Source: Chthoniobacterales bacterium (GTDB lineage: Bacteria; Verrucomicrobiota; Verrucomicrobiia; Chthoniobacterales; UBA10450). From it: a stretch of DNA of 52,769 nt. The position numbers and the translations under genes are program-made. The notes under the pieces are model-generated. The model ran no database searches, had not been told where the DNA came from, and saw nothing but the letters and a program-made list of their open reading frames with translations. Location: the NCBI GenBank assembly GCA_003244145.1, contig QHBM01000117.1:456-53224 (forward strand), written 5' to 3'. Positions 1-52,769 of the stretch are shown in pieces (position 1 is the first letter of the stretch; every line of letters begins with the position of its first letter).

Positions 1-1
1 A

Positions 2-1027
2 CCGACCTATGAGGACGAGAAGAAGCTCCTGAATTTTTCCGCGGCGCTGATGGAGAAATTATGCGCGCTGCCCGGAGTTCAGAATGCCGCCGTCGCTTCG
101 AGCCCGCCGCTCATGACCGGATGGGAAACTTCCTTCCTCCCCGAAGGCGCGCCGGAACCGGAGCCTGGCAAGATGCCTTCGGCGGAAATGAATGTCGTGA
201 CGGCTGGCTATTTCCAAACCATGAAGACGCCTCTGCTTCGCGGCCGGCCGTTCGAGGCGCAGGACACAAAGGACGTGCCGCCGGTCATTGTCATTGATCA
301 GCTCTTCGCGGATCGCTATTTCCCCGGAGGGGACGCAGTCGGAAAACGCATCCGAATGTCCACCGGCGAGAAAGGCGCCAAGGAATACCGGACCATCGTC
401 GGAGTGGTGCCGCACCTGAAGGTCTACGGCTTCGATGAAAACACGGTGTTGCCGCAGGCTTATCTGCCGATGACGCAACAACCGCAAACCGGCCTGGTGG
501 TGTTGCTGCGCACGACGCTCTCACCGAAATCGCTCGAGAAACCGGTGCGCGACATCGTGGCTTCTCTCGATCCGGCGCAACCAGCTTTCGAGTTCAAGAC
601 CATGCAGGAACGCGTCGAAGAAACGTGGGCCACGCCGCGCCTGATGAGTTTCCTCCTCGTCTGTTTCGCAATGCTGGCCTTGACGCTCGCGGTCGTCGGG
701 CTTTACGGCGTGATGGCGTTCAACGGCCTGCGGCGCATGCGCGAGATCGGCGTGCGGCTCGCCTTGGGAGCAACGCCCGCACAAATCCGCGCGATGATGT
801 TACGCCACGGCCTGCGCTTGCTCGGAGGCGGGTTGCTCCTCGGTTTTGCCGGCGCGTTCGGCCTCTCTCGCGTCATTCGCAGTTTGCTTTTTGGTGTGAG
901 CGTAAACGATCCGCTGATTTACGGCTCGGTCTCGCTCGTCTTGGGGTGCGCTGCGTTGTTCGCGTGTTGGGTTCCGGCGCGGCGCGCCTCCCGAGTCAAT
1001 CCGATGATCACGCTGCGCGCCGAATAA
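2..1027 (+). CDS. ADOP-family orphan permease, C-terminal part (array gene 1, cut by window edge)
   Basis: The reading frame is already open at base 2, so the gene begins upstream of the window; 341 residues remain. They cover most of the second MacB-like periplasmic domain (including the PPVIVIDQ and GKRIRM segments) and the C-terminal FtsX-like part with three hydrophobic segments. The protein ends NPMITLRAE, the same tail as its neighbours. Its closest relative in the window is the next gene: both have an aligned stretch running from LPGVQ(N/S)AA through the GW...PEGAP region to the R-G-R-x-F motif. Only 24 bp separate the two genes, so they are probably co-transcribed. The family assignment is firm; the transported substrate, if any, is unknown. 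Confidence 0.9.
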   Translation, partial: PTYEDEKKLLNFSAALMEKLCALPGVQNAAVASSPPLMTGWETSFLPEGAPEPEPGKMPSAEMNVVTAGYFQTMKTPLLRGRPFEAQDTKDVPPVIVIDQLFADRYFPGGDAVGKRIRMSTGEKGAKEYRTIVGVVPHLKVYGFDENTVLPQAYLPMTQQPQTGLVVLLRTTLSPKSLEKPVRDIVASLDPAQPAFEFKTMQERVEETWATPRLMSFLLVCFAMLALTLAVVGLYGVMAFNGLRRMREIGVRLALGATPAQIRAMMLRHGLRLLGGGLLLGFAGAFGLSRVIRSLLFGVSVNDPLIYGSVSLVLGCAALFACWVPARRASRVNPMITLRAE

Positions 1028-1029
1028 TG

Positions 1030-1044
1030 GCCTAACGAAAGGAG
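1030..1044 (+). promoter_or_regulatory. TCGTTAGGC-type 9-mer (minus orientation) running into the RBS of array gene 2
   Basis: GCCTAACGA at 1030-1038 is the reverse complement of the window's over-represented 9-mer. It is followed directly by AAGGAG, giving a clear Shine-Dalgarno sequence (GGAG at 1041-1044) seven bases before the ATG at 1052. The same arrangement occurs ahead of array gene 10. Confidence 0.6.
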
Positions 1045-1051
1045 AAATCAG

Positions 1052-3472
1052 ATGAACGATCTTCGCTTCGCCCTTCGCCAATTGCGGAAATCGCCCGGGT
1101 TCACTTTCATCGCCGTGCTTACGCTCGCGCTCGGCATTGGCGCGAACACCGCCATCTTCAGCGTGGTCAACGCCGTGCTCTTGCGGCCGCTGCCCTATCC
1201 GCAGCCGGAGCGTCTCGTTTATCTAAATGAAGTGAGCAACGGAGTGGATCAGTCGATTGCGCTGCCGGATTACGTCGATTGGCGGCACGACAGCACATCG
1301 TTCCAGCATCTCGCGCTCACCCGCCTTGAATCGCGCAATCTCAGCGGCATTGCCGGCCGCGAACCGGAGCGCGTCGCGGTGGCTTTTGTAACGGCGAACT
1401 TCTTCGACGTGATCGGGCTTCCCGCGCAAATCGGCCGCACCTTCAATGAAGACGAAGACAAGCCGGGCGCACCAGCGCTCGTTGTCCTCAGCGATCGCCT
1501 GTGGGATCGCGTCTTCCACCGCGATCCGCAAATCGTCGGACGCGCCGTCAATTTTCACGGTGCGCCGTTCACCGTCACCGGAGTGATGCCGCGCGAGATG
1601 GATTCACCGCACGGCGTCGACGCCTGGTTCTCGGTCATGCGCCGCAGCGCCAACCCCGGATGGCAGAATCGCGCCAACCATCCGATGTTCTTCGCCTGGG
1701 GCCGGTTGAAAGACGGCGTGACGCTCGAACAAGTGCGCAGCGAGATGAAGACAATCGCCGCGCGCCTCGAGAAAATGTATCCGGCGACGACCGCGGGCAC
1801 CGGCGTCAAAGTCAAACCGCTCCTCGAAAATCTGCTCGGCAGCTACCGCACGAGTCTCGCCTTACTCCTCGGCGCAGTCGCGCTCGTTTTGCTGGTCGCC
1901 TGCGCGAATCTCGCCAACCTCTTTGCCGCGCGCGGCGCTTCACGCGCGCGAGAGTTTGCCATTCGCGCGGCGATCGGCGCCACCCGCGGCCGCGTTATTC
2001 GGCAACTCTTGATCGAAAGCTTTACCATCGCCGCAATCGGAGGAGCGCTCGGTTTGCTCTTCGCCAATTGGGGACGCGATGCCTTGATCGCATTCGCTCC
2101 GGCCGGCGCCCCGCGTTTCGAAAATATCGGTTTCGATTTCCGCGTCCTCGCCTTCACCTTTCTGCTCGCTTCGCTCACCACGATTCTGTTCGGACTCTGG
2201 CCGGCATGGCAGGTGGCGCGCGCGGATATTCAGGTGGCACTGCAAGCCGGCTCGTTCGGCAGCTCGGAAACAAAAACCGCGCGACGCAGCCGGGACTGGC
2301 TCGTGATCGTCGAGGTCGCGTTGACGCTGCTGCTGCTCAGCGCGGCGGGCCTCGTTCTCAAAAGTTTCGCGCGCATGCAATCGACGGCACTGGGATTCGA
2401 GCCGGAGGGGATGCTCACCACGCGGATCGAATTGCCCTGGACGAAATATTCCGACGTGAAAACGATCCTGAATTTCACCAACGGATTGCTCGATGATGTC
2501 CGTCACCTGCCGGGAGTGCAAAGCGCCGCTATCTCATCGAACCCTCCCATGCTCAGCGGATGGCAGCTCGCTTTTCAACCCGAAGGCGCTCCTCCGACCG
2601 ATCCAAGCCAGCAGCCATCGGCGGACAACGAAGTGGTGCAGGGCGATTATTTCGCGACGCTTCAGACGAACCTGATCCGCGGCCGGACGTTCAACGAGCA
2701 TGACGGAAAAGATTCACCGCCGGTTGTGGTCATCGACCAGACCCTGGCCGAATTGACTTTCAAAGGACAGGATCCGTTAGGCAAAAGGCTCCTCGTCGAT
2801 ACGGAGTCCGACTCGTCGAACGGGCCGCGGCTCCATGAGATCATCGGCGTCGTGCCTCATCTGAAATTCCGCGGCTACGATGACGCCACGCCGACTCCGG
2901 CGTTCTTCTTCCCGCAGGCGCAGGTCGGGCGCACCAATCTGGTCCTGCTCGTCCGCGCGTCCGGCAACGTGAAACGGCTGGAGAAATCCGTGCGCGAGAT
3001 CATCACGCGGCTGGATCCAACGCAGCCGGTCTTCGATGTGCGCACGATGGAAGAGCGCGTTGCGGAAACGTGGGCGACGCATCGGCTGCTTTCGTTTTTG
3101 CTGGCGATCTTCGCTGGCCTGGCATTGCTCCTCGCCGCGGTCGGTTTGTATGGCGTGCTCGCTTACACCGCTTTCCGCCGCCTGCGCGAAATCGCCGTCC
3201 GCCTCGCCCTGGGTGCGCGCCCGGCGCACATCCGCGGATTAGTTCTTGGTCACGGTCTCCGGCTTTTCGGTATCGGCATTGCGGTTGGCGCGCTCGGAGT
3301 CGTCGCCTCATCGAATTTGATCCGAAGCTTCCTCTTCGGTGTCACGCCTCTCGATCCGCAAATCTATCTCGCAGTCGGTCTCATTCTTTCTCTTGTGACC
3401 ATTTTGGCCGCCTGGATTCCCGCGCGCCGCGCCTGTCGTGTCAACCCAATCGTAGCCTTGAGGGCCGAATGA
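1052..3472 (+). CDS. ADOP-family orphan permease (array gene 2)
   Basis: This 806-residue inner-membrane protein shows the family layout clearly. It has a short amphipathic N-terminus ([17 protein letters not shown]) and a first membrane helix at about 18-42 ([15 protein letters not shown]). A MacB-type periplasmic domain follows at about 50-250, then three helices at about 265-395 carrying the ACANLANL and [12 protein letters not shown] motifs. A fifth helix lies at about 413-440, a second periplasmic domain at about 445-675, and three final FtsX helices lead to the terminal NPIVALRAE. This is two MacB/FtsX halves fused in one chain. MacB-like proteins transmit ATPase motion to the periplasm, but there is no ATPase domain here and none nearby, so the mechanism is open. 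GGAG seven bases upstream supports the ATG. Confidence 0.92.
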
Positions 3473-3497
3473 GCTCACTCGCGTCGCAGCACAATCG

Positions 3498-3645
3498 GGG
3501 AGCGCACGCTTGCAGCGTGCTGGTTTCGGCATTCTGCCGAAACGAACTTTTGCAGTTCGGTAACCGATGGCCCAGTGCTGTCTCTGCACTGGGAAGTTCG
3601 CGAAGGTGGAACACCTTCGCCAGAACGCTGCAAGCGTGCGCTCCC
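3498..3645. repeat. Multi-hairpin intergenic repeat, family A copy 1
   Basis: A long outer inverted repeat (arms 3498-3523 and 3620-3645, 25 of 26 positions complementary, core AGCGCACGCTTGCAGCGT) encloses four smaller hairpins. These are 3524-3542 (stem TTTCGGC), 3543-3559 (stem CGAACT), 3571-3593 (stem CCCAGTGC) and 3600-3620 (stem GCGAAGGTG). The DNA or its transcript could therefore fold into a multi-branched structure. It fills most of the 206-bp gap between array genes 2 and 3. A second copy lies at 8651-8809. I see no target-site duplication and no coding capacity. It may be a REP/MITE-type element or a structured RNA that limits read-through. Confidence 0.85.
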
Positions 3646-3678
3646 AAAATTCAATTAGCACGCCGATTTTCCTGACCA

Positions 3679-6132
3679 ATGAACGATCTTCGTTACGCAC
3701 TGCGCTTACTTTGGAAGTCGCCCGCCTTTAGCCTGATCGCGATCGCGACGCTTGCGCTTGGGATCGGCGCGAACACCGCGATCTTTTCCGTGATCGAAAG
3801 CGCGTTGCTGCGTCCGCTGCCGTTTCCGAAAGCAGATCGGTTGGTCCGGCTTTATGAGACGTTCGATGAAAACGGCGCGCGCAGTAACGCGCTAAACCTG
3901 GCGGAAAAAACCGTTCGGCAATGGCGCGAGTACGGCACCGACATTTTCGAAGGGATCGGCGTCGCCACGGGCGCAAGCGTCACCGCGGCAAATCCCGGTC
4001 AGTCGGCGCAGAGTTTCCCGACTGCGCGCATCAGCGCCAACTTCCTGAACGTGCTCGGCCTGCAACCGGCGCTCGGAAGGAATTTCACCTCCGCCGAAGA
4101 TCAACCCGGCGGTCCGCACGTCGTGATCATCAGTCACGATTTCTGGCAACGGAATCTCGGCGGACGCGATGATGTGCTCGGGCAAAACATCAAACTCGAC
4201 GACGCTTCCTACACAGTCGTCGGCGTGATGCCGAAAACCTTTCGTCATCCTTATCGCGCTGAACTCTGGCTGCCGATCGCACTGAACTTCGCCGCCGGCG
4301 CGCAATCGAACCATTATCTTTACGGAGTCGCGCGGTTGCGTCCCGGCATCACCGTTGCGCAAGCAGACGAAGCGGTGCGCCGGATGTGTGCCGCGATCAA
4401 TCAGGCAGCGCCCGATCCGGCTAACGCGCCGCGCGCCCACATCATTCCGCTTCGCGACAGCTTCATCATGGATTTGCGTCCGAAGCTTCTGATCATCGCG
4501 GGCGCGGCGCTCTGTGCCCTGCTCGTGGCCGCGGCGAACTTCGCCGGCTTGATGCTCGCACGCGTGGTCGAGCGCGATGGCGAAATGGCGTTGCGTTCCG
4601 CGCTCGGCGCGACGCGCGGCCGTCTCATTAGAGAAGGTCTGATGCAAGCGCTCGTGCTCGCGGCCTTCGGAACAATTTTCGGGTTGCTCATCGCGGGCTG
4701 GCTTACGCCCGCGCTGGTCGCGCTTAGTCCCGAAGGCGCAGACGCAACCGGCAGCGCGATCCGCGAATTCGATTACGGCGTCCGACTTGATTGGCCAGTG
4801 TTCGCGTTCGCCGCGAGCGCGATGCTGCTCATCGGAGTTGGCTTTGGCTTGCTTCCGGCGTGGCGCGCGTCGCGGACGGATTTACGCAGCGCGCTTGGCA
4901 GCACAGGACGCGGAGCGACGCTCGATGGCGGGACGAGGCGTTTGCTCGGCGGACTCATCGTGGTGGAGATCGCGATCGCGGCCGTGTTGCTCATGGGCAG
5001 TCTCACGCTCACGCAATATTTCCGAAAGGTCGTGCGCGAACCGTGGGGTTTTTCCACCGATCACCGCGTCGTCTTCAACGCCATGCTTTCGGATCGTCTT
5101 TTTTCCTCGGCCGAAACGCGCATCCAAACGATCGACAAAACTCTGGCCGAGTTACGTGCGCTGCCCGGTGTCCGCTCCGCTGCCGTCACGGCGCCTGCTC
5201 CGATGGAAGCGGCGCGCGATCTGATGGGTTGCGTTCCGGAAGGCACTCAGCCGGCGGAACCGCGCGGCGTTTACACCGCCTATATGCGTGGCGCGGGGCC
5301 CGGATATTTCGCGACCATGGGCCAGCGCCTGCTGCGCGGACGCGAATTCGCGGAGACCGATCGCGCGGATGCGCCGCAGGTTTGCATCGTGAACGAATCG
5401 TTCGCGCGACGTTTTTGGCCGGGCCAGGATCCGTTAGGCAAAAGAGTGAAGCATGGACGCCTCGATAATCCACGTCCGTGGTACACCGTCGTTGGCGTGG
5501 TGGCGGACACGAAAGCGGTCGCCGATCCGCGCGACGGCGAGGTGGTCGGAACGGTTGCGCTCCCGTTGTCTCGCTGGCTTGCGATCGGCGGCGACGAAAT
5601 GACTTTTGTGGTAGAGAGCGCGAGTGAACCGAAATCTCTCGAAGGCGATTTGCGCCACGCCCTGGCGCGCGCCGATAAGCGACTGGCCGCTTACACGCTC
5701 GTTTCGCTCGACCAATCGGCAGCCGAATCGTGGGTAACCGAGCGTTTCCTTTTCGTTCTCGTGGCGTTGTTCGGAGCGCTCGGACTCGTTCTCGCTTCGA
5801 TTGGTGTTTACGGATTGCTGGCGCTGCAAGTGACGCGCCGCACGCGTGAATTTGGAATTCGCGTTGCGCTCGGATCGACCGCGACCGCGCTGATTCGCCT
5901 CGTGGCCGCGCAGGGTTTGCGGTTGCTCGCCATCGGCTTTCTTGCCGGCGGCATCGCAGCGTGGGCCGCCACGCGCATTGTCCATCATCAATGGCCGGAT
6001 GTTCCGGCAACCGATCCACTCATCTGGCTGGGTGCGGCCGTTGTTTTGTCGACTGGAGTCGCACTCGCTTCCTGGTTACCCGCGCGCCGCGCCTCGCGGG
6101 TCGATCCGATTATTGCCCTTCGGGCCGAATGA
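3679..6132 (+). CDS. ADOP-family orphan permease (array gene 3)
   Basis: This 817-residue member is the most divergent in its first membrane block. Where its neighbours read [12 protein letters not shown], it reads AAANFAGLMLAR, and the adjoining RKEIAIR-type loop is GEMALR. The N-terminal helix ([14 protein letters not shown]), both periplasmic domains and the terminal DPIIALRAE are intact. A serine protease-like or enzymatic motif is not visible. The second periplasmic domain contains DPLGKR, whose Leu is the TTA codon inside a CCGTTAGGC variant of the window's repeated 9-mer (5431-5439). It follows the family A hairpin and may start its own transcript. No strong Shine-Dalgarno sequence precedes the ATG, but the start aligns with all paralogues. 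Confidence 0.9.
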   Translation: MNDLRYALRLLWKSPAFSLIAIATLALGIGANTAIFSVIESALLRPLPFPKADRLVRLYETFDENGARSNALNLAEKTVRQWREYGTDIFEGIGVATGASVTAANPGQSAQSFPTARISANFLNVLGLQPALGRNFTSAEDQPGGPHVVIISHDFWQRNLGGRDDVLGQNIKLDDASYTVVGVMPKTFRHPYRAELWLPIALNFAAGAQSNHYLYGVARLRPGITVAQADEAVRRMCAAINQAAPDPANAPRAHIIPLRDSFIMDLRPKLLIIAGAALCALLVAAANFAGLMLARVVERDGEMALRSALGATRGRLIREGLMQALVLAAFGTIFGLLIAGWLTPALVALSPEGADATGSAIREFDYGVRLDWPVFAFAASAMLLIGVGFGLLPAWRASRTDLRSALGSTGRGATLDGGTRRLLGGLIVVEIAIAAVLLMGSLTLTQYFRKVVREPWGFSTDHRVVFNAMLSDRLFSSAETRIQTIDKTLAELRALPGVRSAAVTAPAPMEAARDLMGCVPEGTQPAEPRGVYTAYMRGAGPGYFATMGQRLLRGREFAETDRADAPQVCIVNESFARRFWPGQDPLGKRVKHGRLDNPRPWYTVVGVVADTKAVADPRDGEVVGTVALPLSRWLAIGGDEMTFVVESASEPKSLEGDLRHALARADKRLAAYTLVSLDQSAAESWVTERFLFVLVALFGALGLVLASIGVYGLLALQVTRRTREFGIRVALGSTATALIRLVAAQGLRLLAIGFLAGGIAAWAATRIVHHQWPDVPATDPLIWLGAAVVLSTGVALASWLPARRASRVDPIIALRAE

Positions 6133-6141
6133 ACAAAAACA

Positions 6142-6204
6142 GCGACGAGTGGCGAGTAACAAGTGACGAGCAAAAGTTTCTGACCGCTGACTTCTGATCT
6201 CTGA
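6142..6204. repeat. Degenerate GTGACGAG-like short repeats in the spacer before array gene 4
   Basis: The 75-bp spacer contains loosely repeated units of the form (G)CGACGAGTGG / CGAGTAACAAGTGACGAG, then TGACCGCTGACTTCTGATCTCTGA. A related run on the opposite strand is at 49741-49776. No function can be assigned. No clear RBS is visible ahead of the following ATG. Confidence 0.5.
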
Positions 6205-6207
6205 TTT

Positions 6208-8628
6208 ATGACCGATCTCCGCTTCGCCTTTCGCCAGCTTTTGAAATCGCCCGCGTTCACTCTTCTCGCCGTGATCACGCTCGCGCTCGGCATTGGAATG
6301 AACACGGCGATCTTCAGTTTGATCCACGATCTCTTTCTGCGCGGGCTGCCGTTCTCCGATCCGGACCGGCTCGTCATCCTTCAGGCCGAAGCGAAGGACC
6401 GAAATCTCGATGGCCTGCCGATGTCGGTTCCGCGCTTCTGGCATTTCCGCGATGGGCAGACTGTCTTTTCGAATCTCGCCGCGGATACCGGTGCCGGTTT
6501 TATTATGACTGGCATCGGCGATCCCATTCAGCTCAACGGCGCGAACGAAACGGCGAACTACATGGAGACGCTCGGCGTTCGCCCAATTCTGGGCCGCCTC
6601 TTTCTGCCCGAGGAAGAAATGAAGGCGGACGTCGCGTTGGTCAGCGCAAACTTCTGGCGCAACCGTTTGAATTACGATCCGCAAGTGATCGGACACAGCA
6701 TCACGCTCAACGGCGTACCGACCACGATCGTGGGAGTGATCCCGAATCCGCCGGTCGCGTGGTTCGGCCGCGATCTTGAGGTCGTCACCGCGAAGCCGTT
6801 CGAGGTGGCGGGGCTCACCAACGAACGGATTCAGCGCGGCGTTAGTTTTCTGCGCGTCGTCGGACGGCTGAAACCCGGCGTGACGATCGACCAGGCGCGC
6901 GCCGCCATGCCCTCTCTGCAGCAGGGTTACAAGCGGGAGCGTCCCGACAATGCCGATAATTCGTGGTCGCCCGTGATTAAATCTGCGGCAGAAGATGCGA
7001 CCGGCGACCTGCGTCCTGCGTTCTTCACTCTGCTCGCGGCGGTTGGTTCCGTCTTGCTGATCGCGTGCAGCAACGTCGCGAATCTACTGCTCGTTAGGTT
7101 TACGGGGCGGCGGCGCGAGATCGCGTTGCGTATGGCTCTCGGCGCGACGCGCCAAAGTGTCGTTAGGCTCTTTGTTTTCGAAAGCACTCTCGTCAGCCTG
7201 CTCGCTGGTGTCGTCGGCACCTGTCTGGCGCTTTGGGTCGTCTCCGTCATTCCGAAACTCGCGGTGAACAATCTGCCGCTCGAAGGCGGCATCTCGCTGA
7301 ATGCTCCGGTGCTCTGGTTCACGCTGGGCATTTCGCTCCTTACCGGCGTCGCCATGGGTTTGTATCCGGCATGGCAAAGTTCCCGGGCCGATCTCGTGGA
7401 TGGATTGAAGGACGGCGGCCGCGCCATGACCGGCAGTCTTGGCCAGCAGCGTCTTCGCCGTGGCTTGGTCGCGGCCCAGGTTGGACTTTCGGTCGTTCTC
7501 CTTGCGGGCGCCGCGTTGCTCATCGCCAGTTTCGTTCGGCTCAGCCGGCAGCCTTCCGGTTTCAAGTCCGATAATCTTTGGATCGGCGGAGTGGGCCTGC
7601 CGCCAGCGCAATATCCCGATCCGGAAGCGCGCGCCCGTTTCGTCGATCGTCTTTTGTCCGAATTGAAAAATACGCCCGGGGTCGAAGCGGCCACTACCAG
7701 CGACGGCGTGCCCTTGAACGGAAACAGATCCAGCTCGCCCTACGCCCGCGCCGATGGAAATCCCGTTCCATTGAATCAGCGTCCACTTGGTTTGACCCGC
7801 AGTATTTCGCCCGGTTTTCTCAAGACATTCAGCATTCCGCTTCTGGCCGGCCGCGATTTCGACGAGCGCGACGGCGGGGACAAACCGCTGGTGGTAATCC
7901 TCAGCAAATCGACCGCGCAACATCTCTTCCCCAACGAAGATCCAATCGGGAAGCGGATTTTTTTCGGCACGGATAACAACACCGGTCTGTCGGCGGAAGT
8001 GGTGGGAATCGTCGGCGACGTGCGGTCGGTCCGGCTCGATCTCCCGAACGACGTGGAATTTTACCGGCCGTGGCCGCAACGCTCGGGTCCATTCTTCTGG
8101 GTCACGATCCGAAGCGCGGTCAAGGCCGAGGCAGCCGCGGGAGTGGTGCGAAGCGCGCTGAGTAAGATCGACCGCGGGCTTCCAATCATTCAGCCGAATA
8201 CGATGGAGGAGATCGTGGATCAGTCGTTAGGCCAGCGCCGGTTGACGATGACGTTGCTCGGTGTGTTCGCCAGCATAGCCCTGGTCCTCGCCATGGTCGG
8301 GATCTACGGAGCGGTCGCTTATACGGTAGAGCAACGCACTGGAGAAATCGGCGTCCGCATGGCGCTCGGCGCCCAAACGGCGGACGTGCTGCGACTGGTC
8401 GTTAGGCAAGGCATGACGCCGGTCGTGATCGGACTCGTCCTTGGCCTCGCCGCGTCGCTTGCGCTCGGCCGGCTGCTCACCGCGCAGCTTTACGAAGTCT
8501 CTGCGAACAACCCTGCGCTGCTCGGCGCCACGTCGGTCACGCTCGCGATCGTCGCACTCCTGGCCTGCTTAATTCCCGCCCGGCGCGCGAGCCTCGTCAA
8601 TCCGATCGAAGCACTCCGTACCGAATGA
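6208..8628 (+). CDS. ADOP-family orphan permease (array gene 4)
   Basis: An 806-residue full-length member starting MTDLRFAFRQLLKSPAF. Compared with the array norm, the first helix has an unusual Met (GIGMNTAIF) and the first membrane block reads ACSNVANLLLVRF. The periplasmic segments have features in common with array gene 5, such as a (Q/E)RG...GRLKPGV or GRMKPV stretch and a LPxxxExYxP motif, so the two probably arose from one duplication. The protein ends NPIEALRTE. The gene is remarkable for holding three exact copies of TCGTTAGGC (7160, 8224, 8399) plus TCGTTAGGT at 7091. These are read as Val-Arg with AGG or Ser-Leu-Gly with TTA. The family is certain; the biological role is unknown. 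Confidence 0.92.
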   Translation: MTDLRFAFRQLLKSPAFTLLAVITLALGIGMNTAIFSLIHDLFLRGLPFSDPDRLVILQAEAKDRNLDGLPMSVPRFWHFRDGQTVFSNLAADTGAGFIMTGIGDPIQLNGANETANYMETLGVRPILGRLFLPEEEMKADVALVSANFWRNRLNYDPQVIGHSITLNGVPTTIVGVIPNPPVAWFGRDLEVVTAKPFEVAGLTNERIQRGVSFLRVVGRLKPGVTIDQARAAMPSLQQGYKRERPDNADNSWSPVIKSAAEDATGDLRPAFFTLLAAVGSVLLIACSNVANLLLVRFTGRRREIALRMALGATRQSVVRLFVFESTLVSLLAGVVGTCLALWVVSVIPKLAVNNLPLEGGISLNAPVLWFTLGISLLTGVAMGLYPAWQSSRADLVDGLKDGGRAMTGSLGQQRLRRGLVAAQVGLSVVLLAGAALLIASFVRLSRQPSGFKSDNLWIGGVGLPPAQYPDPEARARFVDRLLSELKNTPGVEAATTSDGVPLNGNRSSSPYARADGNPVPLNQRPLGLTRSISPGFLKTFSIPLLAGRDFDERDGGDKPLVVILSKSTAQHLFPNEDPIGKRIFFGTDNNTGLSAEVVGIVGDVRSVRLDLPNDVEFYRPWPQRSGPFFWVTIRSAVKAEAAAGVVRSALSKIDRGLPIIQPNTMEEIVDQSLGQRRLTMTLLGVFASIALVLAMVGIYGAVAYTVEQRTGEIGVRMALGAQTADVLRLVVRQGMTPVVIGLVLGLAASLALGRLLTAQLYEVSANNPALLGATSVTLAIVALLACLIPARRASLVNPIEALRTE
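7160..7168 (+). repeat. TCGTTAGGC 9-mer
   Basis: Exact copy inside array gene 4, read GTC GTT AGG CTC (Val-Val-Arg-Leu). The Arg uses AGG, whereas paralogues mostly use CGN codons at this conserved position. Confidence 0.7.
8224..8232 (+). repeat. TCGTTAGGC 9-mer
   Basis: Exact copy inside array gene 4, in frame as TCG TTA GGC (Ser-Leu-Gly), using the TTA leucine codon. Confidence 0.7.
8399..8407 (+). repeat. TCGTTAGGC 9-mer
   Basis: Exact copy inside array gene 4, read GTC GTT AGG CAA (Val-Val-Arg-Gln), again with AGG arginine. Confidence 0.7.
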
Positions 8629-8650
8629 GTTTTTGCGTTTCGAATCGCAT

Positions 8651-8809
8651 CTGGGGAGCGCACGCTTGCAGCGTGCTGGTTTCGGCATTCTGCCGAAACG
8701 AACTTTCCCAGATCGATTGTCATTCGTCTCAACGAGTCATCCAAACTGAAGTTCGCGACTCGCGAAAGCATTTGGAGTCGCCAGCACGCTGCAAGCGTGC
8801 GCTCCCCAG
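8651..8809. repeat. Multi-hairpin intergenic repeat, family A copy 2
   Basis: Outer arms 8651-8679 and 8781-8809 are perfectly complementary over 29 bp. The left arm and the first inner hairpin (TTTCGGC stem, 8680-8698) are nearly identical to copy 1 at 3498. The interior beyond about 8705 is different, with other short stems such as CGACTC/GAGTCG near 8757-8780. Conserved ends with a variable middle are typical of non-autonomous or REP-like elements, and the perfect pairing suggests the stem is maintained. It occupies most of the 229-bp gap between array genes 4 and 5. Confidence 0.85.
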
Positions 8810-8857
8810 AACAGCTGTTTCAGCACTCACACAATCACAAATCGAATTGAAATCCTT

Positions 8858-11272
8858 ATGAATGATTTTCGCTACGCTCTCCGCCAACTTCTGAGGCAAC
8901 CCGGCTTTACCATTCTCGCGGTCGTCGCTCTGGCGCTTGGTATCGGTGCGAACACTGTCCTGTTCTCGGCAATCAATACGCTGTTTCTGCGCCCACTCTC
9001 CTATCCGGAGCCGCAACAGCTGGTGCGCGTCTGGGGCTCGTTCCCCGAACGCGGCCTCGACCGCACCAACGTCTCCTGGCCGCGTTACACCGCCTGGCGC
9101 GATCAGCAGCAAAGCTTCACCGAGTTCTCCGCGCAATCATTTACCGGATTTGTTCTGACCGGACGCGGCGATCCGGAGAATTTGAACGGGGTCCGCGTGA
9201 CCGAGAATTTTTTCCGTGCGCTTGGCGTCCAACCGCTCCTCGGCCGCGTTTTCAATCCTGACGAAGATCGGCCCGGCGGCGCGAATGTAGCGGTGCTTAG
9301 CCATACGTTTTGGCAGAAGAACTTCGGTGGCGACCCGAACATTCTCGGCCAGGCGATCACGTTGAACGGCACACCATTCACTGTCATCGGCGTCATGCCG
9401 GCAACGCTGAAATTCCCATTCGCGCAAAGCCAGGTCTGGCTGCCGCGCGTGTTCGAACAGGAAGGATTGCCGCCGGAGATCATCGAGCGCGGCACCGGAT
9501 ATCTAACCATCCTCGGCCGGATGAAACCGGTTATGACGCGCGCCCAGACTGACGAACAAATGCATATGATCGATCGGCGTTATCAGACCGCGAACCCCGA
9601 AAAGGTGGACGCGAAGGCGGGCATCAGCGTGGTGTCATTTCACGAAGATCTCGTCGGTCCCCAGCGGCCGATGATGCTCACGCTTTTCGCGGCGGTCGGC
9701 TGCGTCCTGCTCGTCGCCTGCGCCAACGTCGCGAATCTTTTGCTGGCGCGCTTTACCGCGCGGAGAAAGGAAATCGCGATCCGGACCGCGCTCGGCGCCA
9801 CGCGTGCGCGAATCGTTTTCCAATTTCTCGCTGAGAGCGTGCTCACCGCTGGAATCGCCGGCGTTCTCGGCGTGCTCCTAGCCGTTTGGGGACTCGATCT
9901 GCTCAAGAAGGTCGCTGAAAATTTCATCCCGCGCGTGCTCGAAATTTCTCTCGATCTGAATGTGCTCGGTTTCGCCGTCGCGCTTTCGCTTCTGACCGGT
10001 CTCGTGCTCGGGCTCGTCCCGGCTTTGCACGCTTCGCGGAGCGATCCGATCGATTCGTTGAAAGATTCCTCGCGCGGCACAACCGGACGGCAGGCGGGAC
10101 GACTCCGCGCCGGCCTTCTCGTTGCAGAGGTGGCGCTCTCACTGGTACTGCTCGTCGGCGCGGTTTTGCTGATCGATAGCTTCCGCCGGTTGCAAAACGT
10201 CGAGCCCGGGTTCCGGGCCGAAGGCATCACGACATTTTTCGTCGGCCTTCCGCCTGGCTCATATCCGGACGTCGAGCGGCAGGCCTTGTTCTTTCAAAAC
10301 GCGATCGAAAAAATCAAGACACTTCCAGGCGTGACCCACGCCGCGGCCGGCTCTAATCTTCCGGCGGCCGGCAACGGAAACACGCGCTCACCTGCTGCGG
10401 TCGAAGGACGCCCGCTCCCGCCAGTGAGCGATCGCACCATCATCGTGCGCTCGACGATATCGCCGGGATTTCTCGAAACGCTTGGCGTCCCAATTAAACA
10501 GGGCCGGGATTTCAACTGGCGCGACCGCGCCGGCGCGCCGGATGCCGTCATCATCAACGAGACCCTGGCGAAAAAGCTTTTCCCGGGCGAAAACCCGATT
10601 GGTCATCGCCTCATTACCGGCATCGCGTCGATTCCACGTGAGATCGTCGGCGTCTCCGGCGATGTGCGGATGGAAGATCTTTCGTTGCCGCCCGGGGCGG
10701 AAATGTATTACCCCTCCGCGCAACTCGACGGCGCATTTCTTAGCGTAGTCGTTCGGAGTACGCGCCCGGCCGCGAGTCTCCGCGCCGAACTCGTCGCGGC
10801 GATTCACGCGCTCGATCCCGGTTTGCCCATCGATCAAGTGCAGCCCTACACTGAACTCCTCGCACAAGCGTCCGCCGATCGGCGTCTCTCGATGTATTTA
10901 CTCGGGGGCTTCGCCGGGCTCGCCCTCGCGCTGGCCGGCATGGGAATTTACAGCGTCATCGCTTACGGCGTGGCGCAACGCACGAATGAATTCGGAATCC
11001 GTTTCGCGCTCGGCGCCGCCGCGCGCGACGTTATTGGCCTGGTCATGAAGGAAGGATTGCGCCTCGCCCTTGTCGGACTCGTCGTCGGCCTGGCGCTCTC
11101 GTTCGGCGTCACGCGCCTGATGCGGCGTTTGCTTTTCGAAGTAAGCGCCACCGACCCGTGGCTCTACAGCGGCGTCGCGCTTTTCATTTGCAGCGTTGCC
11201 GCGTTCGCCTGTTTCGTTCCCGCGCTGCGCGCAACGCGGATCGATCCCATGCAGGCGCTCCGTGCGGAATAA
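8858..11272 (+). CDS. ADOP-family orphan permease (array gene 5)
   Basis: An 804-residue member starting MNDFRYALRQLLRQPGF. The first membrane helix lies at about 18-42, the [13 protein letters not shown] block at about residue 285, and the FtsX helices at the end finish DPMQALRAE. Its first periplasmic domain has a distinctive R-V-W-G-S-F-P-E-R-G segment. The second contains NPIGHRLITG where others have (D)PLGKR. Only 18 bp separate its stop from the next gene, so genes 5 to 9 (gaps of 18, 4, 57 and 16 bp), and perhaps 10, look like one transcription unit beginning after the family A hairpin. I see no strong RBS; the ATG is chosen because it aligns with the conserved N-terminus. Confidence 0.92.
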   Translation: MNDFRYALRQLLRQPGFTILAVVALALGIGANTVLFSAINTLFLRPLSYPEPQQLVRVWGSFPERGLDRTNVSWPRYTAWRDQQQSFTEFSAQSFTGFVLTGRGDPENLNGVRVTENFFRALGVQPLLGRVFNPDEDRPGGANVAVLSHTFWQKNFGGDPNILGQAITLNGTPFTVIGVMPATLKFPFAQSQVWLPRVFEQEGLPPEIIERGTGYLTILGRMKPVMTRAQTDEQMHMIDRRYQTANPEKVDAKAGISVVSFHEDLVGPQRPMMLTLFAAVGCVLLVACANVANLLLARFTARRKEIAIRTALGATRARIVFQFLAESVLTAGIAGVLGVLLAVWGLDLLKKVAENFIPRVLEISLDLNVLGFAVALSLLTGLVLGLVPALHASRSDPIDSLKDSSRGTTGRQAGRLRAGLLVAEVALSLVLLVGAVLLIDSFRRLQNVEPGFRAEGITTFFVGLPPGSYPDVERQALFFQNAIEKIKTLPGVTHAAAGSNLPAAGNGNTRSPAAVEGRPLPPVSDRTIIVRSTISPGFLETLGVPIKQGRDFNWRDRAGAPDAVIINETLAKKLFPGENPIGHRLITGIASIPREIVGVSGDVRMEDLSLPPGAEMYYPSAQLDGAFLSVVVRSTRPAASLRAELVAAIHALDPGLPIDQVQPYTELLAQASADRRLSMYLLGGFAGLALALAGMGIYSVIAYGVAQRTNEFGIRFALGAAARDVIGLVMKEGLRLALVGLVVGLALSFGVTRLMRRLLFEVSATDPWLYSGVALFICSVAAFACFVPALRATRIDPMQALRAE

Positions 11273-11290
11273 TTAACAAGCCAAATAAAT

Positions 11291-13861
11291 ATGATCCAGG
11301 ATTTCCGTTTCGCTTTTCGCCAGCTCAGAAAATCTCCCGGCTTCACCGCCGCCGCCGTGACCGTGCTGGCGCTCGGCATTGGGGTAAACACCGCGATCTT
11401 CAGTCTCGTCAACGCGATGCTGTTCCAGCCGCCGGCTTACGAACGGCCCTCCGAAATTGTCCAAGTCTTTTCGCAGGACAAAAAGAATCCGCAAAGTTTC
11501 CGCGCCTTTTCCTATCCGACCTACTGCGACATCCGCGATCAGAACAGCGTCTTCTCCGGCGTGATGGCGCATAACACGACCGTGGTCGGAGTCGGCGAAA
11601 AGGAAAACACCCGTCGCGTCATGGCGGATATCGTCAGCTCAAATTATTTCTCCGTCCTCGGTGTCGCGCCCGCTTCCGGTCGCGCGTTTTTGCCGGAGGA
11701 AGAAAAACCGGGCGGCGGAAATCGCGTGGCCGTCGTGAGCTACAGCTTCTGGCAGAAACATGGCGGCGATCAGACGTTGCTCGGCCGGTTGGTCACGATC
11801 AGCGGACGGCCGTTCACGATTGTCGGCATTCTGCCCAAAGGATTCACGGGGACGATGAGCGTGTTCGCGCCGGAGATTTGGCTGCCGCTCGGTGTGTATG
11901 AAGAGGTCACACGCGATCTCGTTGGGAACAACAAGAGCGCCGTGGCTGATCGCAGCAGCGACAAGCTGCTTGTCATTGCTCGACTCAAAACTGGCGTCAC
12001 CGCTGCGGCGGCGCTCCCGGGCTTGAAAGGTCTCGCGGCCAATCTCGAGGCCGCCTATCCGTTCGAACAAAAAGACCAGACCTTCACGACGGCGCCGCTT
12101 TTCCGATTTGCCACCAGCACCAATCCTTCTGAGCCCGGACCCGTCGCGACCATAGGCGCGCTCTTGATCGGCATGGCGGCGGTGGTATTGCTCGTCGCCT
12201 GTTTGAATCTGGCCAACATGCTGCTCGCGCGTGGCGCCAGTCGACGCAAGGAAATCGCAATCCGGCTTGCCCTCGGTGGAAGCCGCTTACGTATCGTTAG
12301 GCAACTTCTCACCGAAGGATTTCTCCTCGCGCTTCTGGGCGGCGGATGCGGGTTGCTCCTCGGGCTTTGGTCGTTGGATTTTCTGATCGCATCGCTCGCG
12401 CAGGTCGCACAAGTCGATCTCATCTGGATGAGCGGACCGAACCCGGTGATTCTCGGCGCCACGCTGGCCTTTTGTTTGCTCGGCACCCTTGGCTTTGCCC
12501 TCGGACCCGCGCTCAAGCTTTCGCGCGCCGCTGTGATCGAAGATTTGAAACAGCAAGCCGGCGAAGACGCCAGCCGGCCGCGCTGGAAATTTCTCCCGCG
12601 CAATCCGCTCGTGGTGGTGCAGATGGCGTTCTCTCTCGCGCTCGTTACCGCCGCGGCGCTTTTCATTCGCGGCGCCACCAAAGCGGCGTCGATCGATACC
12701 GGCTTGCATGTTGACCACGACTTCCTCGTGGAAGTCGATGCGAGCCTGGGCGGTTTCGATAAGAAGCGCTCGCAGGAACTTTATCGCGTGCTCGGCGAAC
12801 GGTTCGCGGCTTTGCCCGGCGTAGAACGTGCGAGCATTTCCGCGCTCGTTCCTTTTGGGAACACTTCGATCCGGCGCGGGGTGCAGCGCGCGGGCGTTTA
12901 TCCGGAGTCGGACAACAAACCGGCGACGGCGGCGGACGGACTTTCGTTCTCACCGAACTGGAACAGCGTCGGCGGCGATTATTTCGCGGCGGTCGGATTG
13001 CCGCTGCTCCGTGGCCGCAATTTCACGGTCGCGGAAGCGACTCAACCCGGTGGCCCCGCCGTGGCGATCATCGACGATGTCCTTGCGAGAAAATTGTGGC
13101 CGGATGGCGACGCGCTCGGGCAACGCATTCAGTTCCCGATCGATCGGACCGCGCCGCCGGAAAAAACCGGCGAGCAGGATCCCGCCGAGATCAAACGAGG
13201 CGAGCCCATCGAAATCATCGGGATTGTGCCCGCGACGAAATCGAGATTATTCGAGACGGCGCCGCCCGGCGCGTTGTATCTGCCGTTCTCTCGCGGATTT
13301 TTCAGCGATGTATTTTTCTTCGTGAAGTTCGCGTCGGTCCCGTCCGGCAGCGAATCCGCGACGGCCGATCTTCTGCGCCGCACAGTAAGGGACGTCGATC
13401 CCGTCTTGCCGGTGCTCGAGGTGAAAACGTTCGCGCAGCATTTCGACAGCAACGCGCAGCTCTGGGTGGTGCGCGCGGGAGCCGCCTTGTTTTCGATCTT
13501 TGGGGGATTGGCGCTCGGGCTCTCCGTCGTCGGCGTTTACGGCGTGAAAGCGTACTCAGTGGCGCGACGGACGCGTGAGATCGGAATCCGGATGGCGCTC
13601 GGCGCGCAACGCACGACCGTGCAATGGATGATTCTGCGGGAAGGCGTCGCGATGGTCGCGGCCGGCCTCGTGCTGGGATTGTTGCTCGCGCTCGGCACGG
13701 GAAAAATCGTCAGCAGTATTCTCTTCGAAGTGAGTTCGCTTGATGCCGTCGCTTTCACGATTGCGCCGAGTCTGCTCGCGTTGGCCGCAATGCTGGCGAC
13801 CTGGCTTCCCGCTCGCCGCGCCACAAAAATTAGTCCCATGGCGGCGCTTCGGACGGAATAG
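11291..13861 (+). CDS. ADOP-family orphan permease, longest member (array gene 6)
   Basis: At 856 residues this is the longest in the array, with the extra length mainly in the two periplasmic domains. One insertion near residue 625-640 carries a charged stretch (TGEQDPAEIKRGEP). Its membrane blocks vary: ACLNLANMLLARG in place of [12 protein letters not shown], and an IGIRMALGAQRTTVQ loop at the end. The tail is SPMAALRTE. The second-half helix begins with PLVVVQMAFSLALV. A TCGTTAGGC 9-mer falls in the conserved IVRQLL segment. The gene ends four bases before the next ATG, suggesting translational coupling. Confidence 0.92.
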   Translation: MIQDFRFAFRQLRKSPGFTAAAVTVLALGIGVNTAIFSLVNAMLFQPPAYERPSEIVQVFSQDKKNPQSFRAFSYPTYCDIRDQNSVFSGVMAHNTTVVGVGEKENTRRVMADIVSSNYFSVLGVAPASGRAFLPEEEKPGGGNRVAVVSYSFWQKHGGDQTLLGRLVTISGRPFTIVGILPKGFTGTMSVFAPEIWLPLGVYEEVTRDLVGNNKSAVADRSSDKLLVIARLKTGVTAAAALPGLKGLAANLEAAYPFEQKDQTFTTAPLFRFATSTNPSEPGPVATIGALLIGMAAVVLLVACLNLANMLLARGASRRKEIAIRLALGGSRLRIVRQLLTEGFLLALLGGGCGLLLGLWSLDFLIASLAQVAQVDLIWMSGPNPVILGATLAFCLLGTLGFALGPALKLSRAAVIEDLKQQAGEDASRPRWKFLPRNPLVVVQMAFSLALVTAAALFIRGATKAASIDTGLHVDHDFLVEVDASLGGFDKKRSQELYRVLGERFAALPGVERASISALVPFGNTSIRRGVQRAGVYPESDNKPATAADGLSFSPNWNSVGGDYFAAVGLPLLRGRNFTVAEATQPGGPAVAIIDDVLARKLWPDGDALGQRIQFPIDRTAPPEKTGEQDPAEIKRGEPIEIIGIVPATKSRLFETAPPGALYLPFSRGFFSDVFFFVKFASVPSGSESATADLLRRTVRDVDPVLPVLEVKTFAQHFDSNAQLWVVRAGAALFSIFGGLALGLSVVGVYGVKAYSVARRTREIGIRMALGAQRTTVQWMILREGVAMVAAGLVLGLLLALGTGKIVSSILFEVSSLDAVAFTIAPSLLALAAMLATWLPARRATKISPMAALRTE
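12294..12302 (+). repeat. TCGTTAGGC 9-mer
   Basis: Exact copy inside array gene 6, read ATC GTT AGG CAA in the conserved IVRQLL motif. The arrays' other VRQLL or IRQLL copies mostly use CGG or CGT for Arg. Confidence 0.7.
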
Positions 13862-13865
13862 AAAA

Positions 13866-16271
13866 ATGATACAAGACCTTCGATACGCTTTTCGACAGCT
13901 TATTGCGCAGCCCGGTTTCACGGTTGTCGCGGTGCTCGCCCTCGCCCTCGGCATTGGCGCGAACACCGCCATTTTTAGCGTCACCAATGCGGTTCTGCTT
14001 CGTTCGCTGCCATACAAAAACCCTGATCGAATCGTCGCGATCGAGAAGATCCAGGCCCAGGCCGGGATCGGCGGCTTGACCGCGGGTGCCTATCTTGATT
14101 TTCGCGGACAGAGCGCGGTCTTCCAGAATTTTGCCGCTTACACCGAAGACGAATACACGCTCACGGGCGGCGTGGATCCGGAACGCGTGCTCTGCGCCGA
14201 AGTTTCGACGGCGCTCTTTCCATTGCTCGGTGTTTCTTCCTCGTTAGGTCGGCCGTTTTTTCCCGAAGAGGAGCAGCCCGGGCACGATCAGGTGGTGGTC
14301 GTTAGTCACGGATTCTGGCAGCGCTGGGCCGGGGGCGATCCGGGGTTTGTCGGAAAGACAATCACCCTGAACGACCGCAGTTATACTGTCGTGGGCGTGA
14401 TGCCGGCGGAATTTCAGTTTCCGCGGGCGTTCGACATTTGGAAACCGCTCGCGCTTAATGAAGAACAGGAACGCCATGGCCCGTCGTTCCGGCTCGTGCA
14501 GCTGATTGGCCGCCTCAAACCCGGCATCTCGATCGAACGCGCGGAGGCCGAACTCAATACCATTTGGAACCGGAGCACGAACGATCAACCGGACGACCGG
14601 GCCGGCGCGCGCATTCAGGCACGGCCGTTGCACGAGCACTTCGTCCACGATGTTCGACGCGCCATTCTTGTTCTGCTCGGCGCGGTCGGCTTCGTCCTGC
14701 TGATCGCGTGCGCGAACGTTGCGAACCTAATGCTCGCACGGGCTGCTGCGCGCCGAAAAGAATTCGCCATCCGAGCTGCCCTCGGCGCCGGCCGGGCCCG
14801 GCTCATCCGGCAGTTGCTTACGGAAAGTGTTTTGCTCTCGCTCGTGGGCGGAGCGCTTGGTCTGCTCCTCGCGGTCTGGGGCGTGGATTTTCTGGTCTCA
14901 CGCATTCCGCCGAATGTGGTCGGGACAATTTACGGGCTCAAGGGCGTCGCAATCGATCGAAGCGTGCTCTTCTTCACACTCGGCGCATCGGTGGTGACGG
15001 GAATATTTTTCGGTCTCGCCCCCGCGATCTCTTCCTCGAAGCTTGATCTAAACGAAGCGCTAAAAGCGACCGCGAAGATGGCCACGGCGCGATCCGGTTT
15101 GCGCGGGAGCTTTGTTGTCGCGCAGCTCGCACTCACGCTCATTCTGTTGGTCGGCGCCGGGTTGATGACGCGCAGCTTCGTTCGCCTCCTGAACGTAAAG
15201 CTCGGTTTCGAACCGCGCCACGTGCTCACCGTTCGCGTCGAATTGCCCCGTTCCCGTTACGGAAAGGGCGAACAGCGCACCCTTTTCTTCCAGCAATTGA
15301 TCGAGCGCTTGCAGACGGTTCCAGGCGTCAACTCCATCGGGGCGATCAGTCAGTTACCGCTCTCCGGTTACAGCATGATCGGAAGGTTTGCGATTGAAGG
15401 CCAGCCGCCTACCCCGCCGGAAAAGCGAACGCCGATTCCGATCGGAGTGGTGAGCCCTGGATATTTCGCGGCCCTGAAGATCCCGCTTCTGCAAGGCCGT
15501 TTTTTTACCGCCGGAGACGCGGAGGGACAGGCCGAGGTCGCGCTCGTGAACGAAACGATGGCGCGCCACTATTGGCCCGGGGAGAATCCGCTTGGCAAGA
15601 AAATCGGTGTCGGCTGTGACAAAGGCGAACCGTGCCGAACGGTTGTCGGCGTGGTTGGGGATATTCGTCACGAAGGTCTCGCGGACGAGCCGAAACCAGA
15701 AGTCTACACATCGCATCTGCAGTTTCCGGTGAACAACATGAGCTTGGTCCTGCGTTCGGAAAGCGACCCCTTGAGTCTGGTCTCCGCTGTGCGCAACGCG
15801 GTGCGCGCGCTCGATAAAGATCAGCCCATCGCTCTTGTGCAAACGCTGGAACAGCACGTCTCGGAATCCATTCTGCAACCGCGCCTCATCACGACGCTGC
15901 TCTCGATCTTCGCTGCCCTGGCGCTGCTCCTCGCGGCGGTAGGCGTCTACGCGATGATGTCGTATACCATCGCGCAACGCACCGGAGAGATCGGCATTCG
16001 GATGGCGTTAGGTGCGGCCAGGTCGTCCATCTTCAGCCTCGTTCTGCGTCAAGCGATGACGCTGGTCGCCGCGGGAGTGGTAATCGGACTGGCCGGTTCC
16101 GTCGCAGCGACACGTTTTTTGAACAGCCTGCTCTTTGGAGTCGGCGCGTGGGATCCGTTAACATTTTTCGCCACGATGCTGCTCATGGTCGTCATCGGAT
16201 TCCTGGCCGCCTGGCTGCCCGCGCGCCGCGCGACCAGGGTGGACCCGATCGTCGCCTTGCGAGCTGAATGA
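13866..16271 (+). CDS. ADOP-family orphan permease (array gene 7)
   Basis: I start this 801-residue protein at the ATG at 13866 (MIQDLRYAFRQLIAQPGF), which matches the family N-terminus. The frame is open further upstream to 13740, but that part lies inside gene 6 and encodes nothing family-like. The first periplasmic domain includes LTGGVDPERVL and FPLLGVSSSLGRPFF. The second half ends with an FtsX block ([13 protein letters not shown]...DPIVALRAE) much like genes 9 and 10. The Cys pair in GVGCDKGEPCRTVVG, in the second periplasmic domain, is unusual among these paralogues and might form a disulfide. Confidence 0.92.
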   Translation: MIQDLRYAFRQLIAQPGFTVVAVLALALGIGANTAIFSVTNAVLLRSLPYKNPDRIVAIEKIQAQAGIGGLTAGAYLDFRGQSAVFQNFAAYTEDEYTLTGGVDPERVLCAEVSTALFPLLGVSSSLGRPFFPEEEQPGHDQVVVVSHGFWQRWAGGDPGFVGKTITLNDRSYTVVGVMPAEFQFPRAFDIWKPLALNEEQERHGPSFRLVQLIGRLKPGISIERAEAELNTIWNRSTNDQPDDRAGARIQARPLHEHFVHDVRRAILVLLGAVGFVLLIACANVANLMLARAAARRKEFAIRAALGAGRARLIRQLLTESVLLSLVGGALGLLLAVWGVDFLVSRIPPNVVGTIYGLKGVAIDRSVLFFTLGASVVTGIFFGLAPAISSSKLDLNEALKATAKMATARSGLRGSFVVAQLALTLILLVGAGLMTRSFVRLLNVKLGFEPRHVLTVRVELPRSRYGKGEQRTLFFQQLIERLQTVPGVNSIGAISQLPLSGYSMIGRFAIEGQPPTPPEKRTPIPIGVVSPGYFAALKIPLLQGRFFTAGDAEGQAEVALVNETMARHYWPGENPLGKKIGVGCDKGEPCRTVVGVVGDIRHEGLADEPKPEVYTSHLQFPVNNMSLVLRSESDPLSLVSAVRNAVRALDKDQPIALVQTLEQHVSESILQPRLITTLLSIFAALALLLAAVGVYAMMSYTIAQRTGEIGIRMALGAARSSIFSLVLRQAMTLVAAGVVIGLAGSVAATRFLNSLLFGVGAWDPLTFFATMLLMVVIGFLAAWLPARRATRVDPIVALRAE

Positions 16272-16328
16272 TGATCTCGCCAGAACTTCGAGCCTTTTGT
16301 TAAGCCCAAATACCAGCAAGGAAATAAA

Positions 16329-18731
16329 ATGTTAAACGACATCCGCTACGCTTTTCGCCAATTGATAAAATCTCCCGGCTTTACCGCCGTGACTGTCCTC
16401 ACGCTCGCGCTCGGCATCGGAGCCTGCACCGCGATTTTTTCGGTCGTCAATGTCGTGCTCTTGCGCCCGCTCGATTATCCCGAGCCAGGCCGAATCGTCG
16501 TCATCCGGGAAACGAATTTCCCCGAGTTCCCGGAGTTTTCGGTTTCGCCGCCTAATTATTTGGACTGGGAAAAGCAGACGAAGTCGTACGAGAAACTCGC
16601 CGCCTACTCGGGATCGCGGATCAATCTCACCGGCGACGGCGAGCCGCAGCAGCTCGTCGGTATAAAAGCGACCGCGCAATACTTCGACGTTTATGGAATC
16701 AAGCCGGCGCTCGGCCGGACCTTCCTTCCCGAAGAAGATGCGCCGGGGAAAAATCACGTCGCGGTTTTGAGTTATCCGTTCTGGCAGCGCGTCTTTGGCG
16801 GCGCGGCTGATGTGATCGGCCGCCCGATTCAGCTCAACGGCGAACCATACACCGTGGTGGGCGTGGCGCCGCTCGGTTTTGGCGTTGCGAGTAGAGTGGA
16901 CGCGTGGATGCCGATGGCGTTCGAGCCGAAAGAAGTTTCGAACGATGCGCGTGGCGGGCATTACCTCAACGTCGTGGGCCGATTGAAACCCGGTGTGACC
17001 GTGGCGCAGGCCGAAGCCGAGCTGAAGGTCCTGGCCGCGCAACTCGCGCAGCAATATCCCGATTCAAACAAAGGGTGGGGCATCTTCATGATGCCGCTCC
17101 AGGATTTCAGTGTGCGCGATGTCCGCACGGTGCTCTACACGTTGCTCGGCGCGGTCGGTTGCGTGCTCCTCATTGCCTGCGCCAATATCGCCAATCTGCT
17201 ACTCGCTCGCGCGACCGCGCGGCATCGCGAGATTTCTATTCGCGCCGCGCTCGGCGCCAGTCGCGCCCGGCTCATTCGCCAACTTCTGACCGAGAGCGTC
17301 ATGCTCGCATTGTGCGGAGGCCTGGCCGGAGTTTTGTTCGCACGCTGGGGACTGGACGCCCTTCTCGCTCTTGCTCCTCCGAATCTTCCGCGCGTTTCCG
17401 ACATTCATCTCGATGCGGGCGTTCTCATTTTTTCGCTCGGGTTGAGTGTGATCACGGGCCTTGTCTTCGGCATCGCGCCCGCGTGGCTGGCGGCGCGCGC
17501 CGATGTGAACGAGGCGCTGAAGCAAGGCTCGCGCGGATCCACCGAAGGCGGCGCGCGCGGCCGCTTGCGAAGCGCGCTCGTAATTCTTGAGGTGACTTTT
17601 GCGTTGATGCTCCTCGGCGGCGCGGGTCTGCTCGCGCGCAGTTTCATGCAGCTCGCTCACGTCGATCCGGGGTTCACCCCGGAAAACGCTACGGTTCTCC
17701 GGCTCTCGCTCCCGCAGAAAAAATACGCGTTACCCGAACAGCAAACCGCCTTTGCAGACACATTGCTCGAACGCGTGAAGACATTGCCGGGTGTGCAAGC
17801 CGTTGGCCTTACGCATTCGATGCCGCTGGTGGGCGATTACGTCCTCGGCTTCAACATCGAAGGCCGCGCCGCCGTTGCGCCGAGCGATCTACCGAGCACC
17901 AATTATTACGCGGTCACGCCGGATTATTTTCGGGCCATGGGAATCCGCCTCGTGCGCGGCCGCGTTTTCACGGCGCGGGATGACGCCAAGGCGCCGCGGG
18001 TCGCGGTCATCAACGAGATGATGGCCCGCCAGCATTTTCCCAATGAAGATCCGATCGGGAAACGGATCAACATCACCAATGGTCCCGACACCTGGCGCGA
18101 AATCATCGGCATCGTGGGCGACATCAAGCAATACGGCGTCGATAAGGCGACCAGCAGCCAATCGTACGAGCCATTCGCGCAAGTGCCGTTCGGCTCGCTC
18201 AATGTCGTCATTCGCACGGGCGGTTCGCCGGCCGCGCTTCTCGGCGCGATCCGTCCCGCCGTTTATGCCGTGGACAAAGACCAGCCGATCGGCGCCATTC
18301 GTCCGCTCGAAGAAATCATGGCCGATAGCATCGCGCGGCAGCGGTTCGCGATGACGCTCCTGACGGTCTTCTCGCTGGTCGCGCTCGTGATCGCGGCGGT
18401 CGGCATCTACGGCGTGATGGCTTACAGCGTGGTGCAACGCACGGGCGAGTTCGGTATCCGGATGGCGCTTGGCGCGCAACAGCGCGATGTCCTTCGTCTC
18501 GTTCTCGCGCAAGGTGGGAAACTCGTGGGGATTGGTCTGGTCATCGGTCTCGCGGCCACGCTGGCCGCGTCGCGCGCCATGGGCTCGATGCTCTTCAACA
18601 CCAGCGCGCAAGATCCGCTCACGCTTGGAACAATTACGCTGGTGCTCGCCGTGGTCGCGCTCATCGCTTGTCTTCTGCCGGCCAGTCGCGCCACAAAAGT
18701 GAATCCAATCGAAGCGCTCCGCGCAGAATGA
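16329..18731 (+). CDS. ADOP-family orphan permease (array gene 8)
   Basis: An 800-residue full-length member (MLNDIRYAFRQLIKSPGF...NPIEALRAE). In the first helix the usual GANTAIF is GACTAIF, with a Cys. The first periplasmic domain carries FPEFPEFSVSPPNYLDW, specific to this copy. The second half reads LVILEVTFALMLLGGAGLLARSF. AAGGAAATAA sits ahead of the ATG and gives a reasonable but weak ribosome-binding site. The preceding spacer (57 bp) contains no hairpin. No enzymatic motif is visible, and the function beyond membrane permease-like architecture is unknown. Confidence 0.92.
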   Translation: MLNDIRYAFRQLIKSPGFTAVTVLTLALGIGACTAIFSVVNVVLLRPLDYPEPGRIVVIRETNFPEFPEFSVSPPNYLDWEKQTKSYEKLAAYSGSRINLTGDGEPQQLVGIKATAQYFDVYGIKPALGRTFLPEEDAPGKNHVAVLSYPFWQRVFGGAADVIGRPIQLNGEPYTVVGVAPLGFGVASRVDAWMPMAFEPKEVSNDARGGHYLNVVGRLKPGVTVAQAEAELKVLAAQLAQQYPDSNKGWGIFMMPLQDFSVRDVRTVLYTLLGAVGCVLLIACANIANLLLARATARHREISIRAALGASRARLIRQLLTESVMLALCGGLAGVLFARWGLDALLALAPPNLPRVSDIHLDAGVLIFSLGLSVITGLVFGIAPAWLAARADVNEALKQGSRGSTEGGARGRLRSALVILEVTFALMLLGGAGLLARSFMQLAHVDPGFTPENATVLRLSLPQKKYALPEQQTAFADTLLERVKTLPGVQAVGLTHSMPLVGDYVLGFNIEGRAAVAPSDLPSTNYYAVTPDYFRAMGIRLVRGRVFTARDDAKAPRVAVINEMMARQHFPNEDPIGKRINITNGPDTWREIIGIVGDIKQYGVDKATSSQSYEPFAQVPFGSLNVVIRTGGSPAALLGAIRPAVYAVDKDQPIGAIRPLEEIMADSIARQRFAMTLLTVFSLVALVIAAVGIYGVMAYSVVQRTGEFGIRMALGAQQRDVLRLVLAQGGKLVGIGLVIGLAATLAASRAMGSMLFNTSAQDPLTLGTITLVLAVVALIACLLPASRATKVNPIEALRAE

Positions 18732-18747
18732 ACATCGCAAAATTATA

Positions 18748-21207
18748 ATGAACGACATCCGATACGGCTTGCGCCAACTCTTCAAGCATCCCGCCTTCAC
18801 AATCGTCGCCGTGCTCACCCTCGCGCTCGGCATCGGTGCGAACACCGCCATCTTCAGCGTGGTCAACGCCGTCCTCCTCAAGCCGCTGCCGTTTCCCGCG
18901 CCCGATGAGCTCATCGCTGTCGGCATGACCGATAGCCGGCAGAAGGGAACGCAGACCGAACTGGGCTCGCTCTCATATCCGGACTTCTTCGACTTCCGCG
19001 ACCAAAACCGCACGCTGGCCAGCAGTGCAGTGTATCGCGATCGCTCCTTCGCTCTGACGAGCGACGAAGGAGCAACCAGCCTGCACGGCGTAAAGGTAAG
19101 TGCGGAATTCTTCGATGTGCTCGGGATCAAGCCGAAGCTGGGACGCGCTTTCAGCCGCGATGACGATCAGGCTGGCGGTGGAACCGGCGGCTTCAAAGTC
19201 ATCATCAGCGACGATTTCTGGAAAAAACATTTCGGCGGCGACGCGAACGTCCTCGGACGCACGATCCTGCTCGATCGCCGCCAATACACTGTGATCGGCG
19301 TCGTGCCCGCCGGTTTTCAATTCCCGATCCAGAATGAGGCACTCGATTTCTACGTCAGCATTGCGGAAGATGCGGCCAACCCGGACGGCTCGAAACCCCA
19401 GACGGAACAGCGCGGCAATCACACCCTTGAGGCTATCGCACGGCTGAAGCCCCGCGTCACGATCGCGCAGGCGCAGGCGGATTTGGAGGCCATTGCCGCG
19501 GCGTTGGCGAAGCAATACCCAGAATCGAACACTCATTTTGGCGTGGCGTCCAAGTCGTTGCGTGAGGAAATGGTGGGCGATGTGCGCACCGCGTTGTACA
19601 TCCTTTTTGGCGCGGTCTTGTGCGTACTGCTGATCGCGAACGCCAACGTCGCGAATCTTCTCCTCGCGCGAGCCTCGGCCCGCGGAAAGGAGATGGCGCT
19701 GCGCGCAGCGATGGGCGCGAGTCGCGGCCGCATCGTCCGTCAATTATTAACGGAAAGTCTTCTGCTTTCGGGCTTGGGTGGCGCGTTCGGACTGCTCATC
19801 GCGCAATGGGGAACTGAAGCGCTGATCCAGACCGTGCCGCAAAACATTCCGTGCATTAGCACCATCCAACTCGATGGGTCCGTGCTCGGGTTTACTTTGT
19901 TCGCCTCGCTGGTCACCGGCGTCATCTTCGGACTCGTGCCGGCCTGGCAGGCCTCGCATGTCGATCTCAACAGCGCACTGAAATCAGGGACCCGCACCGG
20001 CGGCGGCGGAGAGGGCAAAGGCCGGGTGCGCAATGCGCTCATCATGGCGGAGGTGGCAGTCGCTCTCGTATTGCTCATCTCAGCCGGACTCTTGATCCAG
20101 AGTTTCGCGCGACTCGGCCGGGTGCAGCCCGGGGTGCGGACGGAACGCCTCCTCACCGCGCGCATTTCGTTGCCCGAAGTCGCCTATCCAAAGAACGAAA
20201 ACATCACCGCGTTCCTTAACCAATTCCTGCCGCGGATCCGCGCGTTGCCCGGCGTCGAGTCGGCCAGCACCATCGTGCCGCTGCCCTTGAGCGGCAGCAA
20301 CATGGTGACTTCGTTCGACATCGAAGAACGCCCGCTGCCGGATGGTCAGCGCGCGGGTGCGCCAGTCCGGATCATTGCCACGGACTACTTCAAAACGATG
20401 GGCATCCCGCTGCGGCAAGGCCGCGTCTTCGCCGAAAAAGAACAAATTGATTCCGCGCCCGTGGTCATCGTGAACGAGCGCTTTGCCGCCAAATATTTTC
20501 CAGGTCAGAATATTATAGGCAAACGGATCATGCCCGGTTTTTCCGTGGACGATAAGGGAGAAAAGATGCGGGAAATCGTGGGCGTGGTCGGGAATGTGAA
20601 ACACCTCTCACTGAGAAATGAGGACTCGCCGGAGATGTACCTGCCGCAAACGCAAATCCCCTTCAATATCCTGGCACTCGTCATCCGGACGAGTGTTTCA
20701 AATCCGAGCGCGCTCACCAATTCGGTCCGGAAGGAGCTGACCGCGCTCGACGCGACAATTCCTCTGACCAACGTGCGGGTGTTCGACGAATACATTTCGC
20801 GCTCGCTGGCTCGGCCGCGCTTCAACGCGCTCTTGCTTTCGATCTTCGCCGGGACCGCACTGCTGCTTACCGCGATTGGGATTTACGGCGTGATGGCTTA
20901 CTCGGTCGCGCAACGCACGAGCGAAATCGGAATCCGCATCGCGCTCGGCGCCGGGAAATCCTCGATCTTTCGCCTGGTCGTCGGCCAGGCTATGACACTC
21001 GTCGGCATCAGTCTGGTCGTCGGCGTGGCCGGTGCCTTTGCCGCCACCCGGTTGTTGAACAGCCTGCTCTTCGGCGTCGGCGCTTCCGATCCGGTCACGT
21101 TTGTCGCCATCGTGCTGCTCGTCTCTGCGGTTGCGTTTATTGCCGCGTGGCTGCCCGCTCGACGCGCGACCCGGGTTGACCCAATCATCGCTTTACGCGC
21201 CGAATGA
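18748..21207 (+). CDS. ADOP-family orphan permease (array gene 9, close paralogue of gene 10)
   Basis: An 819-residue member starting [17 protein letters not shown], 16 bp after gene 8. It is very similar to gene 10 throughout. Both have the Gly-rich [10 protein letters not shown] / [10 protein letters not shown] segment in the first periplasmic domain, NANVANL in place of CANVANL in the first membrane block, LSGSN followed by SFDIEERP in the second domain, and an almost identical last 130 residues ending DPIIALRAE. Yet the DNA of that shared end differs at many third codon positions. The duplication is therefore not recent and the protein sequence has been kept by selection. Confidence 0.93.
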
Positions 21208-21230
21208 AAACGAAGCCACTAATCTTGCAG

Positions 21231-21261
21231 GGTGGATCGGGCGCTCCGCGCGCGATCCACC
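21231..21261. repeat. Hairpin in the spacer between array genes 9 and 10
   Basis: GGTGGATCG (21231-21239) pairs perfectly with CGATCCACC (21253-21261) around a 13-base GC-rich loop. There is no T-run, so it is not a classic terminator. It is unrelated in sequence to the family A elements. Confidence 0.6.
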
Positions 21262-21278
21262 TCAACAATCACATCTTA

Positions 21279-21292
21279 GCCTAACGAGAGGG
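21279..21292 (+). promoter_or_regulatory. GCCTAACGA 9-mer running into the RBS of array gene 10
   Basis: GCCTAACGA (21279-21287) is followed by GAGGGG, so the last bases of the 9-mer begin a purine-rich Shine-Dalgarno sequence. That ends seven bases before the ATG at 21299. The arrangement duplicates that of array gene 2 and decides the start of gene 10. Confidence 0.6.
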
Positions 21293-21298
21293 GTTCAT

Positions 21299-23761
21299 AT
21301 GATGACCGACATTCGCTACGGAATTCGCCAGCTGCTCAAGCATCCTGGCTTCACGCTGGTCGCCGTGCTCACGCTCGCGCTCGGGATTGGCGCGAATACC
21401 GCCATTTTCAGCGTGGTCAACGCGGTGCTCTTAAAGCCGCTGCCGTTCCCGGCGCCCGAGCAACTCGTAGCCATGGGCGGCGTTGATCTGAACGCGACCG
21501 CATCGCCTCCCAGACTCGACTCGCTCTGCTATCCGGATTTCTTCGATTTCCGCGAACAGAACCGCAGTTTTTCCAGTATGGCTATTTATCGCAATCGCAC
21601 CCTCGCGCTCGTGGACGAGAAGGGAGCGCAAAGCGTCAGCGGAGAAAAAGTAAGCGGTGAATTCTTCGACGTGCTTGACATCAAGCCGATGCTTGGTCGC
21701 GCCTTTGGCCGCGCGGATGAGCAGGCGGGCGGTGGACCCGGCGGTCTCAAAGTTGTCGCAAGTTATGGATTTTGGCAGAGCCATTTCAATCACGCCGATG
21801 ACGTGATCGGCCGTGTCCTGATGCTGGATGGCCGTCCTCACACGGTGATTGGTGTAATGCCGCAAGGGTTCCAGTTCCCCATCCAGACCGAATCCATCGA
21901 GCTTTACACCACTATCGCCGAGGATGCGTCGACTCCCGATGGGAGCACGCCCATCACGCAGCAGCGTGGCAGTCACGGCTTGGAAGGAATCGCTCGGGTC
22001 CAAGCGGGCGTGCCGCTGGCCCAGGCGAACCTCGAGCTGCGAACGATCGCGGCGGTCCTGGAAAAAAAGTATCCGGACACGAACACAAAATTTAGCGCCG
22101 GGTCGCAGCCGCTCCGGGATGAAATGGTGGGAGACGTCAGGACCGCGCTCTACGTTTTGTTTGGCGCGGTTGCCTGTTTGCTGCTCATCGCGAACGCCAA
22201 TGTCGCCAATCTCATGCTCGCGCGTGCGTCGGTGCGCGGGAAAGAGATTGCCCTGCGCGCGGCCCTCGGCGCCAGCCGCGGACGGATTGTTCGGCAATTG
22301 CTCACAGAGAGCGTGCTTCTCGCCGGGCTCGGCGGGCTGCTCGGGTTGGTCGTGGCGCAATGGGGCACGGAAGCCCTCGTCGCGGCGGTGCCGCAGAATA
22401 TTCCACGGGTCAGCGCAATTCGGTTGGATGGAGCGGTGCTGGGTTTTACCCTCCTGCTTTCGCTTGTGACCGGCATCGTTTTCGGCCTCGTTCCCGCCTG
22501 GCAGGCATCGCATGTCGATCTTAACACCGCTCTGAAATCGGGCACTCGCGGCGCAGGTGGCGTGGAGGGAAAACATCGGGTGCGCAATGCCCTGGTCATG
22601 ACCGAGGTGGCGCTCGCCTTGATCCTGCTCATTTGCGCAAGCTTGTTGATTCAAACTTTCGCGCGCCTCGGGCGCGTTCAAACCGGCATGAAGACCGAAC
22701 GTCTTTTCACGGCACGAATTGGACTTCCTGAAGCCGCCTACCCCAAGCCGGAAAGTATCATCGCATTTTTTGATCAGCTTATGCCGCGGCTCCGGACGAT
22801 TCCCGGCGTTGAATCCGTGACGGCCGTATGGCCGCTTCCTCTCAGCGGAAGCAATAACGTCAGCTCTTTTGACATCGAGGAACGTCCCATGCCCGAAGGA
22901 CAACAACCGGACAGCCCCATGCGGATCGTGGGCCCGGATTATTTCAAGACCATGGGCATTCCAGTCCGGCAAGGCCGTGGCTTCGAGGAAACCGACCAGT
23001 TCAAGTCTCTCCCGGTCGTGATCGTGAACGAGCAATTCGTGCAAAAGTTTTTCCCCGGTCAAAGTGTCGTTGGCAAACACATCAAACCCAGTTGGGGCAT
23101 TGGCGACGAAAAGCCGCTCATGCGCACCATCGTTGGCGTTGTCGGCAACGTGAAGCACCGCACGCTCAGCATGGAGTTTACGCCGGAAGTCTACATGTCG
23201 ACCTCACAGATCCCGATGGATAATGTGTCGATCGTTGCGCGCACGAGTGTATCCAATGCGGCGGCCATTACTTCCGCGGTCCGTTCCGAACTAGCCGCCC
23301 TTGATCGCAACATACCTCTGGTGCGGGTCCGCGTTTTTGACGAATACCTTGCGCGCGCGCTAGCCCGGCCGCGCTTCAACGCCTTGTTGCTTTCGATTTT
23401 TGCCGGTACCGCGTTGCTCCTGACGGCGATCGGAATTTACGGCGTGATGGCTTATTCCGTTTCGCAACGCACGAGTGAGATCGGGATCCGCATCGCCTTG
23501 GGCGCCGGCAAGAGATCCATCTTTCGCCTTGTCGTCGGCCAGGCCATGACAATCGTCGCGCTTAGTCTGGTGGTAGGAATCGTGGGCGCGCTCGCCGCCA
23601 CGCGCTTGTTAAACAGCCTTCTCTTTGGCATCGGAGCGTCCGATCCGGTCACGTTCATCGCGATCGTTCTGCTTGTCTCCGCCGTCGCCTTTATTGCAGC
23701 GTGGCTACCGGCGCGACGCGCGACGCGGGTCGATCCCATCATCGCCTTGCGTGCCGAATAA
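21299..23761 (+). CDS. ADOP-family orphan permease (array gene 10, last of the array)
   Basis: An 820-residue protein starting [18 protein letters not shown]. The frame is open back to 21101 inside gene 9, but the RBS and family alignment place the start at 21299 (or 21302). It is the near-twin of gene 9, most alike in the C-terminal FtsX block from [16 protein letters not shown] to DPIIALRAE. It ends four bases before the stop of a convergent methyltransferase gene, which marks a sharp right-hand border to the array with no terminator room. A large opposite-strand open frame (21431-23158) is a codon-bias shadow of this gene. Confidence 0.93.
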
Positions 23762-23765
23762 AAAT

Positions 23766-24527
23766 CTAGAGCAGATCTTTACCCACTACTTCCCAGCGTT
23801 CGACATTCTGTCTGGGAGATGACGCGGCCCAGGCAATGTCGCGCACAAATAAGTTGTAAGGCAGGTGCAGCTCCGGATGGCGCGCCGCGGTCCCGCTCAG
23901 CGGGAGGTAATCCACCTTCTCGAAATAAAAGCGCAGCAGCCGATCGAGTTCGCGAAAAGAAAAATGGTGGACGTGCGTTTGCTCGCCTGAAAGCCGCTTT
24001 CCCCGAAACACTTTCCAGCGCCGGTGCAGATGATAATCCAGCGGGGCTGAGCCGATGTAGAGACTGGCCGGCTTCTTTTTCAAAATCCGATGCACCTCGC
24101 CGACAGTGATCGAAGGATAAGGCAGATGCTCCAACACCTCGGTCATCATGACGACGTCGAAACTTTCGTCTCGGAAATTGATGGCCGAAGTGAAATCCAT
24201 CTCGTGACACACGATACCTGCGGCGCGCGCGGCCTGGAGAGCGAGCTGATCGATATCCACGCCGACCCACGAAATAATATTCACGAAATTGATTAGCACG
24301 CCGCCCTGGCATCCGATGTCCACGCCGAGGCTGGCTTCATCGTGGCCGTTCGCCTGAAGGTTCTTTCGATAAAATGGGGTCTTGGCTTCCTCATGCTGGC
24401 GGCCCCAATCGTAATAACCCTCCGGCCGGCTCTCGCCATACTGCTGGTAGAACTCGCGAATCAGCCGCGCCCGGCGGTCCGGTTCGTTTAGCAAAAGTTC
24501 CTCCGGGAATTTATTCGGTCCGCTCAT
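23766..24527 (-). CDS. SAM-dependent methyltransferase (class I)
   Basis: A 253-residue soluble protein with a class I methyltransferase core. Motif I is GVDIGCQGGVL (about 68-78), the acidic strand end is VGVDID, and the UbiG/Methyltransf_11-like VLEHLP motif follows the FDVVMMTEV strand. The substrate is not evident. The C-terminal half (HHFSFRELDRLLRFYF) resembles enzymes acting on lipid, sugar or small-molecule acceptors. It is convergent with the permease array (4 bp between stops). It is divergent from the FAD/Fe-S dehydrogenase gene with only 24 bp between start codons, so the two promoters must overlap each other or the coding regions. Confidence 0.85.
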   Translation of the reverse strand: MSGPNKFPEELLLNEPDRRARLIREFYQQYGESRPEGYYDWGRQHEEAKTPFYRKNLQANGHDEASLGVDIGCQGGVLINFVNIISWVGVDIDQLALQAARAAGIVCHEMDFTSAINFRDESFDVVMMTEVLEHLPYPSITVGEVHRILKKKPASLYIGSAPLDYHLHRRWKVFRGKRLSGEQTHVHHFSFRELDRLLRFYFEKVDYLPLSGTAARHPELHLPYNLFVRDIAWAASSPRQNVERWEVVGKDLL

Positions 24528-24551
24528 GAGCCGCGGTATTGTAGCAACGCG

Positions 24552-27398
24552 ATGACTTCAGGCCAAATGTCGACGCTCACCGCCAGCGATTGCGAAATTG
24601 CGTGCGATGACCTGACGCGAGAGCTCTACGCCACCGACGCGTCGCTCTATCAACTCCGGCCCGCGGCCGTCGCCTTTCCGCGCAGCGCGGGGCAAGCTAG
24701 TTCCATCATCACCGCTGCGGCCGATGCCGGCATTCCCATCACCCCGCGCGGCGCCGGGACCGGTTTGTCCGGCGGCGCGATTGGCGATGGATTGATTGTC
24801 GAATTCTCGCGCTACAATCGCCAGATCACCGGCCTGAATCTGGAGGCGCGCACCGTGCGAACAGGAGCGGGTGTGATTCTGGATCAACTCAATGCGTTTC
24901 TAAAACCTCATGGGTTTTGTTTTGGTCCTGATGTCGCGACCAGTTCGCGCGCCACCATCGGCGGCATGATCGCGAACGATTCCTCTGGCGCGCGCGTGCC
25001 GATTTATGGCACCACCGCTGATCATGTGGTCTCGCAGGAGCTGATTCTCGCGGACGGAAGAATCGAGCAGATAGGAGCCGCTCATAAGACGCTGCAACCA
25101 GAGCGCGAGTTGATCGCGAATCTGATCGTCGCGCACACGGCGGAGATCGCCGAGCGGATGCCGCCGGGATTGCAGAAGCGCTGGTCCGGTTACGCGCTCG
25201 ATCGCTGGCGGCGCGATCCCGGCAATCTCAATAACATGCTTTGCGGCAGCGAAGGAACGCTGGCGGCGATCTTCTCCGCAGAATTGAAGATCGTTCCGCT
25301 CCCGCGCGAGAAAGGGCTCGGCCTGGTCTTCTTCGCTTCCGTTGCGGAAGCGATGCAAGCCACGGTCGAGCTGCTCGACCTCAAGCCCTCCGCCATCGAG
25401 CACATAGACCGTCCTTTGTTCGATCAAACGAAAGGACAGCTGAATTTCGAAGCGGCGCGACAGTTACTCGAGCTCGATTCAAAACCGTGTGAGTCGATCC
25501 TGATCGTTGAGTTCTATGACGACGTCAGCGAGCGGCTCGAACTTCTGGCCGCGCGGCGACTAGGGCTCCGCACCACCATCTGCACCGGCGCGGCTGAGAT
25601 GAATCTGGTCTGGTCGCTTCGCAAAGCTGGCCTGTCGCTGCTGACCGGCCGGAAAGGCGCCGCCAAACCAGTCGCGTTCATCGAGGACGCGTCCGTCCGT
25701 CCGGCGCAATTGCCGGCTTACGTGTCCGGGCTGCAATCGATCATGCAGCCGCTCGGCTTGGAGGTTTGTTACTACGGTCACGCGGCGACGGGCCTGCTCC
25801 ATGTCCGGCCGGTGCTCGATCTCCACACCGCGGCCGACTTGAAGAAATACCGGTTCGTGGCCGATCAAGTCTCAGCACTCGTTAGGCAATTCAAAGGATC
25901 GCTTGCGGCCGAGCATGGCGTGGGGATGGCGCGCACGGAGTATATGGCCGAGCAGGTTGGCGATGAGCTGCTAGAGGTTATGCGCCAGATCAAAGCCTCC
26001 TTTGATCCGAAGAATCTTTTCAATCCGGGAAAGATCTTCAGCGATGGCCGTTTCAAAATAGATAATCACCTTCGGGTCGAATCGGAGGCACTTTTGCGAC
26101 TTCCCTTCGAGCCGGTCCTCGCCTTTGCCTTCAAAGACGAATCCTTTCTCGGCAATCTCGAGCAATGCAATGGATGCGGCGGTTGCCGGAAAGATGCTCC
26201 GACGATGTGTCCCACGTTTCTGGCCACGGGCGAGGAATACATGTCCACCCGCGGCCGGGCCAACGCGATCCGGGCAGCGCTCGAGCTGCGCTTTCACGAC
26301 GATCCCTTACGCGCGGCAGAATTGGATGCAGCCCTCAGTAACTGTCTTTCCTGCAAAGCGTGCACCACGGAATGTCCGTCCAATGTAAACCTCGCCCTGC
26401 TCAAAGCCGAGCTGACGCACGCGCGTCATCGCCGGGATGGATTGCCGTTGCGCGAGCGGATTCTGAGCGCAGTGGACTTGTTAGGCTGGCTCGGTTGCCT
26501 GATGCCGGCCATGGCAAACGCGGCGCTCGATTCGCCGATCATCCGACGCTTGATGAGAAAGACACTCGGCCTAACCGACAAGCGCCCGTTGCCGCATTAC
26601 ACGAGACAAAGATTCGACCATTGGTTCGCGCGACGCGGCCTTACTCCTGCCGAGCGTGGCGACGTCATCCTTTGGGACGACACCTTTGTCAGATATCACG
26701 AGCCGCACATCGGTATCGCCGCGGTGAAAGTGCTCGAGGCGCTCGGATTCCACGTCTCACTCGTGAAGGGACGCAGATGTTGCGGACGCCCCGCTTTCAG
26801 CCAGGGGAATCTGGAAGCCGCCGCTGAAATGGGCCGTCATAATCTTGATCTGCTCCGCGCGACGGATGCCCCGATCCTTTTCCTGGAGCCGTCGTGTTAC
26901 TCGATGTTCGTCGAAGATTATCGGGAGTTGAAACTGGCCGGGACCGAGCCAATTGCGCGACGCTGTTTTCTCTTCGAACAATTCGTGGACAATCTTCTCG
27001 AACGCGAACCGGACGCGATCGCGTTCATCGATCATCCGAGACCGATCGCGATCCACGCGCATTGCCACGCGAAATCGTTGGTCCAATCTCAGTTCATGGC
27101 TCGGCTCGCGGGACGTTTACCGGGTGCTAAAGCCACTCTGCTCGATACCGGCTGTTGCGGCATGGCCGGCGCGTTCGGTGCGCTCGAATCCAAGTACGAG
27201 CTATCGCTCAAGGTAGCCGCGCCGCTGGTGCAGAAGATCGCGGACCAGCCTAACGACACCATCGTTATCGCGTCAGGAACGAGTTGCCGTCATCAGATCG
27301 AGCATCTCACGCCGGTCCGGGCCCAGCATATGGCTGAGTTGCTCGCCGGTGCTCTCGCAGGTAGAACCAGAGAGCAACGTTCGCGAGTAAAAGCGTAA
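24552..27398 (+). CDS. FAD/4Fe-4S D-2-hydroxyacid dehydrogenase (YdiJ-like)
   Basis: A 948-residue fusion of three modules. The FAD-binding type 4 domain is at about 35-230 (RGAGTGLSGGA, GGMIANDSSG, GSEGTL). The FAD-oxidase C domain follows at about 240-500 (YYGHAATGLLHVRP, EHGVGMARTEYM). Next is a GlpC-like Fe-S part with cluster motifs CNGCGGC...C from Cys539 and CLSCKACTTEC from Cys598, and two CCG domains (CCGRPAFSQG; HCHAKS...TGCCGMAGAFG). Such proteins oxidise D-lactate, D-2-hydroxyglutarate or similar acids and pass electrons through Fe-S clusters. The substrate cannot be read from the sequence. An alternative ATG at 24567 is possible. The last 92 bp overlap the convergent CPBP gene. 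Confidence 0.9.
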   Translation: MTSGQMSTLTASDCEIACDDLTRELYATDASLYQLRPAAVAFPRSAGQASSIITAAADAGIPITPRGAGTGLSGGAIGDGLIVEFSRYNRQITGLNLEARTVRTGAGVILDQLNAFLKPHGFCFGPDVATSSRATIGGMIANDSSGARVPIYGTTADHVVSQELILADGRIEQIGAAHKTLQPERELIANLIVAHTAEIAERMPPGLQKRWSGYALDRWRRDPGNLNNMLCGSEGTLAAIFSAELKIVPLPREKGLGLVFFASVAEAMQATVELLDLKPSAIEHIDRPLFDQTKGQLNFEAARQLLELDSKPCESILIVEFYDDVSERLELLAARRLGLRTTICTGAAEMNLVWSLRKAGLSLLTGRKGAAKPVAFIEDASVRPAQLPAYVSGLQSIMQPLGLEVCYYGHAATGLLHVRPVLDLHTAADLKKYRFVADQVSALVRQFKGSLAAEHGVGMARTEYMAEQVGDELLEVMRQIKASFDPKNLFNPGKIFSDGRFKIDNHLRVESEALLRLPFEPVLAFAFKDESFLGNLEQCNGCGGCRKDAPTMCPTFLATGEEYMSTRGRANAIRAALELRFHDDPLRAAELDAALSNCLSCKACTTECPSNVNLALLKAELTHARHRRDGLPLRERILSAVDLLGWLGCLMPAMANAALDSPIIRRLMRKTLGLTDKRPLPHYTRQRFDHWFARRGLTPAERGDVILWDDTFVRYHEPHIGIAAVKVLEALGFHVSLVKGRRCCGRPAFSQGNLEAAAEMGRHNLDLLRATDAPILFLEPSCYSMFVEDYRELKLAGTEPIARRCFLFEQFVDNLLEREPDAIAFIDHPRPIAIHAHCHAKSLVQSQFMARLAGRLPGAKATLLDTGCCGMAGAFGALESKYELSLKVAAPLVQKIADQPNDTIVIASGTSCRHQIEHLTPVRAQHMAELLAGALAGRTREQRSRVKA
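25879..25887 (+). repeat. TCGTTAGGC 9-mer
   Basis: Exact copy inside the FAD/Fe-S dehydrogenase gene, read CTC GTT AGG CAA (Leu-Val-Arg-Gln). This shows that the enrichment is not limited to permease paralogues. Confidence 0.7.
27248..27256 (-). repeat. TCGTTAGGC 9-mer (minus orientation)
   Basis: GCCTAACGA inside the same dehydrogenase gene, read CAG CCT AAC GAC (Gln-Pro-Asn-Asp). Confidence 0.7.
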
Positions 27399-28248
27399 TC
27401 ATTCCCGGAACTCCGGTAATTCCGACGGTAAGAACGTTACCCCCGCTGAAGAAAACCGCCAGGCCCGCCGCGGCGTTGAAGGTGCCGTGAAAGACCGCGG
27501 CGGCCCAGACCGATTCCGCCCGCAATCGCACATAACCTATCAGCGGTGAAACAAGCATCGTCATCAAGGTCATCATGACCGGACCGAGGAGAGGATGGCC
27601 GGGATAGTTGTATCCGTTCACGATCACGGGCAGATGCCACGCGCCCCACAAGAAACCAATCACGAGCGATGACTTCCAAAAACCCAGCGGCTCTAATTCG
27701 CGCAGCAATAAACCGCGCCAGCCGAGCTCTTCGCCAAATCCGGCGAGCGCGTTAATGCTGGGACCCAGGATCAAGACCTGCGCGAAGGACAAGAGCAGGA
27801 GCGCTCCCGGTTTGGCGAGGATCGTGTGATCGAGCTTTCGGTGTAGGTTTGCCAGCCGCTCGGGCGGCAAGTGGTCTCCCAGCTTGCCAATGAAATCGTC
27901 GAGGCCCGTGATTAGCGACACTCCGGGAATCGAAAAGCTGAGAGCGAGCGCGAGAACAACGAGCAACACCGGCAACAACCACGCCACCACCAGCCACGGC
28001 ATGCGGGGCATTCTCAGACCAAGGTCGCGCAATGGGTCTTTATAAATCCATTTCTGCGTGATCACAGCCGCCGTCGCGGGGGCGAACATGTAGAGCGTGG
28101 CCATCACGACGAAGGCGCCCGAATGAACCCGCCCTCCCAAAGCGAAGAAACTGAATCCAAGTGTCCACGCGATCCCGTAAGCCAACGCGAGAAAAACAAG
28201 CGTCTTCCTGAGCGGCGGGACCGACATAACGATTTGGAGATTTATCAT
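27307..28248 (-). CDS. CPBP-family intramembrane protease
   Basis: A polytopic membrane protein of 313 residues with all three motifs of the CPBP (Rce1/Abi) glutamic-type protease family. These are EExxxR at Glu173-Glu174-Arg178 (GEELGWRG), the second-motif His205 in FLWGAWH, and HxxxN at His254-Asn258 (FHGTFN). Roughly eight hydrophobic segments are present. These enzymes cleave prenylated or other membrane substrates in eukaryotes; bacterial members are linked to bacteriocin self-immunity or surface-protein processing, and the role here is unknown. The start is uncertain (GTG 28263, ATG 28248 or ATG 28227), none with a good RBS. Its last 30 codons overlap the 3' end of the convergent dehydrogenase gene. 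Confidence 0.85.
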   Translation of the reverse strand: MINLQIVMSVPPLRKTLVFLALAYGIAWTLGFSFFALGGRVHSGAFVVMATLYMFAPATAAVITQKWIYKDPLRDLGLRMPRMPWLVVAWLLPVLLVVLALALSFSIPGVSLITGLDDFIGKLGDHLPPERLANLHRKLDHTILAKPGALLLLSFAQVLILGPSINALAGFGEELGWRGLLLRELEPLGFWKSSLVIGFLWGAWHLPVIVNGYNYPGHPLLGPVMMTLMTMLVSPLIGYVRLRAESVWAAAVFHGTFNAAAGLAVFFSGGNVLTVGITGVPGMITLLLANVALWFYLREHRRATQPYAGPGPA

Positions 28249-28339
28249 GTCGCGCCGACTCACGTCACGGGTTTGTTTCGAGGCAAAGCGACCGCGCGAT
28301 TTCTGGCGGAACCAATCGAAATGGAGATGTTATGTTTCG

Positions 28340-29965
28340 ATGAAGGTTTCCTCCCGTCTGAGTTTTGCGGTTGCGATGGTTTTTTCCGCGCTCGTCCAAG
28401 CGCAGGCCATCATTCTTTTCGCCACGGCTGATCCGGCCGCGAACACCACGGCGCCGACCGGTCCGCTCGCCAACAGCGGCTGGCAATACGAAGGCACCTT
28501 CGGAAGTTTTTTGGGCACGCCGATCGGCCCGCATTATTTCATCACGGCCCAACACCTCGGGACTCAGTCGAGCGTGTTCACTTTTCAGGGGTTGCAGTAC
28601 GACATTCTTCAGCAGTTCAGCGGGCCGGGCAGTGATTTGCGGATTTACCGGGTTTCTCAAATCTTCCCGGCGTTCGCGCCGCTCTACCTTGGTAACGACG
28701 AAGTAGGAAAACATCTCACGGTGATTGGCCGCGGCACCCGGCGCGGTGACGGGATCTTCCTTAACGGCGTGCTTAAAGGATGGAGCTGGGGCACGGGCGA
28801 CGGGATCCAGCGCTGGGGCGAGAACGAGGTCGCAGCCATCGTTCCAGTGCTGGGTTTAGGCGATTTCCTTTTTGCTTCGTTCGATCAAAACGGCCTAACG
28901 AACGAAGCACATCTTTCCTCCGGAGACTCCGGCGGCGCCGTCTTCATCGACGATGGCGGCGTCTGGAAACTGGCCGGGATCAATTTTGCGGTGGACGGGC
29001 CGTTCTATACGGATGCCGACGGAGGCGGCGCGTTCCTGGCCGTGCTTTTTGATAAGCGCGGATTTTACGAAGGCGACTCCGCGCCCTATGCGCTGGTTAC
29101 GGGTGATGCGTCAGTCCCGTCGGGCTTTTACGCGACGCGGCTCTCATCGAACCGCGCCTGGATCGAGAGCGTCGTCGGTCCTGGAATGGCGAATATTTCT
29201 TCGCGCGCTTTTGTTGATCTCGGCGACAACGCTACCATCGCTGGTTTCATCATTCGCGGCGACACGGCGCAGCTTAAACGGGTCGTCATGCGCGGGATCG
29301 GCCCATCTTTGCAGGTGAATGGCGTGCCTCTCTCCGGCCGGTTGCTCGATCCGATGCTGGAACTGCGCGACAGCGAAGGCGGGTTGATTTTCTCCAACGA
29401 CAACTGGCGCAGTTCTCCGCAGCAATTCGACATCCAGGCGAGTGGACTCGCGCCGACCGACGACCACGAAGCGGCGATCATCGCAGGGTTCTTGCCCGGC
29501 CTTTACACTGCAATCCTGCGCGGCGCGAACAACAGCACCGGCATCGGCTTGCTTGAAGTCTATGATGTCGATGACAGCGGCGATCCGGAGTTCGTGAATC
29601 TGTCGACCCGGGCTCGGGTCGGCAACAACGACAAAGTCTTGATCGGCGGCGTGATCGTGCGGGCCGCCAACCGCAAAATCCTGTTCCGCGCCCTGGGACC
29701 TTCACTCGCGGCGCAGGGTCTGACCGGAACGTTGCTCGATCCATTCCTCGAGCTGCACGACAGCAATGGCGTTCTTCTCTCCAGTAACGACAACTGGCCG
29801 GACGCACCAAACCGGGACGAAATCATCGCGAGCACGCTTTCGCCGCCGGACATCCGCGAATCCGCCATCCTGATCGCGACGCCACCCGGCAATTACACCG
29901 CGATCGTGCGAGGCGCAGACGGCGCGGTGGGAATCGGTCTACTCGAACTTTATTTGCTCGAGTAA
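28340..29965 (+). CDS. Secreted trypsin-like serine protease with two C-terminal repeat domains
   Basis: I start at the ATG at 28340, which gives a signal peptide (MKVSSRLSFAVAMVFSALVQAQA) and has GGAGA 12 bases upstream; the frame is open earlier but encodes a non-hydrophobic leader. The 541-residue protein has a chymotrypsin-fold segment at about 25-255 with His72 (FITAQHLG), a candidate Asp99 (GSDLRIY) and Ser197 (SGDSGGAVF). Two tandem copies of a roughly 120-residue domain follow (about 290-415 and 415-541). Each has a G(F/G)xIxR strand, R(G/A)(I/L)GPSL, LLDPxLEL, SNDNW and a Y-T-A-I-(L/V)-R-G end. I associate this domain with exported Verrucomicrobiota proteins. Its likely location is extracytoplasmic; substrates are unknown. 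Confidence 0.8.
   Translation: MKVSSRLSFAVAMVFSALVQAQAIILFATADPAANTTAPTGPLANSGWQYEGTFGSFLGTPIGPHYFITAQHLGTQSSVFTFQGLQYDILQQFSGPGSDLRIYRVSQIFPAFAPLYLGNDEVGKHLTVIGRGTRRGDGIFLNGVLKGWSWGTGDGIQRWGENEVAAIVPVLGLGDFLFASFDQNGLTNEAHLSSGDSGGAVFIDDGGVWKLAGINFAVDGPFYTDADGGGAFLAVLFDKRGFYEGDSAPYALVTGDASVPSGFYATRLSSNRAWIESVVGPGMANISSRAFVDLGDNATIAGFIIRGDTAQLKRVVMRGIGPSLQVNGVPLSGRLLDPMLELRDSEGGLIFSNDNWRSSPQQFDIQASGLAPTDDHEAAIIAGFLPGLYTAILRGANNSTGIGLLEVYDVDDSGDPEFVNLSTRARVGNNDKVLIGGVIVRAANRKILFRALGPSLAAQGLTGTLLDPFLELHDSNGVLLSSNDNWPDAPNRDEIIASTLSPPDIRESAILIATPPGNYTAIVRGADGAVGIGLLELYLLE
28893..28901 (-). repeat. TCGTTAGGC 9-mer (minus orientation)
   Basis: GCCTAACGA inside the secreted protease gene, read GGC CTA ACG AAC (Gly-Leu-Thr-Asn). 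It uses the CTA leucine codon. Confidence 0.7.
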
Positions 29966-29970
29966 GGAGA

Positions 29971-31188
29971 TTACCGCCGGCGCCGGCCGAAAGAATAACC
30001 GCGATGAGTGCGGCCACCGCCGATGGAACGTTTGCCGCCTTCACTCGACTCGGGTTCGAACAGCGCGGTGTAAAGGTATGGAAAGCCCTCCAATTTCAGG
30101 CGCGGGATTTTCTGCCCCATGAAACGCTCGATGGCGTGGAGCGACGCCAGTTCCTCGCCGTTCATTAAGGTAAACGCGTCGCCGACATTTTGGGCGCGGC
30201 CGGTGCGGCCGATGCGATGCACGTAATCTTCCGGATGCTCCGGCACGTCGTAATTAATGACGTGACTGACGCCGGCGATATCGATGCCTCGAGCCGCGAT
30301 GTCGGTCGCCACCATGATTTCATACTTGCCGCTCTTAAAACCTTCGAGCGCTTCCACCCGCTCGCGCTGGGTCCGGTTGGAATGCATTACCGCCACGGAA
30401 TGCTTCCCCTGTTTCAATTTCACCGCGATCTTGTCCGCGCCGTGTTTCGTCCTGCTGAAAATTAAGGCGCTGTCGAAATTGGTCCGTTCGAGCAGGGCCA
30501 TGAGCAGCTCGAATTTTTGCTCGGCCGCCACGGGATAAACAGCGTGGGTGACGGTCTCCGCCGCCGAACGGCGCGCGCCGATCTCGACCAGTTCCGGTTC
30601 GCGCAGCACCCACGCGGCGAGTCGCTCAATCTCCGGCGGCAGCGTCGCGGAAAAAAGTAGCGTCTGCCGGTCGGTCGAGATTTGCTCGACGATTCGGCGC
30701 ACATCCGGCAGGAAACCCATGTCGAGCATCCGATCGACTTCATCGAGCACGAGAATGTTTACGTTGCTCAGACTCATCGAACCTTGCTCGAGCAGATCGA
30801 GCAGCCGGCCGGGAGTCGCCGCGACCACGTCCATTCCGCGCGCTGCTTCTTCGCGTTGCTTTCCGTAGCCGACGCCGCCGTGCACAACTGAGACGCGCAA
30901 GTCGGTGAAGCGCCCATAATCTCGAAAAGCGGTTTCGACTTGCGCCGCGAGCTCGCGCGTCGGCTCGAGCACGAGACAGCGGAAAGCTCCATGCTTCGCC
31001 AGCAGTGTCAGGATCGGCAGGGCAAAGGCGGCGGTTTTGCCGGTGCCGGTCTGCGCGGTCCCGATCAGGTCTTTGCCCGCGAGAACAATCGGAAAGGCGC
31101 GGAGCTGGATCGGAGTAGGTTCCGTGAATCCCATCGCCTGCGTGCCGCGCACGACCTCCGGCGACAGGCCAAAATCTTTAAATGACAC
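29971..31188 (-). CDS. DEAD-box-type ATP-dependent RNA helicase (DEVD variant)
   Basis: A 405-residue protein with the full helicase core. It has the Q motif (GFTEPTPIQ), motif I (AQTGTGKT), Ia (PTRELAAQ), Ib (TPGRLLD), II, III (SATLP), V (TDIAARGID) and VI (HRIGRTGRA). Motif II is DEVD at residues 149-152 rather than DEAD; the catalytic Asp-Glu pair and final Asp remain. The tail after about 375 is short and Gly/Arg-rich (GGGRTHRGYSFGRRRR), likely RNA-binding. The start codon is GTG. Such helicases (RhlE/CsdA type) act in ribosome assembly and mRNA turnover, especially in the cold. It converges on the protease gene with 5 bp between stops. Confidence 0.92.
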   Translation of the reverse strand: MSFKDFGLSPEVVRGTQAMGFTEPTPIQLRAFPIVLAGKDLIGTAQTGTGKTAAFALPILTLLAKHGAFRCLVLEPTRELAAQVETAFRDYGRFTDLRVSVVHGGVGYGKQREEAARGMDVVAATPGRLLDLLEQGSMSLSNVNILVLDEVDRMLDMGFLPDVRRIVEQISTDRQTLLFSATLPPEIERLAAWVLREPELVEIGARRSAAETVTHAVYPVAAEQKFELLMALLERTNFDSALIFSRTKHGADKIAVKLKQGKHSVAVMHSNRTQRERVEALEGFKSGKYEIMVATDIAARGIDIAGVSHVINYDVPEHPEDYVHRIGRTGRAQNVGDAFTLMNGEELASLHAIERFMGQKIPRLKLEGFPYLYTALFEPESSEGGKRSIGGGRTHRGYSFGRRRR

Positions 31189-31271
31189 GCGCGGACTCTA
31201 CGCCAGGAAGCGCGATTGTCGAAGGGCCGACTGGCGTTCCGCCCCGGCGCTCCACCCGTTCCGAACAGCGC

Positions 31272-31886
31272 CTATTGGTCGCTAAGCGCCGGATGATAGA
31301 TGCTCTCCAGCAGCACTGTCGCCCTCACGTCATTTCTCAGGCCTGGAGCTCGAATGGCCCAGCCCTTCCCTTGCAGGCCTTCCGGCCCTTCGATTTCGGT
31401 CCACAGACCGTTGCTTTTCAGGACCAGGAGTTTTGCGCAGCCGAAGTACTTCGACTGCGTGCCGCCTGGTTCATCCAAGTGAGCAAAAGAGAGCGCCATG
31501 GTGCCGTCCGCAATCTGGTAGATCAGAAGGTGCATCAGGACGCTGGTCGTGGGAATTAGTGTTCCAAGTGAATAACGTCCGGCGATCCGCACCTCCTTCG
31601 CCATTTTTAAAGCGAGCGGATCAAAAGCGCCATCGAGGGACGAGCGCACAATTTTCATGCCCGAGAGATGTGTGCCTGCTAGCTGAGCGCGGACTACGAC
31701 CCAGCCTTTGATCGGGGAGACACGCAGACTCTTGTAAAACTTCGGGCTGACCGATCTTTGCAGGACCGACAGCGGAAGAACGTCGGAAATGTCCTTGATC
31801 GTGCGGTTCTCCAGAGGAGGCGGTGCTGCGGAGGTGCTGCCAAGGAAAGCCGCCAACCCAAGGGCGGTGAGAATGAGCGTCTTCAC
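31272..31886 (-). CDS. Hypothetical exported protein
   Basis: A 204-residue protein that I do not recognise. It starts at GTG with a clear signal peptide (MKTLILTALGLAAFLGSTSA, cleavage probably before APPP). The mature part is about 185 residues, predicted soluble, with one mildly hydrophobic stretch (LGTLIPTTSVLMHLLIYQIA) and a single Cys. Features such as WVVVRAQLAG and LDGAFDPLALKMAKEVRIAG suggest a beta-rich periplasmic protein, but no known motif is evident. It is divergent from the phosphodiesterase gene and 83 bp from the helicase start. That spacer shows nothing notable. Confidence 0.65.
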   Translation of the reverse strand: MKTLILTALGLAAFLGSTSAAPPPLENRTIKDISDVLPLSVLQRSVSPKFYKSLRVSPIKGWVVVRAQLAGTHLSGMKIVRSSLDGAFDPLALKMAKEVRIAGRYSLGTLIPTTSVLMHLLIYQIADGTMALSFAHLDEPGGTQSKYFGCAKLLVLKSNGLWTEIEGPEGLQGKGWAIRAPGLRNDVRATVLLESIYHPALSDQ

Positions 31887-31966
31887 GCGCCGATTGTGGC
31901 GAGAGAAACGGAACTAATCGAGACAATTCGGTGCAGCCGTCCTGGGTCTTTGTGCGAGATTTACCG

Positions 31967-32413
31967 ATGCCGTCGCGTATTTTCGTATTGGCCGATACCC
32001 ACAATCATCTTCCGGCGAACCTTGGAGCGCTCGCCCAAGGAACGGACGAAATCTGGCATCTCGGAGACGTTTGCGCGCCCAGCGTTTTGGAAACGCTGGA
32101 AAACGTTGGGCCTCCGGTGACGGTTGTGCGCGGAAATTGCGACAGCAATTTCGAATGGCCGCTGGTCGTGGATCTGAAACGAAACGGCGTCCGGTTTCGT
32201 CTCGTGCACATTCCACCTGAGCGGGCGCCGGAGAATGTCCACGTGCTCTTGCACGGCCACACCCATGTGCCGCGAAACGAACGTCGCGAAGGCGTGCTCT
32301 TCTTGAATCCTGGCTGCGTAACACGGCCGAATCGCGGCGCCCCTGCGAGCGTTGCCCATCTCGAAATTGCCGCGGACGGCAACCTGAGCTGGCGGACGAT
32401 TAAGTTGCGCTGA
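31967..32413 (+). CDS. YfcE/MJ0936-type metallophosphoesterase
   Basis: A 148-residue calcineurin-like phosphodiesterase with the compact metal-binding motifs in order: DTH (residues 10-12), GDV (about 38), GNCD (about 61) and GHTHVP (about 102). A conserved NPGC follows. Members of this small family hydrolyse phosphodiesters in vitro; physiological substrates are mostly unknown. I chose the ATG at 31967, where the protein begins MPSRIFVLADTH. A GTG at 31931 would add 12 residues without family similarity. It converges with rplQ, 6 bp between stops. Confidence 0.85.
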   Translation: MPSRIFVLADTHNHLPANLGALAQGTDEIWHLGDVCAPSVLETLENVGPPVTVVRGNCDSNFEWPLVVDLKRNGVRFRLVHIPPERAPENVHVLLHGHTHVPRNERREGVLFLNPGCVTRPNRGAPASVAHLEIAADGNLSWRTIKLR

Positions 32414-32419
32414 TCGGCG

Positions 32420-32914
32420 CTACTTACTTTCCTCTTCGGACTCGGCCGCTTCGCTCTTCTTCGATTTGCGTTCCGGCTTGGCTTCGGTCGTGGTCTCCGA
32501 CTTCGCGCCCTTGCGCTTCTTGCCTTTTTCCTCCGGGACCGCTTCTTCCACTACTTGCGGCGCATCCACCCATTCGATGAACGCCACCGGCGCTGAGTCG
32601 CTCTTGCGAGCGCCGAGCTTCACGATCCGGGTGTAGCCGCCGTTGCGGGCCGCGGAGCGCGGAGCGATATCCTCGAACAATTTCTTGACCGCGCCTTTCT
32701 GGCGAAGCACCGCCAGCGCGGTCCGTCGCGCATGGAGCGAGCCTTTCTTGCCCAGCGTAACCATCTTTTCCGCGAGCGGACGAACCGCTTTCGCTTTCGC
32801 GAGCGTGGTCTTGATCCGTTGATGCTCGATCAAGCTGCAAACCTGGTTGGCCAGAAGAGACTTCCGATGCGCCGCGGTGAGCCCGAGTTTTAAGGTCTTC
32901 TTTTGATGTCTCAT
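32420..32914 (-). CDS. rplQ: 50S ribosomal protein L17
   Basis: The first 120 or so residues match bacterial L17 ([49 protein letters not shown]). The protein is 164 residues, longer than the usual 115-130. It has a C-terminal tail of about 45 residues rich in Lys, Glu and Ser (repeats of [15 protein letters not shown]). GAGGA sits eight bases before the ATG. It follows rpoA by 38 bp, the standard order at the end of the alpha operon, and that spacer contains a TCGTTAGGC 9-mer. The tail is predicted disordered; whether it has a role on the ribosome is unknown. Confidence 0.96.
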
Positions 32915-32939
32915 GGATTCATCCTCGACGCTGCCTATT

Positions 32940-32948
32940 GCCTAACGA
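32940..32948 (-). repeat. TCGTTAGGC 9-mer (minus orientation) between rpoA and rplQ
   Basis: GCCTAACGA in the 38-bp non-coding gap between rpoA and rplQ. Read in the direction of transcription it is TCGTTAGGC. Confidence 0.7.
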
Positions 32949-32952
32949 CTGG

Positions 32953-33996
32953 TTATTTCTTTTCTTCTTCGGTCGAACCATTCACGCCGGCGGCGTCCGC
33001 CGCGGACGGCGTATCCACCAGACCTGGATCGAACTTCATACCGAGACCGAGTTGCAGTTGTTGCAGCTTGTCCTTGATCTCGTTAAGCGATTTCTTGCCG
33101 AAGTTGCGATATTTGAGCATCTCCGCCTCGGTCTTTTGCGCGAGCTGGCCCACGGTGGTGATATTGGCGTTGTTCAGGCAGTTCGCCGCGCGCACGCTCA
33201 GCTCGATCTCGTTCACGCTCATGTTGAGAAGCTTCTTCAGCTTCATGTTTTCCTCGCTCACACCGGCCGGCGTTTCGTCAAACTCGATCACATCCTCGTT
33301 GAAGTTCACGAAGACATCGAGGTGATGCCGCAGAATCGCAGAAGCCTGGAGCAAGGCGTCGTCCGGAGTGAGGCGGCCGTCCGTCCAGACTTCGAGGATA
33401 AGCTTGTCGTAATCGGTGCGCTGCCCGACGCGCGTGTTTTCCACGGCATATTTCACCCGGGTGACCGGCGAGAAAATGGAATCGATCGGGATGAGTCCGA
33501 TCGGCTGATCGGCACGCTTGTTTTCATCGCCGGTAGCAAAGCCGCGGCCGACGCGCACTTCCAATTCGGCGTCGAACTTATGCTTCTTATCCATCGTGCA
33601 AATGAGCTGCTTGGGATTCAGCACCTCGTAACCTTGCACGAGTTGAATGTCGTTCGCGGTCACTTCGCCTTCCTTGTTGATCGAAAGCGAGAGCTTGCGC
33701 GGCTCGTGTTCCGCCGCCTTGAACTTGATCCGCTTGAGATTGAGGACAATATCGGTCACGTCCTCGACCACGCCGGGCAAAGTAGCGAACTCGTGTTGTG
33801 CGCCGGTGATTTTCACGGCGGTGATGGCGGCGCCTTCCAGTGAGGAAAGCAATACTCGGCGTAGCGAATTGCCGACCGTGTGGCCGTAACCCGCTTCAAA
33901 CGGTTCGGCGACAAATCTGGCGTAGGTTTCCGTGGCGCCGTGCTCGTCTTTCACGAGAGTCTTCGGCATTTCAAAACGACCGTAATGAACTGGCAT
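32953..33996 (-). CDS. rpoA: RNA polymerase subunit alpha
   Basis: A 347-residue alpha subunit. The N-terminal dimerisation domain has the diagnostic AGYGHTVGNSLRRVLLSSLEGAA (about 36-58). The C-terminal domain at about 260-330 contains ELSVRAANCLNNANITTVGQL and YRNFGKKSLNEIKDKL, contacts for promoter UP elements and activators. The tail is acidic. The usual upstream genes of the alpha operon (rpsM, rpsK, rpsD) are absent; a TPM-domain gene lies 219 bp upstream instead. An in-frame Met at residue 10 is a possible alternative start, but starting MPVHYGRFEMPK is the common form. No strong RBS is adjacent to the ATG. Confidence 0.97.
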   Translation of the reverse strand: MPVHYGRFEMPKTLVKDEHGATETYARFVAEPFEAGYGHTVGNSLRRVLLSSLEGAAITAVKITGAQHEFATLPGVVEDVTDIVLNLKRIKFKAAEHEPRKLSLSINKEGEVTANDIQLVQGYEVLNPKQLICTMDKKHKFDAELEVRVGRGFATGDENKRADQPIGLIPIDSIFSPVTRVKYAVENTRVGQRTDYDKLILEVWTDGRLTPDDALLQASAILRHHLDVFVNFNEDVIEFDETPAGVSEENMKLKKLLNMSVNEIELSVRAANCLNNANITTVGQLAQKTEAEMLKYRNFGKKSLNEIKDKLQQLQLGLGMKFDPGLVDTPSAADAAGVNGSTEEEKK

Positions 33997-34215
33997 AGTT
34001 GGTTAATGAATTATGAAAAAGAGAGGTGGCGCCATGGGGCATTTCATCCTTCCTCCTTCAATCTTCATCCTTTCTCAGCACCGGGTTACCCCTGACGAGT
34101 GCGGCCTCACGTCCAGCGACGGAAACCCAGGGACCAACGGCGCAACTTCAAAAACTCGTTGCGGGACGTGGAATGAACACCAGTGCGCCCGCTTTGCAAG
34201 CGCGTATTTACCAAC
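33997..34215 (-). other. 219-bp leader/spacer upstream of rpoA
   Basis: There is no gene here. In the direction of rpoA the notable feature is a purine-rich run, GATTGAAGGAGGAAGGATGAA, ending 40-45 bases before the rpoA ATG. It resembles a strong Shine-Dalgarno sequence but opens a short frame that is out of phase with rpoA. A short CGCTT/AAGCG hairpin lies at 34188-34200 just past the TPM gene. A promoter for rpoA should lie here or upstream, but I cannot recognise -35/-10 boxes with confidence. Confidence 0.4.
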
Positions 34216-34653
34216 CTACCCCTCGACGATTTCGTCCGGCAGCTCGTTCTGCGAGGAAGACGTCTTCGGGAAATGGCGGGCCAATAATTTGCCGGCTTCG
34301 TCGATCGCTTCCACCAGCGCTTCGGTAAAATCCTCTCTCAGGAAATGCCGGCGCATTTTCTCCACAAGCTCCCGCCAAAACTGGTCCCCGCATTTTTGGT
34401 GAACGCCTTCGTCACCCACCACGGCGAATTTTTGCGCCCGTGGCGCCACGAAAACCAGCACGGCATTTCGCTCCGTCGTCTTCTCCAGGCCGAGCTGCCG
34501 GAACTTTTTTTGCGCGCTCGGCAACGGGTCGCCTTCCAGTTTCCCTCGCTGAAGGAATACTCGAATTTGCCCGGAACTTGTCGCTTCAGCCGCTTTGATC
34601 GCAGCGATAATGCGATCGTGATCGAGCTGGCTGAGAAATTTCTTCGTGCGCAT
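34216..34653 (-). CDS. TPM-domain protein (small, soluble)
   Basis: A 145-residue protein made almost entirely of a TPM (TLP18.3/Psb32/MOLO-1) domain. It has IIAAIKAAEATSSGQIRVFLQ at the start and NAVLVFVAPRAQKFAVVGDEGVH in the middle. There is no signal peptide or membrane helix, so it is presumably cytoplasmic or held by partners. I use the ATG at 34653, five bases past the upstream TPM gene's stop; a TTG at 34665 would overlap that stop. Small soluble TPM proteins commonly travel with LemA and a larger TPM membrane protein, as here. The biochemical role of bacterial TPM domains is poorly defined. Confidence 0.82.
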   Translation of the reverse strand: MRTKKFLSQLDHDRIIAAIKAAEATSSGQIRVFLQRGKLEGDPLPSAQKKFRQLGLEKTTERNAVLVFVAPRAQKFAVVGDEGVHQKCGDQFWRELVEKMRRHFLREDFTEALVEAIDEAGKLLARHFPKTSSSQNELPDEIVEG

Positions 34654-34658
34654 CGCAG

Positions 34659-35429
34659 TTACCAACTCGAGCCGGCTCCTCCGCCACCACCACCACCGCC
34701 GCCGCCGCTGAAACCGCTAAAGCCTCCGCCGCCCGAGGATGAGCTGCTGGACGATCCGCTTCCCCACCCGCTGCTGATGAAGGGCCCGCCGAGCCCGGTG
34801 TAACCAAATCCGCCGCGCCGCCGGCCGATCCGCATCATCACCAGGACGATGATGAGAAAGATGATCAAGGTGAGCACGCCGGAGCCGCCGCCGCGGGATG
34901 GCGCCGTCTTTTCCCGCACGGTCTGCCCCGATCCTTTGTACTCGCCGCGCGTCGCCTGGATGATCGCGTTGATTCCCGCTTCCAATCCCCCGGGATAATC
35001 GCTCTTCTTGAAATAGGGCTTGATGACATTCTCGGTGATGTCTTTCGCCGTGACGTCCGGCAACACGCCCTCGAGTCCGTAGTTGACCTGCAAAAACATC
35101 TTGCGGTCCTGGACGAAAACAAAAAGCACCGCCCCGTTGTTGCGTTCTTTCTGGCCAACGCCCCACTGCTCCTTGACCCGGTAGGTGTAATCGAAAATGT
35201 CGGAGTCGCTTTCCATCTTCGGATAGACCGCAACGACGATTTGATTCGAAGTCTCGCGCTCGAATTGCGCGAGCCGCTGGTTGAGGGCGAGCGCCTTCTC
35301 CTTGGGAACGACGTTGGCGTAATCGTTGAAGTAGCCCGCCGGCTTGGGCGGCATGACTTCGGCGGCGCGGAGCGAAGTAGCCCCAAACAAAACGAGGGCG
35401 CCGAGCGCGAATACGAGCCTCTTGTCCAT
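34659..35429 (-). CDS. TPM-domain membrane protein with Gly/Ser-rich tail (YgcG-like)
   Basis: A 256-residue protein. It has a signal peptide (MDKRLVFALGALVLFGATSLRA) and a periplasmic TPM domain at about 30-165 (GYFNDYANVVP, NQIVVAVYPKMES, NNGAVLFVFVQDRKMFLQVNYGLEG). One membrane helix lies at about 185-202 (VLTLIIFLIIVLVMM), with an arginine patch (RIGRRRGG) just inside. The C-terminal tail is almost pure Gly and Ser. This architecture is typical of the partners of LemA. The tail's low complexity could make its length variable between strains. It is 39 bp downstream of lemA and clearly in the same operon. Confidence 0.88.
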   Translation of the reverse strand: MDKRLVFALGALVLFGATSLRAAEVMPPKPAGYFNDYANVVPKEKALALNQRLAQFERETSNQIVVAVYPKMESDSDIFDYTYRVKEQWGVGQKERNNGAVLFVFVQDRKMFLQVNYGLEGVLPDVTAKDITENVIKPYFKKSDYPGGLEAGINAIIQATRGEYKGSGQTVREKTAPSRGGGSGVLTLIIFLIIVLVMMRIGRRRGGFGYTGLGGPFISSGWGSGSSSSSSSGGGGFSGFSGGGGGGGGGGAGSSW

Positions 35430-35468
35430 CAGGAAAATCGTGGACGCCTCAGGGAGGCGCCCCCGCCT

Positions 35469-36110
35469 TTAGGGAGTTTTCGCCGGCGCGGGGCTGGTGG
35501 CCGGCTTGTTGAAATCGAATTTAACTTCGGGCGCCTTTTCCGCCCCCGGCGCCGCATTGAAGAAGGGCCGCGGCTGGAATCCAAACATCTTGTTCAACAT
35601 GTTTGTCGGAAAGGTCGCGAGCGCGGTGTTGTACTCCTGCACCGCCGTGTTGAAATTATTTCGCTCCACCGAAATCCGGTTCTCGGTCCCTTCGAGCTGC
35701 GCCTGCAAGTTCTGAAACGCCTCGGTCGCCTTAAGCTGCGGATAATTTTCACTCACCACCAGAAGGCGCGACAACGCCGTGCTCAATTGCCCCTGGGCCT
35801 GCTGGAATTTTTCCAGCTCCGCCGCGTCCGTCGGCGCCTTGCTCGGGTCGAGCTTCACCTGGCCGACACTGGCGCGCGCGTTTGTGACCTCCGTCAGCGT
35901 CGATTTCTCAAAGTTCGCCGCCCCGGCCACGGTGCTGACCAGATTGGGAATCAAATCGGCCCGGCGTTGATAGACCGATTGCACGTCGGCCCACTTCTTG
36001 TTGACCTTCTGTTCCAGCACGACCAGCCGATTGTAACTGCCGCAACCAGTGAGACTGAAGAGCAGCACGAGCAGCAAAGTTTTTCCACATCCGCGTCCAA
36101 ATTTATTCAT
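35469..36110 (-). CDS. LemA family lipoprotein
   Basis: A 213-residue protein starting MNKFGRGCGK with a lipoprotein signal peptide and lipobox LTGC (Cys23), so it is probably anchored to a membrane from the periplasmic side. The LemA signature is clear: NKKWADVQSVYQRRADLIPNLV, then long helices (AELEKFQQAQGQLSTAL; ENYPQLKATEAFQNLQAQLEGTENRIS) and FPTNMLNKMFGFQPRPFF near the end. The open frame extends upstream to 36269, but that part is Arg-rich and not LemA-like. It is first in a three-gene LemA-TPM-TPM unit. The function of the family is not established; a role at the cell envelope is likely. Confidence 0.9.
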   Translation of the reverse strand: MNKFGRGCGKTLLLVLLFSLTGCGSYNRLVVLEQKVNKKWADVQSVYQRRADLIPNLVSTVAGAANFEKSTLTEVTNARASVGQVKLDPSKAPTDAAELEKFQQAQGQLSTALSRLLVVSENYPQLKATEAFQNLQAQLEGTENRISVERNNFNTAVQEYNTALATFPTNMLNKMFGFQPRPFFNAAPGAEKAPEVKFDFNKPATSPAPAKTP

Positions 36111-36159
36111 AGAGTAAGCGCCGTGGCGCGGGGAAAGCGTCGTCAAAGAAGACGGCAAG

Positions 36160-36801
36160 TCAATCTTGCGCGGGCGCGGGCTCCGACTCCGGCGCCGGAG
36201 GTTCGCTCGGAGCCGGCGTCTCTTTGCGGGGCGCGGTGGGCAGATAGCGAGTCCGGAGTTCCTCGGCATTCGGGAGCTCGTTCAGGTCGCGCAAACCGAA
36301 GTGTTCGAGAAAAAACTCCGTCGTCTCGTAGAGAAGCGGCCGGCCCGGCACTTCCGCGCGGCCGCTGATCTTGATCAGACCGCGCTCCATCAAACTCTGC
36401 AGCACGCCGTCCACCGCCACGCCGCGGACCGCTTCCACATCGGCACGTGTGATTGGTTGCCGGTAGGCGACGATCGCCAGCGTTTCCAACGAAGGAGCTG
36501 TGAGCCGCGCCGGTTTGGCTGCGGGAAACAACTGCCGGACCCAAGGCGCGTAAGCAGGATCGCTTACCAGTTGCCAACCCTCGGCTTTTTCCACGAGTTG
36601 GAACGCGCGGCCCTGCTCGATGTAATCGATCTTCACCTGCTCCAACGCCGCGGCCACTTCCGCTTCTTTCGCGTGAGCAAAGTCGTTAGGCATGAGTTCG
36701 TCCGCTTCGCCAGCGCCCTTGACCGCGGTCACCAGCTCCCGCGTCGTCAGCGGCTTTTGCGCGGCGAAGAGCAGTGCTTCGATAACTTGGGTGAAGCTCA
36801 T
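36160..36801 (-). CDS. scpB: Segregation and condensation protein B
   Basis: A 213-residue ScpB with the two winged-helix domains: an N-terminal IEALLFAAQKPLT start and the conserved LETLAIVAYRQPITRADVEAVRGV at about 113-136. PLLYETTEFFLEHFGL follows. ScpB binds ScpA and the SMC ATPase to compact and separate chromosomes. scpA is not in the window, although the two genes are often adjacent. The tail after about 195 is Pro/Glu-rich. The ATG at 36801 is preceded by a triple 9-bp repeat that separates it from glmM by 23 bp. Confidence 0.92.
   Translation of the reverse strand: MSFTQVIEALLFAAQKPLTTRELVTAVKGAGEADELMPNDFAHAKEAEVAAALEQVKIDYIEQGRAFQLVEKAEGWQLVSDPAYAPWVRQLFPAAKPARLTAPSLETLAIVAYRQPITRADVEAVRGVAVDGVLQSLMERGLIKISGRAEVPGRPLLYETTEFFLEHFGLRDLNELPNAEELRTRYLPTAPRKETPAPSEPPAPESEPAPAQD
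36683..36691 (+). repeat. TCGTTAGGC 9-mer
   Basis: Exact copy inside scpB, on the non-coding strand. The gene reads ATG CCT AAC GAC (Met-Pro-Asn-Asp). This is the last exact copy in the window; none occurs in the final 16 kb. Confidence 0.7.
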
Positions 36802-36803
36802 AT

Positions 36804-36830
36804 GACCTACGGGACCTATACGACCTATAC
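36804..36830. repeat. Triple 9-bp tandem repeat between glmM and scpB
   Basis: Three head-to-tail units, GACCTACGG, GACCTATAC and GACCTATAC on the plus strand (GTATAGGTC on the coding strand). The array starts at the glmM stop codon, whose TAG is part of a repeat unit, and fills the spacer up to three bases before the scpB ATG. The AGGTC units might act as a weak ribosome-binding site for scpB, in which case unit number could affect expression. Confidence 0.7.
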
Positions 36831-38255
36831 CCCAATCGCGCTTTGGATCGCTTCGGCAATCTCGTTCGCCTGCCGATCGATCTGCTCCAGTTCGCGGCCT
36901 TCAATCAAGAGCCGGATCTTCGGCTCCGTGCCCGAGTAGCGCAGCAGCACTCGGCCTTTTCCCGAAAGCTCTTTCTCCGCGTCGCCCACCAGTTTCATCA
37001 CCGCCGGTAATTGTTCCAGCGGGCGTTTCTCTTTCACCTTCAAATTGCGCTGCGCCTGCGGATATTTTTTCAGGCATTGCTTGAGCTCACTCAACGGTTT
37101 CCCCGTCGCTTTCATGATCCGCAACACCTGCAACGCGCTGATGATGCCGTCGCCCGTCGTGGTGAAATCGCGGAAAATCATGTGGCCGCTTTGCTCGCCG
37201 CCCAGGTTCAAGTCGCGCTCGACCATCGCCTCGATCACGTAGCGATCGCCGACTTTCGCGCGCACAACTTTTCCGCCGAGCGCCGCCAGTGCTTCATCCA
37301 ATCCGAAATTGCTCATGACCGTCGCGACGAGCGTTTGCTCCTTGAGCCGGCCGGCTTGAAGCAAGTCGACCGCGGCGATCGCGAGAATCTCATCGCCATC
37401 CACCAGCTCTCCCTTTTCGTCGCAGAGCAAAACGCGATCGGCATCGCCATCATGCGTGATCCCGATCTGCGCGCCGCTCTCCCTGACCACGCGTTGGATT
37501 TCCGAAGGGAAGGTGCTGCCGCATTGGGCGTTGATGTTCGTTCCGTCGGGCTCGTCGTGCACGACCGTGAGAGCGGCCCCGAGCTCGCGCAAAATGCAGG
37601 GCGTCGATTTGTAAGCGGCGCCATTCGCCACATCCACCGCGATTCGCATTTTTTCGAGCGACATGCCGCGAGGGAAACTGGCTTTCGCGAACTCAACGTA
37701 GCGGCCCAGCGCGTCGTCTATCCGTCGCGCGCGCCCAATCTTTCCCGCGGTCGGTCGGATAGAATCAATTTCGCCACTGAAAACCAGGTCTTCGATTTGT
37801 TGCTCGATCTGGTCGTCGAGCTTGTAGCCGTCGTGCCGGAAAAATTTGATGCCGTTGTCTTCGTAGGAATTATGCGAGGCGGAAAGAACGATGCCGGCAT
37901 CCGCGCGCAACGAACGCGTGATGTAAGCGACGCCCGGAGTGGGCAGGGGACCGATGAGGAGAACGTCCACGCCGAGCGAAGTGATGCCGGCGACGAGCGC
38001 GTTCTCGAGCATGTAGCCGGAGAGCCGCGTGTCTTTGCCCAGGACAATTTTTGGCCGCGCGCCAGTCGGATGCGCGCGTGGATTGAGCTGGGTAAATATG
38101 TGGGCCGCGGCGCGCCCGAGCTTCAGCGCCGTCTCGGCCGTGACCGGCTCGACATTCGCGACTCCGCGGACACCATCCGTGCCAAAGATTTTCTTGTCCT
38201 GCGCCACGTCCGTTATTGAAAGGCCGCGAACGGCATTCGTAAACGGCAAAGTCAC
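36825..38255 (-). CDS. glmM: Phosphoglucosamine mutase
   Basis: A 476-residue alpha-D-phosphohexomutase that converts glucosamine-6-phosphate to glucosamine-1-phosphate for peptidoglycan and LPS. Visible elements are KKIFGTDGVRG near the start, the catalytic-serine loop SASHNS (Ser127; usually ASHNP), the Mg site DGDADR, the sugar-binding GGEQSGH and the phosphate-binding RYSGTEPKIR. A GTG at 38255 with GAGG five bases upstream is given here. A GTG at 38207 would give MAQDKKIFGTDG, closer to the usual family start, but has no RBS. The GAGG itself is part of the inverted repeat at 38265-38327. Confidence 0.94.
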   Translation of the reverse strand: MTLPFTNAVRGLSITDVAQDKKIFGTDGVRGVANVEPVTAETALKLGRAAAHIFTQLNPRAHPTGARPKIVLGKDTRLSGYMLENALVAGITSLGVDVLLIGPLPTPGVAYITRSLRADAGIVLSASHNSYEDNGIKFFRHDGYKLDDQIEQQIEDLVFSGEIDSIRPTAGKIGRARRIDDALGRYVEFAKASFPRGMSLEKMRIAVDVANGAAYKSTPCILRELGAALTVVHDEPDGTNINAQCGSTFPSEIQRVVRESGAQIGITHDGDADRVLLCDEKGELVDGDEILAIAAVDLLQAGRLKEQTLVATVMSNFGLDEALAALGGKVVRAKVGDRYVIEAMVERDLNLGGEQSGHMIFRDFTTTGDGIISALQVLRIMKATGKPLSELKQCLKKYPQAQRNLKVKEKRPLEQLPAVMKLVGDAEKELSGKGRVLLRYSGTEPKIRLLIEGRELEQIDRQANEIAEAIQSAIGV

Positions 38256-38264
38256 TGCATCCTC

Positions 38265-38327
38265 AAGGAGCGGCGGTTTACAAACCGCCGTATTATTAGG
38301 TCGGCGGGCTGGAGACCGCCGCTCCTT
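38265..38327. repeat. Intergenic inverted repeat, family B
   Basis: Arms AAGGAGCGGCGGT (38265-38277) and ACCGCCGCTCCTT (38315-38327) are fully complementary. Each half can also form its own hairpin (CGGCGGTTT/AAACCGCCG at 38271-38290, and a similar one at 38302-38321). It lies in the 89-bp gap between the response regulator and glmM and may reduce read-through between them. Only one copy occurs in the window. Confidence 0.75.
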
Positions 38328-38344
38328 GGTTTCGAATCGCCGCG

Positions 38345-39742
38345 CTAAACAGATTCGCCTCCTTGTTTCATCTCATTGATCTTGCGGTGCAACGTCCTCC
38401 GGCTGATCCCGAGCTTCTTCGCGGCAGCGGTGACATTTCCCTTCGTCGTCGCGAGCGCCTGCATGATGAGGCGCTTCTCCGTTTCGTGGAGATCGAGCGC
38501 GCTCGATTTTTCCCCGAACGCTTTCGTTGCCGTGATGCCTCCCGGTAACTCCACGCCGGTCGCGCCGCGCACGTTCGCCGGCAAATCGCGCAACGTGATT
38601 TTTGGGCCGCGCGCCATGACCACGCCATGCTCGATGGCGGTGCGTAATTCCCGCGCGTTTCCCGGCCAGTCGTAAGTCAGCACGGCGTTCATCGCGTCGG
38701 CCGTCAGATCGAGCAGCGGCTTCTCGTTCACTTTGCAGAAGTGCCGCAGAAATGCGCGCATCAACAGCGGAATATCTTCCTTCCGGTCGCGTAACGGCGG
38801 CATCGTGATGTGCACGACGTTGAGCCGGAAATAAAGGTCGTCCCGGAATTTTCCCTCGGCCACGAGCTTCTCAAGGTTCTTGTTCGTGGCCGCGATCAGG
38901 CGAACGTCAGCGCGCAAAGTCTGATTCCCGCCGACGCGTTCGAAGGCGCGTTCTTCGCTGATTACGCGGAGCAATTTCACCTGCGTGCTCGCATCGATCT
39001 CGCCGATTTCGTCGAGGAAAATCGTGCCGCCGTTCGCTTGCTCGAACCGCCCGACGCGGCGTTCGTGCGCGCCGGTGAAAGCGCCGCGCTCATGTCCGAA
39101 CAGTTCGCTCTCGAGCAATTGCGGCGAAAGCGCGGCGCAGTGGACCGTCACGAATTTTGCCTTATTCCGCCGGCTCAAATTATGGATCGCATGCGCGGCC
39201 AGCTCCTTGCCCGTGCCGCTTTCGCCTTCGATCAAAACGTTCGCGGAAGAGGGCGCCACCTGCCGGACGGTATCGAGCACTTCATGGAGCGCAGGCGATT
39301 CGCCGATGATATTTTCCAGGCCGTAACGTTCATCGACCTGCTGCCGCAGCGTCCGGTTTTCCTGCTCCATCTTGCGCGTGGCCAGCGCGCGCGCGATCAG
39401 GATTTCCACCTTGTCGAGATTGAGCGGCTTGGTCACGAAATCGTAGGCGCCGCGTTTCATCGCCTCGACCGCGGTATCGACCGAGCCGTAGGCCGTCATC
39501 ATGATGCAAATCGGCGGGTGTGGCAGCTTCAGCGCGCGCTCGATCAGCGCCATGCCGTCATCCCCGCCGAGGCGGAGATCGGTGATCATCAAATCGATTT
39601 GCTCGCGCTCGAGCACGTCCATCGCGCCGCGAATGTCCTCCGCCACATAAGTGTCGTAGTCATCCTCGAGCAAACGCCGCAGCCCATCGCGCGTGTGCTT
39701 TTCGTCATCGACGATGAGGATGGTGGGCTGAAGCGAATCCAT
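38345..39742 (-). CDS. Sigma-54-dependent response regulator (NtrC family)
   Basis: A 465-residue activator with three domains. The receiver domain (about 6-120) has the acidic pair Asp12-Asp13, phospho-acceptor Asp55 (MITDLRL), Thr83 and Lys105. The AAA+ domain (about 145-380) has Walker A GESGTGKE (173-180), the sigma-54 contact loop GAFTGA (220-225) and FLDEIGE. The C-terminal Fis-type helix-turn-helix is at about 425-460 (NVTAAAKKLGISRRTLHRKI). It would hydrolyse ATP to open RpoN promoters once phosphorylated. No histidine kinase is adjacent. It is flanked by hairpin repeats on both sides, suggesting its own transcript. Targets are unknown. Confidence 0.93.
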   Translation of the reverse strand: MDSLQPTILIVDDEKHTRDGLRRLLEDDYDTYVAEDIRGAMDVLEREQIDLMITDLRLGGDDGMALIERALKLPHPPICIMMTAYGSVDTAVEAMKRGAYDFVTKPLNLDKVEILIARALATRKMEQENRTLRQQVDERYGLENIIGESPALHEVLDTVRQVAPSSANVLIEGESGTGKELAAHAIHNLSRRNKAKFVTVHCAALSPQLLESELFGHERGAFTGAHERRVGRFEQANGGTIFLDEIGEIDASTQVKLLRVISEERAFERVGGNQTLRADVRLIAATNKNLEKLVAEGKFRDDLYFRLNVVHITMPPLRDRKEDIPLLMRAFLRHFCKVNEKPLLDLTADAMNAVLTYDWPGNARELRTAIEHGVVMARGPKITLRDLPANVRGATGVELPGGITATKAFGEKSSALDLHETEKRLIMQALATTKGNVTAAAKKLGISRRTLHRKINEMKQGGESV

Positions 39743-39756
39743 GGAGTGAATAGTTC

Positions 39757-39812
39757 AGGTAGGGGCGGCTCACCGTAACCGCCCGCGGGCGATTGGGTCA
39801 ATCGCCCTACCT
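39757..39812. repeat. Intergenic inverted repeat, family C copy 1
   Basis: AGGTAGGG (39757-39764) pairs with CCCTACCT (39805-39812). Inside are GCGG...CCGC and GGGCGATT/AATCGCCC stems. The right arm covers the stop codon of the S9 peptidase gene, so in the transcript it lies exactly at the gene end and could act as a terminator-like structure. It is related to the element at 41971-42021 upstream of the same gene. Confidence 0.75.
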
Positions 39813-41909
39813 GCTACACCATTGATCGACCCAGTCGTTCACCGTTTTCCACCAGAGCCGCGAATTCTGCGGCTTCAGGACCCAGTGACCTTCATCGGGG
39901 AAATACAACATCTTCGACGGCACCTTCAATCGCTGAAGCGTGGTGAAGAGTTGGAAGCCTTCCGAAACGTCGAGCCGGAAATCGAGCTGGCCGTGCACGA
40001 CCAGCGTCGGCGTCTTGAATTTTTCGGCGAACAAATGCGGCGAAAATTTCCGGTAAAGCTCGCGGTTCTTCCACGGCGGGCCTTTGAATTCCCACTCGTT
40101 GAACCAAAGTTCTTCCGTTGTGCCGTAGGCCGACTCCGTGTTGAAGACGCCGTCGTGCGAGACGATGCACTTGAAGCGATCGGTGTGGCCCAGGACCCAG
40201 TTCGCCATGTAGCCACCGTAACTCGCGCCGAGCGCCGCCTCGCGCGTCTTGTCGATGAACGGATACGTTTTCTCCACGTAATCGAGGCCCTTCATCAAAT
40301 CTTCGTACGGCTTGCCGCCCCAATCGCCACTGATCGAGTCGGTGAACTTCTGGCCGTATCCGGTCGAGCCGTGGAAGTTGATCATGACGACGACGTAATT
40401 GCCGGTGGCCGCGAAGAGCTCCGCGTTCCAGCGATAGGTCCACGAATTTCCCCACGCGCCCTGCGGCCCGCCGTGAATCAAAAACTTCAGCGGATACTTC
40501 TTCGTCGAATCGAATCCTGGCGGGCGAATGATGAAGCCTTCGACGTTCTCATTGTTCGCTCCGGGAAAGGTAAATGATTCCATCGGCTGCATGTCGATCT
40601 GAGAGAGCAACGCGTCATTCATGTGCGTCACGGCAACCGGCGCCAGGTTCGAGGTCTTTGGCGTTTCCGCGACGTCGAGGCGGGCGATCTCACTCGGCGC
40701 GCCGATCGAGACGCGACTGAAGAAAAGCGAGTTACCGTCTTTCGAAAAAACAAGATCGTCCGCATGAAGCCGCGAGACTTGCTTTGGCGGTTTGCCGTCC
40801 ATCAACAACACCCAGATCGGGGCTTCCCCGTGGTCCTCCGCCGTGAAACAAATCCCCTTGGAATCCGGCGTCCACGCAATGCTGCCGACCGAACGATCGA
40901 AGTTGATTGTTGCATTTCGGCTTTGCCCAAGCTTGCGCTGGTAAATTATCAGCGACTCTTTGTCGGCCTCGAAGCCGGGGCGGGCCATCGAGCGCCATGC
41001 GATATGGTCGCCGTCCGGTGAATAAACCGGTGTGTTGTCGTTCCCCGGGCTCGTCGAAATTTTCTTAGGAGTTCCGCCAGCCATCGGCACGATAAAGATT
41101 TCGTTATTCGTGCTCGTCGCTTCGACCTCGTCAATATTGCTGGTGTAGGCGAGTTCCTGGTTGTCGGGCGAAACGGCATACATGTCCTGGCCGCCGAGAT
41201 TGAACGGCGGCACATCGTGATCGCCCGGCGTGAGATCGCGTGCGGAGTTCGGTTGCGATCCATCGGCGTCCGCACTGACGGCGAAGATGTGGCTCCGCTT
41301 GTGTTCGGTGTAGGAAGTCCAATGCCGGTAGAGCAGCTTGGTGAAAATCTTCGCTTTCACTTTGCTTTTCTCGATCTCTTCATCGCGCTTCTTGTTTTCC
41401 ACGTCGTCTTTCGCCTCGGGATAAACCGACGACACGAAAACAATATTCTTCCCATCCGGCGTCCAGATCGCGCCATCGGCCCCGGTCGAAATGTTCGTCA
41501 CCTGATGCGGCTGGCCGTCGAGACCGCCGCTTTCCGGAGTGAAATTACTCATCCAGATTTGCGTAGGAGCCGTCGCCTTCGAGATCCAGATGAGGCGTTT
41601 GCCGTCCGGCGAAAAGCGGGGCCGCTCTTCATGGTTCGGTGTCTGGTTCAATCGGCGCGCTTCTCCGCCTGCTGCCGGTACGATCCACAAATGCGAAATC
41701 TTCGTGTTCGCTTCCAGGTCCACATCGACCGCATCGAAGACGACCCATTTTCCATCCGGTGATGGCACCGGCGCGCCGACCCGTTTCAATTTCATCATCT
41801 CCTCGAAGGTGAAAGGATGTTTGGCGGATGTGGTCGCGGGCGCCGGTGTTGTTTGCGCGAAGAGGGAACCGGCGAGCGCGAAAGAAAGAGCGAGGATTTT
41901 CCAGTGCAT
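39807..41909 (-). CDS. Exported S9-family prolyl oligopeptidase-like peptidase
   Basis: I start at the ATG at 41909, giving a signal peptide (MHWKILALSFALAGSLFA); the longer frame adds 35 residues with no such signal. The 700-residue protein has a beta-propeller of repeated PD40-like blades (SPDGKWVVFDAV, FSPDGKRLIWIS, YSPDGDHIAWRS, WTPDSKGICFTA) in the first 420 residues. An alpha/beta hydrolase domain follows. The catalytic triad is visible: Ser563 in GASYGGYM, Asp643 in HGQLDFR and His675 in DEGHW. Such enzymes cleave short peptides after proline or other residues. Periplasmic or secreted peptide breakdown fits the nearby POT transporter gene only loosely. Confidence 0.92.
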   Translation of the reverse strand: MHWKILALSFALAGSLFAQTTPAPATTSAKHPFTFEEMMKLKRVGAPVPSPDGKWVVFDAVDVDLEANTKISHLWIVPAAGGEARRLNQTPNHEERPRFSPDGKRLIWISKATAPTQIWMSNFTPESGGLDGQPHQVTNISTGADGAIWTPDGKNIVFVSSVYPEAKDDVENKKRDEEIEKSKVKAKIFTKLLYRHWTSYTEHKRSHIFAVSADADGSQPNSARDLTPGDHDVPPFNLGGQDMYAVSPDNQELAYTSNIDEVEATSTNNEIFIVPMAGGTPKKISTSPGNDNTPVYSPDGDHIAWRSMARPGFEADKESLIIYQRKLGQSRNATINFDRSVGSIAWTPDSKGICFTAEDHGEAPIWVLLMDGKPPKQVSRLHADDLVFSKDGNSLFFSRVSIGAPSEIARLDVAETPKTSNLAPVAVTHMNDALLSQIDMQPMESFTFPGANNENVEGFIIRPPGFDSTKKYPLKFLIHGGPQGAWGNSWTYRWNAELFAATGNYVVVMINFHGSTGYGQKFTDSISGDWGGKPYEDLMKGLDYVEKTYPFIDKTREAALGASYGGYMANWVLGHTDRFKCIVSHDGVFNTESAYGTTEELWFNEWEFKGPPWKNRELYRKFSPHLFAEKFKTPTLVVHGQLDFRLDVSEGFQLFTTLQRLKVPSKMLYFPDEGHWVLKPQNSRLWWKTVNDWVDQWCSR

Positions 41910-41970
41910 ATGTTGTCTCCGTGTGAGTTCGCAAACTCTCGCTGTATCCGCGAACACGCAACCGGACATC

Positions 41971-42021
41971 AGGCAGGGCGGTTCACCGACCGCCCGGGCG
42001 ATTGAGTCAATCACCCCTACC
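41971..42021. repeat. Intergenic inverted repeat, family C copy 2
   Basis: AGGCAGGG at 41971 and CCCCTACCT near 42013-42021 form the imperfect outer arms. CGGT/ACCG and GGGCGATT/AATCaCCC are the inner stems. It has the same order of stems as the element at 39757. It lies in the 155-bp divergent region between the S9 peptidase and SRPBCC genes, so the two copies flank the peptidase gene. Confidence 0.7.
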
Positions 42022-42064
42022 TTTTCGCTCGTCGAATGCTCTCGCGCCGGACAATCATGCCGCC

Positions 42065-42580
42065 ATGAAATTCCTTTTCCGCGTTCTTCTCATTTTCGTA
42101 GCGCTCGCCGCCATCGCCTACTTTTACGCCCGCAACATTCCCGAGCACCAGACCCACACGCGCACAACCACGCTCAAGCAAACGCCCGATGCCATCTTCG
42201 CGTTGCTGACCGACTTGCCGAATTTCCCCAAATGGAATCACAACATGGAGAAGATCGAGATGCTTCCGCCGATCGATGGGAAAGAAGCGACGCGCCAGAC
42301 CTTCAAAGGCAATATGTCGATGATTATCGTCACCACCGAGAGCACGCCGCCTTCGCGTCTGGTTCGCTCCCTGGGCGACGCCAGCGGTCCGTTCGAAGGA
42401 TCCTGGACCTACGACATCACGCCGGCGGCCGGCGGCGCGCAGGTCGTCATCACCGAACAGTCGACCATGAAGCAGCCGTTCTTCCGTCTCATGAGCCGGC
42501 TCTTTGGCGAGACAAAATACATCGATGAACATCTCCAGGACATGGCTAAGAAATTCGGCGAGACCGCGGTGATTCGCTGA
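42065..42580 (+). CDS. SRPBCC-fold (polyketide cyclase/START-like) membrane-anchored protein
   Basis: A 171-residue protein with an N-terminal hydrophobic anchor (MKFLFRVLLIFVALAAIAYFYA). An SRPBCC ligand-binding fold follows: TTTLKQTPDAIFALLTDLPNFPKWN, a central beta-sheet, and the long C-terminal helix ending KYIDEHLQDMAKKFGE. Such folds bind hydrophobic ligands. The ligand is unknown and no catalytic residues are evident. I take the ATG at 42065, where the anchor begins; the frame is open to 42002 through repeat sequence. It may be co-transcribed with the amidohydrolase, 39 bp on. Confidence 0.8.
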   Translation: MKFLFRVLLIFVALAAIAYFYARNIPEHQTHTRTTTLKQTPDAIFALLTDLPNFPKWNHNMEKIEMLPPIDGKEATRQTFKGNMSMIIVTTESTPPSRLVRSLGDASGPFEGSWTYDITPAAGGAQVVITEQSTMKQPFFRLMSRLFGETKYIDEHLQDMAKKFGETAVIR

Positions 42581-42619
42581 CCAACCTCCGAGCGCGGCAT
42601 TCGCTCGCCATATATTAAT

Positions 42620-44110
42620 ATGAAACGCTTCTCTTTCCTTGCTCTCGTCGCCGCCGCGCTCGCCTCCTCAGCCCTCGCTACCCCATCCGGCACTACGGTG
42701 ATCGTGAACGGTACCGCGATCGATCCGGGCAGCGGCAAGGTAATTCCGAACGCCGTCATCTCGATCGAGGGCGATCACATCACCGCGATAAAGGAAGGCG
42801 GCGCCGAAATTCCAAAGAAAGGCGATCAGGTTATCGACGCACGCGGGAAATTCATTTTGCCCGGCTACATCGACACGCACGTCCACTTCTTCCAGTCCGG
42901 CGGACTGTTCACCCGGCCCGACGCCGTCGACCTAACGAGTGTGCGGCCTTACCGGGACGAAGTCGCGATGATCAAGAAGAACCTGCCCGATACCTTCAAG
43001 CGTTACCTGCGCTGCGGGATCACATCGGTCCTCGATATCGGTGGACCGATGTGGAATTTCGAGATGCGAAAAATCGCTAACTCGACCGCACTGGCGCCGA
43101 GAGTCGCCGCCGCGGGTCCGCTCATCTCGAGCGTATCGCGACCGCAGCTCGATCTCGGTGATCCGCCGATCGTGAAGATCGACACGCCCGAGCAGGGCCG
43201 CGAAATGGTGCGCAAACTCGCCGCGCAAAAGCCCGATTACATCAAGATTTGGTACATAGTTCCTGTCGCGCCGAAGCCTGGCGAAGGCGGATCGTCCACC
43301 GCCTCGATTTCCCCCAGCGCATCACCTGCGCCCGGCCAGAGCGACGTCGAACGCGCCGCGATCTTTCGCCCGATCGTGCACGCCGTCGTCGAAGAAAGCC
43401 ACAAGCTCAAACTTCGTGTCGCCGTGCATGCCACCGAGCTCGAGGCCGCGCGCGCTTCCGCCGAAGAAGGCGCCGACCTTCTCGTCCACAGCGTCACCGA
43501 CAAACTCGTGGACGAAGCGTTCGTGAAGCTGTTGAAAGAGAAGGGCACGATCCTCACGCCGACGCTCGTTGTCTTTGAACGTTATGGCCGCACCTTCGCG
43601 CACAAACTCGAGCTCACGCCCGAAGAAAAAGCGTGGGGCAATCCGGAAGTGATCTCCACGCTCGACGTCACGAAGTTGCCGCCGGATAAAATTCCCGAGC
43701 GGATCAGCAAAGCCATCGCGAATCCGGTGCCTGTTCTCGATAACATCAAAAAAACCTACGACATCGCGTTGAAGAATTTGAAAACGCTGGAGGACGCCGG
43801 CATCACCATCGCCACTGGCACCGACGCCGGGAATATCGGCACGATCCACGGCCCGGCGATCTTTCGCGAGTTCCAGCTCATGCGCGAAGCGGGCCTCACT
43901 CCGATGCAGATCCTCAAATGCACCACCGCCAACGCCGCGAAAACATTTGGCGGCGAAACCGGACCGAAGATCGGCGCGCTCAAGCCCGGCAACTTCGCCG
44001 ATCTCGTCATCCTGAAATCGAATCCGGTGGACGACATCGCGCACGCCTCCGACATCGAGAGCGTGATGAAGAACGGCGTCCTTTATCCCGCCGATTCAAT
44101 CCTGAAATAA
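42620..44110 (+). CDS. Exported amidohydrolase (imidazolonepropionase-like)
   Basis: A 496-residue metal-dependent hydrolase with a signal peptide (MKRFSFLALVAAALASSALA). The composite beta domain and TIM barrel are clear: LPGYIDTHVHF with His87 and His89 as metal ligands, YIKIW (candidate bridging Lys), VAVHATE and LVHSVT (further His ligands), and TGTDAG (catalytic Asp). The ALKPGNFADLVIL tail closes the small beta domain. An insertion of about 30 Ser/Pro/Gly-rich residues after IKIWYIVP is unusual. Relatives hydrolyse dipeptides, hydantoin-like rings or other amides; the substrate here is not predictable. Its TAA stop overlaps the next ATG by one base. Confidence 0.88.
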   Translation: MKRFSFLALVAAALASSALATPSGTTVIVNGTAIDPGSGKVIPNAVISIEGDHITAIKEGGAEIPKKGDQVIDARGKFILPGYIDTHVHFFQSGGLFTRPDAVDLTSVRPYRDEVAMIKKNLPDTFKRYLRCGITSVLDIGGPMWNFEMRKIANSTALAPRVAAAGPLISSVSRPQLDLGDPPIVKIDTPEQGREMVRKLAAQKPDYIKIWYIVPVAPKPGEGGSSTASISPSASPAPGQSDVERAAIFRPIVHAVVEESHKLKLRVAVHATELEAARASAEEGADLLVHSVTDKLVDEAFVKLLKEKGTILTPTLVVFERYGRTFAHKLELTPEEKAWGNPEVISTLDVTKLPPDKIPERISKAIANPVPVLDNIKKTYDIALKNLKTLEDAGITIATGTDAGNIGTIHGPAIFREFQLMREAGLTPMQILKCTTANAAKTFGGETGPKIGALKPGNFADLVILKSNPVDDIAHASDIESVMKNGVLYPADSILK

Positions 44111-44865
44111 TGCATCCCGGCAGAATCATCCTGATCGGCTGGGTCATTTATGCGTTGCTGCTGGCCGTTGCTTTGGCGCGCCGGGCGCCTCGGGCGAAGA
44201 AGAAAATCCCGCGCCAGCTCTCGGGCCCGCTCCGGCTTCTCGTCATCGGCGCCACGGGCGGAAGCGGACGCGAGCTCGTGGAGCAGGCGCTCAAACTGGG
44301 CCATCAGGTCACCGCCCTCGTGCGCACTCCGGCGAAGCTCACCATCCAGCATCCAAATCTCCGCGTTGTGCGAGGCGACGTGCTCGATTACACCTCCGTC
44401 GAATCCGCGATGGAGAGCCAGGACGCCGTCCTCTGCGCGCTTGGCCACAAGAAATTCTTCGGACCGTCAAGCATCCTCTCGGAAGGCACGCGCAATCTTC
44501 TGCGCGCGATGCAGAGCCGGCCGGTCCCACCGCGTTTCATTTGCGAAAGTTCGCTCGGCGTCGGCAGCGCCGCCGGTCGTCTTGGCTTGCCTGCCCTGCT
44601 CGTATTCGTGCCCCTGGTCTTGCCCTTCTATTTCTGGGACCGTGTTCGCCAGGAAAAGCTGATCGAAGGAAGCGATCTCGACTGGGTAATCGTCCGCCCC
44701 TCCGTGCTCACCGACGGCCCCGAGCGCGGCGCTTACCGCCATGGTCCGAATGTCGGCAGCTACATTCTGCCCACAAAAATCTCTCGCGCCGACGTCGCCA
44801 ATTTCATGTTGAAGCAATTGCACGACGATACCTATGTCGGCGCCGCGCCCGGTCTTTGTTATTGA
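44110..44865 (+). CDS. NAD(P)-binding Rossmann protein (atypical SDR), membrane-anchored
   Basis: A 251-residue protein that begins with the A of the preceding TAA stop (TAATG), so translation is probably coupled to the amidohydrolase. After one N-terminal helix (IILIGWVIYALLLAVALA) comes a Rossmann fold with GATGGSG (about 48-54) and the NAD(P)H-binding, NmrA-like pattern: VTALVRTPAKL, VVRGDVLDYTSV, and ICESSLGVGSA near the active-site position. A second hydrophobic stretch (ALLVFVPLVLPFYFW) may touch the membrane. The family includes flavin/biliverdin-reductase-like and regulatory proteins; no substrate can be named. No SDR YxxxK catalytic pair is evident. Confidence 0.82.
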   Translation: MHPGRIILIGWVIYALLLAVALARRAPRAKKKIPRQLSGPLRLLVIGATGGSGRELVEQALKLGHQVTALVRTPAKLTIQHPNLRVVRGDVLDYTSVESAMESQDAVLCALGHKKFFGPSSILSEGTRNLLRAMQSRPVPPRFICESSLGVGSAAGRLGLPALLVFVPLVLPFYFWDRVRQEKLIEGSDLDWVIVRPSVLTDGPERGAYRHGPNVGSYILPTKISRADVANFMLKQLHDDTYVGAAPGLCY

Positions 44866-44924
44866 AGCAGGACTGGCCCCGGAATTGACTCCCTCGGCCA
44901 ATCGGCCCGAGTAAAAAACTGAGT

Positions 44925-45179
44925 ATGATCAAATTGTTCTGCGGCATTCTTGTCTTCGCGATGGCGGCGACCGCATGGGCAAAAGAGAAGGAGAAAGCCG
45001 GTAGTCGCCTTGTATCGGCCTCCCAAAGCAACGTCAAAAACACGCCCACTCAAACCGCGAGTCCCACACCCATTGCGACAAACGCGTCGAGTGCGACCGC
45101 GGCCGCGCAGCAGAAAACGGTGATCAAACCCAGGAAGAGCGCGCAGGACGCTGCCTTCACGCGGCGCTTGAGGTACTGA
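44925..45179 (+). CDS. Small exported protein, unknown function
   Basis: An 84-residue protein with a signal peptide (MIKLFCGILVFAMAATAWA). The mature region is short, Thr/Ala/Pro-rich (TPTQTASPTPIATNASSATA), predicted disordered, with a basic end (FTRRLRY). No family is recognised. Codon use is ordinary and the frame is closed by TGA, so it is likely real, but short low-complexity proteins are easily over-called. The 59-bp upstream gap contains a weak CTCGGCC...GGCCCGAG hairpin followed by TAAAAAACT, possibly a terminator for the preceding operon. Confidence 0.55.
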   Translation: MIKLFCGILVFAMAATAWAKEKEKAGSRLVSASQSNVKNTPTQTASPTPIATNASSATAAAQQKTVIKPRKSAQDAAFTRRLRY

Positions 45180-45236
45180 GGATCACCTTTCGGGGGGCGG
45201 CTTCTTTTTCTCGACGCTGGAATCCGACCCGACGAA

Positions 45237-47275
45237 TCACGGGGTGGCGTTCGCCAGTTTTTGAAACCGCGGATCATCACGAATCCGGTCCCAAATCGGA
45301 TCGATCCGCAAATACGCCGCAGTGAGCGAATCGGCGTACGGTTGCACGAGCAACCGCTCGAGAATTGCCAGAGCGCGATCGCGATCGCTTAAAATCGCAT
45401 ACGCCCGCGCCACGTCTACTTCGCCCTTCGGACCGGACCAGCGATCCTTGGCCTCTTGCGCAATGTGATCCTTCGCTTCGCGTTCCACTTCCTCGCGGCG
45501 ACCAAGCGTCGCGTGAACTTCCAACAAAAGCGCGCGCAGGTCAGGGCTGGCGTCGCCCTGTTCCTTCAACGCGATCAGCTCCTTCTCGGCCTGCAACAGA
45601 AACGGCTGCGCCTGCTCGCGCCCCGCAACAAGGTGGATTTCGCCAAGTGTAAGATGCATGCCCGCGACCACGATCGCCGGAGGGGACTGCGCTTTTGCCA
45701 GGTCCGACGTGATCATCGCGATCGCTTCATCAAATTTTCGCTGAAACACGAGAACACCAATGCGCGCGAAGTATTCGCCCTCGGTGAATTTTGGATTGAG
45801 CTGTTCGACTAGCCGCGTCGCGGCGACAAGGTCGCCTCCGGCAAAGAGGGTCTCGGCTTTTCGACCGACGATGGATCGTTCGTTCGGAGCGATGGAAAGC
45901 GCCCGGTCTAACATGGCAATGGCTTCGGTGAATTTGCGCATCCCGCGGTAACTCCACCCGAGATTTATCCAAATGTCCTGGTTCAAAGGATCACCCTGCG
46001 CGGCCTGCAGTTGCAGGGCGACGGATTCGTCCATTTTGCCCTGGCGCCGCTTCACCAGTCCTATCGCCTGGAGGATCAGCGGATTGTTCGGTAATTGTTG
46101 ATTCGCTTGCTGCAGCTCGATCAACGCCTTGTCGTAGTCCTGCAGACAATAATACACATACATTCCCATCGCGGTGTGCCCGGCGCCGTGTTCCGGATCG
46201 AGCCGCAACGCGTTCTCGCCGCTTCCTTCACCAGCGCTCGCTGCGCATCGGTTCGGATTCCCTGAATGTATTTCAGGCCTTCCGCCACCGCGATGTCAGC
46301 CCACGCCGCTGCATAATTTGGGTCGAGCGCGACCGCCTGCCGGCAATATTGAATCAACCGGTCCTGGTCCTCGCGTGATTGCGCGTTGCGCAGCGCGATC
46401 CCGCGGAGATAAGCGTCATACGCGGCCGGTATTTTTGTTCCGACGTAATTGACCGCTTCCTTTTCGCGACCGGTCAGTTTCGCTTCCAACGAACTCGCGA
46501 TCCGCTGCGCCACTTCGCTTTCGACCGCGAAGATGTCGGTTAATTTGCGGTCGTACGTTTCCGCCCAAAGATGCGAATCGCCTTCCGCCTTGATCAGCTG
46601 CACGTTCACGCGCACCGACTCGCCTGATTTCTGCACGCTGCCTTCCAGGATGTGCGCCACGCCCAATTGCTTAGCGATCTCGGAGACGTTTCCGGGTTTG
46701 CTTTGATACTGCTGCGTCGAAGTGCGCGAGATCACTTTCAGCTCCGCGATCTTCGAAAGGCGCGTCAGGATTTCGTCTTGAATGCCATCGGCAAAATAAG
46801 CGTTCGCTTTGTCTTCGCTCAGGCTGGCGAACGGCAGCACCGCGATACTCTTGCTTGAAATGGCCGGTGCCGCGTTCGCCGGCGGCGAAGACACCGGGGC
46901 CGTGGAGTTCTGCGTATTCGCAGGCGGATTCCGGCGCGTTAATTGGAAGATCAGCAGACTTGCGGCGATCGCTGCGAGCACGGCGACAAGCGCCACCATT
47001 TTGCGTCCGGTCGTGCGAGTGATCGAGTCGCTCACCGGCACTTCGTCAGTGCGCTTGATGCCGTCCGGCGTAAGCTCGAAAGCCCACGCGAAAATCAATG
47101 CGAGCGGAAAACCGGCGGCGATCGCCGCGATGAATACTTTCATCACCCACGGCGGCGCCTCGAATGCGGGGAAGAGAATTGACGCCGCCTGCAGAAGCAG
47201 CCATGCCACCACCGCGTACGCGACCGCGACTTTGTAAACGTTGCGCCGCTTCAGCTCGGCCGGGAGCGATTTCAT
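45237..47275 (-). pseudogene. TolB-domain/TPR membrane protein gene, broken by a one-base frameshift
   Basis: Two minus-strand frames together make one protein. The first (47275 to about 46217) gives MKSLPAELKRRNVYKVAVAYAVVAWLLLQ, two more membrane helices and a TolB/FlgO-like domain (KSIAVLPFASLSEDKANAYFADGIQDE, AHILEGSVQKSGESVRV, LWAETYDRKLTDIFAVESEVAQ), then the first TPR units. At about 46217 the frame shifts. The other frame continues NALRLDPEHGAGHTAMG with more TPRs to 45237. One missing base (a C on the plus strand near 46217) would restore Ala-Ala-Glu-Asn-Ala-Leu-Arg. The N-terminal fragment otherwise ends in an Arg/Cys-rich false tail. This is either an inactivating mutation or a sequencing error. 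The restored length is about 680 residues. Confidence 0.85.
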
Positions 47276-47390
47276 AAACAAAAGCTGACAATGCTCTATC
47301 AGCAGTTCGGAGAGAAATCGATCCCCTTCCTAACTTCCTGCTTTCCTGATTCAATTCTTTTTCCTGGCGTCCAGATTAGTTTCTCCTGAA

Positions 47391-48440
47391 GTGGATCCAC
47401 GAACCGAATTCCAAAACCTGCTGTGCGGGACCGAGCCCATCCTCGCGCTCGCGCCGATGCAGGACGTCACGGACCTGCCGTTCATGCGCCTGATCAGCGG
47501 CTACGGAAACGCGGACGTTTACTTCACCGAATACTTCCGCGTCCTGCCCGAGTCCCGGCTCGATCCGAAAATCCTCGCCTCCATCACGGAAAACCCGACC
47601 GGCCGTCCCGTCATCGCTCAGATGATCGGTAACGACATTGCCGCGTTGGTGCGCACCGCGCGAGAGCTCCAACAGCATCCGGTCGCGGCGATTGATCTGA
47701 ATCTCGGCTGCCCGGTCCCGATCGTGTATCGCAAATGCGCCGGCGGCGGTTTGCTCCGCGCCCCGGATAGCATCGACAAAATTCTTGGCGCTTTGCGCGC
47801 AGCGATCGCGATCCCATTCACGGTGAAGACGCGAATCGGCTTCGATGACGCGTCGGTCTTCGATGAGCTCCTGCCCATCTTTGCTCGCCATTCACTCGAC
47901 CTGCTAACCGTTCACGCCCGGACCGTGAAGGAGATGTATCGCAGCGCGCCGCGCTACGACTTCATCGCCCGCGCCGTCGCAGCGATGTCGTGCCCGGTGC
48001 TCGCGAACGGCAACATCTACTCCGCCGGCAAGGCGGACGAAGTCCTCACGCTGACCGGCGCGCGCGGGCTCATGATCGGCCGCGGCGTCATCCGCAATCC
48101 GTGGCTCTTCCGCCAGATCCGCGAGCAGCGCCGTGGCCAGCCGGTCTTCCGCCCTGCCGGCCGCGACGTCCTCGATTACGTGCACGCGCTTTACGAAGCC
48201 GTCAGCACACCGGGCATCCGGGAGTCAGCCCAGATCAACAACATGAAGAAGTACATGAACTTCATCGGTCTCGGCGTGGAACCGACCGGTGAGTTCCTCC
48301 ACCAAGTCCGCCGCGCCACCACCCGCGCCCATTTCTTCGCGCTGTGCTCGGAGTTCCTCGATCACGACGACCCGATGCCGCTCGAACCTTTCGCGATCCC
48401 GTTGAAATCAACGGACGTAATGGCCGGCGCGATGCGCTGA
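47391..48440 (+). CDS. tRNA-dihydrouridine synthase
   Basis: A 349-residue Dus-family flavoenzyme that reduces uridine in tRNA D-loops using FMN and NAD(P)H. Visible motifs are LAPMQDVTDLPFMRL at the barrel entrance, the catalytic-cysteine segment IDLNLGCP (Cys107), the FMN-phosphate region VLANGNIYSAGKA, and GARGLMIGRGVIRNPWLF. A second Cys (Cys116, YRKCAGG) is unusual in position. The subtype (A, B or C) cannot be settled by eye. The start is GTG, with no good RBS. Upstream (47282-47390) is a divergent region containing TTCCTxxCTTCCTG repeats similar to part of the family E repeats downstream. Confidence 0.9.
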   Translation: MDPRTEFQNLLCGTEPILALAPMQDVTDLPFMRLISGYGNADVYFTEYFRVLPESRLDPKILASITENPTGRPVIAQMIGNDIAALVRTARELQQHPVAAIDLNLGCPVPIVYRKCAGGGLLRAPDSIDKILGALRAAIAIPFTVKTRIGFDDASVFDELLPIFARHSLDLLTVHARTVKEMYRSAPRYDFIARAVAAMSCPVLANGNIYSAGKADEVLTLTGARGLMIGRGVIRNPWLFRQIREQRRGQPVFRPAGRDVLDYVHALYEAVSTPGIRESAQINNMKKYMNFIGLGVEPTGEFLHQVRRATTRAHFFALCSEFLDHDDPMPLEPFAIPLKSTDVMAGAMR

Positions 48441-48450
48441 TTGCGGCAGC

Positions 48451-48645
48451 CTCACACGACGGACACCAAGGGACACAAAGGTGAATCGAAAGATGAGAAA
48501 TCAATCTGGAAGGCAGGAGACCAGGATGCTTACTGACTTTGAATTCCCCTTCCTGGTTTCCTGGCTTCCAGATAATCATCCTTTCTGATTCAGTCGGTTT
48601 CCAATTCGTCCGCGCCGGTGTGTTCCGTTGTGAACTTTGTGTGAG
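48451..48645. repeat. Nested inverted repeat, family E copy 1
   Basis: It starts CTCACACGACGGACAC at 48451, ten bases after the Dus stop, and ends near 48645 with CTTTGTGTGAG, giving imperfect outer arms. The inner arms TCTGGAAGGCAGGAGACCAG (from 48505) and CTGGTTTCCTGGCTTCCAGA (to 48572) match at 20 of 22 positions. The same element follows the next gene at 49401-49614. No gene is present. Confidence 0.75.
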
Positions 48646-48696
48646 CCGTCTGTCATTCGTTGCATCGGAGAAATCCCCGCCGCACCTTGACCTCGC

Positions 48697-49395
48697 ATGA
48701 AAAACCAGAAGACGGCGCTGGTCACCGGCGCGAATAAAGGCATCGGGTTCGAGGTCGCGCGACAGATTGCGCGGCAAGGCTTTCGCGTTTTCCTCGGCGC
48801 ACGTAATGCCGAGGCCGGACATCACGCCGCGGAGCAACTCGCGGCCGACGGTGAAGTCACGTTCCTGCCGATCAACGTCTCAGATCCCAATAGCATCCGG
48901 CGCGCGGCGGAGGAGTTCGCCCGGCATGCGGACCGTCTCGACGTTCTGATCAACAACGCTGGCATCCTGCTCGATGACGACAAAAGCGCGGTCACCGTCA
49001 CGCCGGAGATTTTCGAAAAAACGTTGCGCACTAACACGCTCGGGCCGTGGCTTGTCACGCAGGCTTTCGTGCCGCTGCTCGAAAAGAGCGAGGCGCCGCG
49101 CGTGGTGAATGTCTCCAGCGGCGGCGGCCAGCTCGAAGATGGAGCGGACGGATGGGCGCCCAGTTATTGTGTTTCGAAGACCGCGTTGAACGGCGTCACC
49201 GTGCAACTCGCGGCGGCGCTGCCGAAGTTTGCGATCAACAGTGTGTGCCCCGGCTGGGTCCGGACCGAGATGGGCGGCGCAGGCGCGACGCGCTCGGTCG
49301 GCGAAGGCGCATCCACTATTGTCTGGCTCGCGACTGAAGCGCCGCACGATCTCACCGGCAAATTCGTCAAAGACCGCAAAGTCATCCCGTGGTGA
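48697..49395 (+). CDS. Short-chain dehydrogenase/reductase
   Basis: A 232-residue classical SDR. The cofactor motif is TGANKGIG (about 10-17), and ARN follows the second strand, compatible with NADP. NNAG lies at about 86, the catalytic Ser is in NVSSGGG, and Tyr-x-x-x-Lys is YCVSK. INSVCPGWVRTEMGG follows. It resembles plant and bacterial carbonyl-reductase-like SDRs (menthone reductase/CBR1 type); the substrate is unknown. The gene sits alone between two copies of the family E repeat, an arrangement worth noting. No strong RBS is visible before the ATG. Confidence 0.9.
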   Translation: MKNQKTALVTGANKGIGFEVARQIARQGFRVFLGARNAEAGHHAAEQLAADGEVTFLPINVSDPNSIRRAAEEFARHADRLDVLINNAGILLDDDKSAVTVTPEIFEKTLRTNTLGPWLVTQAFVPLLEKSEAPRVVNVSSGGGQLEDGADGWAPSYCVSKTALNGVTVQLAAALPKFAINSVCPGWVRTEMGGAGATRSVGEGASTIVWLATEAPHDLTGKFVKDRKVIPW

Positions 49396-49400
49396 TGGAC

Positions 49401-49614
49401 CTCACACGACGGACACAAAGGACACGAAGGCGAATCGATTTGGAAACCAGGAGACCAGGAACTTTGCCAAGAACGCGGGAAGGCTGCGGCCACTTCCTCT
49501 TCCTACTTTCCTGTCTCCCGAGCCTCCTTCCTGGTTTCCAGATAGATCCATCCCATTCCTAATTCCCCATCCCGATCATCCGGCCGTTGTGTTCCGTTGT
49601 GACCTTTGTGTGAA
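49401..49614. repeat. Nested inverted repeat, family E copy 2
   Basis: It begins CTCACACGACGGACACAAAG at 49401, six bases after the SDR stop, and ends GTTGTGACCTTTGTGTGA near 49613. Inner arms are TGGAAACCAGGAGACCAGGA (from about 49441) and TCCTGGTTTCCAGATA (to about 49544). The ends and inner arms match copy 1, while the centre differs. It is in the same orientation as copy 1 relative to the preceding gene. It takes up most of the first half of the 392-bp spacer before the POT transporter. Confidence 0.75.
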
Positions 49615-49634
49615 AATTCTTCTTTCGCTGATCG

Positions 49635-49724
49635 TGTAGCGACGGCGCTCTGTCGCCGTCCAGACGTGTATCATTAGCTCACGCGCTGTTACGCCGATCC
49701 CGCCACGGCGGGAGCGTCGCTACA
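49635..49724. repeat. Intergenic inverted repeat, family D copy 1
   Basis: TGTAGCGACG (49635-49644) pairs with CGTCGCTACA (49715-49724). Inside, GACGGCG...CGCCGTC at 49641-49660 and CCCGCC...GGCGGG near 49699-49712 form further stems. A second copy with the same ends is at 51788-51868. The two copies flank the POT transporter and the small exported protein genes. Confidence 0.75.
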
Positions 49725-49740
49725 GTGTGAGGCTTCGCAG

Positions 49741-49776
49741 CACTTGTCACTTGTCACTCATCACTGGTCACTTCAC
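49741..49776. repeat. Short CACTTGTCA-type degenerate repeats upstream of the transporter
   Basis: Four loosely repeated units (CACTTGT, CACTTGT, CACTCAT, CACTGGT, then CACTTCAC) directly precede the transporter ATG by 11 bases. The reverse complement resembles the run at 6142-6170. Together with the family E and D elements this fills the 392-bp spacer; no promoter is recognisable. Confidence 0.55.
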
Positions 49777-49787
49777 TATCGCCGCGC

Positions 49788-51170
49788 ATGACCGCTACCG
49801 CTGAACCCGATGATGCCGCGCCGCTCACCGGCGAAGAACACACGCCCGGTTTCCTGGGTCATCCGCGCGGACTTTGGTACCTCGCCTTCACCGAAGCATG
49901 GGAACGTTTCTCGTACTACGGCATGCAGTCGCTGCTCGTCCTTTACATGGTCAAGTATCTCCTGCTGCCGGGACACATCGAGCACATCACGGCGTTCAAC
50001 AGTTTCCGCCGGCTCTATGGCGGCCTCGATGGTCAGGCGCTGGCGTCCGCGATTTTCGGCACCTACACTGCGAGCGTTTATCTCACTCCAATCTTCGGCG
50101 GCTTCCTCGCTGACCGCGTCCTCGGCCGGCGCCGCACCGTTCTTCTCGGGGCGCTCACGATGGCGGCCGGCCATTTTCTCATGGCGTTCGAAGTCGCGTT
50201 TCTCTTTGCGCTCCTTTGTCTGATCCTTGGTTGCGGCATGTTCAAGGGCAACATCGCCAGCCAGGTCGGCTCACTTTATAAACCCGAAGACCTCCGCCGC
50301 GCTGACGCCTTCCAGATTTTTTACCTTGGCATCAATGCCGGCGTCATCGCTTCGCCTCTCATCGTCGGAACGCTCGGCGAAGTTTACGGATGGCACTACG
50401 GCTTCGCCGCCACCGGCATCTATCTCAAGGGTCAGAAATATTTGCGCTCCAGTGACAACGACCCGCGCATCGCCGCTGCCAGTCCAACTCGCACCGCTCC
50501 GGCGCGAGCAAAACTCACGAGCCGCGAGTGGCGCGCCGTCATCGCGTTGATTCTGCTCATCCCGGTGCTCGCCGTCGCGATCGTGCCGAACAACCAGATC
50601 TTCAACGCCTACCTCGTCTGGGGCGACCGGCAATTCGACCTCGTCTTCCTCGGCAAAAAACTGCCGACCACCTGGCTCGTCACCCTCGATGCCATTGTCA
50701 GCGTTAGCTTCCTTGCGCTCGTCGCTCTCTTCTATCGCTGGTACGGGAAGCGTCACCGCGAACCCGACGAGATCACCAAGATCATCATCGGTTCCGCATT
50801 CTCGATCGGCGGCGCGCTCTGCCTTGTCGCCGCCGCCGCGACGCAAGGCGCCGGACAAAAGATCGGGCTCTTCTGGCCGGTCGCGTTCCACTTTCTCAAC
50901 AGCATCGCGTTCGCCCATATGCTGCCGGTCAGCCTCGCGTTGTTCGCCAGGTACGCGCCGAAAGCGATCAACGCCACGGTCATCGGCCTCTATTACCTGG
51001 CCTTCTTCGCCGCCAACACCATGGTCGGCTGGATCGGCGGTTACCTCGAGAAATGGCCTACCACCAACTTTTGGTTGCTTCACGCCGCTTTCGCCGCCGG
51101 CTCGGGACTTTGCTTCGTGCTGTTTAAATTTGTGGTTAGTCGGCGGATCGACGCTGAGGCTGCGACTTGA
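49788..51170 (+). CDS. POT/PTR-family proton-coupled peptide transporter
   Basis: A 460-residue inner-membrane protein of the POT family, which imports di- and tripeptides with protons. The proton-coupling motif is complete: Glu36-x-x-Glu39-Arg40-Phe-x-Tyr-Tyr-Gly. GTYTASVYLTPIFGGFLADRVLGRRR and FYLGINAGVIASP are the MFS and PTR signatures. It is shorter than the usual 480-520 residues. At about residue 210, GWHYGFAATG runs straight into IYLKGQKYL, where relatives I know have 10-12 more residues completing a membrane helix. The transporter may therefore be impaired or differently folded. The last 150 residues look normal. No clear RBS is adjacent to the ATG. Confidence 0.88.
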   Translation: MTATAEPDDAAPLTGEEHTPGFLGHPRGLWYLAFTEAWERFSYYGMQSLLVLYMVKYLLLPGHIEHITAFNSFRRLYGGLDGQALASAIFGTYTASVYLTPIFGGFLADRVLGRRRTVLLGALTMAAGHFLMAFEVAFLFALLCLILGCGMFKGNIASQVGSLYKPEDLRRADAFQIFYLGINAGVIASPLIVGTLGEVYGWHYGFAATGIYLKGQKYLRSSDNDPRIAAASPTRTAPARAKLTSREWRAVIALILLIPVLAVAIVPNNQIFNAYLVWGDRQFDLVFLGKKLPTTWLVTLDAIVSVSFLALVALFYRWYGKRHREPDEITKIIIGSAFSIGGALCLVAAAATQGAGQKIGLFWPVAFHFLNSIAFAHMLPVSLALFARYAPKAINATVIGLYYLAFFAANTMVGWIGGYLEKWPTTNFWLLHAAFAAGSGLCFVLFKFVVSRRIDAEAAT

Positions 51171-51209
51171 TTGCGTTTCTTGAATTCTAAAATCTTTTCA
51201 ATTTCCCGG

Positions 51210-51758
51210 ATGAACCTTAGCAAACTGGCTCAGTTGGCGATCGGCTTCCTTTTCATTTTGATTGGCGCGGCCATCGAAGGCCAGCCCTCCCCAACACCGG
51301 CCGCAGCCGCTACGGCGACCCCGCCTCCACCCGCGTGCGTGGCGCCGGAGTTCCGGCAATTCGATTTCTGGATTGGGCGCTGGAAAGTCACCAATCCAAA
51401 AGGCGTCCAGGTCGGGACGAGCGAGATCACGCGCCAGTCGGAAGGATGCGCCATCCGCGAGCAATGGCTCTCCGCCCATGGAACCGGCGGCACCAGCATC
51501 AATTACTACGATGAAGCCGATCGCCAGTGGCACCAGGATTGGGTCGGCGGCGACGGCACCATCCTCCATCTCCACGGTGGGCTTGTCGATGGCGCCATGG
51601 TTATCTCGGGCGAAACCAAAAGCGCGAAAGGTCCCTACCTGAATCGAATCACTTACACGCCATTAGCTGACGGCAAAGTGAAACAGGAATGGACCATCTC
51701 CAGTGACGGCGGCAAGACGTGGCAGACTACTTTCCTCGGCATCTACGAAAAACAGTAA
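51210..51758 (+). CDS. Exported protein with DUF1579-like domain
   Basis: A 182-residue protein starting MNLSKLAQLAIGFLFILIGAAIEG, a signal peptide, followed by a Pro/Ala/Thr linker (TPAAAATATPPPPA). A compact beta-rich domain then opens with FRQFDFWIGRWKV and contains GCAIREQW, SINYYDEADRQWHQDW and TYTPLADGKVKQEW. DFW-x-G-x-W openings are typical of DUF1579 and related beta-barrel proteins; no enzymatic role is known to me. The frame is open 13 codons earlier (51171), overlapping the transporter stop region, but the later ATG gives a proper signal peptide. Confidence 0.72.
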   Translation: MNLSKLAQLAIGFLFILIGAAIEGQPSPTPAAAATATPPPPACVAPEFRQFDFWIGRWKVTNPKGVQVGTSEITRQSEGCAIREQWLSAHGTGGTSINYYDEADRQWHQDWVGGDGTILHLHGGLVDGAMVISGETKSAKGPYLNRITYTPLADGKVKQEWTISSDGGKTWQTTFLGIYEKQ

Positions 51759-51787
51759 GTTGCCAGCGCCGCGTCGCCCCTTAGCGC

Positions 51788-51868
51788 TGTAGCGACGGGC
51801 TCTGTCCCCGTAAATACGCTTATTGTAAATGTCGAGCCTTCGTACGCCGACAGAGCGGCGTCGCTACA
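51788..51868. repeat. Intergenic inverted repeat, family D copy 2
   Basis: TGTAGCGACG (51788-51797) and CGTCGCTACA (51859-51868) are the perfect 10-bp ends, identical to copy 1 at 49635. The adjoining bases GGGCTCTGTCC...GACAGAGCGG extend the pairing imperfectly. The middle, AT-rich part is not related to that of copy 1. Confidence 0.75.
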
Positions 51869-51920
51869 ACCGCAGCTTTCTCGCAGAACATCCGAGATCT
51901 GGCACATTCGTTTCCCCGCG

Positions 51921-52769
51921 ATGTCGACTCCGATTCCGTTAACCGAAAGACTCCTGATCAATGCGGGCGGCTGGCCCGCGATGAAAGCTGCGCGCGACGT
52001 GGTCAAAGCTGGTCGCGTGACCGAAGCGCGTTACGAGCCGCCGTTGCTCACCGGTTTCGTGCGCGAAGGCGCAAAGAACTATCGCTCCGGGCTGCGCATC
52101 AAAAGCGCGGCTGACGTGGAGAATCTCTGCACGTGTTGGGAATCGCGCTCGAGCGGAAAAATCTGCGGGCATTCCGTCGCTGTTGGACTCGCTTTGCTTA
52201 GGCCCGTGTCCGCGATCGTTCTGGAACAGCCGAAGATCGAAGAGGCTCCGGCTGGTCCGAAGTTCGTCCCGATCGGAAGTGAAGACGCGAAGCCGGCGAA
52301 GCTGCATCTGATTCTTCCGCCGAACTTCATGTCGGCCTGGGCGAAAGGGCAGGTCATGCTGGTCGTCGAAGCCGAAGTCGGTGCGAATCGCACGCTGCTC
52401 TCCGCCTTGCCAAAGAACGCTGCTTTCGCCGCCGATGAATCAGACCTCGCACTGATCGAAGGCTTGCGAGCGTTTCCCGCGATCTTCGCCAGCGGCATGG
52501 CGTTGTCATCGCGCGATGCGTTTTTGCGACTCCTTCCGTCGCTGCAAAACCATCCGCGCATCACCTTTGGAAAAGCGGTACGCGTGACGATTTCATCCGT
52601 CGCAGTTCGCCCCAAACTCGAGATCGAGCAGTGCGCGAATGGCGGCATCACGGTAAAGGCGAAACCAATGCCGAATACGATGCTTCTCTGGAACGCGACG
52701 GACGCCTGGCTCCTCCAGAAGCAGGAATTTGTGCGTTACGGCGAAGCATTGCCGGCGGGCGCCGCGCAC
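51921..52769 (+). CDS. SWIM zinc-finger protein, N-terminal part (probably an SNF2-type helicase), cut by window edge
   Basis: An open frame of 283 codons from the ATG at 51921 runs off the window end. Residues about 67-84 contain a SWIM-type zinc motif, Cys-Thr-Cys (LCTCWE) followed by Cys-Gly-His (ICGHSV). The rest is mixed alpha/beta with no helicase motif yet. SWIM domains near the N-terminus followed by roughly 250-300 residues of spacer are characteristic of bacterial Snf2/RapA-like DNA translocases. I infer that the ATPase core lies beyond the edge. Without it, the assignment beyond SWIM is tentative. Confidence 0.7.
   Translation, partial: MSTPIPLTERLLINAGGWPAMKAARDVVKAGRVTEARYEPPLLTGFVREGAKNYRSGLRIKSAADVENLCTCWESRSSGKICGHSVAVGLALLRPVSAIVLEQPKIEEAPAGPKFVPIGSEDAKPAKLHLILPPNFMSAWAKGQVMLVVEAEVGANRTLLSALPKNAAFAADESDLALIEGLRAFPAIFASGMALSSRDAFLRLLPSLQNHPRITFGKAVRVTISSVAVRPKLEIEQCANGGITVKAKPMPNTMLLWNATDAWLLQKQEFVRYGEALPAGAAH

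Follow-up and report, generated by a model that had tools for sequence, protein, structure and literature searches.

A tandem array of ten ADOP permeases in a Chthoniobacterales bacterium, probably the permease-only operon of an ABC system with two operons under sigma-54 control

Permeases of the ADOP family (TIGR03434) are, to our knowledge, described as acidobacterial orphans that are essentially never encoded beside an ABC ATPase gene, and a search of the literature on ADOPs returned a single mention in passing. What is known of MacB, LolCDE and FtsEX suggests that envelope-active compounds, lipids or peptides are exported or extracted, and we know of no description, for any of these three, of a modular arrangement in which one ATPase pair works with many permeases. 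Sharing of this kind is established for the group II ECF transporters, importers in which a common pair of ATPases powers many substrate-specific membrane proteins whose genes lie elsewhere, while in the Bce systems BceS takes its signal from BceAB.

In MacB, the permease of the MacAB-TolC system (type VII ABC, mechanotransmission), the segment between TM2 and TM3 contains a major coupling helix, and a C-terminal minor one also contacts the ATPase (PMC5985334). HAAS-PadR systems, including FtsX/MacB fusions, have also been described (PMC11237479), and sigma-54 promoters before FtsX-type permeases and MacB-type ATPases (COG0577/COG1136) in Opitutia are reported on a statistical basis (PMC12316311).

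The window, that is, the whole stretch of 52,769 nucleotides that was analysed (G000:C42:456-53224), represents nearly all of a 53224-bp contig, C42, of a draft genome (G000; 3.63 Mb, 173 contigs, 88%-complete). An initial annotation, made from the letters alone, had described at least ten head-to-tail paralogues of roughly 800 residues in what looked like a verrucomicrobial chromosome; both points are borne out, the closest named array-carrying relatives being Spartobacteria / Chthoniobacterales soil MAGs and positions 2-23761 of the plus strand holding nine complete ADOPs and a tenth partial one. The features are as follows:

2..1027, plus strand: ADOP 1, C-terminal 341 residues; the N-terminal portion is encoded by the 455 bases preceding the window and by contig C143
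1052..3472, plus strand: ADOP 2, 806 aa, TIGR03434 925 bits; orthologues in four of six same-genus arrays
3679..6132, plus strand: ADOP 3, 817 aa, 783 bits; orthologue (83%) in the adaptor/ATPase operon of G016, a genome of a sister genus
6208..8628, plus strand: ADOP 4, 806 aa, 881 bits; related in the tree to an adaptor-operon permease of G017
8858..11272, plus strand: ADOP 5, 804 aa, 947 bits
11291..13861, plus strand: ADOP 6, 856 aa, 765 bits; its group has several further copies in the genome
13866..16271, plus strand: ADOP 7, 801 aa, 1001 bits; without close orthologue in the six sister genomes
16329..18731, plus strand: ADOP 8, 800 aa, 1044 bits; the best-conserved member, with an orthologue in each of the six sister arrays and another in the operon of G016
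18748..21207, plus strand: ADOP 9, 819 aa, 988 bits
21299..23761, plus strand: ADOP 10, 820 aa, 967 bits; 71% identical to ADOP 9
23766..24527, minus strand: convergent methyltransferase gene (Pfam), the right boundary of the array; it adjoins the array end in G001 and G002 as well

The starts of ADOP 7 (13866) and ADOP 10 (~21299) were re-assigned, the longest-ORF starts being wrong, and the intergenic gaps within the array measure 4-91 bp, except for 206 bp 5' of ADOP 3 and 229 bp 5' of ADOP 5. Elsewhere in the window, at 45237-47281 on the minus strand, lies a gene for a TPR-like-repeat membrane protein which is apparently split by a frameshift near 46121-46208, where one ORF ends within the beginning of the following one, which is in a different frame.

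The assignment to the ADOP family, with paired MacB-like domains and FtsX helices, also holds. Each complete member has two MacB_PCD and two FtsX matches (the ADOP 1 fragment has one of each), the duplicated architecture that is typical of the family, and with TIGR03434 (NCBIfam) the nine score 765-1044 bits at a cut-off of 622.3; the fragment reaches 381 bits, and ADOP 1 joined across two contigs (804 residues) reaches 953 bits, above the cut-off. No ABC_tran match, and thus no fused ATPase domain, was found in the array ADOPs, and the MacB model NF007826 gives them 45-148 bits, far below its cut-off of 966. The array members are ordinary for the ADOP family.

A sequence-profile search against solved structures matched both halves of the ADOPs to MacB permease structures, e.g., 5lil and 5nik, and in the AlphaFold2 model of ADOP 8 (pLDDT 86, pTM 0.76) the protein forms eight membrane helices and two periplasmic domains, with further short helices at 299-307, 705-713, 393-398 and 793-799, the positions expected for coupling helices. 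Major and minor coupling helices, as in type VII ABC systems, are kept in both halves of all ten array ADOPs, and the tail motif that had been noticed at first reading, which is indeed present in 10/10, is the C-terminal minor coupling helix. Within the array, coupling segments are 0.59 and 0.50 identical and periplasmic domains 0.30-0.32; in ADOPs encoded with ATPases the values for coupling segments are about equal (0.57 and 0.54-0.58) and the periplasmic domains again lag behind. Had contact with an ATPase been lost, the coupling sites would be expected to relax.

The array does continue past the left edge of the window, as had been predicted, but no further than the remainder of ADOP 1. 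A sequence of 27 bp that relatives conserve ahead of their arrays has a single match in G000, on contig C143, beside a sigma-54-type promoter, which is followed on the minus strand by a gene for a 345-residue Toastrack/DUF4097 protein (PF13349, with a signal-peptide-like start) and then by the N-terminus of ADOP 1. The end of C143 and the start of C42 overlap by 20 identical bases, with ADOP 1 reading in frame, and because C143 thus joins C42 in frame, the array operon can be described as the Toastrack gene, its first gene, plus exactly ten ADOPs ending at 23761. Contig C158 was also considered as the direct left neighbour of C42 and rejected in favour of C143, since it shows no end overlap and relatives have a Toastrack gene at that place. 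A periplasmic partner or client is one possible role of the Toastrack protein.

No ATPase, adaptor or regulator gene is present anywhere in this Toastrack and ten-ADOP operon, and immediately upstream, where an ATPase and a membrane-fusion gene might have been met with, the Toastrack gene and the promoter are found instead. The description of the array as orphan is accordingly right for the operon but not for the genome, where a co-regulated operon, now divided between contigs C158 and C79, encodes an adaptor, two ATPases and, judging by relatives, a two-component system. C158 carries in order a kinase fragment, an HlyD-type adaptor, ATPase 1, two ADOPs and the start of a third, and C79 an ADOP, ATPase 2, three ADOPs and a secreted protein; in G007, G005, G006 and G001 these contents form one operon, located on a different contig from the array, and in relatives genes for an NtrC-type activator and the kinase lie upstream where the contig reaches far enough. 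Both ATPases keep their Walker A, signature and Walker B motifs. The search for MacB/LolD-type ATPases that had been suggested for this genome thus returns ATPase 1 and ATPase 2, together with further LolD/MacB-like ones, including a LolD-like ATPase on C148.

Within the genus ATPase 1 is 96% identical and the NtrC 95.5%, the corresponding figures for ADOP 8 and for a single control ABC ATPase being 87% and 88%. Taken by ortholog, ATPase 1 (L002 2364-3107; G001-G007 orthologues) is conserved at 93-99%, above the adaptor, kinase, permeases and flanking genes. Conservation of this degree would be expected of a hub protein that has to fit many partners.

In G002, G004, G005, G006 and G007 the partner operon is accompanied by the cognate NtrC gene. 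This gene is not found in the G000 assembly, in which C158 begins inside the kinase gene; we infer from the relatives that it falls between contigs here. Three other NtrC-type genes are assembled in G000, and they are only 35-40% identical to the cognate one. One of these, at 38345-39742 on the minus strand of the window, was considered as the cognate activator and rejected, being ~40% identical to the NtrC linked to the adaptor operon of relatives. It lies 15 kb from the array, and the G000 assembly has just two more full-length activators of the NtrC type.

Array and partner operons are both preceded by sigma-54 promoters of the form TGGCA-N7-TGCA (-24/-12) and, 102-104 bp before the -24 element, by the enhancer core GGGACNNNGAAATCCC or close variants of it. 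The exact core combined with the promoter pattern has 12 matches in 19 genomes, every one at an ADOP locus (array or adaptor operons within the genus, plus the G009 array, from another genus, and the G023 adaptor operon; in G003 the match lies 1.3 kb before the first array ADOP), and a reversed control of the same pattern gave zero matches in the same 19 genomes. When the two promoter sets were compared at equal distance, the mean best 16-mer score was 13.7, versus 9.1 (sd 0.17) for shuffled upstream regions. RpoN is also encoded in G000, so that the -24/-12 promoter, upstream enhancer and RpoN of a sigma-54 regulon are found in this genome, the cognate activator gene being known from its relatives. 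The apparent orphan status of the array is thus an effect of viewing one operon, and the array belongs to a regulon with two ATPases and an adaptor. The Opitutia systems mentioned above have the same promoter type, the same kinds of permease and ATPase and belong to the same phylum, but the portion of that source drawn on here describes no ADOP array, enhancer or trans-acting ATPase (PMC12316311).

Two other modes of control were considered and rejected. A vague likeness of the enhancer to a cobalamin riboswitch was not borne out by Rfam, which gave nothing worth retaining for the copy in G007, the element lies upstream of the promoter, and an Rfam search of the window returned no riboswitch match. 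As for PadR, the genome has four PadR genes, none of them on C42, C143, C158 or C79. The proposed check for PadR near other copies was positive, a PadR gene being located just upstream of three non-array ADOPs on C113, C39 and C71 (L096, L088, L091), of which the C39 ADOP is broken by a stop or frameshift; these three fit the HAAS-PadR systems, in contrast with the array and partner operon, which are without PadR (PMC11237479).

In G016, components of both operons occur in one run: activator, kinase, promoter, adaptor, ATPase 1, an ADOP, ATPase 2, Toastrack and eight more ADOPs, among which are orthologues of array ADOP 8 (77%), ADOP 3 (83%), ADOPs 9/10 (75%) and the group of ADOP 6. In a tree of 68 ADOPs, array and ATPase-linked members are interleaved, with at least nine forced locus changes on well-supported branches, and on this comparison of sequences the array ADOPs share common ancestry with ADOPs encoded beside ATPases. 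The rule of no adjacent ATPase holds for the array operon but not for the G016 orthologues or for C158/C79.

The acidobacterial-orphan description of the family likewise contrasts with the relatives of the array, which in Verrucomicrobiota, and at one Acidobacteriota locus, L074 (adaptor, ATPase 1, two ADOPs, ATPase 2, NtrC and kinase), share their operons with an adaptor and two ATPases. The L074 components are 50-76% identical to their Verrucomicrobiota counterparts, the ADOPs 37-38%, and therefore the component set is not confined to Verrucomicrobiota. Across the order, ADOPs above the cut-off were found in 46 of 147 genomes and the adaptor in 41 of these 46, while no genome of the 147 has the adaptor without ADOPs; the five ADOP-bearing genomes without a detected adaptor gene look ADOP-poor and are drafts, and the p value of this co-occurrence (3e-31) is not to be taken literally, as genome relatedness inflates the statistic. 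Per-genome ADOP tallies in this survey extend to about six scored candidates and are lower bounds; the copy numbers given here do not come from them. Further tandem arrays, each with some six ADOPs or more, were also seen in Acidobacteria gp1 AA131 (L079) and Opitutia fen_1467 (L072), the former starting with the end of an ATPase 1-like gene.

The array is conserved in the genus and so is no singularity of G000: its operon recurs in six same-genus genomes, with from 6 (G004) to 19 (G005) ADOP copies. That the copies had diverged while remaining intact was a correct observation, pairwise identity within the array being 0.29-0.71. Nine of the ten have orthologues in at least three of the six same-genus genomes with dN/dS of 0.06-0.18, i.e., under purifying selection, and for this reason the array members are considered not to be decaying, none of the ten showing decay. 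At the 3' end of the G007 array, an ADOP remnant with its middle deleted (L031, G007:C18:172177-172615) records the loss of a copy.

We consider that the array is probably one of two operons, the permease-only one, of a sigma-54-controlled ABC system in which two shared ATPases act in trans, so that one motor set probably drives many interchangeable permeases. The idea of a trans-acting ATPase had been raised at the outset; good, co-regulated candidates now exist for it, though they are two and not one, and their docking on the array ADOPs is presumed from the conserved coupling helices. The other LolD/MacB-like ATPases of the genome, whether LolD itself or the LolD-like ones of other MacB-type operons (that on C148 among them), could serve instead, but only ATPase 1 and ATPase 2 have the enhancer and promoter of the array and sit with orthologous ADOPs in the sister genus, making this an unlikely source of energy. 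A store of spare tandem duplicates, turned over by unequal crossing-over and for the most part without separate roles, would suit the range of 6-19 copies in the genus, the split copies in the G006 and G007 arrays, the remnants in G007, G001 and G004 and the want of a close orthologue for ADOP 7; the low dN/dS and the orthologues of nine of ten members speak against it, as does the age of most members, which differ from one another by more than 50%, and we regard it as highly improbable.

The array ADOPs may also be thought of as ATPase-free sensors or scaffolds of the envelope whose signals go to the histidine kinase. Inspection by eye of nine orthologues shows this kinase to have two membrane helices separated by a loop of ~8 residues and no periplasmic sensor domain, as is the case in BceAB-BceS; like BceS, it may respond to a partner in the membrane, the ADOPs perhaps, although BceB has ten helices and one large extracellular domain, and an ADOP eight helices and two periplasmic domains. 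The operon has no ATPase gene, and its first gene encodes a Toastrack protein, a domain tied to membrane-stress signalling (PMC11237479). Against this, the two major coupling helices and the C-terminal minor one are conserved to the degree seen in ATPase-linked ADOPs (cf. PMC5985334), and the same proteins adjoin ATPases in G016. We therefore judge this reading rather improbable; of the sensor role first suggested, the purely sensory form is weakened, and sensing beside pumping is possible, given the short kinase loop.

In the system with two shared ATPases that we favour, the NtrC-type regulator and the membrane histidine kinase would activate both operons through the common enhancer and -24/-12 promoter. 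The partner operon would then supply the HlyD-type adaptor, two MacB/LolD-like ATPases and several ADOPs, and the array operon the secreted Toastrack protein and ten further ADOPs, each a fused MacB-type dimer with two periplasmic domains, eight membrane helices and two coupling helices. The shared ATPases would bind at the coupling helices and power mechanotransmission in any ADOP to which they are bound, so that one engine, putatively exporting in tripartite fashion, would serve permeases differing in periplasmic recognition of putative substrates such as envelope-active compounds or lipids.

Compared with MacAB-TolC, the coupling helices are alike and the partner operon has an HlyD-type adaptor, but there is no fused ATPase, the permease is a fused dimer, the ATPases are two and separate, and the permeases are many (PMC5985334). 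In the DarBCD darobactin exporter (NF038007, NF038008, NF038010), too, the ATPase is separate from the adaptor and from a long permease; ATPase 1, ATPase 2 and the adaptor match the DarD and DarC models far below the curated cut-offs, and DarBCD has one permease where the system described here has many. At somewhat less than an even chance, these genes constitute a type VII ABC system in which two ATPases and one adaptor, under one sigma-54 enhancer, serve a variable set of at least a dozen fused-dimer permeases at separate loci and power the orphan ADOP family. By analogy, and with the same reserve, it may be regarded as the MacB-family counterpart of the group II ECF transporters, which differ in being importers of an unrelated fold whose sharing of ATPases is established, while the sharing here is proposed.

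ADOPs are a large and unexplained permease family of soil Acidobacteriota and Verrucomicrobiota, named for a missing ATPase. They now have candidate ATPases, a candidate adaptor, a dedicated sigma-54 enhancer and a two-component system, making their energy source directly testable. If one ATPase pair does serve many permeases, mechanotransmission ABC systems would be modular, and this would explain how the permease repertoire can vary from 6 to 19 copies in one genus with the motor unchanged.
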